The translations under genes were made by a program, and so were the position numbers. DNA of 64,000 nt, taken from Bryoerythrophyllum caledonicum (taxonomy: Eukaryota > Streptophyta > Bryopsida > Pottiales > Pottiaceae). This document shows, piece by piece, positions 1 to 64,000 of this stretch. Where the stretch lies: positions 36,506,199-36,570,198 of the forward strand of contig OZ020516.1 of assembly GCA_963971425.1 (NCBI GenBank), in the 5' to 3' direction. The notes beneath the pieces were generated by a model that was not told where the DNA came from, did no database searches, and was given only the letters and a program-made list of their open reading frames with translations. Position 1 is the stretch's first letter, and the number at the start of each line of letters is the position of its first letter.

Positions 1-67
1 CAGCTTCCTCACCTTTTTGTGTTTGTGGCTCTTGTTATAGTTTTGACATTTTGTAGAATCTGTGCAG

Positions 68-3000
68 CTCCTCCGTTGAAGCTGTTTGATCTTCCTGGAC
101 TTGACACTCGCGCCTCTTCAGACGACTCGCTTGTAAGTAAAAACAGCTTGCATAAGTACAAGACAATAGAGTTATCACCCAGAATTATGATAAGATATCT
201 CCTCCTTCTACTCACTCTAAATATTCATTATATTATCAGAACAGTTTGGTGTTGTCTAAGCTCAAGGGAAAGTAATTTTAGCCATCCTTGAGAGAGTTTG
301 AAGAGTAGCTGCCTTTCTCTCCTTTGAACCGACGTTAAGTCTTGAGAATCATTTAGTGCTGATTTTTGACATTCAAAATGAAGAAAGAGGAGGGTATCTT
401 ACTCAAACTCTGGGTGACTTTACAAATAACGCTATAAGAGTAAACTGTCTTTTTGATTATCTTCACAATACTCTTGTTCTTACAGGTGCAAGAGTTTGCT
501 GAGCACAATGATGCCATAATTCTGGTTGTGATTCCAGCAGCGTCTGTTCGTGAGGTTGGCATTTCCAAGGCCTTGAAACTGGCTCAAGAATTGGATTCGG
601 ACGGTACGCCCATGATTTATGTCTTTCTTTCTAACTTCATGCGGATCATCAGTATAGAGCTTGGTGGTCTTCAAACGCAAGCCAAAGTAGTTGTAGCCGC
701 CTTTGAGAGTGAAGAAAGAGGTTGCATGAGATCAACTATGAATATTAGTGGCCTCTCTCCTCTGAACTGATTTTAGAGGTGACCTTATTTGTGGCCGGAA
801 TGGTTTCTTGACTGGTTTGTGTACATTCTTCAGCCACCCGAACTGTTGGAGTGATCAGCAAAGTGGACCAAGTAGCGTCAGACCGGAGGAGCTTGGATGC
901 AATTTCAGCTCTGCTCTCAGGAAATGGTCCTGCTATCACGCAAGAGATTCCTTGGGTTGCAGTGATTGGTCAATCAGTTTCGATTGCTGCTGCTCATGGC
1001 TCTGAGGACTCGTTGGAGACGGCATGGAAGGCCGAAGCAGATTCCTTGAAGTCTCTTTTGCCGCAAGCAACTCCTACAAAGCTCGGGAGGGTAGCACTTG
1101 TGGAAACCATTGCCAAGCAAATCCGGAAGAGGCTGAAACAACGCATTCCAACTCTTCTATCAGGGTATGGCTTATATCTCATGTAAAGTCTTTCTTCGCT
1201 CTAATAGACGGCCTAAAGTAGTTCGACTTGAGTTTAGAGGCCACCAAACCTTTGAATTGATCTAATGGCTATCTAGAGTGAGGAAAGAGTAGTCAAAAGA
1301 AGCGTATCTTATTGAAACTTTGGAGACCTTACTAATAACTCTAATGTATTTCATTAACATTTACCAATCGGATAGCCTGTAATTGAGATGATAGAATTTA
1401 ACAGATGAATTATGTTCACACTTTGGCAGGTTGCATGGCAAGTCACAACATGTGGAAGAAGAGCTGGTGAGATTAGGTGAGCTACGAGTGGAGACTTCAG
1501 AAGGGACTCGAGCAATAGCATTGGAGCTTTGCAGGGAGTTCGAAGACAAGTTTCTCCAGCACATTCAGACTGGAGAGGTATGTAGTTTAGGACATTTGCT
1601 TTCGCTAGTATCCTTGCTTGTCATGTTGGTTCTAGCTACTGTTGCAATAACACCAGGAGGTTTGATCAGCCAGATCATAGCAGCTTCGTAGCCTGAGGTT
1701 ATGTCTTTGTATTTTTGTTACATGTTGCAGGGAGGAGGGTGGAAAGTGGTTCAAAGTTTTGAAGGGGCTCTTCCAAAGAGAATTAGGCAAATTCCACTTG
1801 ACAATCTGTTTGAGCTTAGTAGCGTTAAGAAGGTAAGGATCCTTCATTCTTGATTTCTTCCATGGTGTTGTAGAGATTGGCTGTAATTTTGTGCCTCCTA
1901 ACACAATTTCTTTTTTTGGTTTCAGCTTGTTTTGGAAGCTGATGGCTATCAGCCCTACCTCTTATCCCCTGAGAAGGGCCTCAGGGCACTCATTCGAAAC
2001 TCGCTACAATTGGCGAAGGATCCGGCCAAATCCTGTGTAGATGAGGTATACTATCTCCTTCTTCCATTTTCAAAAACCTCCTTCATTTCTAATTTTTGCA
2101 AGTGCAACATACTGAAACTTTTCTGCGTTTTAGGTGCACCGTATCTTGGTTGAGATTGTTTCTGCTTCTGCAAATGCTACACCTGGATTGGGGAAGTATC
2201 CACCTTTGAAACGCGAGGTACAGAACTTCTTTTTCTTTGTAAAAACATACGCATAAATGAATGGTTTGGAAGTTCTTATTTTATGGTAATTTTTTCAGAT
2301 TGTGGCGATTGCAAGTTCTGCTTTAGATGAGTACCGTTCAGAGTCGAAGAAAATGGTCATTGCTCTTGTTGATATGGAGCGCGCATTTATACCACCTCAA
2401 CATTTCATAAGACTCGCCCAACGAAGGTAATTGTTAATTCCTCTTTCATTCTTGTTACTCAACTACGGAAGCAATTTTGCATGTCAATATGGGTATTCAA
2501 CAGAGATATCCTTAATGTAGCTCCGAGTTGGTTGTGCATTCATCATGCTTGATGGTCCTCAAATGATAAGATTATACAATATTCTAGGCATTGTGTACAT
2601 CTACACTAGCTATGAAGATCCTACGCATAGCAGAATTTGCCTTGTATCTGCAACTCACAACCAAAAACTCAGTTTGCACCGCCTAACTCGTAATCTTTCT
2701 AATATATGTTTTCTCTGTCTTGCCTTTGCCATTCACTAGTTTGGACTTTAAACATCTGCAGATTCTGAGTGAAAGTTTGACAATATTTCAGGATGGATCG
2801 ACTGCGGCGAGAAGACGAAGCCAAAGGAAGGAATGTGAAGAAGGGTCAGGAAGCAGAGCACACCTTGCTGAGCAGAGTATGTTCAACAAGCTACACATTA
2901 CTTTGGTTTTATTATTGTTAGTAAAAAAACTGTTTGTTGTGGCTGCCCTTTTTTTTTTTAAAGTTCCCAAGTCTAACCTTGAACATAAACTTATCCTCCA

Positions 3001-5196
3001 CGTTAACTATGAAAAGACCAATTGCAGCAAGGATTAGACTTTTGACTGGATGTGGAATTGCAGGCAACCACACCTCAGGCAAATGTGACTGCTTCACAGG
3101 GAGGCACTTTGAAGGAGAAGAAGCAAGCAGATCAAGAGAGCAAGGATGCTCCTTCCTCGTTGAAGGTTATTGGTGACAATTCAGCAGGTATGTCAGTTCG
3201 GATTGTGTAATCCTAGGACGTGAATCCTACTTTCACCGCTAATGTTATGTCTATCCGTTGTACAGGATGGCTGTCAAGGAGAAGCGAAAAGACCAGTGCC
3301 TGGAGCAAAAGATGGTTTGTTCTCAACGAGAAGACCAACAAGGTTCTCCATCTTATCCCATCTGATGAATCTATTGCTGTCAGGTGAAAAAACAAAAATG
3401 AAAAAAATACTGTCAGATTAGGAAGCAAGTGTAAAAGAAGGCTGTCAGTCGAACAGCAAGATCGAAGAAATGCTGGCTGTGGGGTTTGAACCCACGCATG
3501 CCTACGCATAGGCGATCTTAAGTCGCCCCCCTTAGACCACTCGGGCAAGCCAGCTGGTTAATGTATAAGATATCTAATCATTGTATTGTTGAAACTGTCA
3601 ATAGACCAGCCCAGCATTCGTCAGTGTTTTTCATCCAAGACGCTGACCGTTTCTAGAATCTTCAGTCTGTAACCTATGTATTTGTACTCGTATGTCTCAA
3701 ACCGTATTACCAATCGAATTATGTTGTAATGTTCTTTTGAAGTTCTCTTGACCATTGTTAATGTTTGGACGCAGTTTGCTTACACTAAAACGCCAGATGA
3801 GAGAAATTTTCGAGGTGTCGTCAACCTTGAGGTATGTACAGTGGTTGAACTGATTACTTTCTTAAGGATTTCAACTAAATTAGCGTGAGGAGATTTGAGG
3901 ATGATTTGATGTGTAACAGTGTTTTTTCTGCCCTCGTTTCTTGCAGGAATGCTTTCTTGAAGATGGAGCCGAGGAGGATAACCAAGCTGCAAATGATAAG
4001 AAATCCTCTAAAGACAAGAAGTCGGCCAATGGCCAGGTGAAGAGCGAGGCGAATCTGGTGTTTACGCTCAGTCACAAAGTGGCATACAAGACGGTGCTCA
4101 AAGGTACAATTTTTTATTTCTTGTGTTTTTTTTTGCAGTTGGTATTGTTTAGGATGTAATTTTTTCTTAGAAAACTGGCGTGTTTTCCAGCACAACATGC
4201 TCTCACACTGAAGGCTGAAAATATGGCGGAGAAGCTGGAATGGATGGTGAAGTTGCGATATTGTATTGCTTCCGCCCAAGGCTCTAGCATCAAAGCGGCT
4301 GCACCAGAGTTTGATTCCAGTGGGAGACTTAGCAGCGCCTCTGAGTCTGAGATGAGTACTACTACTGTTGTGAGAAGGCCTGCTGACCCAGATGAGGATC
4401 TTAGGCTGATGGCTCAAGAAACCCGAGATTATGTGGAGGCGGTACTCAACAGCCTTGCAGCCAATGTGCCAAAAGTAAGACCATAACCCTTTTGAAACTT
4501 ACATGCTGCTGAATGTTCTTTAAGTCATACGTACCCAACAGAGGAATGGTACTTCAAACCTCTGAAGATATGAATAGAAATTTCTGTTTTTCATATTGTT
4601 GGGGGTTTTTTTTTTTAATTCGTACGTGATTCGACTCATCCATGGAAGTTTCTAGTGATTCATTTTTACGGCAATGAACGCTTCTGTCCTCGCGTGCACT
4701 TTGGGGTTAAGTAGTGGTCATGCTCTTAATCAAATACCATCTTCTTTAGGTTGTGATTCTGGATATGAATCAGTTGTAACTTCACACCTGAATTACTTTC
4801 TAGATTTTTCAGGAGATATTGACTGGCAACTAACGTGGTTTATTGATTGACAGGCAGTGGTCCTCTGTCAAGTGGAAAAAGCAAGAGACACAATGCTTAA
4901 TGAACTGTACAGCTCGATCAGGTATATTACACGGGATCAAGTTACAATCTGATGGCCCGGCAATCTCTTTTATGGTAAACTTTCCATGAAAAGTTATTCA
5001 GTATGATTCTCATGGTTTTGGAATTGTGATCTGGGCAGTGCACATCCAACAGAGAGGATCCTAGACCTGTTGCAGGAGGACGTGGAGGTAAAGCGTCGTC
5101 GTGAAAGGGTTAAACGACAAGCTTCAATGCTGAGCCGACTCACTCGGCAACTCAGCGTCAATGAGGCTCGAGCTTCAGGTGAAAGTGGAGAATCAG
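68..5196 (+). CDS. DRP2: Dynamin-related protein, DRP2 class (5' end outside window), spliced
   Basis: A large GTPase of the plant DRP2 (dynamin-2-like) class, which in known plants acts in membrane scission at clathrin-coated pits and trans-Golgi or cell-plate membranes. Exons read from GT..AG borders with matching phases: 68-132, 486-603, 834-1164, 1430-1577, 1731-1832, 1926-2045, 2134-2217, 2299-2426, 2792-2876, 3064-3187, 3266-3342, 3775-3831, 3947-4103, 4191-4474, 4854-4921, 5039-5196. Visible domains in order: GTPase part with the G3 motif DLPGLD (first exon) and the G4-type motif SKVD (third exon); stalk with [18 protein letters not shown] and [12 protein letters not shown] domain from [11 protein letters not shown] (3266-3342) to LEWMVKL (4191 exon); GED from [16 protein letters not shown] to [10 protein letters not shown]. 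The G1 P-loop lies upstream of the window. Family assignment is firm from the exon translations and the domain order; the paralog number is not determined. No frameshift or stop was seen in these exons. Confidence 0.93.
3472..3554 (-). tRNA. tRNA-Leu (anticodon UAA)
   Basis: An 83-nt type II tRNA folds completely on the minus strand: acceptor stem GCTGGCT with AGCCAGC (7 bp), D-arm CCC/GGG around GAGTGGTCTAA, anticodon stem GGCGA/TCGCC with loop CTTAAGA (anticodon TAA, leucine), a 15-nt variable arm, and T-arm GTGGG/CCCAC with loop TTCAAAC. There is no intron and no encoded CCA, as expected for a nuclear gene. A TTTT run on the minus strand (3433-3436) about 36 nt downstream could end Pol III transcription. 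The gene sits antisense in the DRP2-like intron 3343-3774. Confidence 0.93.
4475..4853 (+). other. Intron without further features
   Basis: The intron between the PH/GED exon and the following GED exon. It starts GTAAGA, ends GACAG and contains a T-rich run near 4610. I see no second gene or RNA in it. The other introns longer than 300 bp are 133-485 and 2427-2791, both featureless, and 3343-3774, which holds the tRNA. Confidence 0.7.
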
Positions 5197-5517
5197 GTAA
5201 AAATAATATACCAGATCTCACTCACAACACTATATGTTCACTCTAAACAGTTATTAGATCAATAGAAGAGCTTGGTATTATCATCCTTCAATTAAACCAA
5301 TGGATGGTCTGTAAACTCAAGTAAAAGTAGTCTCACCCATCGTTTCTTGAGACCAACCCTGATGAATATTAGTCACCTCTTCCTCCTTGGAGCTGACAGG
5401 AACTTTTTAGAAATGACTCTGATTATCCAAATGATGAGGGATATCTTATTCGTACTTATGCCTTTAATCACAGCATAATCAAACGAGTGAGTCATCCCCA
5501 TCTTCTCTATATTGCAG

Positions 5518-5573
5518 CTTCATCACTTCATTTTCACGCTTTTGAGTGCAGATTGAGGTGCCACATCAATTGA
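5518..5573 (+). CDS. Possible terminal exon of the DRP2-like gene
   Basis: The exon ending at 5196 closes with a GT donor and leaves one base of a codon. The next good acceptor (a pyrimidine-rich tract ending TTGCAG at 5511-5517) would add 18 codons and a TGA at 5571-5573. If the 5197 donor is not used, the frame runs on to a TAA at 5244-5246. Neither version resembles the proline- or serine-rich tail of Arabidopsis DRP2. The candidate overlaps the margin of a possible SINE, so it may be a recent replacement or no exon at all. Confidence 0.3.
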
Positions 5574-5599
5574 CATGTATGATGTTAGGTGGTGATCCA

Positions 5600-5705
5600 G
5601 GAGGAACATCCACAAGCTATCAATCTGAGGACTGGCGAGTGGCGTTCGAACCAGGTGCTTTCCCGGTCTACCCACCATAACCTCTTCCTCAAAATTTAAA
5701 GGAAA
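5600..5705 (-). repeat. Possible tRNA-derived SINE fragment
   Basis: Read on the minus strand, a Pol III A-box-like stretch (TGGTGGGTAGACC, about 5674-5686) is followed about 30 nt later by a B-box-like stretch (GGTTCGAACGCC, 5642-5653). That spacing is typical of plant SINE heads. No target-site duplication or poly(A)/poly(T) tail was identified, so the boundaries are only approximate. Confidence 0.3.
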
Positions 5706-6096
5706 ACGATACACATCTCGTTTTGTCCATCTGGGATTAGTAACGGAAACTTGGACTACTTCTAATTAAAACTTGAAAGTCTGAATCAGATGACTTATAG
5801 ATGACTTGTATTTTTGTGGATAGCTTGTAGATTTTATGGATAATTTGTAGGTGTTTACTACTAAGTTAGTTTGATATTTTGTGGGAAAAGATTAGACAAA
5901 TTGTGCTTTTTTGAGTAGATATGGTAATCTGGCTCTTCACTTTTGCCTTACCCTTGGCAACTTCATATTAGGTAACTTAGGTTTTGGTGAAAGCTGTATA
6001 ATATGTACTTTTCTCTTGTAGTCTACTCATGTATCTCCTGAGAAGTTACTAATGTGCAAGTTTGGAAGACATGTATTCTCAAGAAGAGGAAGATGA

Positions 6097-6124
6097 ACGC
6101 CGGTCCCCGAAAGGGGCTTGGCGT
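6097..6124 (+). other. GNRA-capped perfect-looking hairpin
   Basis: The arms ACGCC...CCCC and GGGG...GGCGT pair around a GAAA tetraloop (6109-6112). The arms are 12 nt with two G-T wobbles and one mismatch. It is very GC-rich against an AT-rich background. No ribozyme core or known RNA gene was recognised around it. Confidence 0.45.
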
Positions 6125-7538
6125 GAATAAAGTGTCTGTTCGTTCCACCACTAAGTCCCACCAGGCATGGGTTAGTAGTATGGAACTACTTCCCCCTTTT
6201 GAGGATGGACTGTATTCTCCACATTCTGAGGGGATATGCAAAATGTAAGATGATTAGAGATGACAAGTCAATGTGGTCATTATTAGTGATTATCAATGTG
6301 CATAGTGCATGTTATGTATGTTGTGCATCATACACACAATCATTACACCAATAATGATATTTAGTGTTAGTTACATTAATCAATTTAAATATGCTATAAA
6401 TTTTTTATGTTTGATGAATTTTTTACCAACTATTGTCATGAAGGTAGTGTGCACTTATGACTATGAACGTGGTTGTTGTAGGTAAATATATTCACCTTGG
6501 ATTAACCCCTGAGGTACCGTGACAGTTTTAAATAATATATTTACAAAATTTCATAAACTTTGACTGCATGAATTGAAAGATTATAGTGTTTGAAGTCAAG
6601 CAAATGGTTCATTTTCTTCCCTGCGTTTAGTGGATCAGCAGACTTGGACTTCTCTTGGTGTCAAATTTTTGCACTATACAAGGTCTAAATCCATTACCAT
6701 CTTGTTAAGCATGATGTTAGTTCCTTACACACTAGTTTCTATACACCAACTTTTAGAGGTAGAGGACGGGTGTAGCATATTCAAAACAATTGTGCAAGGA
6801 GTGGAGGTTTGATATTTGTTAAATCACACTTTCATTTTTTCTAAACTTAATATGTTTTAGATTGATAATCCAAATGGCTGATAAGAAGGTTTACACCACA
6901 TATTGTTGTGGAAAAAATAAAAAGTGAAAAATATAAAGATATCTAGGTTTTATGTGGAAAATAAGAAGTTTTTTTGGTACCTTGTCCAACAATGAGTTAT
7001 AATGTGTGAAAATGTTTGACCTGGGTTGGTATGCTATTTTTCACTAAAGACAAGAATATTTTTTTGACAATATAAGGGAAATAATATTACTTGCAAGTAC
7101 TGAAAATCTCACATTCAATAGAGTATCCTAGCAAAAGTTTTTGGAGGTGCCTGAGGTGCCCGCTCTCCCCATTTGAAATTCAAATTCCTATAACTTTTTC
7201 ATCAAATGCCCAATTTAGGAAAAAATTGTTTTCCCACTAAGGTCTTGGTAATGCCTTTCTATAGTAAAAAATTCAAAGAGGAATGTTGGAAATTGACACC
7301 ATAGGAACCTGACCGAACTTTCAAAAAGCCCATTTTTGACACTTGGTCCTTTAGGGGTTAAAACTTATAGCCTTTCAAAAGAGTTAGCATGGACAACACT
7401 AAAAATAGTTATTAGAGTAGTGCATGCACAATGAGCAACGTTTGAGTTTATCCTTTAAACGTTAGAAGGTGCCACTGGTGGTTACAATATTCTACATGTA
7501 TGGTGTTGGATTTGAACATGAGAATCATACCTACCTAA

Positions 7539-7556
7539 CATCATACATGTATGATG
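7539..7556. repeat. 18-bp perfect palindrome
   Basis: CATCATACATGTATGATG is its own reverse complement. A related ACATGTATGG stretch lies about 45 bp upstream near 7493. It could be chance in AT-rich DNA or a remnant of an inverted-repeat element. Confidence 0.5.
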
Positions 7557-8699
7557 ATAGGTTTAGATATTGAAATGACCTCCAAATGAAAGAAGTTAGT
7601 TGAAAAATCCTTAATTCAAAGGTGTAAGTCTTACTAAACTTTGATACTTTTATATATCCTATAGAGTAAATTACGTGCTTATATGTATGGTACTAAATGA
7701 TGTTTAAGGGTTTATCTTTAAAAGACAGCCAAAAATTGGCTTCTTGGATGGCATTTCAAAGATAATAATTGATGTAGACAATCATTTTTCATTCAATTCT
7801 TTTTTGGAGAGTTCTTTGAATGTGTAAGCATTAGATGATGATGAGACTTACCTCATTGAGCTAATCATGTTTTATTTAAAGAAGAAAATATTTGTGAGAT
7901 GGAACTCAGTGTAGTGAATTTTATAAACTTCTAGCTTTAGCATTTAAATCAAACTCAAGTCATTAAAATGGAATTTTTTGAATTTGAGTCCAACTAATGA
8001 AATGAAGTTCATGATGAATTTTCTTCACTTTTTCTTTAGAAAATCAAAATAATTTCAAATGTTCACAAAAAAATCCATGATTATTGTGACATAAACAAGA
8101 CATATATCAAAATTAGTTAGAGATAACATATAACAACATTATACATTGATTTATATATTTTTTCAAAGTTTGATTTATTAGCCTTTTCATATGATTAACA
8201 AAGAGACTAAATTTATTCATTTTATGGTATGTTTATTCATTTGACTAAATTTGAAGATACGTGTTGTGTGAGTCTAAAACTCCCATTTGGTTGCCCCTAC
8301 CAAAAAAATTAGTTAAAATAGGATTTTTAGTCTTAATTAATTAAAAAAGTAATTAGTGTTGTGTGGAATTAGATTAAATAGCGGATAGTGAAAATACGAA
8401 AATGCTTTAAGTAGTTAATTAGGATTATTGTGGTGATAAAACCGGGTCTTAAAATCACTAGTTTAATTCCAGAAAACAATTTCAAAGAGTTTCGGAAGAG
8501 ATTCCGGGATGTAATTCTAAAATCACCACTTAACCTAAATTAATTAGTTAAGTTTAGGAGGTAGTTAGAAGTAGTTTAGTTCCTTCCTCTTTTCTAGACA
8601 CTAATTCTTATTTGAAAGAATTAGTAGTTAGTTGTAGGAGGAACAGAAAAGACAAAAAACAAAAAAAAACAAAAAAAGTTAAAAAATATACTTGGGTAT

Positions 8700-9060
8700 G
8701 AGCCAGCCCGGGTATCAACATGGGTATGGCAGATACTCGGGTTGCCCGGGTATCGCCCGGGCAGCAGCCCGGGTACTAAGGCCCAGGGCAAGGCGCCGAG
8801 TTATAAACCCGACCCCCCGGCCATAATCCGCGTGCCAACCCCGGGCATGGGCCGAGATCCGGGAACCCGGTTTTATAACCGAGCAGCCCTAGGCGGAGGG
8901 TACCAGCTAGGCCCAAACCTCGACTCCGCCAGCTAGCCGGGACGGAGCAGCTAACCCCAATTGTACTTCCCCCGACCCCGACTCCGACCCCGCCTCTTTC
9001 CAACAGTCCAGCGACCCCCTCTCCCTACGCCGCAGTCCCTCCTTCTCTCCCAAAAATTCC
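8700..9060. promoter_or_regulatory. GC-rich island with repeated CCCGGG motifs
   Basis: Composition changes abruptly from AT-rich to strongly GC-rich. CCCGGG recurs at 8707, 8745, 8756 and 8768, three times followed by TA. Pyrimidine-rich sequence follows (about 8965-9120). It lies 0.9-1.2 kb upstream of the decayed reading frame and may be the promoter or LTR part of that older element; this is inference from position only. Confidence 0.35.
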
Positions 9061-9240
9061 CCCCTTTTAATTTTTGTTTTCTCTCTCTCTCCTTTCTAGT
9101 TCTTATTTTCCTCTATTTTGGTCTTTTTGTAGAAATGGGGTTTTTGAAGAAGAAGGATGCAACAAGATTTAGTGGAGTAGGAAGGAGTTTTTGAAGGAGA
9201 ACTTTGAAGATTTAAAGGTGGTGGAAGAGGCGCGTGTAAC

Positions 9241-9300
9241 TAGGGTTTGGTGGTAGTGAAGAATCCTAGGGTTTGGTAGTGGTGGAGATTCCTAGGGTTT
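9241..9300 (+). promoter_or_regulatory. Three spaced telo-box motifs (TAGGGTTT)
   Basis: TAGGGTTT occurs at 9241-9248, 9267-9274 and 9293-9300, spaced exactly 26 bp, inside loosely repeated GGTGG/GAAGA-type sequence. Telo-boxes are known elements of plant 5' flanks. Here they may belong to the leader of the decayed frame that starts near 9949. Confidence 0.45.
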
Positions 9301-9948
9301 TGAGGTGGAGAGGTTTGTGGCCAAGGCGAGAGGATTAAATGAGACAAAAAGTAAGGAGGATGCGGATGGAACAAGGAGTTGGAAAACAAAGGTGATTCTT
9401 GCCCATGTTGGGTTTTGTCTTGTTTGTACAAATTTCTTAGATTGTAAGTTTTTTTTTTTTTCTACCGGGGTGACCTCCAACAACATCCTCCCCGGTCTAG
9501 AGAAAAAGTCCTTCTGTGGACCCTATCTAGACCATATTGTGACTTCTTATACATGTGAGTCTACGTTGGTGTCATATTAATTGTTCTCTACTGTCTTAGC
9601 CTTGTGGCAAGTCTTTCTTTTAAGCTTTTTTCATCATCCTATCATTTTTAGGTCTTGCCCAAATTTTCTATCTTTTTCCCAGTCCTCTCGGTCAACCGGA
9701 AAAACCTCTTTCTAAATCTTTGTCTCCCAAGTTCTCTCCTTGTGATGATTTTATGTGACCTTGTGTCGTTAGTGTGTAGTTAGATATGTGAGACACCTAT
9801 ATCCACATATTCTAGCAAAGTGTTCCGGAGTAGTCCACCGGTTGACCATCAGACTTGTGTTTCCGGGCCAGACTAGAGTTTGTGAGAAGTTAATAGGGAG
9901 ATTGGTGGAAGTACATGCATTTCGAGGATTTTGTCCACCTCGGACAAC

Positions 9949-11422
9949 ATGGCTCTACCGATGTCGATAACTTTTTCGAAGATTGACCGAAACAAGTAGG
10001 AGGGGACTACGAAAGGTGTACAGTTGGCGGAGGACCTCATTCGGATGGGGTGCAGAGGAGTCTACGAGAAGCCGTAGGTATTCCAGAGGGGACGTGCGGT
10101 GTCGGAGTTGCAACCTCTTGGGACGTTCCGGGGAGCCTACCGGCCCAATCTTCGGTCTTGGACCACAGATGTATGGCGCAAAGTGTACTCTCTTCGTTAA
10201 AAGAGTGAGTGGATATCCGAGGTCAATCAGGAGCTGCTAGAAGAACATGTATCGCATCCTTACAACACATCGGAATGCAACTGGAGCGACTACTTCACGA
10301 ATCACCGGTTGAGAAGGGTGGTTGAGTTTCTAAACCCAATCTTCCATCCCAACCGTCGTGAAAGAGTCACGGCCCGGTTGGCCACCAAAGCATTTTTTGA
10401 AGAATCCTCCCCGGATTGGGGATCTTTGTTAATTAAGGCAATTATGCCTCAACTCCGGGCAGTTCAACACGGTGGAGGCTTCAAGACATTCCTGACCCCC
10501 TATCTTATGCATTTGTATGAGCACCACTATTGTTTAAACCCGGATGAGAAGAAGATGTGGAGACAAAGGATGTCTCCTCCAGATCACCCTCCCCGTGATC
10601 CTCCTCCCCGTGATCCTCCTCAACAACCGGAGACCCGGTTGGTGTTACCGGCAACTCTCCGGGATCCTCCTTGACAACTCGAGTCATGGTCGGCGTTACC
10701 GGCAACTCCACTAGAAGCCTCTTCGTCTCAAGCAATCCCAAGTGAGGGTAGGACGTGTCAATCTCACCAGGAGAAACCACCTCAACCACCCGGGGTATCC
10801 AAGAAACTCACTCTCGTAGAGAACATATCCAAGTTCAACCAGGAAGTGACCCGGGAGATCCATGAGATGGTGATAGAATTAATAGAGACAAGAGGTCTTC
10901 AATGGATTCTCCGGAAGATCTTTGAAGTGGAGGACAATCGGGACATCTTACCGGCGGCCCGGGAGAAGTTGGAGCTAGTGGCCAAGATGAAGAGGGATCT
11001 CCGGGCTGCTCAGAAGGAGATCCACGACTCAAAGGCTAAGTCCCAAGAGACTATCATGACGTTAACCAAGATGCTTGCCGAGCAACCAAGTACCACCACA
11101 CCGTTGTAAGATGGAAGTCCGCCCCGGAAGAAGAGAAAATTGGTCTATGCCAAATCTCCCTCTTTGGAGGAGGATGATCCACCCACTTAAACACCGGTGA
11201 GTCTGATGGATTCCCCATCCTCCATAGAGTGGGGCGTGAAGGTCTATGAGAGAAAACAGAGCCTCCCGGTAAACTCTACCGGGAAGGACCTAGTTGACCT
11301 CTCGTCCTCACCCCCGGAGTCCTTGGTGGAGTCCGATGTGGCCATATTAATTGATCTCAAGGAGACTCCACACGTATCTATAGATATACCCAACATTCCG
11401 GTGGATATTCCCACTCTACCGG
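9949..11422 (+). pseudogene. Decayed long reading frame (mobile-element-like), truncated by the LTR array
   Basis: A single reading frame can be followed from an ATG in good context (ACAACATGG, 9949) to 11422, about 490 codons, without a frameshift. It is broken by stops at 9997 (TAG), 10075 (TAG), 10198 (TAA), 10672 (TGA), 11107 (TAA) and 11188 (TAA). The first half (to about 10560) looks like a folded domain, rich in Trp, Tyr and Arg (for example WTTDVWRKVYSLR and FLNPIFHP). A proline-rich stretch with a 15-bp tandem duplication (10588-10617) follows, then a charged, probably coiled-coil segment (about 10800-11100) and a basic PRKKRKL stretch resembling a nuclear localisation signal. I do not recognise the family; a gag-like or host-derived mobile-domain protein is possible. 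The frame stops abruptly where the first LTR begins at 11423. Confidence 0.6.
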
Positions 11423-11689
11423 TGTCGTGTAGAGAGTCTTTGCTTCAGGAAAACGCAGGGTTCTTGGCTGCACTTAGTTTAGAGAGGGAAAGGGAGAATA
11501 TGGAACATATAATTTTGTGTTCAAGCCCATATAAACTCATAAGTCCTCATTTAGCATACGAGAAAGGCCTTCAATCTTCAACTTGTATAATAAAACTCGA
11601 TGTACATATAATAAGACATGATGCAGATGTCTTGTAGAACTTGTCTCCCAAAAACTTAACTCAAAACATTAAATATCCTTAATCTAAAT

Positions 11690-11965
11690 CAAGCCTTAAT
11701 TAAACTTTGATTAAATTAACTAATTTCGCATAATAATAATGAATTAATACTTAAGATAATTAAATTTAAATAATATGATTAACCTTAATTAATCCACTTA
11801 ATCTTAGTTAAGCTAATTAATTACAATTAGACTAGTTAATCTTACTTAACACAATTAACCTTGATTAAGATAATTAATTCCCTAATTAACCACAATCCCA
11901 CATACCCTTACCCTTACATACCCTAACCACTTCATACCCTTCTCCTATATACCCTTACTCCCTTT
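11690..11965. repeat. Low-complexity TTAATTAA / ATACCCTTA segment in LTR 1
   Basis: About 200 bp are made mostly of TTAATTAA-like words, followed by several copies of ATACCCTTA-like words (11908-11965) that resemble degenerate plant telomere repeat. A second TATA-like string, TATATAG, lies on the minus strand near 11945-11951. The segment recurs at +8610 steps in each LTR. Confidence 0.6.
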
Positions 11966-12830
11966 GAAATCATTTCTCTAACCTCTCATTAAGTACAAAC
12001 CGAACTCAAACTCTCTTTTAAGCTCTTGATTAACCTTATAATTCAAAATACCACTACGGTTTCATACAAACTCGGAATGAGTCGTGCTATAGCTACTTGA
12101 AAAGCCACTAAAATACACCACACACACACCAAATTTCACCTCCAAAAACCCATCTGGCCAGCCGCTATGTGCAATCAAAGTTACTTCTTATAAAAACTCA
12201 AATCAGCTGACCCCTCTTCTTTCAAACTAGTGCTATGACTTCACAAAAGCTCGAAATAGAGCATAAGATAGCTCTTTGGAAAGCTATTTACAGTGTACAA
12301 ACACTCACCAAAGATGTCATTTAGATATACTTTGTACAACTTGCTACAAGGCTTCAAACCTACTGCTCATGAAAACATGGGGCAGCAGACCCCCTTGTGT
12401 TCGACAAGGCGCCGTTCACTCATACTTTCAGCTCTAAGACCGAGTGATAGCTTCATAGAGAGCTAACAACAAGGGCTACAACATACTCAAAATTCAAAAC
12501 AAACTAAAACAAACACAACCCGAGAGAGCCCCCGCAGTCCAGCCCCTCCTTGGTAAGGAAGAACCCAACCCCCAAAACGGGGAAAGGAGCCAATCACAAC
12601 TAACCTCAGCCCATTCAAAGGCCACATGGGCATCTTAAACCCCATTGGTTGCCCAAATTCTCCCCCTTATCAACTCTTATCATCCCCCTATCCTTTCTAT
12701 CCTTTGTATTTTTAAATACTAACTACCTGGTCATCAATCTAAAGACCGGGTTTCTTCAACAACAACAACTAACTACATATATATTAAGAAAAATAACAAC
12801 AAATGGTCTCAACTTCAGCCCCTAGATGGA

Positions 12831-13262
12831 TTAAACATGTAAAAAGTCAAGAATCTCACGAAGAACAGCAGCAATGTAACTTGATCGCCTTTCACTACCC
12901 AAGTGTCTGAGCGGGCCTTGAAGCCAAAGACGGTGACCAAGGTCATTGGACAAGCGGGTTACCATTTGACCTTCGTTAGTGTTTTGAAAACACCCTTCAA
13001 ACACCACTTGATGGCCTTCGATAAGCACATCTCCAACCTCCAAGACGATTACTAAAGTTCTTGCCTCCGGTTGTAAACTTCTTAAACTTGTCAAAGGAAC
13101 TTGTTGAGGATCAAAAGCGGTACGTGGTTGAACACGACGCTCAGAAGGCCCTGCTTCCTCTCGCTCACGCCGCCTTGATGTCGATGGTTGAGAAAGTTGA
13201 ATTAGATCATCCGGTGAGTGAGCTAAAGGAAACTCCCAATCATCAGGGTCTTGAGAAGCCAT
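12831..13262 (-). CDS. LTR-encoded 143-aa open frame, unit 1
   Basis: An open frame of 143 codons lying wholly inside the LTR on the same strand as gag and pol, starting 603 nt from the LTR's transcriptional 5' end. A TATAAAAGG box lies 83 nt before its ATG. The first 50 residues are polar and rich in Ser, Arg, Glu and Pro; the rest looks foldable, with RTLVIVLEVGDVLIEGHQ and a C-terminal helix-like ILDFLHV. No cysteine motif, signal peptide or known domain was recognised. Depending on which TATA box is used it would lie in U3 (read near the 3' end of the genomic RNA) or at the start of the leader. It could be a chance frame, but its length in a long LTR is notable. Confidence 0.45.
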   Translation of the reverse strand: MASQDPDDWEFPLAHSPDDLIQLSQPSTSRRREREEAGPSERRVQPRTAFDPQQVPLTSLRSLQPEARTLVIVLEVGDVLIEGHQVVFEGCFQNTNEGQMVTRLSNDLGHRLWLQGPLRHLGSERRSSYIAAVLREILDFLHV

Positions 13263-13344
13263 ACTATCAACCTATAGAAACTAAGAAGAAACAATCCAAA
13301 CTAATAATGACCTGAAGTAATGCATAAGGCACGGCAACCATCTA

Positions 13345-13353
13345 CCTTTTATA
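13345..13353 (-). promoter_or_regulatory. TATA box in the LTR
   Basis: TATAAAAGG on the minus strand is the best TATA match in the LTR. Start of transcription would be expected about 30 nt further (near 13315-13320). The same box is at 21955-21963, 30565-30573, 39175-39183, 47785-47793 and 56395-56403. Weaker candidates are TATATAT near 12777-12785 and TATATAG near 11945-11951. Confidence 0.5.
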
Positions 13354-13509
13354 TGTTTTTCGATAACTTCATCAAGAAGCTTGCCTTTCCTAACATTAAC
13401 TCAATGGCATTTCTTTAATTGGAAACGGCTAAGCAAATTTAAGTAGCCATAGATGCCTTTCCATCTAAAAGATGGTCTACAGTAAAGTCAGATTAAGAAA
13501 ACAAACGAC

Positions 13510-13704
13510 TTATCTGTAGCAGTATAAGACTATTGCAGGCTCGATGATAATCGCCAAGTTGCAGACTTGGTTGGCTGTTAGAGCCCGTTTGTTATCCGCC
13601 GACTGATTCCGAGTTCGAGTCTCATTGAACTCGTTGAACTGTTCGGGCGGCTGCGGCTTGGCACTTGCTAGTGAGAGCAGGAAAATAAGCAGCCAACTGG
13701 CCAC
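13510..13704 (-). CDS. Short LTR open frame with hydrophobic N-terminus (64 aa)
   Basis: The N-terminus MASWLLIFLLSLASAKP looks like a secretion signal peptide; the rest is polar and ends with another hydrophobic patch. It lies upstream of the TATAAAAGG box and antisense to a tRNA-like stretch (13561-13625), so a chance frame is quite possible. Copies are at 22120-22314, 30730-30924, 39340-39534, 47950-48144 and 56560-56754; residue 62 is Cys in the first four and Tyr in the last two. Confidence 0.2.
   Translation of the reverse strand: MASWLLIFLLSLASAKPQPPEQFNEFNETRTRNQSADNKRALTANQVCNLAIIIEPAIVLYCYR
13561..13625 (+). repeat. Degenerate tRNA-like (possibly tRNA-Asn-derived) stretch in LTR
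   Basis: On the + strand a D-arm-like TTGGCTGTTAGAGC is followed by an anticodon-loop-like TTGTTAT (GTT would be Asn) and a T-loop-like GAGTTCGAGTCTC, at roughly tRNA spacing. The stems do not pair well, so it is not a functional tRNA as read. It recurs in each LTR. Confidence 0.3.
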
Positions 13705-13868
13705 CTACCTACCCCTGAGCTAGAGACAAGAGATGTAGTACATCCAAGCTAGGCTAACAAGCTCCAAATGTTCCCACATTGAATTAAACTGTAGGTCACT
13801 CTACGACCACACTTTTTGTATCTATATTATCTTTTTACATAGAGTAGTAATTTACAACACGACATACA

Positions 13869-13876
13869 CCCCCTCC
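13869..13876 (-). other. Polypurine tract of unit 1
   Basis: GGAGGGGG on the minus strand, four bases before the LTR end at 13864 and about 30 nt after the pol stop. This is where plus-strand DNA synthesis of the element is primed. Copies are at 22479-22486, 31089-31096, 39699-39706, 48309-48316 and 56919-56926. Confidence 0.8.
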
Positions 13877-13906
13877 AAACCTGCACATCTTTCGTGATGT
13901 GCCAAT

Positions 13907-16900
13907 CTAGTTTGGCTCTCCAACGTCGTCATCTTCATCAGTGTTGATTTCTTGATCAGCATCCTCTAGCTGATCTTCATCACTTGTTTCTGATATCTCA
14001 TTGTCTTCAAAGCTAAGCTCACCGTGACGCCTCTTGAATGCTTTGATTCTTTTTCCTGCCACCGGTATTCTTAGTTGAGTGCCATCCAACTCACGTAATG
14101 AATACGTGCCGTTTTCATGGACTTCCAGTACCACATAAGGTCCAAACCACCTTCGTGCAAATTTTCTAACAGTACTGTGCTGATGCTCCAAGCTACTGTC
14201 AAACACCAATACCCAATCCCCAGCTTGAATTGGTTTTGTTCTCAATCTATGAGTTTTGTCAAATCTTTCTTTGTTTTTGAGCCTTGCTGCCTTTAGCCTT
14301 TCTAATGCAGTTCTATGATTTTCAGGTAACCGCTCAAGTTGCTCTATCCGGAGCTCCAATAACCTCTCCCTTGATATTCCATCATTCCAATCTAAAAACG
14401 TCCATGTCGGTATTGAAGTCTCTGTTGGCATGATGGGTTTTTGGCCTAACATCAGCTCTGTTGGCATATAGCCTGTAACTGTGCTATGAGTGGTTCTATC
14501 AGCCCATAATGCAAATGGTAATAGTTTAGGCCACTGTTTTGGTCTCCCTTTACATGCTTTGACCAGAGCGTTAATGATGGGAGGATGCCCTCTCTCACTC
14601 TTACCATTTGCCTCAGGATTGTAAGCTGTTGTAAGTCTTAACTTTACTCCATATCTTTTGAAGAACTCGACAGCTTCGGCAGCATTTAACTCACCACGAT
14701 CTGCTCTCACCCTGCCGATACTACCATATCTGCTGAAAATGTCTTCAAGTATAAATCTACAAACTTCTTCTGTAGATTTGGTCCTCAAAGCCCTTCCTTC
14801 AACAAAGTTAGAGAGCTCTTCTCTAGCCAAAACAAGGTATTTCATGCCCCATAATCCCAATGGCATTGCAACCAAGTCAATCACCCACTGAAAATGTACT
14901 GCAAGTGGATAAGTAGGATGTAACTCATCTCTGTGTCTTACTTTTGATTGTAGTTGACACTCAGTGCAAGAACCAACAAATTCCTCCACATCTTTATACA
15001 AGCCCTTCCACCAATATCGTTCCTTGATCTTGTAATATGTGGCCCAAACTCCTCTATGCCCTGCCCAAAGAGTATCGTGAAACTCTTTAAGAACCTGACT
15101 CTTCAACTCTAAATCGTCAACTACTCTCAAAGGCACTCCATCTTCTCTTTTTGGCCTTTTCCACAATAAACCATCCCTCAGAAGATAATTATAGGCCTGG
15201 TGTCTAATATCTTTAAACGTTTTGTCTGACCAGCCTTGTTGCCTTCTCAAAGTGCTCAAATAGATGCCAATGTCTTTTAATTTATCTTGATATAGCTCTT
15301 CTTTGAATAGATAAATGTCACCACTTGCGTCTGCTCCATCAACTGCCAAAACATAGCCATAATCTTCATCGTCATCTTCCTCACCAATTTCTTGTGCCTT
15401 CATCTCGTCTTCACACATATACCTGGCTCTGGATAGCATATCAGCTACTGAGTTTTTCTTGCCAGTAATATGAACTAACACAGGATTTAGTGATCGAATG
15501 TAGGCTATCCACCGTAGCATAGCAATGTCTGGAGTAGAACAATTGGCAACCATACCAATTAATGGCAAACAGTCAGTCTCCAAGATGACATTTGCACCTA
15601 TCAAGTAGTTTCTATCTGCTTTTAGTGCCGTTAGTGCCCCTAAAAGTTCCCTCTTCACTTGTGGATATGCTCTTTGACGCTCTGTAAGAATCCTTGCTCC
15701 AAATCTTATTGCAAATCTTCTTCCTTCTGCATCGTCTTGGCCAATAGCCCAACCTGTAGCAATTGGGCTAGTATCAACTATCACAATTATTGGTCTGCCA
15801 CTATCATATTGAACTTGTCTTAGAATTGGTGAAGACTTCAAAATGTCCTTTAATCCTTCCATTGCTAGCTCTTGATCATGCCCCCATCTAAACTTCACTC
15901 CCTTTTTCAAGAGTTTGTATAGTGGATCAGCCACATGAGCAAAATGTAGTACCCAAATCTGATAAAACACACATGCGCCTAAAAACCTCCTTACTTCGGT
16001 AATGCTACTGCATGCTTTCATTCTAGCAATAGCATCTACTTTCTCAGGGTTAGGTTTTCTCCCATATCTTCCGCATAAGTGCCCAACTACCACAATTTCT
16101 CCGACACCAAACTTAGACTTGTCAATGGACAATGTTAAATCCACCTCTTCAAGCCTTCCCAGAATCATCTCCACATCTGCAATATGGTCTATTACAAATC
16201 TCCTGCAACCATCTTCATCCTTAGATAAGTCTCTTGCCTCTTCCTTGCAGCCCTTGATCGGTATGTCATCAACAAAAGGTATTGTCTTCTCAGGTACAAA
16301 GTCTTTTAAAATGCGGTTCATGGCATTTTGCATGTGAGCCACTGAGTTTGTGGCACCTTGAGGCAATGTGCACATCCTTACAAGTCCCAATGGAGTCTTC
16401 ATGGTTGTCAAATCCCTACTTTCATTTGCAAGTTGGAATTGATCATAACCTGAATATAAGTCTCCAATAGAATAGATGGCATGTCCTGCAAATGCTTCAG
16501 CCACTTCATCCACGACCGGTCCAGACCCTTTGTTTCTGATAGTAACCTTATTAGCCGGCTGCATGTCTTGTATGAATCTTAATGCCCCTGATTTCTTTGG
16601 CACTGTAAACCAACGGTTGGAGTATGGAGCCATAGAAGGTTCAAGTATGCCCATTCGTACTTTTTCCTTCAGTAGATTCACCAACTTTGGCAACAAAGCC
16701 CTTGGCACTGGTATTGGCTTCAAATCCCATGGGACATGTGGCACTGTAAAAATAACCATTGGTGCAATTACATTAGGTTGCACACATCCAATTTCATCTG
16801 GTGATGACGCAAATGCTTTGCCATGTTTAGAGAGCATGTCTCGGAATCTCTTCTTCTCTGGTTCATTCAAGAATTCACCCCCTCCAATCTCTAGCTTGCC

Positions 16901-17467
16901 AATTGTCTCATTAGTGAACTTGTGCCCAATCTTCCTTGATTCTCTAAGTCCTGGTTCCTTCTCCGCCTGTTTAATGTGATCATCAGTGTCAGGTGGCAAT
17001 TGTGTTGCTACGGGCTTCACTTTCTTTGCCACTGTCTTGTACTTGGTGTTAACATCAGCTTCAAAGTATGCACCATGGCTCTCAACCAATCCAATAGTTG
17101 TTGCTGATTCTAAAAGCTCGTCAAAGAGTTCCCTTGAATGAACCTCAACGACAACATTACTAGGCGTTGGCTTTTGGTCAAGTACACCTTCTAAAATCGT
17201 AACAATGTCATCAGAAAATCCTTCTTCTTCTATCACTCCAACAATATTCTCGTCATCCAATACCACACCCATTTTTTTGAATTTTTCTCCAATTTTCTTA
17301 ACTGCCTTCTTTCCTACTGAATCCAAATCTTCAATCCTCACAAAAGTTACAAGGCTATCTTCTGTAACATTTAAAACCACACGACCTCTACTATTTACAT
17401 TGGGGAATGAAACTGTTGAGAAACCCCTTGCACCCGCGGACCCCCATCTTCCACGTGTGCAATCTAG
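13907..17467 (-). CDS. pol: Gypsy-type Pol (reverse transcriptase, RNase H, integrase), unit 1
   Basis: The frame is entered by -1 frameshift from gag at 17467; 29 codons precede the GTG at 17380, from which residues are numbered (1157 to the stop). Reverse transcriptase: motif A SIGDLYSGYDQF with D307, motif B LPQGATNS (339-346), motif C FVDD (369-372). RNase H: D536, E578, D603 and D647. Integrase: zinc finger H768, H775, C805, C808; catalytic D835, D894 and E929. The acidic C-terminal tail (about 1121-1157) has no chromodomain. RT-RNase H-IN order is that of Ty3/Gypsy. The integrase wording (YLVLAREELSNFVEGRALR) reminds me of elements of agaric fungi and non-seed plants, from memory only. 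Copy-specific residues: E882 (G in all other copies), I534, M977, T616, A901, D109, R383. The frame is intact with all catalytic residues present. Confidence 0.92.
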   Translation of the reverse strand, partial: LDCTRGRWGSAGARGFSTVSFPNVNSRGRVVLNVTEDSLVTFVRIEDLDSVGKKAVKKIGEKFKKMGVVLDDENIVGVIEEEGFSDDIVTILEGVLDQKPTPSNVVVEVHSRELFDELLESATTIGLVESHGAYFEADVNTKYKTVAKKVKPVATQLPPDTDDHIKQAEKEPGLRESRKIGHKFTNETIGKLEIGGGEFLNEPEKKRFRDMLSKHGKAFASSPDEIGCVQPNVIAPMVIFTVPHVPWDLKPIPVPRALLPKLVNLLKEKVRMGILEPSMAPYSNRWFTVPKKSGALRFIQDMQPANKVTIRNKGSGPVVDEVAEAFAGHAIYSIGDLYSGYDQFQLANESRDLTTMKTPLGLVRMCTLPQGATNSVAHMQNAMNRILKDFVPEKTIPFVDDIPIKGCKEEARDLSKDEDGCRRFVIDHIADVEMILGRLEEVDLTLSIDKSKFGVGEIVVVGHLCGRYGRKPNPEKVDAIARMKACSSITEVRRFLGACVFYQIWVLHFAHVADPLYKLLKKGVKFRWGHDQELAMEGLKDILKSSPILRQVQYDSGRPIIVIVDTSPIATGWAIGQDDAEGRRFAIRFGARILTERQRAYPQVKRELLGALTALKADRNYLIGANVILETDCLPLIGMVANCSTPDIAMLRWIAYIRSLNPVLVHITGKKNSVADMLSRARYMCEDEMKAQEIGEEDDDEDYGYVLAVDGADASGDIYLFKEELYQDKLKDIGIYLSTLRRQQGWSDKTFKDIRHQAYNYLLRDGLLWKRPKREDGVPLRVVDDLELKSQVLKEFHDTLWAGHRGVWATYYKIKERYWWKGLYKDVEEFVGSCTECQLQSKVRHRDELHPTYPLAVHFQWVIDLVAMPLGLWGMKYLVLAREELSNFVEGRALRTKSTEEVCRFILEDIFSRYGSIGRVRADRGELNAAEAVEFFKRYGVKLRLTTAYNPEANGKSERGHPPIINALVKACKGRPKQWPKLLPFALWADRTTHSTVTGYMPTELMLGQKPIMPTETSIPTWTFLDWNDGISRERLLELRIEQLERLPENHRTALERLKAARLKNKERFDKTHRLRTKPIQAGDWVLVFDSSLEHQHSTVRKFARRWFGPYVVLEVHENGTYSLRELDGTQLRIPVAGKRIKAFKRRHGELSFEDNEISETSDEDQLEDADQEINTDEDDDVGEPN

Positions 17468-17473
17468 AAACCC
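17428..17473 (-). promoter_or_regulatory. -1 ribosomal frameshift signal at the gag/pol junction, unit 1
   Basis: In the gag frame the last codons read CAG GGT TTC TAG, so GGGTTTC (17467-17473) is a canonical X_XXY_YYZ heptamer directly before the stop. Four nt later a stem-loop starts: TTGCAC-A-CGTGGA, loop AGATGGGGG, TCCGCG-G-GTGCAA (17428-17462), that is 12 base pairs interrupted by one A-G mismatch and including one G-T pair. Pol is in the -1 frame and is closed upstream by a stop at 17483-17485, so the frames overlap by only about 19 nt around the heptamer. Predicted Gag-Pol length is 818 + 29 + 1157 = 2004 residues. Confidence 0.85.
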
Positions 17474-19920
17474 TGAAAGTTTTCAGAGTCATCGATCATG
17501 GGTGCTTCTCTAAGTTGGGCTCTATGTCTCTCGTGATTTGGCTTCACAGTGAGAAACTGCACTGCTTTCTTTCCATCACAACTTCGAATTCTAGCATAGT
17601 GTGAGCCATCATCCAATACCTTAGTCCCCATCCTTGTAGCAGTGATATATGGTTGTCCCAAAATAATCGGATACGTACCATTGTTCTGCACAAAGAAGTT
17701 TTGTTCCACTTCAACATCTCCAATCTTGGTCTTCACAGCTGGACATGCACCACAAAGACCCCCTCTCTCGTTATTCGCTGCTCGCAAGACCCATCCATGG
17801 TTGATGTCAATGGGCCACTTACCCTTTTCATAGATCTTCCTTGAGATTATGTTAATCTCAGATCCATGATCAACTAGAGCCAATATAGACTCATCCAAGT
17901 CTCCAAGCTTCACACGTGTCTCTGTTGTAGCTCTGGCCCAGAATGGTTGAGTGTAAGTTCGCACTGTTTCATCCTCATGTTCTCCCCAAAACTCTCCACC
18001 CATACAACACGTCATTGCAATCTCTTCAGGAGAAGCGTCAGCCTTTGCCTCCTCTGGTTTCTTCGCAATGAATTCTAAGGAAAACATTTGCAAGACTTCA
18101 TCCTCCATTTCTGCATCCAAAAGATTTGAAACATCTTCCACATCCTTCTCCCTTGAACTTGTAGAGTCACACATCATGACAAATACTTGCCCAATCTCAT
18201 CTTCCTCATCTTTGGTCACGTGAGTATCTATCGCCTTTGCCATCACTGTCTCTGCTGTCATTTGTCTCTTTCTCTTGATAACATCTATTATGAGCTCGTG
18301 AAAGTCTTTCTTGGCGATGCCAAAAGCTTCTCTCAAAGTGAATTCAATCTTTGCATCAAGAATCCTCTCTTCAAGAATGCCCTTCATATCAATTGAAGAT
18401 TCAATATCGGATTGAAGTTTGTAGGCTGGGACTTTACCTCTTCCCTTTGCAGAATCTTCTTTCTCCTTTCCCTTCTTACTGCTCATCCTTTCCTCCCATT
18501 TGTCCTTTGGTAGTGGTGCATTCCCTGGATGTAAGTTAGAAGGTCCAGCATCTTGCTTCTGGCGAGTGTGATTTGCTGGCCCTTGTGCTGGAGTGGTATC
18601 CTTGTTGCCTGAAGGCTTCCTCTTACTTACTGGCTCCGTTGTCTCTTCTTCTTCATCTCTGCCACGTTTGGCTTCGACCAACGCATCGCTAGGCAAATCG
18701 ACCCCTTGCTCATTATCCAGATATGCCCTGATGGTGATCGCGTCTACCGGATCATCCCATCCAGTAAGCTGTCTAATAGCTTGTGCTCCTCTGACCATCA
18801 GCTCTGTGGGTACATGAGATAAGATTTTCACCTTACTCTGCTCGACCTCAATGCTATAGGTTTCTGCTTCCTTGCCTTTTGAAGTACTGCCATTTTTCAA
18901 CCGCTCATCCATCAACTTCTTCATGCCCCCTCTTCCAAAGTTGGTATTCAAAACTTCTTCCGTCGAAGCATCTCTAATCCTTCCTTCTTTGAAAGAAATA
19001 ATGCCGTTCTTCATAGCATCTGTATACGACGTACAATCCCCACGCTTGTGGCTTGGATCATCACACCAAATGCACCTCATGACAAAATCTTTTTGTCCTC
19101 CACTTGGTTGTGAACCACTCGTTTTGGTATTCCTCATAAGCGTACTCATCTCCACCTTCAATTCCTTGATGCCCTTCATAAGCTCTTGAATTGTAGCATC
19201 ATCCACCGTTTTGCCCTTTGAGAAACCTGGAGGAGTAGAAGTAGGCTGTGTTGATGTTGAAGCTGTGTTTTCTACTATCGGTAAAACCTCTGTCCTTGCT
19301 CCAAGTCCTCTTGCCTTCACACGTTGTTGTTTGGCAATAATGCTCACCCCTTCTTCCAATCTCCTCCAATTAGTGGTAAACCCACTTTCGGTAGTACTAT
19401 CTGAGAGGAAGAGAAGCAATCTGTCTTCCAATGCTTCATCCGCAGCTTGTAGAAAAAGCTCAAACTTCTTCACCTCCAGAAGCCGCTTCTCAACCAAAGG
19501 TAACTGTCCAAACTTCTTCTCAAACTCTCTGAGTAATTCGTTAGGCCCCATGTGTTTGCCAGGCCGTTGTTCCACCCAATCAAGAAACCCTCTCTTGGAC
19601 ATCCTCTCCGTATCTTCATCAAAATACTCATCTCTGAGTCTTTCTTCAAATACAGCCCATGAGGGCACATCTATACCCTCATGCAACTGTCTGATCCTCT
19701 CCTTGATCTCAGGTACAACTGCAAGGTGAAAAGTCTCTATCATCCTTTCTCCAGCTACTTGATAAATCTCCATCTCGCACCCATAGACCCTCAAAAACTT
19801 CGAGACATTCTTGCCATCAAACCTCCTTAATTTGTTGATGACAGTCTTCAAAGCCTTCGTAGCTCCTTGTCCCGATGTATTAGCAGCTTGTTGGCCCATA
19901 AGCATCTGCATGGCCCTCAT
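17464..19920 (-). CDS. gag: Gag-protease polyprotein, unit 1
   Basis: An 818-residue frame. A capsid-like retrotransposon Gag region occupies about residues 25-200 (LRRFDG, SWAVFEERLRDEYF). A CCHC zinc knuckle follows at residues 283-296 (C-X2-C-X4-H-X4-C). A Lys/Glu-rich linker (about 415-500) leads to a helical segment at 510-555 (ILDAKIEFTLREAFGI), which I loosely recall from fungal-type Gypsy elements. A retroviral-type aspartic protease (about 670-790) carries ALVDHGSEINI with D684 and the flap/ILG-like PIILGQPYI near 751. The active site is D-H-G where D-S/T-G is usual. Protease is thus made with Gag and not only by frameshift. The start is the first ATG after an in-frame TAG (19939-19941). 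Copy-specific: K73, V431. Confidence 0.88.
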   Translation of the reverse strand: MRAMQMLMGQQAANTSGQGATKALKTVINKLRRFDGKNVSKFLRVYGCEMEIYQVAGERMIETFHLAVVPEIKERIRQLHEGIDVPSWAVFEERLRDEYFDEDTERMSKRGFLDWVEQRPGKHMGPNELLREFEKKFGQLPLVEKRLLEVKKFELFLQAADEALEDRLLLFLSDSTTESGFTTNWRRLEEGVSIIAKQQRVKARGLGARTEVLPIVENTASTSTQPTSTPPGFSKGKTVDDATIQELMKGIKELKVEMSTLMRNTKTSGSQPSGGQKDFVMRCIWCDDPSHKRGDCTSYTDAMKNGIISFKEGRIRDASTEEVLNTNFGRGGMKKLMDERLKNGSTSKGKEAETYSIEVEQSKVKILSHVPTELMVRGAQAIRQLTGWDDPVDAITIRAYLDNEQGVDLPSDALVEAKRGRDEEEETTEPVSKRKPSGNKDTTPAQGPANHTRQKQDAGPSNLHPGNAPLPKDKWEERMSSKKGKEKEDSAKGRGKVPAYKLQSDIESSIDMKGILEERILDAKIEFTLREAFGIAKKDFHELIIDVIKRKRQMTAETVMAKAIDTHVTKDEEDEIGQVFVMMCDSTSSREKDVEDVSNLLDAEMEDEVLQMFSLEFIAKKPEEAKADASPEEIAMTCCMGGEFWGEHEDETVRTYTQPFWARATTETRVKLGDLDESILALVDHGSEINIISRKIYEKGKWPIDINHGWVLRAANNERGGLCGACPAVKTKIGDVEVEQNFFVQNNGTYPIILGQPYITATRMGTKVLDDGSHYARIRSCDGKKAVQFLTVKPNHERHRAQLREAPMIDDSENFQGF

Positions 19921-19980
19921 AAACTCCTCCGCAAGATTCTAACCACCTCCACCACCTCGAGTCCCTCCAGAATCATCCAT
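19921..19980 (-). other. In-frame upstream ATG and TAG before gag, unit 1
   Basis: An ATG at 19980 opens a frame identical in phase to gag: 13 codons, Gly-rich, then TAG (19939-19941), six more codons, then the gag ATG at 19920. All six units carry the same TAG. Either gag starts at 19920 and this is a small upstream frame, or the founder copy lost the original start region to a stop mutation. Confidence 0.6.
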
Positions 19981-20012
19981 CTTTCCCTAACCAAACCAAA
20001 TGCCTTGAAGCT

Positions 20013-20030
20013 CTCTCAGTGGAAGCACCA
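20013..20030 (-). other. Primer-binding site, unit 1
   Basis: Two bases inside the LTR 2 border the minus strand reads TGGTGCTTCCACTGAGAG. The leading TGG would pair with the CCA end of a tRNA whose 3' end is GGAAGCACCA. It is not the initiator-Met site (TGGTATCAGAG). I cannot name the primer tRNA. Copies are at 28623-28640, 37233-37250, 45843-45860, 54453-54470 and 63063-63080. Confidence 0.65.
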
Positions 20031-20032
20031 AA

Positions 20033-22474
20033 TGTCGTGTAGAGAGTCTTTGCTTCAGGAAAACGTAGGGTTCTTGGCTGCACTTAGTTTAGAGAGGGAA
20101 AGGGAGAATATGGAACATATAATTTTGTGTTCAAGCCCATATAAACTCATAAGTCCTCATTTAGCATACGAGAAAGGCCTTCAATCTTCAACTTGTATAA
20201 TAAAACTCGATGTACATATAATAAGACATGATGCAGATGTCTTGTAGAACTTGTCTCCCAAAAACTTAACTCAAAACATTAAATATCCTTAATCTAAATC
20301 AAGCCTTAATTAAACTTTGATTAAATTAACTAATTTCGCATAATAATAATGAATTAATACTTAAGATAATTAAATTTAAATAATATGATTAACCTTAATT
20401 AATCCACTTAATCTTAGTTAAGCTAATTAATTACAATTAGACTAGTTAATCTTACTTAACACAATTAACCTTGATTAAGATAATTAATTCCCTAATTAAC
20501 CACAATCCCACATACCCTTACCCTTACATACCCTAACCACTTCATACCCTTCTCCTATATACCCTTACTCCCTTTGAAATCATTTCTCTAACCTCTCATT
20601 AAGTACAAACCGAACTCAAACTCTCTTTTAAGCTCTTGATTAACCTTATAATTCAAAATACCACTACGGTTTCATACAAACTCGGAATGAGTCGTGCTAT
20701 AGCTACTTGAAAAGCCACTAAAATACACCACACACACACCAAATTTCACCTCCAAAAACCCATTTGGCCAGCCGCTATGTGCAATCAAAGTTACTTCTTA
20801 TAAAAACTCAAATCAGCTGACCCCTCTTCTTTCAAACTAGTGCTATGACTTCACAAAAGCTCGAAATAGAGCATAAGATAGCTCTTTGGAAAGCTATTTA
20901 CAGTGTACAAACACTCACCAAAGATGTCATTTAGATATACTTTGTACAACTTGCTACAAGGCTTCAAACCTACTGCTCATGAAAACATGGGGCAGCAGAC
21001 CCCCTTGTGTTCGACAAGGCGCCGTTCACTCATACTTTCAGCTCTAAGACCGAGTGATAGCTTCATAGAGAGCTAACAACAAGGGCTACAACATACTCAA
21101 AATTCAAAACAAACTAAAACAAACACAACCCGAGAGAGCCCCCGCAGTCCAGCCCCTCCTTGGTAAGGAAGAACCCAACCCCCAAAACGGGGAAAGGAGC
21201 CAATCACAACTAACCTCAGCCCATTCAAAGGCCACATGGGCATCTTAAACCCCATTGGTTGCCCAAATTCTCCCCCTTATCAACTCTTATCATCCCCCTA
21301 TCCTTTCTATCCTTTGTATTTTTAAATACTAACTACCTGGTCATCAATCTAAAGACCGGGTTTCTTCAACAACAACAACTAACTACATATATATTAAGAA
21401 AAATAACAACAAATGGTCTCAACTTCAGCCCCTAGATGGATTAAACATGTAAAAAGTCAAGAATCTCACGAAGAACAGCAGCAATGTAACTTGATCGCCT
21501 TTCACTACCCAAGTGTCTGAGCGGGCCTTGAAGCCAAAGACGGTGACCAAGGTCATTGGACAAGCGGGTTACCATTTGACCTTCGTTAGTGTTTTGAAAA
21601 CACCCTTCAAACACCACTTGATGGCCTTCGATAAGCACATCTCCAACCTCCAAGACGATTACTAAAGTTCTTGCCTCCGGTTGTAAACTTCTTAAACTTG
21701 TCAAAGGAACTTGTTGAGGATCAAAAGCGGTACGTGGTTGAACACGACGCTCAGAAGGCCCTGCTTCCTCTCGCTCACGCCGCCTTGATGTCGATGGTTG
21801 AGAAAGTTGAATTAGATCATCCGGTGAGTGAGCTAAAGGAAACTCCCAATCATCAGGGTCTTGAGAAGCCATACTATCAACCTATAGAAACTAAGAAGAA
21901 ACAATCCAAACTAATAATGACCTGAAGTAATGCATAAGGCACGGCAACCATCTACCTTTTATATGTTTTTCGATAACTTCATCAAGAAGCTTGCCTTTCC
22001 TAACATTAACTCAATGGCATTTCTTTAATTGGAAACGGCTAAGCAAATTTAAGTAGCCATAGATGCCTTTCCATCTAAAAGATGGTCTACAGTAAAGTCA
22101 GATTAAGAAAACAAACGACTTATCTGTAGCAGTATAAGACTATTGCAGGCTCGATGATAATCGCCAAGTTGCAGACTTGGTTGGCTGTTAGAGCCCGTTT
22201 GTTATCCGCCGACTGATTCCGAGTTCGAGTCTCATTGAACTCGTTGAACTGTTCGGGCGGCTGCGGCTTGGCACTTGCTAGTGAGAGCAGGAAAATAAGC
22301 AGCCAACTGGCCACCTACCTACCCCTGAGCTAGAGACAAGAGATGTAGTACATCCAAGCTAGGCTAACAAGCTCCAAATGTTCCCACATTGAATTAAACT
22401 GTAGGTCACTCTACGACCACACTTTTTGTATCTATATTATCTTTTTACATAGAGTAGTAATTTACAACACGACA
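20033..22474 (-). repeat. LTR 2 (shared by units 1 and 2)
   Basis: 2442 bp with the same ends as LTR 1. It serves as 5' LTR of unit 1 and 3' LTR of unit 2. Private T at 20066 (AACGTAGGG; the others have AACGCAGGG). T at 20764 is shared only with LTR 7. Confidence 0.93.
21441..21872 (-). CDS. LTR-encoded 143-aa open frame, unit 2
   Basis: Second copy, in LTR 2. The translated protein is identical to that of unit 1, and the TATAAAAGG box is at 21955-21963. Confidence 0.45.
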   Translation of the reverse strand: MASQDPDDWEFPLAHSPDDLIQLSQPSTSRRREREEAGPSERRVQPRTAFDPQQVPLTSLRSLQPEARTLVIVLEVGDVLIEGHQVVFEGCFQNTNEGQMVTRLSNDLGHRLWLQGPLRHLGSERRSSYIAAVLREILDFLHV

Positions 22475-22516
22475 TACACCCCCTCCAAACCTGCACATCT
22501 TTCGTGATGTGCCAAT

Positions 22517-25500
22517 CTAGTTTGGCTCTCCAACGTCGTCATCTTCATCAGTGTTGATTTCTTGATCAGCATCCTCTAGCTGATCTTCATCACTTGTTTC
22601 TGATATCTCATTGTCTTCAAAGCTAAGCTCACCGTGACGCCTCTTGAATGCTTTGATTCTTTTTCCTGCCACCGGTATTCTTAGTTGAGTGCCATCCAAC
22701 TCACGTAATGAATACGTGCCGTTTTCATGGACTTCCAGTACCACATAAGGTCCAAACCACCTTCGTGCAAATTTTCTAACAGTACTGTGCTGATGCTCCA
22801 AGCTACTGTCAAACACCAATACCCAATCCCCAGCTTGAATTGGTTTTGTTCTCAATCTATGAGTTTTGTCAAATCTTTCTTTGTTTTTGAGCCTTGCTGC
22901 CTTTAGCCTTTCTAATGCAGTTCTATGATTTTCAGGTAACCGCTCAAGTTGCTCTATCCGGAGCTCCAATAACCTCTCCCTTGATATTCCATCATTCCAA
23001 TCTAAAAACGTCCATGTCGGTATTGAAGTCTCTGTTGGCATGATGGGTTTTTGGCCTAACATCAGCTCTGTTGGCATATAGCCTGTAACTGTGCTATGAG
23101 TGGTTCTATCAGCCCATAATGCAAATGGTAATAGTTTAGGCCACTGTTTTGGTCTCCCTTTACATGCTTTGACCAGAGCGTTAATGATGGGAGGATGCCC
23201 TCTCTCACTCTTACCATTTGCCTCAGGATTGTAAGCTGTTGTAAGTCTTAACTTTACTCCATATCTTTTGAAGAACTCGACAGCTTCGGCAGCATTTAAC
23301 TCACCACGATCTGCTCTCACCCTGCCGATACTACCATATCTGCTGAAAATGTCTTCAAGTATAAATCTACAAACTCCTTCTGTAGATTTGGTCCTCAAAG
23401 CCCTTCCTTCAACAAAGTTAGAGAGCTCTTCTCTAGCCAAAACAAGGTATTTCATGCCCCATAATCCCAATGGCATTGCAACCAAGTCAATCACCCACTG
23501 AAAATGTACTGCAAGTGGATAAGTAGGATGTAACTCATCTCTGTGTCTTACTTTTGATTGTAGTTGACACTCAGTGCAAGAACCAACAAATTCCTCCACA
23601 TCTTTATACAAGCCCTTCCACCAATATCGTTCCTTGATCTTGTAATATGTGGCCCAAACTCCTCTATGCCCTGCCCAAAGAGTATCGTGAAACTCTTTAA
23701 GAACCTGACTCTTCAACTCTAAATCGTCAACTACTCTCAAAGGCACTCCATCTTCTCTTTTTGGCCTTTTCCACAATAAACCATCCCTCAGAAGATAATT
23801 ATAGGCCTGGTGTCTAATATCTTTAAACGTTTTGTCTGACCAGCCTTGTTGCCTTCTCAAAGTGCTCAAATAGATGCCAATGTCTTTTAATTTATCTTGA
23901 TATAGCTCTTCTTTGAATAGATAAATGTCACCACTTGCGTCTGCTCCATCAACTGCCAAAACATAGCCATAATCTTCATCGTCATCTTCCTCACCAATTT
24001 CTTGTGCCTTCATCTCGTCTTCACACATATACCTGGCTCTGGATAGCATATCAGCTACTGAGTTTTTCTTGCCAGTAATATGAACTAACACAGGATTTAG
24101 TGATCGAATGTAGGCTATCCACCGTAGCATAGCAATGTCTGGAGTAGAACAATTGGCAACCATACCAATTAATGGCAAACAGTCAGTCTCCAAGATGACA
24201 TTTGCACCTATCAAGTAGTTTCTATCTGCTTTTAGTGCCGTTAGTGCCCCTAAAAGTTCCCTCTTCACTTGTGGATATGCTCTTTGACGCTCTGTAAGAA
24301 TCCTTGCTCCAAATCTTATTGCAAATCTTCTTCCTTCTGCATCGTCTTGGCCAATAGCCCAACCTGTAGCAATTGGGCTAGTATCAACTATCACAATTAT
24401 TGGTCTGCCACTATCATATTGAACTTGTCTTAGAATTGGTGAAGACTTCAAAATGTCCTTTAATCCTTCCATTGCTAGCTCTTGATCATGCCCCCATCTA
24501 AACTTCACTCCCTTTTTCAAGAGTTTGTATAGTGGATCAGCCACATGAGCAAAATGTAGTACCCAAATCTGATAAAACACACATGCGCCTAAAAACCTCC
24601 TTACTTCGGTAATGCTACTGCATGCTTTCATTCTAGCAATAGCATCTACTTTCTCAGGGTTAGGTTTTCTCCCATATCTTCCGCATAAGTGCCCAACTAC
24701 CACAATTTCTCCGACACCAAACTTAGACTTGTCAATGGACAATGTTAAATCCACCTCTTCAAGCCTTCCCAGAATCATCTCCACATCTGCAATATGGTCT
24801 ATTACAAATCTCCTGCAACCATCTTCATCCTTAGATAAGTCTCTTGCCTCTTCCTTGCAGCCCTTGATCGGTATGTCATCAACAAAAGGTATTGTCTTCT
24901 CAGGTACAAAGTCTTTTAAAATGCGGTTCATGGCATTTTGCATGTGAGCCACTGAGTTTGTGGCACCTTGAGGCAATGTGCACATCCTTACAAGTCCCAA
25001 TGGAGTCTTCATGGTTGTCAAATCCCTACTTTCATTTGCAAGTTGGAATTGATCATAACCTGAATATAAGTCTCCAATAGAATAGATGGCATGTCCTGCA
25101 AATGCTTCAGCCACTTCATCCACGACCGGTCCAGACCCTTTGTTTCTGATAGTAACCTTATTAGCCGGCTGCATGTCTTGTATGAATCTTAATGCCCCTG
25201 ATTTCTTTGGCACTGTAAACCAACGGTTGGAGTATGGAGCCATAGAAGGTTCAAGTATGCCCATTCGTACTTTTTCCTTCAGTAGATTCACCAACTTTGG
25301 CAACAAAGCCCTTGGCACTGGTATTGGCTTCAAATCCCATGGGACATGTGGCACTGTAAAAATAACCATTGGTGCAATTACATTAGGTTGCACACATCCA
25401 ATTTCATCTGGTGATGACGCAAATGCTTTGCCATGTTTAGAGAGCATGTCTCGGAATCTCTTCTTCTCTGGTTCATTCAAGAATTCACCCCCTCCAATCT

Positions 25501-26077
25501 CTAGCTTGCCAATTGTCTCATTAGTGAACTTGTGCCCAATCTTCCTTGATTCTCTAAGTCCTGGTTCCTTCTCCGCCTGTTTAATGTGATCATCAGTGTC
25601 AGGTGGCAATTGTGTTGCTACGGGCTTCACTTTCTTTGCCACTGTCTTGTACTTGGTGTTAACATCAGCTTCAAAGTATGCACCATGGCTCTCAACCAAT
25701 CCAATAGTTGTTGCTGATTCTAAAAGCTCGTCAAAGAGTTCCCTTGAATGAACCTCAACGACAACATTACTAGGCGTTGGCTTTTGGTCAAGTACACCTT
25801 CTAAAATCGTAACAATGTCATCAGAAAATCCTTCTTCTTCTATCACTCCAACAATATTCTCGTCATCCAATACCACACCCATTTTTTTGAATTTTTCTCC
25901 AATTTTCTTAACTGCCTTCTTTCCTACTGAATCCAAATCTTCAATCCTCACAAAAGTTACAAGGCTATCTTCTGTAACATTTAAAACCACACGACCTCTA
26001 CTATTTACATTGGGGAATGAAACTGTTGAGAAACCCCTTGCACCCGCGGACCCCCATCTTCCACGTGTGCAATCTAG
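22517..26077 (-). CDS. pol: Gypsy-type Pol, unit 2
   Basis: Intact, all catalytic residues as in unit 1. Differs from unit 1 in the protein only at residue 882 (Gly, as in units 3-6). Carries I534 and M977. Confidence 0.92.
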   Translation of the reverse strand, partial: LDCTRGRWGSAGARGFSTVSFPNVNSRGRVVLNVTEDSLVTFVRIEDLDSVGKKAVKKIGEKFKKMGVVLDDENIVGVIEEEGFSDDIVTILEGVLDQKPTPSNVVVEVHSRELFDELLESATTIGLVESHGAYFEADVNTKYKTVAKKVKPVATQLPPDTDDHIKQAEKEPGLRESRKIGHKFTNETIGKLEIGGGEFLNEPEKKRFRDMLSKHGKAFASSPDEIGCVQPNVIAPMVIFTVPHVPWDLKPIPVPRALLPKLVNLLKEKVRMGILEPSMAPYSNRWFTVPKKSGALRFIQDMQPANKVTIRNKGSGPVVDEVAEAFAGHAIYSIGDLYSGYDQFQLANESRDLTTMKTPLGLVRMCTLPQGATNSVAHMQNAMNRILKDFVPEKTIPFVDDIPIKGCKEEARDLSKDEDGCRRFVIDHIADVEMILGRLEEVDLTLSIDKSKFGVGEIVVVGHLCGRYGRKPNPEKVDAIARMKACSSITEVRRFLGACVFYQIWVLHFAHVADPLYKLLKKGVKFRWGHDQELAMEGLKDILKSSPILRQVQYDSGRPIIVIVDTSPIATGWAIGQDDAEGRRFAIRFGARILTERQRAYPQVKRELLGALTALKADRNYLIGANVILETDCLPLIGMVANCSTPDIAMLRWIAYIRSLNPVLVHITGKKNSVADMLSRARYMCEDEMKAQEIGEEDDDEDYGYVLAVDGADASGDIYLFKEELYQDKLKDIGIYLSTLRRQQGWSDKTFKDIRHQAYNYLLRDGLLWKRPKREDGVPLRVVDDLELKSQVLKEFHDTLWAGHRGVWATYYKIKERYWWKGLYKDVEEFVGSCTECQLQSKVRHRDELHPTYPLAVHFQWVIDLVAMPLGLWGMKYLVLAREELSNFVEGRALRTKSTEGVCRFILEDIFSRYGSIGRVRADRGELNAAEAVEFFKRYGVKLRLTTAYNPEANGKSERGHPPIINALVKACKGRPKQWPKLLPFALWADRTTHSTVTGYMPTELMLGQKPIMPTETSIPTWTFLDWNDGISRERLLELRIEQLERLPENHRTALERLKAARLKNKERFDKTHRLRTKPIQAGDWVLVFDSSLEHQHSTVRKFARRWFGPYVVLEVHENGTYSLRELDGTQLRIPVAGKRIKAFKRRHGELSFEDNEISETSDEDQLEDADQEINTDEDDDVGEPN

Positions 26078-26083
26078 AAACCC
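26038..26083 (-). promoter_or_regulatory. -1 frameshift signal, unit 2
   Basis: Heptamer GGGTTTC at 26077-26083 and stem-loop 26038-26072, same sequence as unit 1. Confidence 0.85.
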
Positions 26084-28530
26084 TGAAAGTTTTCAGAGTC
26101 ATCGATCATGGGTGCTTCTCTAAGTTGGGCTCTATGTCTCTCGTGATTTGGCTTCACAGTGAGAAACTGCACTGCTTTCTTTCCATCACAACTTCGAATT
26201 CTAGCATAGTGTGAGCCATCATCCAATACCTTAGTCCCCATCCTTGTAGCAGTGATATATGGTTGTCCCAAAATAATCGGATACGTACCATTGTTCTGCA
26301 CAAAGAAGTTTTGTTCCACTTCAACATCTCCAATCTTGGTCTTCACAGCTGGACATGCACCACAAAGACCCCCTCTCTCGTTATTCGCTGCTCGCAAGAC
26401 CCATCCATGGTTGATGTCAATGGGCCACTTACCCTTTTCATAGATCTTCCTTGAGATTATGTTAATCTCAGATCCATGATCAACTAGAGCCAATATAGAC
26501 TCATCCAAGTCTCCAAGCTTCACACGTGTCTCTGTTGTAGCTCTGGCCCAGAATGGTTGAGTGTAAGTTCGCACTGTTTCATCCTCATGTTCTCCCCAAA
26601 ACTCTCCACCCATACAACACGTCATTGCAATCTCTTCAGGAGAAGCGTCAGCCTTTGCCTCCTCTGGTTTCTTCGCAATGAATTCTAAGGAAAACATTTG
26701 CAAGACTTCATCCTCCATTTCTGCATCCAAAAGATTTGAAACATCTTCCACATCCTTCTCCCTTGAACTTGTAGAGTCACACATCATGACAAATACTTGC
26801 CCAATCTCATCTTCCTCATCTTTGGTCACGTGAGTATCTATCGCCTTTGCCATCACTGTCTCTGCTGTCATTTGTCTCTTTCTCTTGATAACATCTATTA
26901 TGAGCTCGTGAAAGTCTTTCTTGGCGATGCCAAAAGCTTCTCTCAAAGTGAATTCAATCTTTGCATCAAGAATCCTCTCTTCAAGAATGCCCTTCATATC
27001 AATTGAAGATTCAATATCGGATTGAAGTTTGTAGGCTGGGACTTTACCTCTTCCCTTTGCAGAATCTTCTTTCTCCTTTCCCTTCTTACTGCTCATCCTT
27101 TCCTCCCATTTGTCCTTTGGTAGTGGTGCATTCCCTGGATGTAAGTTAGAAGGTCCAGCATCTTGCTTCTGGCGAGTGTGATTTGCTGGCCCTTGTGCTG
27201 GAGTGGTATCCTTGTTGCCTGAAGGCTTCCTCTTACTTACTGGCTCCGTTGTCTCTTCTTCTTCATCTCTGCCACGTTTGGCTTCGACCAACGCATCGCT
27301 AGGCAAATCGACCCCTTGCTCATTATCCAGATATGCCCTGATGGTGATCGCGTCTACCGGATCATCCCATCCAGTAAGCTGTCTAATAGCTTGTGCTCCT
27401 CTGACCATCAGCTCTGTGGGTACATGAGATAAGATTTTCACCTTACTCTGCTCGACCTCAATGCTATAGGTTTCTGCTTCCTTGCCTTTTGAAGTACTGC
27501 CATTTTTCAACCGCTCATCCATCAACTTCTTCATGCCCCCTCTTCCAAAGTTGGTATTCAAAACTTCTTCCGTCGAAGCATCTCTAATCCTTCCTTCTTT
27601 GAAAGAAATAATGCCGTTCTTCATAGCATCTGTATACGACGTACAATCCCCACGCTTGTGGCTTGGATCATCACACCAAATGCACCTCATGACAAAATCT
27701 TTTTGTCCTCCACTTGGTTGTGAACCACTCGTTTTGGTATTCCTCATAAGCGTACTCATCTCCACCTTCAATTCCTTGATGCCCTTCATAAGCTCTTGAA
27801 TTGTAGCATCATCCACCGTTTTGCCCTTTGAGAAACCTGGAGGAGTAGAAGTAGGCTGTGTTGATGTTGAAGCTGTGTTTTCTACTATCGGTAAAACCTC
27901 TGTCCTTGCTCCAAGTCCTCTTGCCTTCACACGTTGTTGTTTGGCAATAATGCTCACCCCTTCTTCCAATCTCCTCCAATTAGTGGTAAACCCACTTTCG
28001 GTAGTACTATCTGAGAGGAAGAGAAGCAATCTGTCTTCCAATGCTTCATCCGCAGCTTGTAGAAAAAGCTCAAACTTCTTCACCTCCAGAAGCCGCTTCT
28101 CAACCAAAGGTAACTGTCCAAACTTCTTCTCAAACTCTCTGAGTAATTCGTTAGGCCCCATGTGTTTGCCAGGCCGTTGTTCCACCCAATCAAGAAACCC
28201 TCTCTTGGACATCCTCTCCGTATCTTCATCAAAATACTCATCTCTGAGTCTTTCTTCAAATACAGCCCATGAGGGCACATCTATACCCTCATGCAACTGT
28301 CTGATCCTCTCCCTGATCTCAGGTACAACTGCAAGGTGAAAAGTCTCTATCATCCTTTCTCCAGCTACTTGATAAATCTCCATCTCGCACCCATAGACCC
28401 TCAAAAACTTCGAGACATTCTTGCCATCAAACCTCCTTAATTTGTTGATGACAGTCTTCAAAGCCTTCGTAGCTCCTTGTCCCGATGTATTAGCAGCTTG
28501 TTGGCCCATAAGCATCTGCATGGCCCTCAT
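26074..28530 (-). CDS. gag: Gag-protease polyprotein, unit 2
   Basis: Intact 818-residue frame, identical to unit 1 except R73 in place of K73 (CCCTGATC in place of CCTTGATC near 28312). The upstream in-frame TAG is present. Confidence 0.88.
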   Translation of the reverse strand: MRAMQMLMGQQAANTSGQGATKALKTVINKLRRFDGKNVSKFLRVYGCEMEIYQVAGERMIETFHLAVVPEIRERIRQLHEGIDVPSWAVFEERLRDEYFDEDTERMSKRGFLDWVEQRPGKHMGPNELLREFEKKFGQLPLVEKRLLEVKKFELFLQAADEALEDRLLLFLSDSTTESGFTTNWRRLEEGVSIIAKQQRVKARGLGARTEVLPIVENTASTSTQPTSTPPGFSKGKTVDDATIQELMKGIKELKVEMSTLMRNTKTSGSQPSGGQKDFVMRCIWCDDPSHKRGDCTSYTDAMKNGIISFKEGRIRDASTEEVLNTNFGRGGMKKLMDERLKNGSTSKGKEAETYSIEVEQSKVKILSHVPTELMVRGAQAIRQLTGWDDPVDAITIRAYLDNEQGVDLPSDALVEAKRGRDEEEETTEPVSKRKPSGNKDTTPAQGPANHTRQKQDAGPSNLHPGNAPLPKDKWEERMSSKKGKEKEDSAKGRGKVPAYKLQSDIESSIDMKGILEERILDAKIEFTLREAFGIAKKDFHELIIDVIKRKRQMTAETVMAKAIDTHVTKDEEDEIGQVFVMMCDSTSSREKDVEDVSNLLDAEMEDEVLQMFSLEFIAKKPEEAKADASPEEIAMTCCMGGEFWGEHEDETVRTYTQPFWARATTETRVKLGDLDESILALVDHGSEINIISRKIYEKGKWPIDINHGWVLRAANNERGGLCGACPAVKTKIGDVEVEQNFFVQNNGTYPIILGQPYITATRMGTKVLDDGSHYARIRSCDGKKAVQFLTVKPNHERHRAQLREAPMIDDSENFQGF

Positions 28531-28642
28531 AAACTCCTCCGCAAGATTCTAACCACCTCCACCACCTCGAGTCCCTCCAGAATCATCCATCTTTCCCTAA
28601 CCAAACCAAATGCCTTGAAGCTCTCTCAGTGGAAGCACCAAA

Positions 28643-31084
28643 TGTCGTGTAGAGAGTCTTTGCTTCAGGAAAACGCAGGGTTCTTGGCTGCACTTAGTTT
28701 AGAGAGGGAAAGGGAGAATATGGAACATATAATTTTGTGTTCAAGCCCATATAAACTCATAAGTCCTCATTTAGCATACGAGAAAGGCCTTCAATCTTCA
28801 ACTTGTATAATAAAACTCGATGTACATATAATAAGACATGATGCAGATGTCTTGTAGAACTTGTCTCCCAAAAACTTAACTCAAAACATTAAATATCCTT
28901 AATCTAAATCAAGCCTTAATTAAACTTTGATTAAATTAACTAATTTCGCATAATAATAATGAATTAATACTTAAGATAATTAAATTTAAATAATATGATT
29001 AACCTTAATTAATCCACTTAATCTTAGTTAAGCTAATTAATTACAATTAGACTAGTTAATCTTACTTAACACAATTAACCTTGATTAAGATAATTAATTC
29101 CCTAATTAACCACAATCCCACATACCCTTACCCTTACATACCCTAACCACTTCATACCCTTCTCCTATATACCCTTACTCCCTTTGAAATCATTTCTCTA
29201 ACCTCTCATTAAGTACAAACCGAACTCAAACTCTCTTTTAAGCTCTTGATTAACCTTATAATTCAAAATACCACTACGGTTTCATACAAACTCGGAATGA
29301 GTCGTGCTATAGCTACTTGAAAAGCCACTAAAATACACCACACACACACCAAATTTCACCTCCAAAAACCCATCTGGCCAGCCGCTATGTGCAATCAAAG
29401 TTACTTCTTACAAAAACTCAAATCAGCTGACCCCTCTTCTTTCAAACTAGTGCTATGACTTCACAAAAGCTCGAAATAGAGCATAAGATAGCTCTTTGGA
29501 AAGCTATTTACAGTGTACAAACACTCACCAAAGATGTCATTTAGATATACTTTGTACAACTTGCTACAAGGCTTCAAACCTACTGCTCATGAAAACATGG
29601 GGCAGCAGACCCCCTTGTGTTCGACAAGGCGCCGTTCACTCATACTTTCAGCTCTAAGACCGAGTGATAGCTTCATAGAGAGCTAACAACAAGGGCTACA
29701 ACATACTCAAAATTCAAAACAAACTAAAACAAACACAACCCGAGAGAGCCCCCGCAGTCCAGCCCCTCCTTGGTAAGGAAGAACCCAACCCCCAAAACGG
29801 GGAAAGGAGCCAATCACAACTAACCTCAGCCCATTCAAAGGCCACATGGGCATCTTAAACCCCATTGGTTGCCCAAATTCTCCCCCTTATCAACTCTTAT
29901 CATCCCCCTATCCTTTCTATCCTTTGTATTTTTAAATACTAACTACCTGGTCATCAATCTAAAGACCGGGTTTCTTCAACAACAACAACTAACTACATAT
30001 ATATTAAGAAAAATAACAACAAATGGTCTCAACTTCAGCCCCTAGATGGATTAAACATGTAAAAAGTCAAGAATCTCACGAAGAACAGCAGCAATGTAAC
30101 TTGATCGCCTTTCACTACCCAAGTGTCTGAGCGGGCCTTGAAGCCAAAGACGGTGACCAAGGTCATTGGACAAGCGGGTTACCATTTGACCTTCGTTAGT
30201 GTTTTGAAAACACCCTTCAAACACCACTTGATGGCCTTCGATAAGCACATCTCCAACCTCCAAGACGATTACTAAAGTTCTTGCCTCCGGTTGTAAACTT
30301 CTTAAACTTGTCAAAGGAACTTGTTGAGGATCAAAAGCGGTACGTGGTTGAACACGACGCTCAGAAGGCCCTGCTTCCTCTCGCTCACGCCGCCTTGATG
30401 TCGATGGTTGAGAAAGTTGAATTAGATCATCCGGTGAGTGAGCTAAAGGAAACTCCCAATCATCAGGGTCTTGAGAAGCCATACTATCAACCTATAGAAA
30501 CTAAGAAGAAACAATCCAAACTAATAATGACCTGAAGTAATGCATAAGGCACGGCAACCATCTACCTTTTATATGTTTTTCGATAACTTCATCAAGAAGC
30601 TTGCCTTTCCTAACATTAACTCAATGGCATTTCTTTAATTGGAAACGGCTAAGCAAATTTAAGTAGCCATAGATGCCTTTCCATCTAAAAGATGGTCTAC
30701 AGTAAAGTCAGATTAAGAAAACAAACGACTTATCTGTAGCAGTATAAGACTATTGCAGGCTCGATGATAATCGCCAAGTTGCAGACTTGGTTGGCTGTTA
30801 GAGCCCGTTTGTTATCCGCCGACTGATTCCGAGTTCGAGTCTCATTGAACTCGTTGAACTGTTCGGGCGGCTGCGGCTTGGCACTTGCTAGTGAGAGCAG
30901 GAAAATAAGCAGCCAACTGGCCACCTACCTACCCCTGAGCTAGAGACAAGAGATGTAGTACATCCAAGCTAGGCTAACAAGCTCCAAATGTTCCCACATT
31001 GAATTAAACTGTAGGTCACTCTACGACCACACTTTTTGTATCTATATTATCTTTTTACATAGAGTAGTAATTTACAACACGACA
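28643..31084 (-). repeat. LTR 3 (shared by units 2 and 3)
   Basis: 2442 bp. C at 29411 (CTTACAAAA) is shared only with LTR 4; the other copies have T. Confidence 0.93.
30051..30482 (-). CDS. LTR-encoded 143-aa open frame, unit 3
   Basis: Third copy, protein identical to the others; TATAAAAGG at 30565-30573. Confidence 0.45.
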   Translation of the reverse strand: MASQDPDDWEFPLAHSPDDLIQLSQPSTSRRREREEAGPSERRVQPRTAFDPQQVPLTSLRSLQPEARTLVIVLEVGDVLIEGHQVVFEGCFQNTNEGQMVTRLSNDLGHRLWLQGPLRHLGSERRSSYIAAVLREILDFLHV

Positions 31085-31126
31085 TACACCCCCTCCAAAC
31101 CTGCACATCTTTCGTGATGTGCCAAT

Positions 31127-34100
31127 CTAGTTTGGCTCTCCAACGTCGTCATCTTCATCAGTGTTGATTTCTTGATCAGCATCCTCTAGCTGATCTTCAT
31201 CACTTGTTTCTGATATCTCATTGTCTTCAAAGCTAAGCTCACCGTGACGCCTCTTGAATGCTTTGATTCTTTTTCCTGCCACCGGTATTCTTAGTTGAGT
31301 GCCATCCAACTCACGTAATGAATACGTGCCGTTTTCATGGACTTCCAGTACCACATAAGGTCCAAACCACCTTCGTGCAAATTTTCTAACAGTACTGTGC
31401 TGATGCTCCAAGCTACTGTCAAACACCAATACCCAATCCCCAGCTTGAATTGGTTTTGTTCTCAATCTATGAGTTTTGTCAAATCTTTCTTTGTTTTTGA
31501 GCCTTGCTGCCTTTAGCCTTTCTAATGCAGTTCTATGATTTTCAGGTAACCGCTCAAGTTGCTCTATCCGGAGCTCCAATAACCTCTCCCTTGATATTCC
31601 ATCATTCCAATCTAAAAACGTCCATGTCGGTATTGAAGTCTCTGTTGGCATGATGGGTTTTTGGCCTAACTTCAGCTCTGTTGGCATATAGCCTGTAACT
31701 GTGCTATGAGTGGTTCTATCAGCCCATAATGCAAATGGTAATAGTTTAGGCCACTGTTTTGGTCTCCCTTTACATGCTTTGACCAGAGCGTTAATGATGG
31801 GAGGATGCCCTCTCTCACTCTTACCATTTGCCTCAGGATTGTAAGCTGTTGTAAGTCTTAACTTTACTCCATATCTTTTGAAGAACTCGACAGCTTCGGC
31901 AGCATTTAACTCACCACGATCTGCTCTCACCCTGCCGATACTACCATATCTGCTGAAAATGTCTTCAAGTATAAATCTACAAACTCCTTCTGTAGATTTG
32001 GTCCTCAAAGCCCTTCCTTCAACAAAGTTAGAGAGCTCTTCTCTAGCCAAAACAAGGTATTTCATGCCCCATAATCCCAATGGCATTGCAACCAAGTCAA
32101 TCACCCACTGAAAATGTACTGCAAGTGGATAAGTAGGATGTAACTCATCTCTGTGTCTTACTTTTGATTGTAGTTGACACTCAGTGCAAGAACCAACAAA
32201 TTCCTCCACATCTTTATACAAGCCCTTCCACCAATATCGTTCCTTGATCTTGTAATATGTGGCCCAAACTCCTCTATGCCCTGCCCAAAGAGTATCGTGA
32301 AACTCTTTAAGAACCTGACTCTTCAACTCTAAATCGTCAACTACTCTCAAAGGCACTCCATCTTCTCTTTTTGGCCTTTTCCACAATAAACCATCCCTCA
32401 GAAGATAATTATAGGCCTGGTGTCTAATATCTTTAAACGTTTTGTCTGACCAGCCTTGTTGCCTTCTCAAAGTGCTCAAATAGATGCCAATGTCTTTTAA
32501 TTTATCTTGATATAGCTCTTCTTTGAATAGATAAATGTCACCACTTGCGTCTGCTCCATCAACTGCCAAAACATAGCCATAATCTTCATCGTCATCTTCC
32601 TCACCAATTTCTTGTGCCTTCATCTCGTCTTCACACATATACCTGGCTCTGGATAGCATATCAGCTACTGAGTTTTTCTTGCCAGTAATATGAACTAACA
32701 CAGGATTTAGTGATCGAATGTAGGCTATCCACCGTAGCATAGCAATGTCTGGAGTAGAACAATTGGCAACCATACCAATTAATGGCAAACAGTCAGTCTC
32801 CAAGATGACATTTGCACCTATCAAGTAGTTTCTATCTGCTTTTAGTGCCGTTAGTGCCCCTAAAAGTTCCCTCTTCACTTGTGGATATGCTCTTTGACGC
32901 TCTGTAAGAATCCTTGCTCCAAATCTTATTGCAAATCTTCTTCCTTCTGCATCGTCTTGGCCAATAGCCCAACCTGTAGCAATTGGGCTAGTATCAACTA
33001 TCACAATTATTGGTCTGCCACTATCATATTGAACTTGTCTTAGAATTGGTGAAGACTTCAAAATGTCCTTTAATCCTTCCATTGCTAGCTCTTGATCATG
33101 CCCCCATCTAAACTTCACTCCCTTTTTCAAGAGTTTGTATAGTGGATCAGCCACATGAGCAAAATGTAGTACCCAAATCTGATAAAACACACATGCGCCT
33201 AAAAACCTCCTTACTTCGGTAATGCTACTGCATGCTTTCATTCTAGCAATAGCATCTACTTTCTCAGGGTTAGGTTTTCTCCCATATCTTCCGCATAAGT
33301 GCCCAACTACCACAATTTCTCCGACACCAAACTTAGACTTGTCAATGGACAATGTTAAATCCACCTCTTCAAGCCTTCCCAGAATCATCTCCACATCTGC
33401 AATATGGTCTATTACAAATCTCCTGCAACCATCTTCATCCTTAGATAAGTCTCTTGCCTCTTCCTTGCAGCCCTTGATCGGTATGTCATCAACAAAAGGT
33501 ATTGTCTTCTCAGGTACAAAGTCTTTTAAAATGCGGTTCATGGCATTTTGCATGTGAGCCACTGAGTTTGTGGCACCTTGAGGCAATGTGCACATCCTTA
33601 CAAGTCCCAATGGAGTCTTCATGGTTGTCAAATCCCTACTTTCATTTGCAAGTTGGAATTGATCATAACCTGAATATAAGTCTCCAATAGAATAGATGGC
33701 ATGTCCTGCAAATGCTTCAGCCACTTCATCCACGACCGGTCCAGACCCTTTGTTTCTGATAGTAACCTTATTAGCCGGCTGCATGTCTTGTATGAATCTT
33801 AATGCCCCTGATTTCTTTGGCACTGTAAACCAACGGTTGGAGTATGGAGCCATAGAAGGTTCAAGTATGCCCATTCGTACTTTTTCCTTCAGTAGATTCA
33901 CCAACTTTGGCAACAAAGCCCTTGGCACTGGTATTGGCTTCAAATCCCATGGGACATGTGGCACTGTAAAAATAACCATTGGTGCAATTACATTAGGTTG
34001 CACACATCCAATTTCATCTGGTGATGACGCAAATGCTTTGCCATGTTTAGAGAGCATGTCTCGGAATCTCTTCTTCTCTGGTTCATTCAAGAATTCACCC

Positions 34101-34687
34101 CCTCCAATCTCTAGCTTGCCAATTGTCTCATTAGTGAACTTGTGCCCAATCTTCCTTGATTCTCTAAGTCCTGGTTCCTTCTCCGCCTGTTTAATGTGAT
34201 CATCAGTGTCAGGTGGCAATTGTGTTGCTACGGGCTTCACTTTCTTTGCCACTGTCTTGTACTTGGTGTTAACATCAGCTTCAAAGTATGCACCATGGCT
34301 CTCAACCAATCCAATAGTTGTTGCTGATTCTAAAAGCTCGTCAAAGAGTTCCCTTGAATGAACCTCAACGACAACATTACTAGGCGTTGGCTTTTGGTCA
34401 AGTACACCTTCTAAAATCGTAACAATGTCATCAGAAAATCCTTCTTCTTCTATCACTCCAACAATATTCTCGTCATCCAATACCACACCCATTTTTTTGA
34501 ATTTTTCTCCAATTTTCTTAACTGCCTTCTTTCCTACTGAATCCAAATCTTCAATCCTCACAAAAGTTACAAGGCTATCTTCTGTAACATTTAAAACCAC
34601 ACGACCTCTACTATTTACATTGGGGAATGAAACTGTTGAGAAACCCCTTGCACCCGCGGACCCCCATCTTCCACGTGTGCAATCTAG
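31127..34687 (-). CDS. pol: Gypsy-type Pol, unit 3
   Basis: Intact. Carries K977 (shared with units 5 and 6 but not with unit 4) together with I534 (shared with units 1 and 2), a discordant combination. Confidence 0.92.
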   Translation of the reverse strand, partial: LDCTRGRWGSAGARGFSTVSFPNVNSRGRVVLNVTEDSLVTFVRIEDLDSVGKKAVKKIGEKFKKMGVVLDDENIVGVIEEEGFSDDIVTILEGVLDQKPTPSNVVVEVHSRELFDELLESATTIGLVESHGAYFEADVNTKYKTVAKKVKPVATQLPPDTDDHIKQAEKEPGLRESRKIGHKFTNETIGKLEIGGGEFLNEPEKKRFRDMLSKHGKAFASSPDEIGCVQPNVIAPMVIFTVPHVPWDLKPIPVPRALLPKLVNLLKEKVRMGILEPSMAPYSNRWFTVPKKSGALRFIQDMQPANKVTIRNKGSGPVVDEVAEAFAGHAIYSIGDLYSGYDQFQLANESRDLTTMKTPLGLVRMCTLPQGATNSVAHMQNAMNRILKDFVPEKTIPFVDDIPIKGCKEEARDLSKDEDGCRRFVIDHIADVEMILGRLEEVDLTLSIDKSKFGVGEIVVVGHLCGRYGRKPNPEKVDAIARMKACSSITEVRRFLGACVFYQIWVLHFAHVADPLYKLLKKGVKFRWGHDQELAMEGLKDILKSSPILRQVQYDSGRPIIVIVDTSPIATGWAIGQDDAEGRRFAIRFGARILTERQRAYPQVKRELLGALTALKADRNYLIGANVILETDCLPLIGMVANCSTPDIAMLRWIAYIRSLNPVLVHITGKKNSVADMLSRARYMCEDEMKAQEIGEEDDDEDYGYVLAVDGADASGDIYLFKEELYQDKLKDIGIYLSTLRRQQGWSDKTFKDIRHQAYNYLLRDGLLWKRPKREDGVPLRVVDDLELKSQVLKEFHDTLWAGHRGVWATYYKIKERYWWKGLYKDVEEFVGSCTECQLQSKVRHRDELHPTYPLAVHFQWVIDLVAMPLGLWGMKYLVLAREELSNFVEGRALRTKSTEGVCRFILEDIFSRYGSIGRVRADRGELNAAEAVEFFKRYGVKLRLTTAYNPEANGKSERGHPPIINALVKACKGRPKQWPKLLPFALWADRTTHSTVTGYMPTELKLGQKPIMPTETSIPTWTFLDWNDGISRERLLELRIEQLERLPENHRTALERLKAARLKNKERFDKTHRLRTKPIQAGDWVLVFDSSLEHQHSTVRKFARRWFGPYVVLEVHENGTYSLRELDGTQLRIPVAGKRIKAFKRRHGELSFEDNEISETSDEDQLEDADQEINTDEDDDVGEPN

Positions 34688-34693
34688 AAACCC
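34648..34693 (-). promoter_or_regulatory. -1 frameshift signal, unit 3
   Basis: Heptamer at 34687-34693, stem-loop 34648-34682, as in unit 1. A private silent change lies nearby in gag (ATCAATCATG in place of ATCGATCATG near 34714). Confidence 0.85.
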
Positions 34694-37140
34694 TGAAAGT
34701 TTTCAGAGTCATCAATCATGGGTGCTTCTCTAAGTTGGGCTCTATGTCTCTCGTGATTTGGCTTCACAGTGAGAAACTGCACTGCTTTCTTTCCATCACA
34801 ACTTCGAATTCTAGCATAGTGTGAGCCATCATCCAATACCTTAGTCCCCATCCTTGTAGCAGTGATATATGGTTGTCCCAAAATAATCGGATACGTACCA
34901 TTGTTCTGCACAAAGAAGTTTTGTTCCACTTCAACATCTCCAATCTTGGTCTTCACAGCTGGACATGCACCACAAAGACCCCCTCTCTCGTTATTCGCTG
35001 CTCGCAAGACCCATCCATGGTTGATGTCAATGGGCCACTTACCCTTTTCATAGATCTTCCTTGAGATTATGTTAATCTCAGATCCATGATCAACTAGAGC
35101 CAATATAGACTCATCCAAGTCTCCAAGCTTCACACGTGTCTCTGTTGTAGCTCTGGCCCAGAATGGTTGAGTGTAAGTTCGCACTGTTTCATCCTCATGT
35201 TCTCCCCAAAACTCTCCACCCATACAACACGTCATTGCAATCTCTTCAGGAGAAGCGTCAGCCTTTGCCTCCTCTGGTTTCTTCGCAATGAATTCTAAGG
35301 AAAACATTTGCAAGACTTCATCCTCCATTTCTGCATCCAAAAGATTTGAAACATCTTCCACATCCTTCTCCCTTGAACTTGTAGAGTCACACATCATGAC
35401 AAATACTTGCCCAATCTCATCTTCCTCATCTTTGGTCACGTGAGTATCTATCGCCTTTGCCATCACTGTCTCTGCTGTCATTTGTCTCTTTCTCTTGATA
35501 ACATCTATTATGAGCTCGTGAAAGTCTTTCTTGGCGATGCCAAAAGCTTCTCTCAAAGTGAATTCAATCTTTGCATCAAGAATCCTCTCTTCAAGAATGC
35601 CCTTCATATCAATTGAAGATTCAATATCGGATTGAAGTTTGTAGGCTGGGACTTTACCTCTTCCCTTTGCAGAATCTTCTTTCTCCTTTCCCTTCTTACT
35701 GCTCATCCTTTCCTCCCATTTGTCCTTTGGTAGTGGTGCATTCCCTGGATGTAAGTTAGAAGGTCCAGCATCTTGCTTCTGGCGAGTGTGATTTGCTGGC
35801 CCTTGTGCTGGAGTGGTATCCTTGTTGCCTGAAGGCTTCCTCTTACTTACTGGCTCCGTTGTCTCTTCTTCTTCATCTCTGCCACGTTTGGCTTCGACCA
35901 ACGCATCGCTAGGCAAATCGACCCCTTGCTCATTATCCAAATATGCCCTGATGGTGATCGCGTCTACCGGATCATCCCATCCAGTAAGCTGTCTAATAGC
36001 TTGTGCTCCTCTGACCATCAGCTCTGTGGGTACATGAGATAAGATTTTCACCTTACTCTGCTCGACCTCAATGCTATAGGTTTCTGCTTCCTTGCCTTTT
36101 GAAGTACTGCCATTTTTCAACCGCTCATCCATCAACTTCTTCATGCCCCCTCTTCCAAAGTTGGTATTCAAAACTTCTTCCGTCGAAGCATCTCTAATCC
36201 TTCCTTCTTTGAAAGAAATAATGCCGTTCTTCATAGCATCTGTATACGACGTACAATCCCCACGCTTGTGGCTTGGATCATCACACCAAATGCACCTCAT
36301 GACAAAATCTTTTTGTCCTCCACTTGGTTGTGAACCACTCGTTTTGGTATTCCTCATAAGCGTACTCATCTCCACCTTCAATTCCTTGATGCCCTTCATA
36401 AGCTCTTGAATTGTAGCATCATCCACCGTTTTGCCCTTTGAGAAACCTGGAGGAGTAGAAGTAGGCTGTGTTGATGTTGAAGCTGTGTTTTCTACTATCG
36501 GTAAAACCTCTGTCCTTGCTCCAAGTCCTCTTGCCTTCACACGTTGTTGTTTGGCAATAATGCTCACCCCTTCTTCCAATCTCCTCCAATTAGTGGTAAA
36601 CCCACTTTCGGTAGTACTATCTGAGAGGAAGAGAAGCAATCTGTCTTCCAATGCTTCATCCGCAGCTTGTAGAAAAAGCTCAAACTTCTTCACCTCCAGA
36701 AGCCGCTTCTCAACCAAAGGTAACTGTCCAAACTTCTTCTCAAACTCTCTGAGTAATTCGTTAGGCCCCATGTGTTTGCCAGGCCGTTGTTCCACCCAAT
36801 CAAGAAACCCTCTCTTGGACATCCTCTCCGTATCTTCATCAAAATACTCATCTCTGAGTCTTTCTTCAAATACAGCCCATGAGGGCACATCTATACCCTC
36901 ATGCAATTGTCTGATCCTCTCCTTGATCTCAGGTACAACTGCAAGGTGAAAAGTCTCTATCATCCTTTCTCCAGCTACTTGATAAATCTCCATCTCGCAC
37001 CCATAGACCCTCAAAAACTTCGAGACATTCTTGCCATCAAACCTCCTTAATTTGTTGATGACAGTCTTCAAAGCCTTCGTAGCTCCTTGTCCCGATGTAT
37101 TAGCAGCTTGTTGGCCCATAAGCATCTGCATGGCCCTCAT
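34684..37140 (-). CDS. gag: Gag-protease polyprotein, unit 3
   Basis: Intact 818-residue frame with K73 and V431, the same protein as unit 1. Private silent changes include ATTATCCAA near 35940 and GCAATTGTC near 36907. Confidence 0.88.
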   Translation of the reverse strand: MRAMQMLMGQQAANTSGQGATKALKTVINKLRRFDGKNVSKFLRVYGCEMEIYQVAGERMIETFHLAVVPEIKERIRQLHEGIDVPSWAVFEERLRDEYFDEDTERMSKRGFLDWVEQRPGKHMGPNELLREFEKKFGQLPLVEKRLLEVKKFELFLQAADEALEDRLLLFLSDSTTESGFTTNWRRLEEGVSIIAKQQRVKARGLGARTEVLPIVENTASTSTQPTSTPPGFSKGKTVDDATIQELMKGIKELKVEMSTLMRNTKTSGSQPSGGQKDFVMRCIWCDDPSHKRGDCTSYTDAMKNGIISFKEGRIRDASTEEVLNTNFGRGGMKKLMDERLKNGSTSKGKEAETYSIEVEQSKVKILSHVPTELMVRGAQAIRQLTGWDDPVDAITIRAYLDNEQGVDLPSDALVEAKRGRDEEEETTEPVSKRKPSGNKDTTPAQGPANHTRQKQDAGPSNLHPGNAPLPKDKWEERMSSKKGKEKEDSAKGRGKVPAYKLQSDIESSIDMKGILEERILDAKIEFTLREAFGIAKKDFHELIIDVIKRKRQMTAETVMAKAIDTHVTKDEEDEIGQVFVMMCDSTSSREKDVEDVSNLLDAEMEDEVLQMFSLEFIAKKPEEAKADASPEEIAMTCCMGGEFWGEHEDETVRTYTQPFWARATTETRVKLGDLDESILALVDHGSEINIISRKIYEKGKWPIDINHGWVLRAANNERGGLCGACPAVKTKIGDVEVEQNFFVQNNGTYPIILGQPYITATRMGTKVLDDGSHYARIRSCDGKKAVQFLTVKPNHERHRAQLREAPMIDDSENFQGF

Positions 37141-37252
37141 AAACTCCTCCGCAAGATTCTAACCACCTCCACCACCTCGAGTCCCTCCAGAATCATCCAT
37201 CTTTCCCTAACCAAACCAAATGCCTTGAAGCTCTCTCAGTGGAAGCACCAAA

Positions 37253-39694
37253 TGTCGTGTAGAGAGTCTTTGCTTCAGGAAAACGCAGGGTTCTTGGCTG
37301 CACTTAGTTTAGAGAGGGAAAGGGAGAATATGGAACATATAATTTTGTGTTCAAGCCCATATAAACTCATAAGTCCTCATTTAGCATACGAGAAAGGCCT
37401 TCAATCTTCAACTTGTATAATAAAACTCGATGTACATATAATAAGACATGATGCAGATGTCTTGTAGAACTTGTCTCCCAAAAACTTAACTCAAAACATT
37501 AAATATCCTTAATCTAAATCAAGCCTTAATTAAACTTTGATTAAATTAACTAATTTCGCATAATAATAATGAATTAATACTTAAGATAATTAAATTTAAA
37601 TAATATGATTAACCTTAATTAATCCACTTAATCTTAGTTAAGCTAATTAATTACAATTAGACTAGTTAATCTTACTTAACACAATTAACCTTGATTAAGA
37701 TAATTAATTCCCTAATTAACCACAATCCCACATACCCTTACCCTTACATACCCTAACCACTTCATACCCTTCTCCTATATACCCTTACTCCCTTTGAAAT
37801 CATTTCTCTAACCTCTCATTAAGTACAAACCGAACTCAAACTCTCTTTTAAGCTCTTGATTAACCTTATAATTCAAAATACCACTACGGTTTCATACAAA
37901 CTCGGAATGAGTTGTGCTATAGCTACTTGAAAAGCCACTAAAATACACCACACACACACCAAATTTCACCTCCAAAAACCCATCTGGCCAGCCGCTATGT
38001 GCAATCAAAGTTACTTCTTACAAAAACTCAAATCAGCTGACCCCTCTTCTTTCAAACTAGTGCTATGACTTCACAAAAGCTCGAAATAGAGCATAAGATA
38101 GCTCTTTGGAAAGCTATTTACAGTGTACAAACACTCACCAAAGATGTCATTTAGATATACTTTGTACAACTTGCTACAAGGCTTCAAACCTACTGCTCAT
38201 GAAAACATGGGGCAGCAGACCCCCTTGTGTTCGACAAGGCGCCGTTCACTCATACTTTCAGCTCTAAGACCGAGTGATAGCTTCATAGAGAGCTAACAAC
38301 AAGGGCTACAACATACTCAAAATTCAAAACAAACTAAAACAAACACAACCCGAGAGAGCCCCCGCAGTCCAGCCCCTCCTTGGTAAGGAAGAACCCAACC
38401 CCCAAAACGGGGAAAGGAGCCAATCACAACTAACCTCAGCCCATTCAAAGGCCACATGGGCATCTTAAACCCCATTGGTTGCCCAAATTCTCCCCCTTAT
38501 CAACTCTTATCATCCCCCTATCCTTTCTATCCTTTGTATTTTTAAATACTAACTACCTGGTCATCAATCTAAAGACCGGGTTTCTTCAACAACAACAACT
38601 AACTACATATATATTAAGAAAAATAACAACAAATGGTCTCAACTTCAGCCCCTAGATGGATTAAACATGTAAAAAGTCAAGAATCTCACGAAGAACAGCA
38701 GCAATGTAACTTGATCGCCTTTCACTACCCAAGTGTCTGAGCGGGCCTTGAAGCCAAAGACGGTGACCAAGGTCATTGGACAAGCGGGTTACCATTTGAC
38801 CTTCGTTAGTGTTTTGAAAACACCCTTCAAACACCACTTGATGGCCTTCGATAAGCACATCTCCAACCTCCAAGACGATTACTAAAGTTCTTGCCTCCGG
38901 TTGTAAACTTCTTAAACTTGTCAAAGGAACTTGTTGAGGATCAAAAGCGGTACGTGGTTGAACACGACGCTCAGAAGGCCCTGCTTCCTCTCGCTCACGC
39001 CGCCTTGATGTCGATGGTTGAGAAAGTTGAATTAGATCATCCGGTGAGTGAGCTAAAGGAAACTCCCAATCATCAGGGTCTTGAGAAGCCATACTATCAA
39101 CCTATAGAAACTAAGAAGAAACAATCCAAACTAATAATGACCTGAAGTAATGCATAAGGCACGGCAACCATCTACCTTTTATATGTTTTTCGATAACTTC
39201 ATCAAGAAGCTTGCCTTTCCTAACATTAACTCAATGGCATTTCTTTAATTGGAAACGGCTAAGCAAATTTAAGTAGCCATAGATGCCTTTCCATCTAAAA
39301 GATGGTCTACAGTAAAGTCAGATTAAGAAAACAAACGACTTATCTGTAGCAGTATAAGACTATTGCAGGCTCGATGATAATCGCCAAGTTGCAGACTTGG
39401 TTGGCTGTTAGAGCCCGTTTGTTATCCGCCGACTGATTCCGAGTTCGAGTCTCATTGAACTCGTTGAACTGTTCGGGCGGCTGCGGCTTGGCACTTGCTA
39501 GTGAGAGCAGGAAAATAAGCAGCCAACTGGCCACCTACCTACCCCTGAGCTAGAGACAAGAGATGTAGTACATCCAAGCTAGGCTAACAAGCTCCAAATG
39601 TTCCCACATTGAATTAAACTGTAGGTCACTCTACGACCACACTTTTTGTATCTATATTATCTTTTTACATAGAGTAGTAATTTACAACACGACA
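37253..39694 (-). repeat. LTR 4 (shared by units 3 and 4)
   Basis: 2442 bp. Private T at 37913 (GAGTTGTGC). Shares C at 38021 with LTR 3. Confidence 0.93.
38661..39092 (-). CDS. LTR-encoded 143-aa open frame, unit 4
   Basis: Fourth copy, protein identical to the others; TATAAAAGG at 39175-39183. Confidence 0.45.
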   Translation of the reverse strand: MASQDPDDWEFPLAHSPDDLIQLSQPSTSRRREREEAGPSERRVQPRTAFDPQQVPLTSLRSLQPEARTLVIVLEVGDVLIEGHQVVFEGCFQNTNEGQMVTRLSNDLGHRLWLQGPLRHLGSERRSSYIAAVLREILDFLHV

Positions 39695-39736
39695 TACACC
39701 CCCTCCAAACCTGCACATCTTTCGTGATGTGCCAAT

Positions 39737-42700
39737 CTAGTTTGGCTCTCCAACGTCGTCATCTTCATCAGTGTTGATTTCTTGATCAGCATCCTCTAGC
39801 TGATCTTCATCACTTGTTTCTGATATCTCATTGTCTTCAAAGCTAAGCTCACCGTGACGCCTCTTGAATGCTTTGATTCTTTTTCCTGCCACCGGTATTC
39901 TTAGTTGAGTGCCATCCAACTCACGTAATGAATACGTGCCGTTTTCATGGACTTCCAGTACCACATAAGGTCCAAACCACCTTCGTGCAAATTTTCTAAC
40001 AGTACTGTGCTGATGCTCCAAGCTACTGTCAAACACCAATACCCAATCCCCAGCTTGAATTGGTTTTGTTCTCAATCTATGAGTTTTGTCAAATCTTTCT
40101 TTGTTTTTGAGCCTTGCTGCCTTTAGCCTTTCTAATGCAGTTCTATGATTTTCAGGTAACCGCTCAAGTTGCTCTATCCGGAGCTCCAATAACCTCTCCC
40201 TTGATATTCCATCATTCCAATCTAAAAACGTCCATGTCGGTATTGAAGTCTCTGTTGGCATGATGGGTTTTTGGCCTAACATCAGCTCTGTTGGCATATA
40301 GCCTGTAACTGTGCTATGAGTGGTTCTATCAGCCCATAATGCAAATGGTAATAGTTTAGGCCACTGTTTTGGTCTCCCTTTACATGCTTTGACCAGAGCG
40401 TTAATGATGGGAGGATGCCCTCTCTCACTCTTACCATTTGCCTCAGGATTGTAAGCTGTTGTAAGTCTTAACTTTACTCCATATCTTTTGAAGAACTCGA
40501 CAGCTTCGGCAGCATTTAACTCACCACGATCTGCTCTCACCCTGCCGATACTACCATATCTGCTGAAAATGTCTTCAAGTATAAATCTACAAACTCCTTC
40601 TGTAGATTTGGTCCTCAAAGCCCTTCCTTCAACAAAGTTAGAGAGCTCTTCTCTAGCCAAAACAAGGTATTTCATGCCCCATAATCCCAATGGCATTGCA
40701 ACCAAGTCAATCACCCACTGAAAATGTACTGCAAGTGGATAAGTAGGATGTAACTCATCTCTGTGTCTTACTTTTGATTGTAGTTGACACTCAGTGCAAG
40801 AACCAACAAATTCCTCCACATCTTTATACAAGCCCTTCCACCAATATCGTTCCTTGATCTTGTAATATGTGGCCCAAACTCCTCTATGCCCTGCCCAAAG
40901 AGTATCGTGAAACTCTTTAAGAACCTGACTCTTCAACTCTAAATCGTCAACTACTCTCAAAGGCACTCCATCTTCTCTTTTTGGCCTTTTCCACAATAAA
41001 CCATCCCTCAGAAGATAATTATAGGCCTGGTGTCTAATATCTTTAAACGTTTTGTCTGACCAGCCTTGTTGCCTTCTCAAAGTGCTCAAATAGATGCCAA
41101 TGTCTTTTAATTTATCTTGATATAGCTCTTCTTTGAATAGATAAATGTCACCACTTGCGTCTGCTCCATCAACTGCCAAAACATAGCCATAATCTTCATC
41201 GTCATCTTCCTCACCAATTTCTTGTGCCTTCATCTCGTCTTCACACATATACCTGGCTCTGGATAGCATATCAGCTACTGAGTTTTTCTTGCCAGTAATA
41301 TGAACTAACACAGGATTTAGTGATCGAATGTAGGCTATCCACCGTAGCATAGCAATGTCTGGAGTAGAACAATTGGCAACCATACCAATTAATGGCAAAC
41401 AGTCAGTCTCCAAGATGACATTTGCACCTATCAAGTAGTTTCTGTCTGCTTTTAGTGCCGTTAGTGCCCCTAAAAGTTCCCTCTTCACTTGTGGATATGC
41501 TCTTTGACGCTCTGTAAGAATCCTTGCTCCAAATCTTATTGCAAATCTTCTTCCTTCTGCATCGTCTTGGCCAATAGCCCAACCTGTAGCAATTGGGCTA
41601 GTATCAACTGTCACAATTATTGGTCTGCCACTATCATATTGAACTTGTCTTAGAATTGGTGAAGACTTCAAAATGTCCTTTAATCCTTCCATTGCTAGCT
41701 CTTGATCATGCCCCCATCTAAACTTCACTCCCTTTTTCAAGAGTTTGTATAGTGGATCAGCCACATGAGCAAAATGTAGTACCCAAATCTGATAAAACAC
41801 ACATGCGCCTAAAAACCTCCTTACTTCGGTAATGCTACTGCATGCTTTCATTCTAGCAATAGCATCTACTTTCTCAGGGTTAGGTTTTCTCCCATATCTT
41901 CCGCATAAGTGCCCAACTACCACAATTTCTCCGACACCAAACTTAGACTTGTCAATGGACAATGTTAAATCCACCTCTTCAAGCCTTCCCAGAATCATCT
42001 CCACATCTGCAATATGGTCTATTACAAATCTCCTGCAACCATCTTCATCCTTAGATAAGTCTCTTGCCTCTTCCTTGCAGCCCTTGATCGGTATGTCATC
42101 AACAAAAGGTATTGTCTTCTCAGGTACAAAGTCTTTTAAAATGCGGTTCATGGCATTTTGCATGTGAGCCACTGAGTTTGTGGCACCTTGAGGCAATGTG
42201 CACATCCTTACAAGTCCCAATGGAGTCTTCATGGTTGTCAAATCCCTACTTTCATTTGCAAGTTGGAATTGATCATAACCTGAATATAAGTCTCCAATAG
42301 AATAGATGGCATGTCCTGCAAATGCTTCAGCCACTTCATCCACGACCGGTCCAGACCCTTTGTTTCTGATAGTAACCTTATTAGCCGGCTGCATGTCTTG
42401 TATGAATCTTAATGCCCCTGATTTCTTTGGCACTGTAAACCAACGGTTGGAGTATGGAGCCATAGAAGGTTCAAGTATGCCCATTCGTACTTTTTCCTTC
42501 AGTAGATTCACCAACTTTGGCAACAAAGCCCTTGGCACTGGTATTGGCTTCAAATCCCATGGGACATGTGGCACTGTAAAAATAACCATTGGTGCAATTA
42601 CATTAGGTTGCACACATCCAATTTCATCTGGTGATGACGCAAATGCTTTGCCATGTTTAGAGAGCATGTCTCGGAATCTCTTCTTCTCTGGTTCATTCAA

Positions 42701-43297
42701 GAATTCACCCCCTCCAATCTCTAGCTTGCCAATTGTCTCATTAGTGAACTTGTGCCCAATCTTCCTTGATTCTCTAAGTCCTGGTTCCTTCTCCGCCTGT
42801 TTAATGTGATCATCAGTGTCAGGTGGCAATTGTGTTGCTACGGGCTTCACTTTCTTTGCCACTGTCTTGTACTTGGTGTTAACATCAGCTTCAAAGTATG
42901 CACCATGGCTCTCAACCAATCCAATAGTTGTTGCTGATTCTAAAAGCTCGTCAAAGAGTTCCCTTGAATGAACCTCAACGACAACATTACTAGGCGTTGG
43001 CTTTTGGTCAAGTACACCTTCTAAAATCGTAACAATGTCATCAGAAAATCCTTCTTCTTCTATCACTCCAACAATATTCTCGTCATCCAATACCACACCC
43101 ATTTTTTTGAATTTTTCTCCAATTTTCTTAACTGCCTTCTTTCCTACTGAATCCAAATCTTCAATCCTCACAAAAGTTACAAGGCTATCTTCTGTAACAT
43201 TTAAAACCACACGACCTCTACTATTTACATTGGGGAATGAAACTGTTGAGAAACCCCTTGCACCCGCGGACCCCCATCTTCCACGTGTGCAATCTAG
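39737..43297 (-). CDS. pol: Gypsy-type Pol, unit 4
   Basis: Intact. First unit from the left with T534 and with the silent change TTTCTGTCTG near 41443, both shared with units 5 and 6. Retains M977, T616, A901 and D109. Confidence 0.92.
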   Translation of the reverse strand, partial: LDCTRGRWGSAGARGFSTVSFPNVNSRGRVVLNVTEDSLVTFVRIEDLDSVGKKAVKKIGEKFKKMGVVLDDENIVGVIEEEGFSDDIVTILEGVLDQKPTPSNVVVEVHSRELFDELLESATTIGLVESHGAYFEADVNTKYKTVAKKVKPVATQLPPDTDDHIKQAEKEPGLRESRKIGHKFTNETIGKLEIGGGEFLNEPEKKRFRDMLSKHGKAFASSPDEIGCVQPNVIAPMVIFTVPHVPWDLKPIPVPRALLPKLVNLLKEKVRMGILEPSMAPYSNRWFTVPKKSGALRFIQDMQPANKVTIRNKGSGPVVDEVAEAFAGHAIYSIGDLYSGYDQFQLANESRDLTTMKTPLGLVRMCTLPQGATNSVAHMQNAMNRILKDFVPEKTIPFVDDIPIKGCKEEARDLSKDEDGCRRFVIDHIADVEMILGRLEEVDLTLSIDKSKFGVGEIVVVGHLCGRYGRKPNPEKVDAIARMKACSSITEVRRFLGACVFYQIWVLHFAHVADPLYKLLKKGVKFRWGHDQELAMEGLKDILKSSPILRQVQYDSGRPIIVTVDTSPIATGWAIGQDDAEGRRFAIRFGARILTERQRAYPQVKRELLGALTALKADRNYLIGANVILETDCLPLIGMVANCSTPDIAMLRWIAYIRSLNPVLVHITGKKNSVADMLSRARYMCEDEMKAQEIGEEDDDEDYGYVLAVDGADASGDIYLFKEELYQDKLKDIGIYLSTLRRQQGWSDKTFKDIRHQAYNYLLRDGLLWKRPKREDGVPLRVVDDLELKSQVLKEFHDTLWAGHRGVWATYYKIKERYWWKGLYKDVEEFVGSCTECQLQSKVRHRDELHPTYPLAVHFQWVIDLVAMPLGLWGMKYLVLAREELSNFVEGRALRTKSTEGVCRFILEDIFSRYGSIGRVRADRGELNAAEAVEFFKRYGVKLRLTTAYNPEANGKSERGHPPIINALVKACKGRPKQWPKLLPFALWADRTTHSTVTGYMPTELMLGQKPIMPTETSIPTWTFLDWNDGISRERLLELRIEQLERLPENHRTALERLKAARLKNKERFDKTHRLRTKPIQAGDWVLVFDSSLEHQHSTVRKFARRWFGPYVVLEVHENGTYSLRELDGTQLRIPVAGKRIKAFKRRHGELSFEDNEISETSDEDQLEDADQEINTDEDDDVGEPN

Positions 43298-43303
43298 AAA
43301 CCC
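43258..43303 (-). promoter_or_regulatory. -1 frameshift signal, unit 4
   Basis: Heptamer at 43297-43303, stem-loop 43258-43292, as in unit 1. Confidence 0.85.
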
Positions 43304-45750
43304 TGAAAGTTTTCAGAGTCATCGATCATGGGTGCTTCTCTAAGTTGGGCTCTATGTCTCTCGTGATTTGGCTTCACAGTGAGAAACTGCACTGCTTTCT
43401 TTCCATCACAACTTCGAATTCTAGCATAGTGTGAGCCATCATCCAATACCTTAGTCCCCATCCTTGTAGCAGTGATATATGGTTGTCCCAAAATAATCGG
43501 ATACGTACCATTGTTCTGCACAAAGAAGTTTTGTTCCACTTCAACATCTCCAATCTTGGTCTTCACAGCTGGACATGCACCACAAAGACCCCCTCTCTCG
43601 TTATTCGCTGCTCGCAAGACCCATCCATGGTTGATGTCAATGGGCCACTTACCCTTTTCATAGATCTTCCTTGAGATTATGTTAATCTCAGATCCATGAT
43701 CAACTAGAGCCAATATAGACTCATCCAAGTCTCCAAGCTTCACACGTGTCTCTGTTGTAGCTCTGGCCCAGAATGGTTGAGTGTAAGTTCGCACTGTTTC
43801 ATCCTCATGTTCTCCCCAAAACTCTCCACCCATACAACACGTCATTGCAATCTCTTCAGGAGAAGCGTCAGCCTTTGCCTCCTCTGGTTTCTTCGCAATG
43901 AATTCTAAGGAAAACATTTGCAAGACTTCATCCTCCATTTCTGCATCCAAAAGATTTGAAACATCTTCCACATCCTTCTCCCTTGAACTTGTAGAGTCAC
44001 ACATCATGACAAATACTTGCCCAATCTCATCTTCCTCATCTTTGGTCACGTGAGTATCTATCGCCTTTGCCATCACTGTCTCTGCTGTCATTTGTCTCTT
44101 TCTCTTGATAACATCTATTATGAGCTCGTGAAAGTCTTTCTTGGCGATGCCAAAAGCTTCTCTCAAAGTGAATTCAATCTTTGCATCAAGAATCCTCTCT
44201 TCAAGAATGCCCTTCATATCAATTGAAGATTCAATATCGGATTGAAGTTTGTAGGCTGGGACTTTACCTCTTCCCTTTGCAGAATCTTCTTTCTCCTTTC
44301 CCTTCTTACTGCTCATCCTTTCCTCCCATTTGTCCTTTGGTAGTGGTGCATTCCCTGGATGTAAGTTAGAAGGTCCAGCATCTTGCTTCTGGCGAGTGTG
44401 ATTTGCTGGCCCTTGTGCTGGAGTGGTATCCTTGTTGCCTGAAGGCTTCCTCTTACTTACTGGCTCCGTTGTCTCTTCTTCTTCATCTCTGCCACGTTTG
44501 GCTTCGACCAACGCATCGCTAGGCAAATCGACCCCTTGCTCATTATCCAGATATGCCCTGATGGTGATCGCGTCTACCGGATCATCCCATCCAGTAAGCT
44601 GTCTAATAGCTTGTGCTCCTCTGACCATCAGCTCTGTGGGTACATGAGATAAGATTTTCACCTTACTCTGCTCGACCTCAATGCTATAGGTTTCTGCTTC
44701 CTTGCCTTTTGAAGTACTGCCATTTTTCAACCGCTCATCCATCAACTTCTTCATGCCCCCTCTTCCAAAGTTGGTATTCAAAACTTCTTCCGTCGAAGCA
44801 TCTCTAATCCTTCCTTCTTTGAAAGAAATAATGCCGTTCTTCATAGCATCTGTATACGACGTACAATCCCCACGCTTGTGGCTTGGATCATCACACCAAA
44901 TGCACCTCATGACAAAATCTTTTTGTCCTCCACTTGGTTGTGAACCACTCGTTTTGGTATTCCTCATAAGCGTACTCATCTCCACCTTCAATTCCTTGAT
45001 GCCCTTCATAAGCTCTTGAATTGTAGCATCATCCACCGTTTTGCCCTTTGAGAAACCTGGAGGAGTAGAAGTAGGCTGTGTTGATGTTGAAGCTGTGTTT
45101 TCTACTATCGGTAAAACCTCTGTCCTTGCTCCAAGTCCTCTTGCCTTCACACGTTGTTGTTTGGCAATAATGCTCACCCCTTCTTCCAATCTCCTCCAAT
45201 TAGTGGTAAACCCACTTTCGGTAGTACTATCTGAGAGGAAGAGAAGCAATCTGTCTTCCAATGCTTCATCCGCAGCTTGTAGAAAAAGCTCAAACTTCTT
45301 CACCTCCAGAAGCCGCTTCTCAACCAAAGGTAACTGTCCAAACTTCTTCTCAAACTCTCTGAGTAATTCGTTAGGCCCCATGTGTTTGCCAGGCCGTTGT
45401 TCCACCCAATCAAGAAACCCTCTCTTGGACATCCTCTCCGTATCTTCATCAAAATACTCATCTCTGAGTCTTTCTTCAAATACAGCCCATGAGGGCACAT
45501 CTATACCCTCATGCAACTGTCTGATCCTCTCCTTGATCTCAGGTACAACTGCAAGGTGAAAAGTCTCTATCATCCTTTCTCCAGCTACTTGATAAATCTC
45601 CATCTCGCACCCATAGACCCTCAAAAACTTCGAGACATTCTTGCCATCAAACCTCCTTAATTTGTTGATGACAGTCTTCAAAGCCTTCGTAGCTCCTTGT
45701 CCCGATGTATTAGCAGCTTGTTGGCCCATAAGCATCTGCATGGCCCTCAT
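43294..45750 (-). CDS. gag: Gag-protease polyprotein, unit 4
   Basis: Intact 818-residue frame with K73 and V431, the same protein as unit 1; the D-H-G protease site is retained. Confidence 0.88.
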   Translation of the reverse strand: MRAMQMLMGQQAANTSGQGATKALKTVINKLRRFDGKNVSKFLRVYGCEMEIYQVAGERMIETFHLAVVPEIKERIRQLHEGIDVPSWAVFEERLRDEYFDEDTERMSKRGFLDWVEQRPGKHMGPNELLREFEKKFGQLPLVEKRLLEVKKFELFLQAADEALEDRLLLFLSDSTTESGFTTNWRRLEEGVSIIAKQQRVKARGLGARTEVLPIVENTASTSTQPTSTPPGFSKGKTVDDATIQELMKGIKELKVEMSTLMRNTKTSGSQPSGGQKDFVMRCIWCDDPSHKRGDCTSYTDAMKNGIISFKEGRIRDASTEEVLNTNFGRGGMKKLMDERLKNGSTSKGKEAETYSIEVEQSKVKILSHVPTELMVRGAQAIRQLTGWDDPVDAITIRAYLDNEQGVDLPSDALVEAKRGRDEEEETTEPVSKRKPSGNKDTTPAQGPANHTRQKQDAGPSNLHPGNAPLPKDKWEERMSSKKGKEKEDSAKGRGKVPAYKLQSDIESSIDMKGILEERILDAKIEFTLREAFGIAKKDFHELIIDVIKRKRQMTAETVMAKAIDTHVTKDEEDEIGQVFVMMCDSTSSREKDVEDVSNLLDAEMEDEVLQMFSLEFIAKKPEEAKADASPEEIAMTCCMGGEFWGEHEDETVRTYTQPFWARATTETRVKLGDLDESILALVDHGSEINIISRKIYEKGKWPIDINHGWVLRAANNERGGLCGACPAVKTKIGDVEVEQNFFVQNNGTYPIILGQPYITATRMGTKVLDDGSHYARIRSCDGKKAVQFLTVKPNHERHRAQLREAPMIDDSENFQGF

Positions 45751-45862
45751 AAACTCCTCCGCAAGATTCTAACCACCTCCACCACCTCGAGTCCCTCCAG
45801 AATCATCCATCTTTCCCTAACCAAACCAAATGCCTTGAAGCTCTCTCAGTGGAAGCACCAAA

Positions 45863-48304
45863 TGTCGTGTAGAGAGTCTTTGCTTCAGGAAAACGCAGGG
45901 TTCTTGGCTGCACTTAGTTTAGAGAGGGAAAGGGAGAATATGGAACATATAATTTTGTGTTCAAGCCCATATAAACTCATAAGTCCTCATTTAGCATACG
46001 AGAAAGGCCTTCAATCTTCAACTTGTATAATAAAACTCGATGTACATATAATAAGACATGATGCAGATGTCTTGTAGAACTTGTCTCCCAAAAACTTAAC
46101 TCAAAACATTAAATATCCTTAATCTAAATCAAGCCTTAATTAAACTTTGATTAAATTAACTAATTTCGCATAATAATAATGAATTAATACTTAAGATAAT
46201 TAAATTTAAATAATATGATTAACCTTAATTAATCCACTTAATCTTAGTTAAGCTAATTAATTACAATTAGACTAGTTAATCTTACTTAACACAATTAACC
46301 TTGATTAAGATAATTAATTCCCTAATTAACCACAATCCCACATACCCTTACCCTTACATACCCTAACCACTTCATACCCTTCTCCTATATACCCTTACTC
46401 CCTTTGAAATCATTTCTCTAACCTCTCATTAAGTACAAACCGAACTCAAACTCTCTTTTAAGCTCTTGATTAACCTTATAATTCAAAATACCACTACGGT
46501 TTCATACAAACTCGGAATGAGTCGTGCTATAGCTACTTGAAAAGCCACTAAAATACACCACACACACACCAAATTTCACCTCCAAAAACCCATCTGGCCA
46601 GCCGCTATGTGCAATCAAAGTTACTTCTTATAAAAACTCAAATCAGCTGACCCCTCTTCTTTCAAACTAGTGCTATGACTTCACAAAAGCTCGAAATAGA
46701 GCATAAGATAGCTCTTTGGAAAGCTATTTACAGTGTACAAACACTCACCAAAGATGTCATTTAGATATACTTTGTACAACTTGCTACAAGGCTTCAAACC
46801 TACTGCTCATGAAAACATGGGGCAGCAGACCCCCTTGTGTTCGACAAGGCGCCGTTCACTCATACTTTCAGCTCTAAGACCGAGTGATAGCTTCATAGAG
46901 AGCTAACAACAAGGGCTACAACATACTCAAAATTCAAAACAAACTAAAACAAACACAACCCGAGAGAGCCCCCGCAGTCCAGCCCCTCCTTGGTAAGGAA
47001 GAACCCAACCCCCAAAACGGGGAAAGGAGCCAATCACAACTAACCTCAGCCCATTCAAAGGCCACATGGGCATCTTAAACCCCATTGGTTGCCCAAATTC
47101 TCCCCCTTATCAACTCTTATCATCCCCCTATCCTTTCTATCCTTTGTATTTTTAAATACTAACTACCTGGTCATCAATCTAAAGACCGGGTTTCTTCAAC
47201 AACAACAACTAACTACATATATATTAAGAAAAATAACAACAAATGGTCTCAACTTCAGCCCCTAGATGGATTAAACATGTAAAAAGTCAAGAATCTCACG
47301 AAGAACAGCAGCAATGTAACTTGATCGCCTTTCACTACCCAAGTGTCTGAGCGGGCCTTGAAGCCAAAGACGGTGACCAAGGTCATTGGACAAGCGGGTT
47401 ACCATTTGACCTTCGTTAGTGTTTTGAAAACACCCTTCAAACACCACTTGATGGCCTTCGATAAGCACATCTCCAACCTCCAAGACGATTACTAAAGTTC
47501 TTGCCTCCGGTTGTAAACTTCTTAAACTTGTCAAAGGAACTTGTTGAGGATCAAAAGCGGTACGTGGTTGAACACGACGCTCAGAAGGCCCTGCTTCCTC
47601 TCGCTCACGCCGCCTTGATGTCGATGGTTGAGAAAGTTGAATTAGATCATCCGGTGAGTGAGCTAAAGGAAACTCCCAATCATCAGGGTCTTGAGAAGCC
47701 ATACTATCAACCTATAGAAACTAAGAAGAAACAATCCAAACTAATAATGACCTGAAGTAATGCATAAGGCACGGCAACCATCTACCTTTTATATGTTTTT
47801 CGATAACTTCATCAAGAAGCTTGCCTTTCCTAACATTAACTCAATGGCATTTCTTTAATTGGAAACGGCTAAGCAAATTTAAGTAGCCATAGATGCCTTT
47901 CCATCTAAAAGATGGTCTACAGTAAAGTCAGATTAAGAAAACAAACGACTTATCTGTAGTAGTATAAGACTATTGCAGGCTCGATGATAATCGCCAAGTT
48001 GCAGACTTGGTTGGCTGTTAGAGCCCGTTTGTTATCCGCCGACTGATTCCGAGTTCGAGTCTCATTGAACTCGTTGAACTGTTCGGGCGGCTGCGGCTTG
48101 GCACTTGCTAGTGAGAGCAGGAAAATAAGCAGCCAACTGGCCACCTACCTACCCCTGAGCTAGAGACAAGAGATGTAGTACATCCAAGCTAGGCTAACAA
48201 GCTCCAAATGTTCCCACATTGAATTAAACTGTAGGTCACTCTACGACCACACTTTTTGTATCTATATTATCTTTTTACATAGAGTAGTAATTTACAACAC
48301 GACA
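45863..48304 (-). repeat. LTR 5 (shared by units 4 and 5)
   Basis: 2442 bp. Carries CTGTAGTAGTAT near 47960 (the others CTGTAGCAGTAT), shared with LTR 6. Confidence 0.93.
47271..47702 (-). CDS. LTR-encoded 143-aa open frame, unit 5
   Basis: Fifth copy, protein identical to the others; TATAAAAGG at 47785-47793. Confidence 0.45.
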   Translation of the reverse strand: MASQDPDDWEFPLAHSPDDLIQLSQPSTSRRREREEAGPSERRVQPRTAFDPQQVPLTSLRSLQPEARTLVIVLEVGDVLIEGHQVVFEGCFQNTNEGQMVTRLSNDLGHRLWLQGPLRHLGSERRSSYIAAVLREILDFLHV

Positions 48305-48346
48305 TACACCCCCTCCAAACCTGCACATCTTTCGTGATGTGCCAAT

Positions 48347-51300
48347 CTAGTTTGGCTCTCCAACGTCGTCATCTTCATCAGTGTTGATTTCTTGATCAGC
48401 ATCCTCTAGCTGATCTTCATCACTTGTTTCTGATATCTCATTGTCTTCAAAGCTAAGCTCACCGTGACGCCTCTTGAATGCTTTGATTCTTTTTCCTGCC
48501 ACCGGTATTCTTAGTTGAGTGCCATCCAACTCACGTAATGAATACGTGCCGTTTTCATGGACTTCCAGTACCACATAAGGTCCAAACCACCTTCGTGCAA
48601 ATTTTCTAACAGTACTGTGCTGATGCTCCAAGCTACTGTCAAACACCAATACCCAATCCCCAGCTTGAATTGGTTTTGTTCTCAATCTATGAGTTTTGTC
48701 AAATCTTTCTTTGTTTTTGAGCCTTGCTGCCTTTAGCCTTTCTAATGCAGTTCTATGATTTTCAGGTAACCGCTCAAGTTGCTCTATCCGGAGCTCCAAT
48801 AACCTCTCCCTTGATATTCCATCATTCCAATCTAAAAACGTCCATGTCGGTATTGAAGTCTCTGTTGGCATGATGGGTTTTTGGCCTAACTTCAGCTCTG
48901 TTGGCATATAGCCTGTAACTGTGCTATGAGTGGTTCTATCAGCCCATAATGCAAATGGTAATAGTTTAGGCCACTGTTTTGGTCTCCCTTTACATGCTTT
49001 GACCAGAGCGTTAATGATGGGAGGATGCCCTCTCTCACTCTTACCATTTGCCTCAGGATTGTAAGCTGTTGTAAGTCTTAACTTTACTCCATATCTTTTG
49101 AAGAACTCGACAGCTTCGGTAGCATTTAACTCACCACGATCTGCTCTCACCCTGCCGATACTACCATATCTGCTGAAAATGTCTTCAAGTATAAATCTAC
49201 AAACTCCTTCTGTAGATTTGGTCCTCAAAGCCCTTCCTTCAACAAAGTTAGAGAGCTCTTCTCTAGCCAAAACAAGGTATTTCATGCCCCATAATCCCAA
49301 TGGCATTGCAACCAAGTCAATCACCCACTGAAAATGTACTGCAAGTGGATAAGTAGGATGTAACTCATCTCTGTGTCTTACTTTTGATTGTAGTTGACAC
49401 TCAGTGCAAGAACCAACAAATTCCTCCACATCTTTATACAAGCCCTTCCACCAATATCGTTCCTTGATCTTGTAATATGTGGCCCAAACTCCTCTATGCC
49501 CTGCCCAAAGAGTATCGTGAAACTCTTTAAGAACCTGACTCTTCAACTCTAAATCGTCAACTACTCTCAAAGGCACTCCATCTTCTCTTTTTGGCCTTTT
49601 CCACAATAAACCATCCCTCAGAAGATAATTATAGGCCTGGTGTCTAATATCTTTAAACGTTTTGTCTGACCAGCCTTGTTGCCTTCTCAAAGTGCTCAAA
49701 TAGATGCCAATGTCTTTTAATTTATCTTGATATAGCTCTTCTTTGAATAGATAAATGTCACCACTTGCGTCTGCTCCATCAACTGCCAAAACATAGCCAT
49801 AATCTTCATCGTCATCTTCCTCACCAATTTCTTGTGCCTTCATCTCGTCTTCACACATATACCTGGCTCTGGATAGCATATCAGCTACTGAGTTTTTCTT
49901 GCCAGTAATATGAACTAACACAGGATTTAGTGATCGAATGTAGGCTATCCACCGTAGCATAGCAATGTCTGGAGCAGAACAATTGGCAACCATACCAATT
50001 AATGGCAAACAGTCAGTCTCCAAGATGACATTTGCACCTATCAAGTAGTTTCTGTCTGCTTTTAGTGCCGTTAGTGCCCCTAAAAGTTCCCTCTTCACTT
50101 GTGGATATGCTCTTTGACGCTCTGTAAGAATCCTTGCTCCAAATCTTATTGCAAATCTTCTTCCTTCTGCATCGTCTTGGCCAATAGCCCAACCTGTAGC
50201 AATTGGGCTAGTATCAACTGTCACAATTATTGGTCTGCCACTATCATATTGAACTTGTCTTAGAATTGGTGAAGACTTCAAAATGTCCTTTAATCCTTCC
50301 ATTGCTAGCTCTTGATCATGCCCCCATCTAAACTTCACTCCCTTTTTCAAGAGTTTGTATAGTGGATCAGCCACATGAGCAAAATGTAGTACCCAAATCT
50401 GATAAAACACACATGCGCCTAAAAACCTCCTTACTTCGGTAATGCTACTGCATGCTTTCATTCTAGCAATAGCATCTACTTTCTCAGGGTTAGGTTTTCT
50501 CCCATATCTTCCGCATAAGTGCCCAACTACCACAATTTCTCCGACACCAAACTTAGACTTGTCAATGGACAATGTTAAATCCACCTCTTCAAGCCTTCCC
50601 AGAATCATCTCCACATCTGCAATATGGTCTATTACAAATCTCCTGCAACCATCTTCATCCTTAGATAAGTCTCTTGCCTCTTCCTTGCAGCCCTTGATCG
50701 GTATGTCATCAACAAAAGGTATTGTCTTCTCAGGTACAAAGTCTTTTAAAATGCGGTTCATGGCATTTTGCATGTGAGCCACTGAGTTTGTGGCACCTTG
50801 AGGCAATGTGCACATCCTTACAAGTCCCAATGGAGTCTTCATGGTTGTCAAATCCCTACTTTCATTTGCAAGTTGGAATTGATCATAACCTGAATATAAG
50901 TCTCCAATAGAATAGATGGCATGTCCTGCAAATGCTTCAGCCACTTCATCCACGACCGGTCCAGACCCTTTGTTTCTGATAGTAACCTTATTAGCCGGCT
51001 GCATGTCTTGTATGAATCTTAATGCCCCTGATTTCTTTGGCACTGTAAACCAACGGTTGGAGTATGGAGCCATAGAAGGTTCAAGTATGCCCATTCGTAC
51101 TTTTTCCTTCAGTAGATTCACCAACTTTGGCAACAAAGCCCTTGGCACTGGTATTGGCTTCAAATCCCATGGGACATGTGGCACTGTAAAAATAACCATT
51201 GGTGCAATTACATTAGGTTGCACACATCCAATTTCATCTGGTGATGACGCAAATGCTTTGCCATGTTTAGAGAGCATGTCTCGGAATCTCTTCTTCTCTG

Positions 51301-51907
51301 GTTCATTCAAGAATTCACCCCCTCCAATCTCTAGCTTGCCAATTGTCTCATTAGTGAACTTGTGCCCAATCTTCCTTGATTCTCTAAGTCCTGGTTCCTT
51401 CTCCGCCTGTTTAATGTGATCATCAGTGTCAGGTGGCAATTGTGTTGCTACGGGCTTCACTTTCTTTGCCACTGTCTTGTACTTGGTGTTAACATTAGCT
51501 TCAAAGTATGCACCATGGCTCTCAACCAATCCAATAGTTGTTGCTGATTCTAAAAGCTCGTCAAAGAGTTCCCTTGAATGAACCTCAACGACAACATTAC
51601 TAGGCGTTGGCTTTTGGTCAAGTACACCTTCTAAAATCGTAACAATGTCATCAGAAAATCCTTCTTCTTCTATCACTCCAACAATATTCTCGTCATCCAA
51701 TACCACACCCATTTTTTTGAATTTTTCTCCAATTTTCTTAACTGCCTTCTTTCCTACTGAATCCAAATCTTCAATCCTCACAAAAGTTACAAGGCTATCT
51801 TCTGTAACATTTAAAACCACACGACCTCTACTATTTACATTGGGGAATGAAACTGTTGAGAAACCCCTTGCACCCGCAGACCCCCATCTTCCACGTGTGC
51901 AATCTAG
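48347..51907 (-). CDS. pol: Gypsy-type Pol, unit 5
   Basis: Intact. Carries N109, T534, A616, T901 and K977; N109, A616 and T901 occur only here and in unit 6. None is a catalytic position. Confidence 0.92.
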   Translation of the reverse strand, partial: LDCTRGRWGSAGARGFSTVSFPNVNSRGRVVLNVTEDSLVTFVRIEDLDSVGKKAVKKIGEKFKKMGVVLDDENIVGVIEEEGFSDDIVTILEGVLDQKPTPSNVVVEVHSRELFDELLESATTIGLVESHGAYFEANVNTKYKTVAKKVKPVATQLPPDTDDHIKQAEKEPGLRESRKIGHKFTNETIGKLEIGGGEFLNEPEKKRFRDMLSKHGKAFASSPDEIGCVQPNVIAPMVIFTVPHVPWDLKPIPVPRALLPKLVNLLKEKVRMGILEPSMAPYSNRWFTVPKKSGALRFIQDMQPANKVTIRNKGSGPVVDEVAEAFAGHAIYSIGDLYSGYDQFQLANESRDLTTMKTPLGLVRMCTLPQGATNSVAHMQNAMNRILKDFVPEKTIPFVDDIPIKGCKEEARDLSKDEDGCRRFVIDHIADVEMILGRLEEVDLTLSIDKSKFGVGEIVVVGHLCGRYGRKPNPEKVDAIARMKACSSITEVRRFLGACVFYQIWVLHFAHVADPLYKLLKKGVKFRWGHDQELAMEGLKDILKSSPILRQVQYDSGRPIIVTVDTSPIATGWAIGQDDAEGRRFAIRFGARILTERQRAYPQVKRELLGALTALKADRNYLIGANVILETDCLPLIGMVANCSAPDIAMLRWIAYIRSLNPVLVHITGKKNSVADMLSRARYMCEDEMKAQEIGEEDDDEDYGYVLAVDGADASGDIYLFKEELYQDKLKDIGIYLSTLRRQQGWSDKTFKDIRHQAYNYLLRDGLLWKRPKREDGVPLRVVDDLELKSQVLKEFHDTLWAGHRGVWATYYKIKERYWWKGLYKDVEEFVGSCTECQLQSKVRHRDELHPTYPLAVHFQWVIDLVAMPLGLWGMKYLVLAREELSNFVEGRALRTKSTEGVCRFILEDIFSRYGSIGRVRADRGELNATEAVEFFKRYGVKLRLTTAYNPEANGKSERGHPPIINALVKACKGRPKQWPKLLPFALWADRTTHSTVTGYMPTELKLGQKPIMPTETSIPTWTFLDWNDGISRERLLELRIEQLERLPENHRTALERLKAARLKNKERFDKTHRLRTKPIQAGDWVLVFDSSLEHQHSTVRKFARRWFGPYVVLEVHENGTYSLRELDGTQLRIPVAGKRIKAFKRRHGELSFEDNEISETSDEDQLEDADQEINTDEDDDVGEPN

Positions 51908-51913
51908 AAACCC
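51868..51913 (-). promoter_or_regulatory. -1 frameshift signal, unit 5 (stem variant)
   Basis: Heptamer unchanged at 51907-51913. Position 51878 is A where units 1-4 have G, so the minus strand reads TCTGCG in the 3' stem arm. A G-C pair becomes G-U, and the stem is kept. Confidence 0.85.
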
Positions 51914-54360
51914 TGAAAGTTTTCAGAGTCATCGATCATGGGTGCTTCTCTAAGTTGGGCTCTATGTCTCTCGTGATTTGGCTTCACAGTGAGAAACTGC
52001 ACTGCTTTCTTTCCATCACAACTTCGAATTCTAGCATAGTGTGAGCCATCATCCAATACCTTAGTCCCCATCCTTGTAGCAGTGATATATGGTTGTCCCA
52101 AAATAATCGGATACGTACCATTGTTCTGCACAAAGAAGTTTTGTTCCACTTCAACATCTCCAATCTTGGTCTTCACAGCTGGACATGCACCACAAAGACC
52201 CCCTCTCTCGTTATTCGCTGCTCGCAAGACCCATCCATGGTTGATGTCAATGGGCCACTTACCCTTTTCATAGATCTTCCTTGAGATTATGTTAATCTCA
52301 GATCCATGATCAACTAGAGCCAATATAGACTCATCCAAGTCTCCAAGCTTCACACGTGTCTCTGTTGTAGCTCTGGCCCAGAATGGTTGAGTGTAAGTTC
52401 GCACTGTTTCATCCTCATGTTCTCCCCAAAACTCTCCACCCATACAACACGTCATTGCAATCTCTTCAGGAGAAGCGTCAGCCTTTGCCTCCTCTGGTTT
52501 CTTCGCAATGAATTCTAAGGAAAACATTTGCAAGACTTCATCCTCCATTTCTGCATCCAAAAGATTTGAAACATCTTCCACATCCTTCTCCCTTGAACTT
52601 GTAGAGTCACACATCATGACAAATACTTGCCCAATCTCATCTTCCTCATCTTTGGTCACGTGAGTATCTATCGCCTTTGCCATCACTGTCTCTGCTGTCA
52701 TTTGTCTCTTTCTCTTGATAACATCTATTATGAGCTCGTGAAAGTCTTTCTTGGCGATGCCAAAAGCTTCTCTCAAAGTGAATTCAATCTTTGCATCAAG
52801 AATCCTCTCTTCAAGAATGCCCTTCATATCAATTGAAGATTCAATATCGGATTGAAGTTTGTAGGCTGGGACTTTACCTCTTCCCTTTGCAGAATCTTCT
52901 TTCTCCTTTCCCTTCTTACTGCTCATCCTTTCCTCCCATTTGTCCTTTGGTAGTGGTGCATTCCCTGGATGTAAGTTAGAAGGTCCAGCATCTTGCTTCT
53001 GGCGAGTGTGATTTGCTGGCCCTTGTGCTGGAGTGGTATCCTTGTTGCCTGAAGGCTTCCTCTTACTTATTGGCTCCGTTGTCTCTTCTTCTTCATCTCT
53101 GCCACGTTTGGCTTCGACCAACGCATCGCTAGGCAAATCGACCCCTTGCTCATTATCCAGATATGCCCTGATGGTGATCGCGTCTACCGGATCATCCCAT
53201 CCAGTAAGCTGTCTAATAGCTTGTGCTCCTCTGACCATCAGCTCTGTGGGTACATGAGATAAGATTTTCACCTTACTCTGCTCGACCTCAATGCTATAGG
53301 TTTCTGCTTCCTTGCCTTTTGAAGTACTGCCATTTTTCAACCGCTCATCCATCAACTTCTTCATGCCCCCTCTTCCAAAGTTGGTATTCAAAACTTCTTC
53401 CGTCGAAGCATCTCTAATCCTTCCTTCTTTGAAAGAAATAATGCCGTTCTTCATAGCATCTGTATACGACGTACAATCCCCACGCTTGTGGCTTGGATCA
53501 TCACACCAAATGCACCTCATGACAAAATCTTTTTGTCCTCCACTTGGTTGTGAACCACTCGTTTTGGTATTCCTCATAAGCGTACTCATCTCCACCTTCA
53601 ATTCCTTGATGCCCTTCATAAGCTCTTGAATTGTAGCATCATCCACCGTTTTGCCCTTTGAGAAACCTGGAGGAGTAGAAGTAGGCTGTGTTGATGTTGA
53701 AGCTGTGTTTTCTACTATCGGTAAAACCTCTGTCCTTGCTCCAAGTCCTCTTGCCTTCACACGTTGTTGTTTGGCAATAATGCTCACCCCTTCTTCCAAT
53801 CTCCTCCAATTAGTGGTAAACCCACTTTCGGTAGTACTATCTGAGAGGAAGAGAAGCAATCTGTCTTCCAATGCTTCATCCGCAGCTTGTAGAAAAAGCT
53901 CAAACTTCTTCACCTCCAGAAGCCGCTTCTCAACCAAAGGTAACTGTCCAAACTTCTTCTCAAACTCTCTGAGTAATTCGTTAGGCCCCATGTGTTTGCC
54001 AGGCCGTTGTTCCACCCAATCAAGAAACCCTCTCTTGGACATCCTCTCCGTATCTTCATCAAAATACTCATCTCTGAGTCTTTCTTCAAATACAGCCCAT
54101 GAGGGCACATCTATACCCTCATGCAACTGTCTGATCCTCTCCTTGATCTCAGGTACAACTGCAAGGTGAAAAGTCTCTATCATCCTTTCTCCAGCTACTT
54201 GATAAATCTCCATCTCGCACCCATAGACCCTCAAAAACTTCGAGACATTCTTGCCATCAAACCTCCTTAATTTGTTGATGACAGTCTTCAAAGCCTTCGT
54301 AGCTCCTTGTCCCGATGTATTAGCAGCTTGTTGGCCCATAAGCATCTGCATGGCCCTCAT
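51904..54360 (-). CDS. gag: Gag-protease polyprotein, unit 5
   Basis: Intact 818-residue frame; I431 in place of V431 (shared with unit 6), K73. Confidence 0.88.
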   Translation of the reverse strand: MRAMQMLMGQQAANTSGQGATKALKTVINKLRRFDGKNVSKFLRVYGCEMEIYQVAGERMIETFHLAVVPEIKERIRQLHEGIDVPSWAVFEERLRDEYFDEDTERMSKRGFLDWVEQRPGKHMGPNELLREFEKKFGQLPLVEKRLLEVKKFELFLQAADEALEDRLLLFLSDSTTESGFTTNWRRLEEGVSIIAKQQRVKARGLGARTEVLPIVENTASTSTQPTSTPPGFSKGKTVDDATIQELMKGIKELKVEMSTLMRNTKTSGSQPSGGQKDFVMRCIWCDDPSHKRGDCTSYTDAMKNGIISFKEGRIRDASTEEVLNTNFGRGGMKKLMDERLKNGSTSKGKEAETYSIEVEQSKVKILSHVPTELMVRGAQAIRQLTGWDDPVDAITIRAYLDNEQGVDLPSDALVEAKRGRDEEEETTEPISKRKPSGNKDTTPAQGPANHTRQKQDAGPSNLHPGNAPLPKDKWEERMSSKKGKEKEDSAKGRGKVPAYKLQSDIESSIDMKGILEERILDAKIEFTLREAFGIAKKDFHELIIDVIKRKRQMTAETVMAKAIDTHVTKDEEDEIGQVFVMMCDSTSSREKDVEDVSNLLDAEMEDEVLQMFSLEFIAKKPEEAKADASPEEIAMTCCMGGEFWGEHEDETVRTYTQPFWARATTETRVKLGDLDESILALVDHGSEINIISRKIYEKGKWPIDINHGWVLRAANNERGGLCGACPAVKTKIGDVEVEQNFFVQNNGTYPIILGQPYITATRMGTKVLDDGSHYARIRSCDGKKAVQFLTVKPNHERHRAQLREAPMIDDSENFQGF

Positions 54361-54472
54361 AAACTCCTCCGCAAGATTCTAACCACCTCCACCACCTCGA
54401 GTCCCTCCAGAATCATCCATCTTTCCCTAACCAAACCAAATGCCTTGAAGCTCTCTCAGTGGAAGCACCAAA

Positions 54473-56914
54473 TGTCGTGTAGAGAGTCTTTGCTTCAGGA
54501 AAACGCAGGGTTCTTGGCTGCACTTAGTTTAGAGAGGGAAAGGGAGAATATGGAACATATAATTTTGTGTTCAAGCCCATATAAACTCATAAGTCCTCAT
54601 TTAGCATACGAGAAAGGCCTTCAATCTTCAACTTGTATAATAAAACTCGATGTACATATAATAAGACATGATGCAGATGTCTTGTAGAACTTGTCTCCCA
54701 AAAACTTAACTCAAAACATTAAATATCCTTAATCTAAATCAAGCCTTAATTAAACTTTGATTAAATTAACTAATTTCGCATAATAATAATGAATTAATAC
54801 TTAAGATAATTAAATTTAAATAATATGATTAACCTTAATTAATCCACTTAATCTTAGTTAAGCTAATTAATTACAATTAGACTAGTTAATCTTACTTAAC
54901 ACAATTAACCTTGATTAAGATAATTAATTCCCTAATTAACCACAATCCCACATACCCTTACCCTTACATACCCTAACCACTTCATACCCTTCTCCTATAT
55001 ACCCTTACTCCCTTTGAAATCATTTCTCTAACCTCTCATTAAGTACAAACCGAACTCAAACTCTCTTTTAAGCTCTTGATTAACCTTATAATTCAAAATA
55101 CCACTACGGTTTCATACAAACTCGGAATGAGTCGTGCTATAGCTACTTGAAAAGCCACTAAAATACACCACACACACACCAAATTTCACCTCCAAAAACC
55201 CATCTGGCCAGCCGCTATGTGCAATCAAAGTTACTTCTTATAAAAACTCAAATCAGCTGACCCCTCTTCTTTCAAACTAGTGCTATGACTTCACAAAAGC
55301 TCGAAATAGAGCATAAGATAGCTCTTTGGAAAGCTATTTACAGTGTACAAACACTCACCAAAGATGTCATTTAGATATACTTTGTACAACTTGCTACAAG
55401 GCTTCAAACCTACTGCTCATGAAAACATGGGGCAGCAGACCCCCTTGTGTTCGACAAGGCGCCGTTCACTCATACTTTCAGCTCTAAGACCGAGTGATAG
55501 CTTCATAGAGAGCTAACAACAAGGGCTACAACATACTCAAAATTCAAAACAAACTAAAACAAACACAACCCGAGAGAGCCCCCGCAGTCCAGCCCCTCCT
55601 TGGTAAGGAAGAACCCAACCCCCAAAACGGGGAAAGGAGCCAATCACAACTAACCTCAGCCCATTCAAAGGCCACATGGGCATCTTAAACCCCATTGGTT
55701 GCCCAAATTCTCCCCCTTATCAACTCTTATCATCCCCCTATCCTTTCTATCCTTTGTATTTTTAAATACTAACTACCTGGTCATCAATCTAAAGACCGGG
55801 TTTCTTCAACAACAACAACTAACTACATATATATTAAGAAAAATAACAACAAATGGTCTCAACTTCAGCCCCTAGATGGATTAAACATGTAAAAAGTCAA
55901 GAATCTCACGAAGAACAGCAGCAATGTAACTTGATCGCCTTTCACTACCCAAGTGTCTGAGCGGGCCTTGAAGCCAAAGACGGTGACCAAGGTCATTGGA
56001 CAAGCGGGTTACCATTTGACCTTCGTTAGTGTTTTGAAAACACCCTTCAAACACCACTTGATGGCCTTCGATAAGCACATCTCCAACCTCCAAGACGATT
56101 ACTAAAGTTCTTGCCTCCGGTTGTAAACTTCTTAAACTTGTCAAAGGAACTTGTTGAGGATCAAAAGCGGTACGTGGTTGAACACGACGCTCAGAAGGCC
56201 CTGCTTCCTCTCGCTCACGCCGCCTTGATGTCGATGGTTGAGAAAGTTGAATTAGATCATCCGGTGAGTGAGCTAAAGGAAACTCCCAATCATCAGGGTC
56301 TTGAGAAGCCATACTATCAACCTATAGAAACTAAGAAGAAACAATCCAAACTAATAATGACCTGAAGTAATGCATAAGGCACGGCAACCATCTACCTTTT
56401 ATATGTTTTTCGATAACTTCATCAAGAAGCTTGCCTTTCCTAACATTAACTCAATGGCATTTCTTTAATTGGAAACGGCTAAGCAAATTTAAGTAGCCAT
56501 AGATGCCTTTCCATCTAAAAGATGGTCTACAGTAAAGTCAGATTAAGAAAACAAACGACTTATCTGTAGTAGTATAAGACTATTGCAGGCTCGATGATAA
56601 TCGCCAAGTTGCAGACTTGGTTGGCTGTTAGAGCCCGTTTGTTATCCGCCGACTGATTCCGAGTTCGAGTCTCATTGAACTCGTTGAACTGTTCGGGCGG
56701 CTGCGGCTTGGCACTTGCTAGTGAGAGCAGGAAAATAAGCAGCCAACTGGCCACCTACCTACCCCTGAGCTAGAGACAAGAGATGTAGTACATCCAAGCT
56801 AGGCTAACAAGCTCCAAATGTTCCCACATTGAATTAAACTGTAGGTCACTCTACGACCACACTTTTTGTATCTATATTATCTTTTTACATAGAGTAGTAA
56901 TTTACAACACGACA
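54473..56914 (-). repeat. LTR 6 (shared by units 5 and 6)
   Basis: 2442 bp, with the CTGTAGTAGTAT variant near 56570 shared with LTR 5. Confidence 0.93.
55881..56312 (-). CDS. LTR-encoded 143-aa open frame, unit 6
   Basis: Sixth copy, protein identical to the others; TATAAAAGG at 56395-56403. Confidence 0.45.
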   Translation of the reverse strand: MASQDPDDWEFPLAHSPDDLIQLSQPSTSRRREREEAGPSERRVQPRTAFDPQQVPLTSLRSLQPEARTLVIVLEVGDVLIEGHQVVFEGCFQNTNEGQMVTRLSNDLGHRLWLQGPLRHLGSERRSSYIAAVLREILDFLHV

Positions 56915-56956
56915 TACACCCCCTCCAAACCTGCACATCTTTCGTGATGTGCCAAT

Positions 56957-59900
56957 CTAGTTTGGCTCTCCAACGTCGTCATCTTCATCAGTGTTGATTT
57001 CTTGATCAGCATCCTCTAGCTGATCTTCATCACTTGTTTCTGATATCTCATTGTCTTCAAAGCTAAGCTCACCGTGACGCCTCTTGAATGCTTTGATTCT
57101 TTTTCCTGCCACCGGTATTCTTAGTTGAGTGCCATCCAACTCACGTAATGAATACGTGCCGTTTTCATGGACTTCCAGTACCACATAAGGTCCAAACCAC
57201 CTTCGTGCAAATTTTCTAACAGTACTGTGCTGATGCTCCAAGCTACTGTCAAACACCAATACCCAATCCCCAGCTTGAATTGGTTTTGTTCTCAATCTAT
57301 GAGTTTTGTCAAATCTTTCTTTGTTTTTGAGCCTTGCTGCCTTTAGCCTTTCTAATGCAGTTCTATGATTTTCAGGTAACCGCTCAAGTTGCTCTATCCG
57401 GAGCTCCAATAACCTCTCCCTTGATATTCCATCATTCCAATCTAAAAACGTCCATGTCGGTATTGAAGTCTCTGTTGGCATGATGGGTTTTTGGCCTAAC
57501 TTCAGCTCTGTTGGCATATAGCCTGTAACTGTGCTATGAGTGGTTCTATCAGCCCATAATGCAAATGGTAATAGTTTAGGCCACTGTTTTGGTCTCCCTT
57601 TACATGCTTTGACCAGAGCGTTAATGATGGGAGGATGCCCTCTCTCACTCTTACCATTTGCCTCAGGATTGTAAGCTGTTGTAAGTCTTAACTTTACTCC
57701 ATATCTTTTGAAGAACTCGACAGCTTCGGTAGCATTTAACTCACCACGATCTGCTCTCACCCTGCCGATACTACCATATCTGCTGAAAATGTCTTCAAGT
57801 ATAAATCTACAAACTCCTTCTGTAGATTTGGTCCTCAAAGCCCTTCCTTCAACAAAGTTAGAGAGCTCTTCTCTAGCCAAAACAAGGTATTTCATGCCCC
57901 ATAATCCCAATGGCATTGCAACCAAGTCAATCACCCACTGAAAATGTACTGCAAGTGGATAAGTAGGATGTAACTCATCTCTGTGTCTTACTTTTGATTG
58001 TAGTTGACACTCAGTGCAAGAACCAACAAATTCCTCCACATCTTTATACAAGCCCTTCCACCAATATCGTTCCTTGATCTTGTAATATGTGGCCCAAACT
58101 CCTCTATGCCCTGCCCAAAGAGTATCGTGAAACTCTTTAAGAACCTGACTCTTCAACTCTAAATCGTCAACTACTCTCAAAGGCACTCCATCTTCTCTTT
58201 TTGGCCTTTTCCACAATAAACCATCCCTCAGAAGATAATTATAGGCCTGGTGTCTAATATCTTTAAACGTTTTGTCTGACCAGCCTTGTTGCCTTCTCAA
58301 AGTGCTCAAATAGATGCCAATGTCTTTTAATTTATCTTGATATAGCTCTTCTTTGAATAGATAAATGTCACCACTTGCGTCTGCTCCATCAACTGCCAAA
58401 ACATAGCCATAATCTTCATCGTCATCTTCCTCACCAATTTCTTGTGCCTTCATCTCGTCTTCACACATATACCTGGCTCTGGATAGCATATCAGCTACTG
58501 AGTTTTTCTTGCCAGTAATATGAACTAACACAGGATTTAGTGATCGAATGTAGGCTATCCACCGTAGCATAGCAATGTCTGGAGCAGAACAATTGGCAAC
58601 CATACCAATTAATGGCAAACAGTCAGTCTCCAAGATGACATTTGCACCTATCAAGTAGTTTCTGTCTGCTTTTAGTGCCGTTAGTGCCCCTAAAAGTTCC
58701 CTCTTCACTTGTGGATATGCTCTTTGACGCTCTGTAAGAATCCTTGCTCCAAATCTTATTGCAAATCTTCTTCCTTCTGCATCGTCTTGGCCAATAGCCC
58801 AACCTGTAGCAATTGGGCTAGTATCAACTGTCACAATTATTGGTCTGCCACTATCATATTGAACTTGTCTTAGAATTGGTGAAGACTTCAAAATGTCCTT
58901 TAATCCTTCCATTGCTAGCTCTTGATCATGCCCCCATCTAAACTTCACTCCCTTTTTCAAGAGTTTGTATAGTGGATCAGCCACATGAGCAAAATGTAGT
59001 ACCCAAATCTGATAAAACACACATGCGCCTAAAAACCTCCTTACTTCGGTAATGCTACTGCATGCTTTCATTCTAGCAATAGCATCTACTTTCTCAGGGT
59101 TAGGTTTTCTCCCATATCTTCCGCATAAGTGCCCAACTACCACAATTTCTCCGACACCAAACTTAGACTTGTCAATGGACAATGTTAAATCCACCTCTTC
59201 AAGCCTTCCCAGAATCATCTCCACATCTGCAATATGGTCTATTACAAATCTCCTGCAACCATCTTCATCCTTAGATAAGTCTTTTGCCTCTTCCTTGCAG
59301 CCCTTGATCGGTATGTCATCAACAAAAGGTATTGTCTTCTCAGGTACAAAGTCTTTTAAAATGCGGTTCATGGCATTTTGCATGTGAGCCACTGAGTTTG
59401 TGGCACCTTGAGGCAATGTGCACATCCTTACAAGTCCCAATGGAGTCTTCATGGTTGTCAAATCCCTACTTTCATTTGCAAGTTGGAATTGATCATAACC
59501 TGAATATAAGTCTCCAATAGAATAGATGGCATGTCCTGCAAATGCTTCAGCCACTTCATCCACGACCGGTCCAGACCCTTTGTTTCTGATAGTAACCTTA
59601 TTAGCCGGCTGCATGTCTTGTATGAATCTTAATGCCCCTGATTTCTTTGGCACTGTAAACCAACGGTTGGAGTATGGAGCCATAGAAGGTTCAAGTATGC
59701 CCATTCGTACTTTTTCCTTCAGTAGATTCACCAACTTTGGCAACAAAGCCCTTGGCACTGGTATTGGCTTCAAATCCCATGGGACATGTGGCACTGTAAA
59801 AATAACCATTGGTGCAATTACATTAGGTTGCACACATCCAATTTCATCTGGTGATGACGCAAATGCTTTGCCATGTTTAGAGAGCATGTCTCGGAATCTC

Positions 59901-60517
59901 TTCTTCTCTGGTTCATTCAAGAATTCACCCCCTCCAATCTCTAGCTTGCCAATTGTCTCATTAGTGAACTTGTGCCCAATCTTCCTTGATTCTCTAAGTC
60001 CTGGTTCCTTCTCCGCCTGTTTAATGTGATCATCAGTGTCAGGTGGCAATTGTGTTGCTACGGGCTTCACTTTCTTTGCCACTGTCTTGTACTTGGTGTT
60101 AACATTAGCTTCAAAGTATGCACCATGGCTCTCAACCAATCCAATAGTTGTTGCTGATTCTAAAAGCTCGTCAAAGAGTTCCCTTGAATGAACCTCAACG
60201 ACAACATTACTAGGCGTTGGCTTTTGGTCAAGTACACCTTCTAAAATCGTAACAATGTCATCAGAAAATCCTTCTTCTTCTATCACTCCAACAATATTCT
60301 CGTCATCCAATACCACACCCATTTTTTTGAATTTTTCTCCAATTTTCTTAACTGCCTTCTTTCCTACTGAATCCAAATCTTCAATCCTCACAAAAGTTAC
60401 AAGGCTATCTTCTGTAACATTTAAAACCACACGACCTCTACTATTTACATTGGGGAATGAAACTGTTGAGAAACCCCTTGCACCCGCAGACCCCCATCTT
60501 CCACGTGTGCAATCTAG
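56957..60517 (-). CDS. pol: Gypsy-type Pol, unit 6
   Basis: Intact and identical to unit 5 in the protein except K383 in place of R383 (CTTTTGCC at 59281-59288 in place of CTCTTGCC). Confidence 0.92.
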   Translation of the reverse strand, partial: LDCTRGRWGSAGARGFSTVSFPNVNSRGRVVLNVTEDSLVTFVRIEDLDSVGKKAVKKIGEKFKKMGVVLDDENIVGVIEEEGFSDDIVTILEGVLDQKPTPSNVVVEVHSRELFDELLESATTIGLVESHGAYFEANVNTKYKTVAKKVKPVATQLPPDTDDHIKQAEKEPGLRESRKIGHKFTNETIGKLEIGGGEFLNEPEKKRFRDMLSKHGKAFASSPDEIGCVQPNVIAPMVIFTVPHVPWDLKPIPVPRALLPKLVNLLKEKVRMGILEPSMAPYSNRWFTVPKKSGALRFIQDMQPANKVTIRNKGSGPVVDEVAEAFAGHAIYSIGDLYSGYDQFQLANESRDLTTMKTPLGLVRMCTLPQGATNSVAHMQNAMNRILKDFVPEKTIPFVDDIPIKGCKEEAKDLSKDEDGCRRFVIDHIADVEMILGRLEEVDLTLSIDKSKFGVGEIVVVGHLCGRYGRKPNPEKVDAIARMKACSSITEVRRFLGACVFYQIWVLHFAHVADPLYKLLKKGVKFRWGHDQELAMEGLKDILKSSPILRQVQYDSGRPIIVTVDTSPIATGWAIGQDDAEGRRFAIRFGARILTERQRAYPQVKRELLGALTALKADRNYLIGANVILETDCLPLIGMVANCSAPDIAMLRWIAYIRSLNPVLVHITGKKNSVADMLSRARYMCEDEMKAQEIGEEDDDEDYGYVLAVDGADASGDIYLFKEELYQDKLKDIGIYLSTLRRQQGWSDKTFKDIRHQAYNYLLRDGLLWKRPKREDGVPLRVVDDLELKSQVLKEFHDTLWAGHRGVWATYYKIKERYWWKGLYKDVEEFVGSCTECQLQSKVRHRDELHPTYPLAVHFQWVIDLVAMPLGLWGMKYLVLAREELSNFVEGRALRTKSTEGVCRFILEDIFSRYGSIGRVRADRGELNATEAVEFFKRYGVKLRLTTAYNPEANGKSERGHPPIINALVKACKGRPKQWPKLLPFALWADRTTHSTVTGYMPTELKLGQKPIMPTETSIPTWTFLDWNDGISRERLLELRIEQLERLPENHRTALERLKAARLKNKERFDKTHRLRTKPIQAGDWVLVFDSSLEHQHSTVRKFARRWFGPYVVLEVHENGTYSLRELDGTQLRIPVAGKRIKAFKRRHGELSFEDNEISETSDEDQLEDADQEINTDEDDDVGEPN

Positions 60518-60523
60518 AAACCC
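60478..60523 (-). promoter_or_regulatory. -1 frameshift signal, unit 6 (stem variant)
   Basis: Heptamer at 60517-60523; the same G-to-A stem variant (60488) as unit 5, pairing retained as G-U. Confidence 0.85.
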
Positions 60524-62970
60524 TGAAAGTTTTCAGAGTCATCGATCATGGGTGCTTCTCTAAGTTGGGCTCTATGTCTCTCGTGATTTGGCTTCACAGT
60601 GAGAAACTGCACTGCTTTCTTTCCATCACAACTTCGAATTCTAGCATAGTGTGAGCCATCATCCAATACCTTAGTCCCCATCCTTGTAGCAGTGATATAT
60701 GGTTGTCCCAAAATAATCGGATACGTACCATTGTTCTGCACAAAGAAGTTTTGTTCCACTTCAACATCTCCAATCTTGGTCTTCACAGCTGGACATGCAC
60801 CACAAAGACCCCCTCTCTCGTTATTCGCTGCTCGCAAGACCCATCCATGGTTGATGTCAATGGGCCACTTACCCTTTTCATAGATCTTCCTTGAGATTAT
60901 GTTAATCTCAGATCCATGATCAACTAGAGCCAATATAGACTCATCCAAGTCTCCAAGCTTCACACGTGTCTCTGTTGTAGCTCTGGCCCAGAATGGTTGA
61001 GTGTAAGTTCGCACTGTTTCATCCTCATGTTCTCCCCAAAACTCTCCACCCATACAACACGTCATTGCAATCTCTTCAGGAGAAGCGTCAGCCTTTGCCT
61101 CCTCTGGTTTCTTCGCAATGAATTCTAAGGAAAACATTTGCAAGACTTCATCCTCCATTTCTGCATCCAAAAGATTTGAAACATCTTCCACATCCTTCTC
61201 CCTTGAACTTGTAGAGTCACACATCATGACAAATACTTGCCCAATCTCATCTTCCTCATCTTTGGTCACGTGAGTATCTATCGCCTTTGCCATCACTGTC
61301 TCTGCTGTCATTTGTCTCTTTCTCTTGATAACATCTATTATGAGCTCGTGAAAGTCTTTCTTGGCGATGCCAAAAGCTTCTCTCAAAGTGAATTCAATCT
61401 TTGCATCAAGAATCCTCTCTTCAAGAATGCCCTTCATATCAATTGAAGATTCAATATCGGATTGAAGTTTGTAGGCTGGGACTTTACCTCTTCCCTTTGC
61501 AGAATCTTCTTTCTCCTTTCCCTTCTTACTGCTCATCCTTTCCTCCCATTTGTCCTTTGGTAGTGGTGCATTCCCTGGATGTAAGTTAGAAGGTCCAGCA
61601 TCTTGCTTCTGGCGAGTGTGATTTGCTGGCCCTTGTGCTGGAGTGGTATCCTTGTTGCCTGAAGGCTTCCTCTTACTTATTGGCTCCGTTGTCTCTTCTT
61701 CTTCATCTCTGCCACGTTTGGCTTCGACCAACGCATCGCTAGGCAAATCGACCCCTTGCTCATTATCCAGATATGCCCTGATGGTGATCGCGTCTACCGG
61801 ATCATCCCATCCAGTAAGCTGTCTAATAGCTTGTGCTCCTCTGACCATCAGCTCTGTGGGTACATGAGATAAGATTTTCACCTTACTCTGCTCGACCTCA
61901 ATGCTATAGGTTTCTGCTTCCTTGCCTTTTGAAGTACTGCCATTTTTCAACCGCTCATCCATCAACTTCTTCATGCCCCCTCTTCCAAAGTTGGTATTCA
62001 AAACTTCTTCCGTCGAAGCATCTCTAATCCTTCCTTCTTTGAAAGAAATAATGCCGTTCTTCATAGCATCTGTATACGACGTACAATCCCCACGCTTGTG
62101 GCTTGGATCATCACACCAAATGCACCTCATGACAAAATCTTTTTGTCCTCCACTTGGTTGTGAACCACTCGTTTTGGTATTCCTCATAAGCGTACTCATC
62201 TCCACCTTCAATTCCTTGATGCCCTTCATAAGCTCTTGAATTGTAGCATCATCCACCGTTTTGCCCTTTGAGAAACCTGGAGGAGTAGAAGTAGGCTGTG
62301 TTGATGTTGAAGCTGTGTTTTCTACTATCGGTAAAACCTCTGTCCTTGCTCCAAGTCCTCTTGCCTTCACACGTTGTTGTTTGGCAATAATGCTCACCCC
62401 TTCTTCCAATCTCCTCCAATTAGTGGTAAACCCACTTTCGGTAGTACTATCTGAGAGGAAGAGAAGCAATCTGTCTTCCAATGCTTCATCCGCAGCTTGT
62501 AGAAAAAGCTCAAACTTCTTCACCTCCAGAAGCCGCTTCTCAACCAAAGGTAACTGTCCAAACTTCTTCTCAAACTCTCTGAGTAATTCGTTAGGCCCCA
62601 TGTGTTTGCCAGGCCGTTGTTCCACCCAATCAAGAAACCCTCTCTTGGACATCCTCTCCGTATCTTCATCAAAATACTCATCTCTGAGTCTTTCTTCAAA
62701 TACAGCCCATGAGGGCACATCTATACCCTCATGCAACTGTCTGATCCTCTCCTTGATCTCAGGTACAACTGCAAGGTGAAAAGTCTCTATCATCCTTTCT
62801 CCAGCTACTTGATAAATCTCCATCTCGCACCCATAGACCCTCAAAAACTTCGAGACATTCTTGCCATCAAACCTCCTTAATTTGTTGATGACAGTCTTCA
62901 AAGCCTTCGTAGCTCCTTGTCCCGATGTATTAGCAGCTTGTTGGCCCATAAGCATCTGCATGGCCCTCAT
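60514..62970 (-). CDS. gag: Gag-protease polyprotein, unit 6
   Basis: Intact 818-residue frame, same protein as unit 5 (I431). Confidence 0.88.
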   Translation of the reverse strand: MRAMQMLMGQQAANTSGQGATKALKTVINKLRRFDGKNVSKFLRVYGCEMEIYQVAGERMIETFHLAVVPEIKERIRQLHEGIDVPSWAVFEERLRDEYFDEDTERMSKRGFLDWVEQRPGKHMGPNELLREFEKKFGQLPLVEKRLLEVKKFELFLQAADEALEDRLLLFLSDSTTESGFTTNWRRLEEGVSIIAKQQRVKARGLGARTEVLPIVENTASTSTQPTSTPPGFSKGKTVDDATIQELMKGIKELKVEMSTLMRNTKTSGSQPSGGQKDFVMRCIWCDDPSHKRGDCTSYTDAMKNGIISFKEGRIRDASTEEVLNTNFGRGGMKKLMDERLKNGSTSKGKEAETYSIEVEQSKVKILSHVPTELMVRGAQAIRQLTGWDDPVDAITIRAYLDNEQGVDLPSDALVEAKRGRDEEEETTEPISKRKPSGNKDTTPAQGPANHTRQKQDAGPSNLHPGNAPLPKDKWEERMSSKKGKEKEDSAKGRGKVPAYKLQSDIESSIDMKGILEERILDAKIEFTLREAFGIAKKDFHELIIDVIKRKRQMTAETVMAKAIDTHVTKDEEDEIGQVFVMMCDSTSSREKDVEDVSNLLDAEMEDEVLQMFSLEFIAKKPEEAKADASPEEIAMTCCMGGEFWGEHEDETVRTYTQPFWARATTETRVKLGDLDESILALVDHGSEINIISRKIYEKGKWPIDINHGWVLRAANNERGGLCGACPAVKTKIGDVEVEQNFFVQNNGTYPIILGQPYITATRMGTKVLDDGSHYARIRSCDGKKAVQFLTVKPNHERHRAQLREAPMIDDSENFQGF

Positions 62971-63082
62971 AAACTCCTCCGCAAGATTCTAACCACCTCC
63001 ACCACCTCGAGTCCCTCCAGAATCATCCATCTTTCCCTAACCAAACCAAATGCCTTGAAGCTCTCTCAGTGGAAGCACCAAA

Positions 63083-64000
63083 TGTCGTGTAGAGAGTCTT
63101 TGCTTCAGGAAAACGCAGGGTTCTTGGCTGCACTTAGTTTAGAGAGGGAAAGGGAGAATATGGAACATATAATTTTGTGTTCAAGCCCATATAAACTCAT
63201 AAGTCCTCATTTAGCATACGAGAAAGGCCTTCAATCTTCAACTTGTATAATAAAACTCGATGTACATATAATAAGACATGATGCAGATGTCTTGTAGAAC
63301 TTGTCTCCCAAAAACTTAACTCAAAACATTAAATATCCTTAATCTAAATCAAGCCTTAATTAAACTTTGATTAAATTAACTAATTTCGCATAATAATAAT
63401 GAATTAATACTTAAGATAATTAAATTTAAATAATATGATTAACCTTAATTAATCCACTTAATCTTAGTTAAGCTAATTAATTACAATTAGACTAGTTAAT
63501 CTTACTTAACACAATTAACCTTGATTAAGATAATTAATTCCCTAATTAACCACAATCCCACATACCCTTACCCTTACATACCCTAACCACTTCATACCCT
63601 TCTCCTATATACCCTTACTCCCTTTGAAATCATTTCTCTAACCTCTCATTAAGTACAAACCGAACTCAAACTCTCTTTTAAGCTCTTGATTAACCTTATA
63701 ATTCAAAATACCACTACGGTTTCATACAAACTCGGAATGAGTCGTGCTATAGCTACTTGAAAAGCCACTAAAATACACCACACACACACCAAATTTCACC
63801 TCCAAAAACCCATTTGGCCAGCCGCTATGTGCAATCAAAGTTACTTCTTATAAAAACTCAAATCAGCTGACCCCTCTTCTTTCAAACTAGTGCTATGACT
63901 TCACAAAAGCTCGAAATAGAGCATAAGATAGCTCTTTGGAAAGCTATTTACAGTGTACAAACACTCACCAAAGATGTCATTTAGATATACTTTGTACAAC
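63083..64000 (-). repeat. LTR 7 (partial, runs off the window)
   Basis: The first 918 bp (+ strand) of the next LTR, starting TGTCGTGT. T at 63814 is shared only with LTR 2. It is the 5' LTR of unit 6. Whether another unit follows cannot be seen. Confidence 0.9.

Follow-up and report, generated by a model that had tools for sequence, protein, structure and literature searches.

From position 11,423 to its right end, the window (the whole stretch of DNA analyzed, 64,000 nucleotides of Bryoerythrophyllum caledonicum) is filled by units of an LTR retrotransposon. The element lies on the minus strand, its orientation is identical in all units, and neighboring units are separated by one 2442-bp LTR. 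The features, in window coordinates, are as follows.

11419..11422, no strand: target site duplication CCGG, left copy (right copy at C3:36571723-36571726, outside the window)
11423..13864, minus: LTR 1, outer left
13865..20032, minus: internal region, unit 1
13868..13876, minus: candidate polypurine tract, element strand GGAGGGGGT, adjoining the LTR; read by eye from the sequence
13907..17380, minus: pol open frame, 1157 aa, with RT, RNase H, integrase zinc finger and integrase core
17464..19920, minus: gag-type open frame, 818 aa, with a DUF4100 match
20013..20030, minus: candidate primer binding site TGGTGCTTCCACTGAGAG, 2 bp from the LTR; read by eye
20033..22474, minus: LTR 2, shared
22475..28642, minus: internal region, unit 2
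28643..31084, minus: LTR 3, shared
31085..37252, minus: internal region, unit 3
37253..39694, minus: LTR 4, shared
39695..45862, minus: internal region, unit 4
45863..48304, minus: LTR 5, shared
48305..54472, minus: internal region, unit 5
54473..56914, minus: LTR 6, shared
56915..63082, minus: internal region, unit 6
63083..64000, minus: LTR 7, outer right, cut by the window end; runs on to C3:36571722 (notional 65524)

Compared with itself at an offset of 8610, the sequence between 11423 and the window end is 99.93% identical; the other 39 offsets tested (8590–8629) gave only 25.6–28.6%. These data bear out the head-to-tail arrangement, single orientation and shared 2442-bp LTRs described in an earlier note on this DNA. 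The exact 8610-bp period claimed there also stands, with no indels between units, but the copies are not identical and differ at 19 variable columns. In the host genome (437 Mb), the seventh LTR, of which only the start had been in view when at least six units were proposed, ends 1,524 bp beyond the window, and that unit count holds: the array consists of six internal regions alternating with seven LTRs, one at either end (54,102 bp), the pattern of a tandem LTR retrotransposon. Both the number of units and the variants are as given by one assembly of one genome. A single 4-bp target duplication brackets the whole array, and the inner borders are joins of internal region and LTR, free of target duplication or flanking DNA, as in a tandem insertion. 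The sequence ACCGG, predicted to follow the last LTR, was looked for; the duplication proved to be the 4-bp CCGG/CCGG, and the right flank starts CCGGTAGACC.

Both the pol and the gag-type frames are open in all six units. Pfam matches in pol (RVT_1 260–433, RT_RNaseH 526–627, Integrase_H2C2 758–811, rve 831–922) follow the order RT, RNase H, integrase that marks Ty3/gypsy-type elements. The best solved relative of pol is Ty3 Gag-Pol (E 7.2e-51), and the nearest named relatives, at 70%, are from the liverwort Riccia sorocarpa. A chromodomain, the mark of chromoviruses, was absent from the Pfam matches in pol up to E 1. The LTR ends are of the TG..CA type (TGTCG..CGACA) and occur with the 4-bp target duplication, and a protease-like motif is presumably present close to the end of the gag-type frame. 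Phygy is a bryophyte Ty3/gypsy lineage. The window element shares with Phygy only the 4-bp duplication with its GC-rich center and is at most a candidate member of that lineage. Duplications of this length are reported for Phygy in the available part of PMC6911290.

Other runs in the same genome comprise 18, 8, 6, 6, 5, 5, 4 and 3 units among the matches listed; they include arrays of other periods and of related families. The suggestion that six units are exceptional thus fails within this genome (18, 8, 6 and 6 among the matches listed) and partly holds against published cases, as far as the accessible portions of those sources go. Target duplications of 4 bp are perfect at 10 of 11 loci checked and in five of the six arrays read at both ends (CCGG/CTGG in the sixth), and insertion sites are almost only NCGN. 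The C11:11.43 Mb array has a perfect duplication, and the stretch of about 1 kb read from each of its LTRs contains no difference that would be informative.

Counted over about 8610 sites, units differ from one another at 1–13 sites within the window array (C3), at 2–11 within the C15 array and at 0–3 within the C11:16.74 Mb array, and these three arrays show at least 100 differences from every other full unit compared. A general rule that copies at different loci are always at least 100 differences apart proved wrong: three single copies at separate C6 loci differ by just 3–6 bases, and the C7:13.75 Mb copy differs from these three at 30–33. As these C6 copies illustrate, similarity alone does not prove local copying. 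We also considered whether the 18-unit C6 array belongs to the window family. This assignment was rejected, as megablast gave no match and a more sensitive search gave ~68–71% identity in aligned stretches; the two are related families with shared LTR ends. The 18-unit array is near-uniform in the 6 of its 19 LTRs that were read. Near their right end, one inner LTR and the right outer LTR have a 7-bp deletion in common, a pattern that requires later exchange, conversion or recurrent change.

Of 72 LTR starts that are exact and flanked by CG, 63 lack an internal junction 3–15 kb on among the matches listed, and four of the 63 are full LTRs without adjoining internal sequence. Judged from these sequences, solo-like LTRs, which may be reciprocal or deletion products of LTR x LTR exchange, appear to be common in this family.

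Variation between units of the window array carries a record of its history. The derived allele is present in two or more copies at 12 of the 19 variable sites, and at 17 of the 19 it is absent from the other loci compared. At sites 3029 and 4192 all four allele combinations occur among the units, indicating that sequence was exchanged between them. C>T/G>A accounts for 17 of the 19 derived changes, and 11 of these 17 lie in a CHG context, which makes up 13.1% of C/G positions (p 1.1e-6). The same excess was sought in the C15 array and not found (2/9). From this pattern we infer mutation in chromosomal DNA preceding duplication, the changes presumably stemming from deamination of methylated C. 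Sequence errors at methylated positions could, however, look like C>T. A single site separates units 5 and 6. The outer LTRs differ at site 732 only, which is uninformative for a chimera; both carry a derived T769, and inner LTRs 3 and 4 retain C, so that later exchange, conversion or recurrent change is needed here as well.

Three other arrays are informative about how the inner LTRs were formed. On 4 of 4 informative sides, the inner LTRs match the right (R) outer LTR at their start and the left (L) one at their end, as seen at positions 8, 38 and 2308 in the C15 array, 16 in the C11:16.74 Mb array and column 1894 in the C2:32.0 array. This is the pattern predicted for unequal LTR x LTR exchange. 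The informative sites are few and near the LTR ends, and column 1894 is polarized by a single other locus. What the chimera establishes is fusion of R with L; the place of fusion could be either the chromosome or cDNA. The C11 inner LTRs match L at 1477 and R at 1542; therefore, they too call for later exchange, conversion or recurrent change.

Taken together, these data make it probable that the window array was made by one insertion followed by repeated unequal homologous recombination. A Ty3/gypsy-type element would have integrated once at C3, leaving the CCGG duplication seen there, and both of its LTRs would then have collected chromosomal point mutations, mostly the C>T/G>A changes observed. 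Pairing of misaligned sister chromatids or homologues could have joined the right LTR of one to the left LTR of the other, giving one product in which a chimeric inner LTR is flanked by two internal regions and another with a solo LTR. Further out-of-register pairing of LTRs or whole units would have added units and shuffled variants until six were reached; we infer this further exchange because the variants are shared, nested and show the four-gamete pattern. The same unequal exchange may also contract an array back to single elements or solo LTRs. Unequal LTR recombination was among the origins considered in the earlier note, and the allele data favor it. The single outer target duplication per array and the frequency of apparent reciprocal products were counted as support for one insertion with recombination in place.

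The single outer duplication fits equally well with insertion of a ready-made concatemer in one integrase event, with later mutation and gene conversion producing the variants. Such multi-unit cDNA could come from template switching, from one-LTR circles or from read-through transcripts of an array already present. An R x L recombinant LTR is likewise expected from recombinational fusion of linear cDNAs, and the accessible parts of PMC11899658 and PMC7215508 keep a concatemer open. However, if all six units had been formed together, derived changes common to a subset of them should be few, yet 12 of the 19 sites show such sharing, and most changes resemble chromosomal C>T rather than reverse-transcriptase error. 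In C15, moreover, L and R had already diverged at several sites when they fused, which is unexpected of freshly made LTRs, and a cDNA of 54 or 146 kb would presumably be far above normal template size. We therefore regard a concatemer as unlikely.

An assembly loop or mis-scaffold over the repeat could have inflated the unit number, given that reads spanning less than one or two units would make exact counts hard, that units 5 and 6 are nearly identical and that the 18-unit array is near-uniform in the LTRs read. An exact loop is rejected, since the units differ in nested fashion, and a plain loop is disfavored by 19 differing sites, 12 of them derived in at least two copies. In view of unit-specific variants, of matching duplications where each end of the array passes into unique flank, and of the many arrays in the same assembly that have other periods or come from other families, an artefact appears more improbable still. 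Although the family is multicopy, with near-identical copies at separate loci, independent neighboring or nested insertions trimmed afterwards are scarcely credible given the exact period, one LTR per border, one outer duplication and no duplication or flanking DNA between units; the junction sequences refute this reading in its plain form, as the earlier note had held.

Repeated unequal recombination can be set beside known systems. Solo LTRs arise from unequal LTR recombination; their formation involves the same LTR x LTR exchange, as its reciprocal or deletion product, whereas here the duplication product was probably kept and grown. That origin of solo LTRs is named in the available part of PMC11899658 (Morales-Diaz et al., 2025). 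The plant tandem insertions treated in these excerpts resemble the window array in the alternation of LTRs with internal regions, the single LTR between neighbors, one outer duplication and gypsy bias. The rice loci described in detail there have two units each, and the text leaves undecided whether tandems were inserted as such or made by recombination; here, in contrast, chimeric LTRs and shared derived changes favor recombination. The detection pipeline of that study admits loci of no more than 40,000 bp and would therefore miss arrays as long as 54 or 146 kb. Cassandra TRIM arrays, as presented in the accessible portion of PMC7215508, are similarly long LTR-internal-LTR runs with single shared LTRs, reaching 13 LTRs and 12 internal domains by PCR. 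Cassandra is, however, miniature and non-coding, with products of about 6 kb and units that its authors found without differences, whereas the window array has 8.6-kb units with both frames open and 19 variable sites. In the portions of the tandem-LTR-element literature available, we found no published array of six or more full-length coding units, and the excerpts of PMC5750206 and PMC12368964 do not address array origin.

The tandem kind is thus already known in plants, and runs of 6, 8 and 18 units in related families are unusually long. Enough private variants survive in these long arrays for events to be put in order: mutation first, LTR x LTR exchange next, and then more exchange. LTR dating is unsafe at such loci, and pipelines with locus-size caps miss them. 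If reads confirm the arrays, one genome would hold a graded series (solo, 1, 2, 3, 4, 5, 6, 8 and 18 units) in which both the building of satellite-like arrays from intact elements by recombination and the rate of removal could be measured. Tentatively, host homologous recombination acting freely on long LTRs may allow this plant genome to turn a whole group of related gypsy-type family insertions into copy-number-variable loci, ranging from a solo LTR, by way of a single element, to at least 18 intact units. The arrays would then be young satellites of coding retrotransposons, and it might be in HR-prone bryophyte genomes that LTR arrays develop into satellites.

The tandem structure is present in the assembly with high confidence. 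The 8610-bp period proposed in the earlier note was borne out, with offset 8610 matching at 99.93% between position 11423 and the end of the window. Each repeat unit of this minus-strand element comprises a 2442-bp LTR and a 6168-bp internal region, and the units differ by no indels and at 19 variable columns. The window corresponds to C3:36506199-36570198 in a genome of 437,360,962 bp and 894 contigs, and the seventh LTR ends beyond it, at C3:36571722, giving an array that, as assembled, spans 54,102 bp with six internal regions and seven LTRs. The left (...CTCTACCGG) and right (CCGGTAGACC...) flanks carry one 4-bp duplication, CCGG; the ACCGG that had been predicted directly after the last LTR was looked for and is absent. 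Because the single CCGG duplication brackets the whole, the array represents one integration site. Around its left side, a GC-rich stretch (window 8600-11422) contains two open segments, 157 and 144 aa long, and may be an older repeat. A plant gene ~6 kb from the array, which we take to be dynamin-2-like, houses a tRNA gene within an apparent intron:

Window 3471-3554, minus strand: tRNA-Leu (TAA) gene

Both long frames of the element are uninterrupted in 6/6 window-array units: the first, of 818 aa, matches DUF4100, and the second, of 1157 aa, contains RT, RNase H, an integrase zinc finger and the integrase core. The best match to pol among solved structures is Ty3, and no chromodomain was found in pol among matches down to E 1. 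Among 120 of 246 matches listed, the nearest named relatives of pol are from the liverwort Riccia sorocarpa (70%), and several metagenome or genome entries are nearer, up to 91%. A candidate primer binding site is common to related families:

Window 20013-20030, minus strand: candidate primer binding site TGGTGCTTCCACTGAGAG

Similar arrays recur across the genome. Searching the genome with 25 bases of the internal-to-LTR junction and allowing no more than three mismatches gave 306 places; the reversed control gave 0. The 100 of these matches that were listed, all exact, fall into 55 runs at a same-strand spacing of 7-9.5 kb: 47 stand alone, two contain 2 junctions, one has 5, three have 6 (the window array among them), one has 8 and one has 18. 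An LTR-start search for the window family found 125 places, 100 of them among the matches listed, which divide into 53 starts at genomic flank and 47 junctions; the latter form 30 runs, of which 23 are single, three contain 2 junctions and four contain 3, 4, 5 and 6, respectively. Combining both searches, the matches listed hold at least 13 separate runs with more than one junction, at least seven of them with five or more, run sizes being counts of evenly spaced junctions among those matches. We read as sequence the window array and those on C15 (five units), at C11:16.74 Mb (three) and at C7:13.74 Mb (two), and in part the 18-unit C6 array (6/19 LTRs, near-identical), C2:32.0 Mb (three LTRs) and C11:11.43 Mb (LTR ends). 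Further features of these arrays and runs are as follows:

C6:19707660-19853628: related-family array with 18 units, a period of 8005 and an LTR length of 1893 or 1886 bp
C8:15309876-15365022: related-family run of 8 junctions, seen as junction spacing only
C2:34405690-34445722: related-family run of 6 junctions, seen as junction spacing only
C9:3622273-3653753: related-family run of 5 junctions, seen as junction spacing only
C7:13738992-13755193: two-unit array, the unit beside the outer LTR lacking ~3.4 kb of internal region

A perfect 4-bp target duplication was found at 10/11 loci, including 5/6 arrays; the 18-unit array has GCGG on both sides, and the sole imperfect case is C2:32.0 Mb (CCGG/CTGG). 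The three bases preceding the LTR are CGN at 51 and CAT at two of the 53 listed flank-type starts, whose search pattern did not require CG; CG accounts for 2.4% of the dinucleotides in the left flank of the window. Together, CGN flanks and 4-bp duplications define the target as NCGN, and the family inserts almost only there (CG centre in 51/53 listed flanks, CA in 2/53). This strict CpG target belongs to a gypsy-type integrase in which no chromodomain was detected. The portion of PMC6911290 available to us describes 4-bp duplications with GC-rich centres for plant elements, and a mention of CpG was not found in that portion.

Solo LTRs, the counterpart that unequal LTR exchange would leave behind, also occur. 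Among the matches listed, 72 LTR starts are CG-flanked and otherwise exact, and a listed internal junction lies 3-15 kb beyond 9/72 and none beyond 63/72. Four of these 63, plus one single-mismatch start, are solo: full LTRs (query 1-2442 to 1-2444) with adjoining internal sequence absent. The remaining junction-less starts appear solo-like, with truncation possible and three-mismatch junctions only partly among the matches listed.

How the arrays probably grew can be read from their inner LTRs. Exchange between the right outer LTR of one copy and the left outer LTR of another would create a new inner LTR with a right-like start and a left-like end. The C15 inner LTRs carry derived G8 and A38 as in the right LTR and derived T2308 as in the left; those at C11:16.74 have derived T16 in common with the right LTR, and the single inner LTR read at C2:32.0 shares T1894, polarised by one other locus, with the left. 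The predicted direction is thus seen in 4/4 informative sides. G1114, present in all four C15 inner LTRs and nowhere else, must have arisen after the first exchange. A single exchange leaves unexplained C11 position 1542, window-array site 769, and a 7-bp deletion that, in the 18-unit array, a single inner LTR shares with the right one. The window array's outer LTRs differ at one site, too few for this test. The chimeric LTRs show a right-left fusion, and its probable setting in the chromosome is judged from the mutations preceding it. We consider it likely that the arrays grew in place by unequal homologous recombination after one insertion.

Full units within a locus differ pairwise at 1-13 (window array), 2-11 (C15) and 0-3 (C11:16.74) positions, and each of these arrays differs from every other full unit compared by at least 100. 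Three single copies (C6:28834056, C6:30010884 and C6:30228123), at separate sites with different duplications, are 3-6 bases apart and 30-33 bases from C7:13.75 Mb. They represent recent transposition of one lineage, which can therefore yield array-like similarity, and loci outside the sample might be nearer to the window array.

The window array itself appears to retain a record of its growth. Derived states occur in at least two copies at 12/19 variable sites, with a block from 2098 to 7208 common to units 5 and 6. The compared loci, comprising 14 full units, a partial one and outer LTRs, lack the derived alleles apart from 2098T, present in C6 and C7 copies, and 6072A, present at C11:1757941. 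All four combinations of sites 3029 (a transversion) and 4192 are present among the units, indicating that sequence was exchanged between them. Of the derived changes, 17/19 are C>T or G>A, 11/17 of them in CHG context, which accounts for 13.1% of C/G positions (p 1.1e-6); a CHG excess was looked for in the C15 array and not found (2/9). We read the window pattern as probable mutation in methylated chromosomal DNA, with duplication rounds before and after, assembly errors at methylated sites being a possible confounder.

Arrays of this kind are already known from rice: PMC11899658, in the portion available to us, reports 266 tandem candidates across a pangenome under a locus size limit of 40,000 bp, and leaves undecided whether tandems were inserted as such or made by recombination. 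The two loci it details have two units each, whereas the window array has six internal regions in 54,102 bp. Relative to the literature searched, what is new is how long the arrays are, that the frames are intact, that arrays recur in related families of a single genome, and that the order of events can be read.
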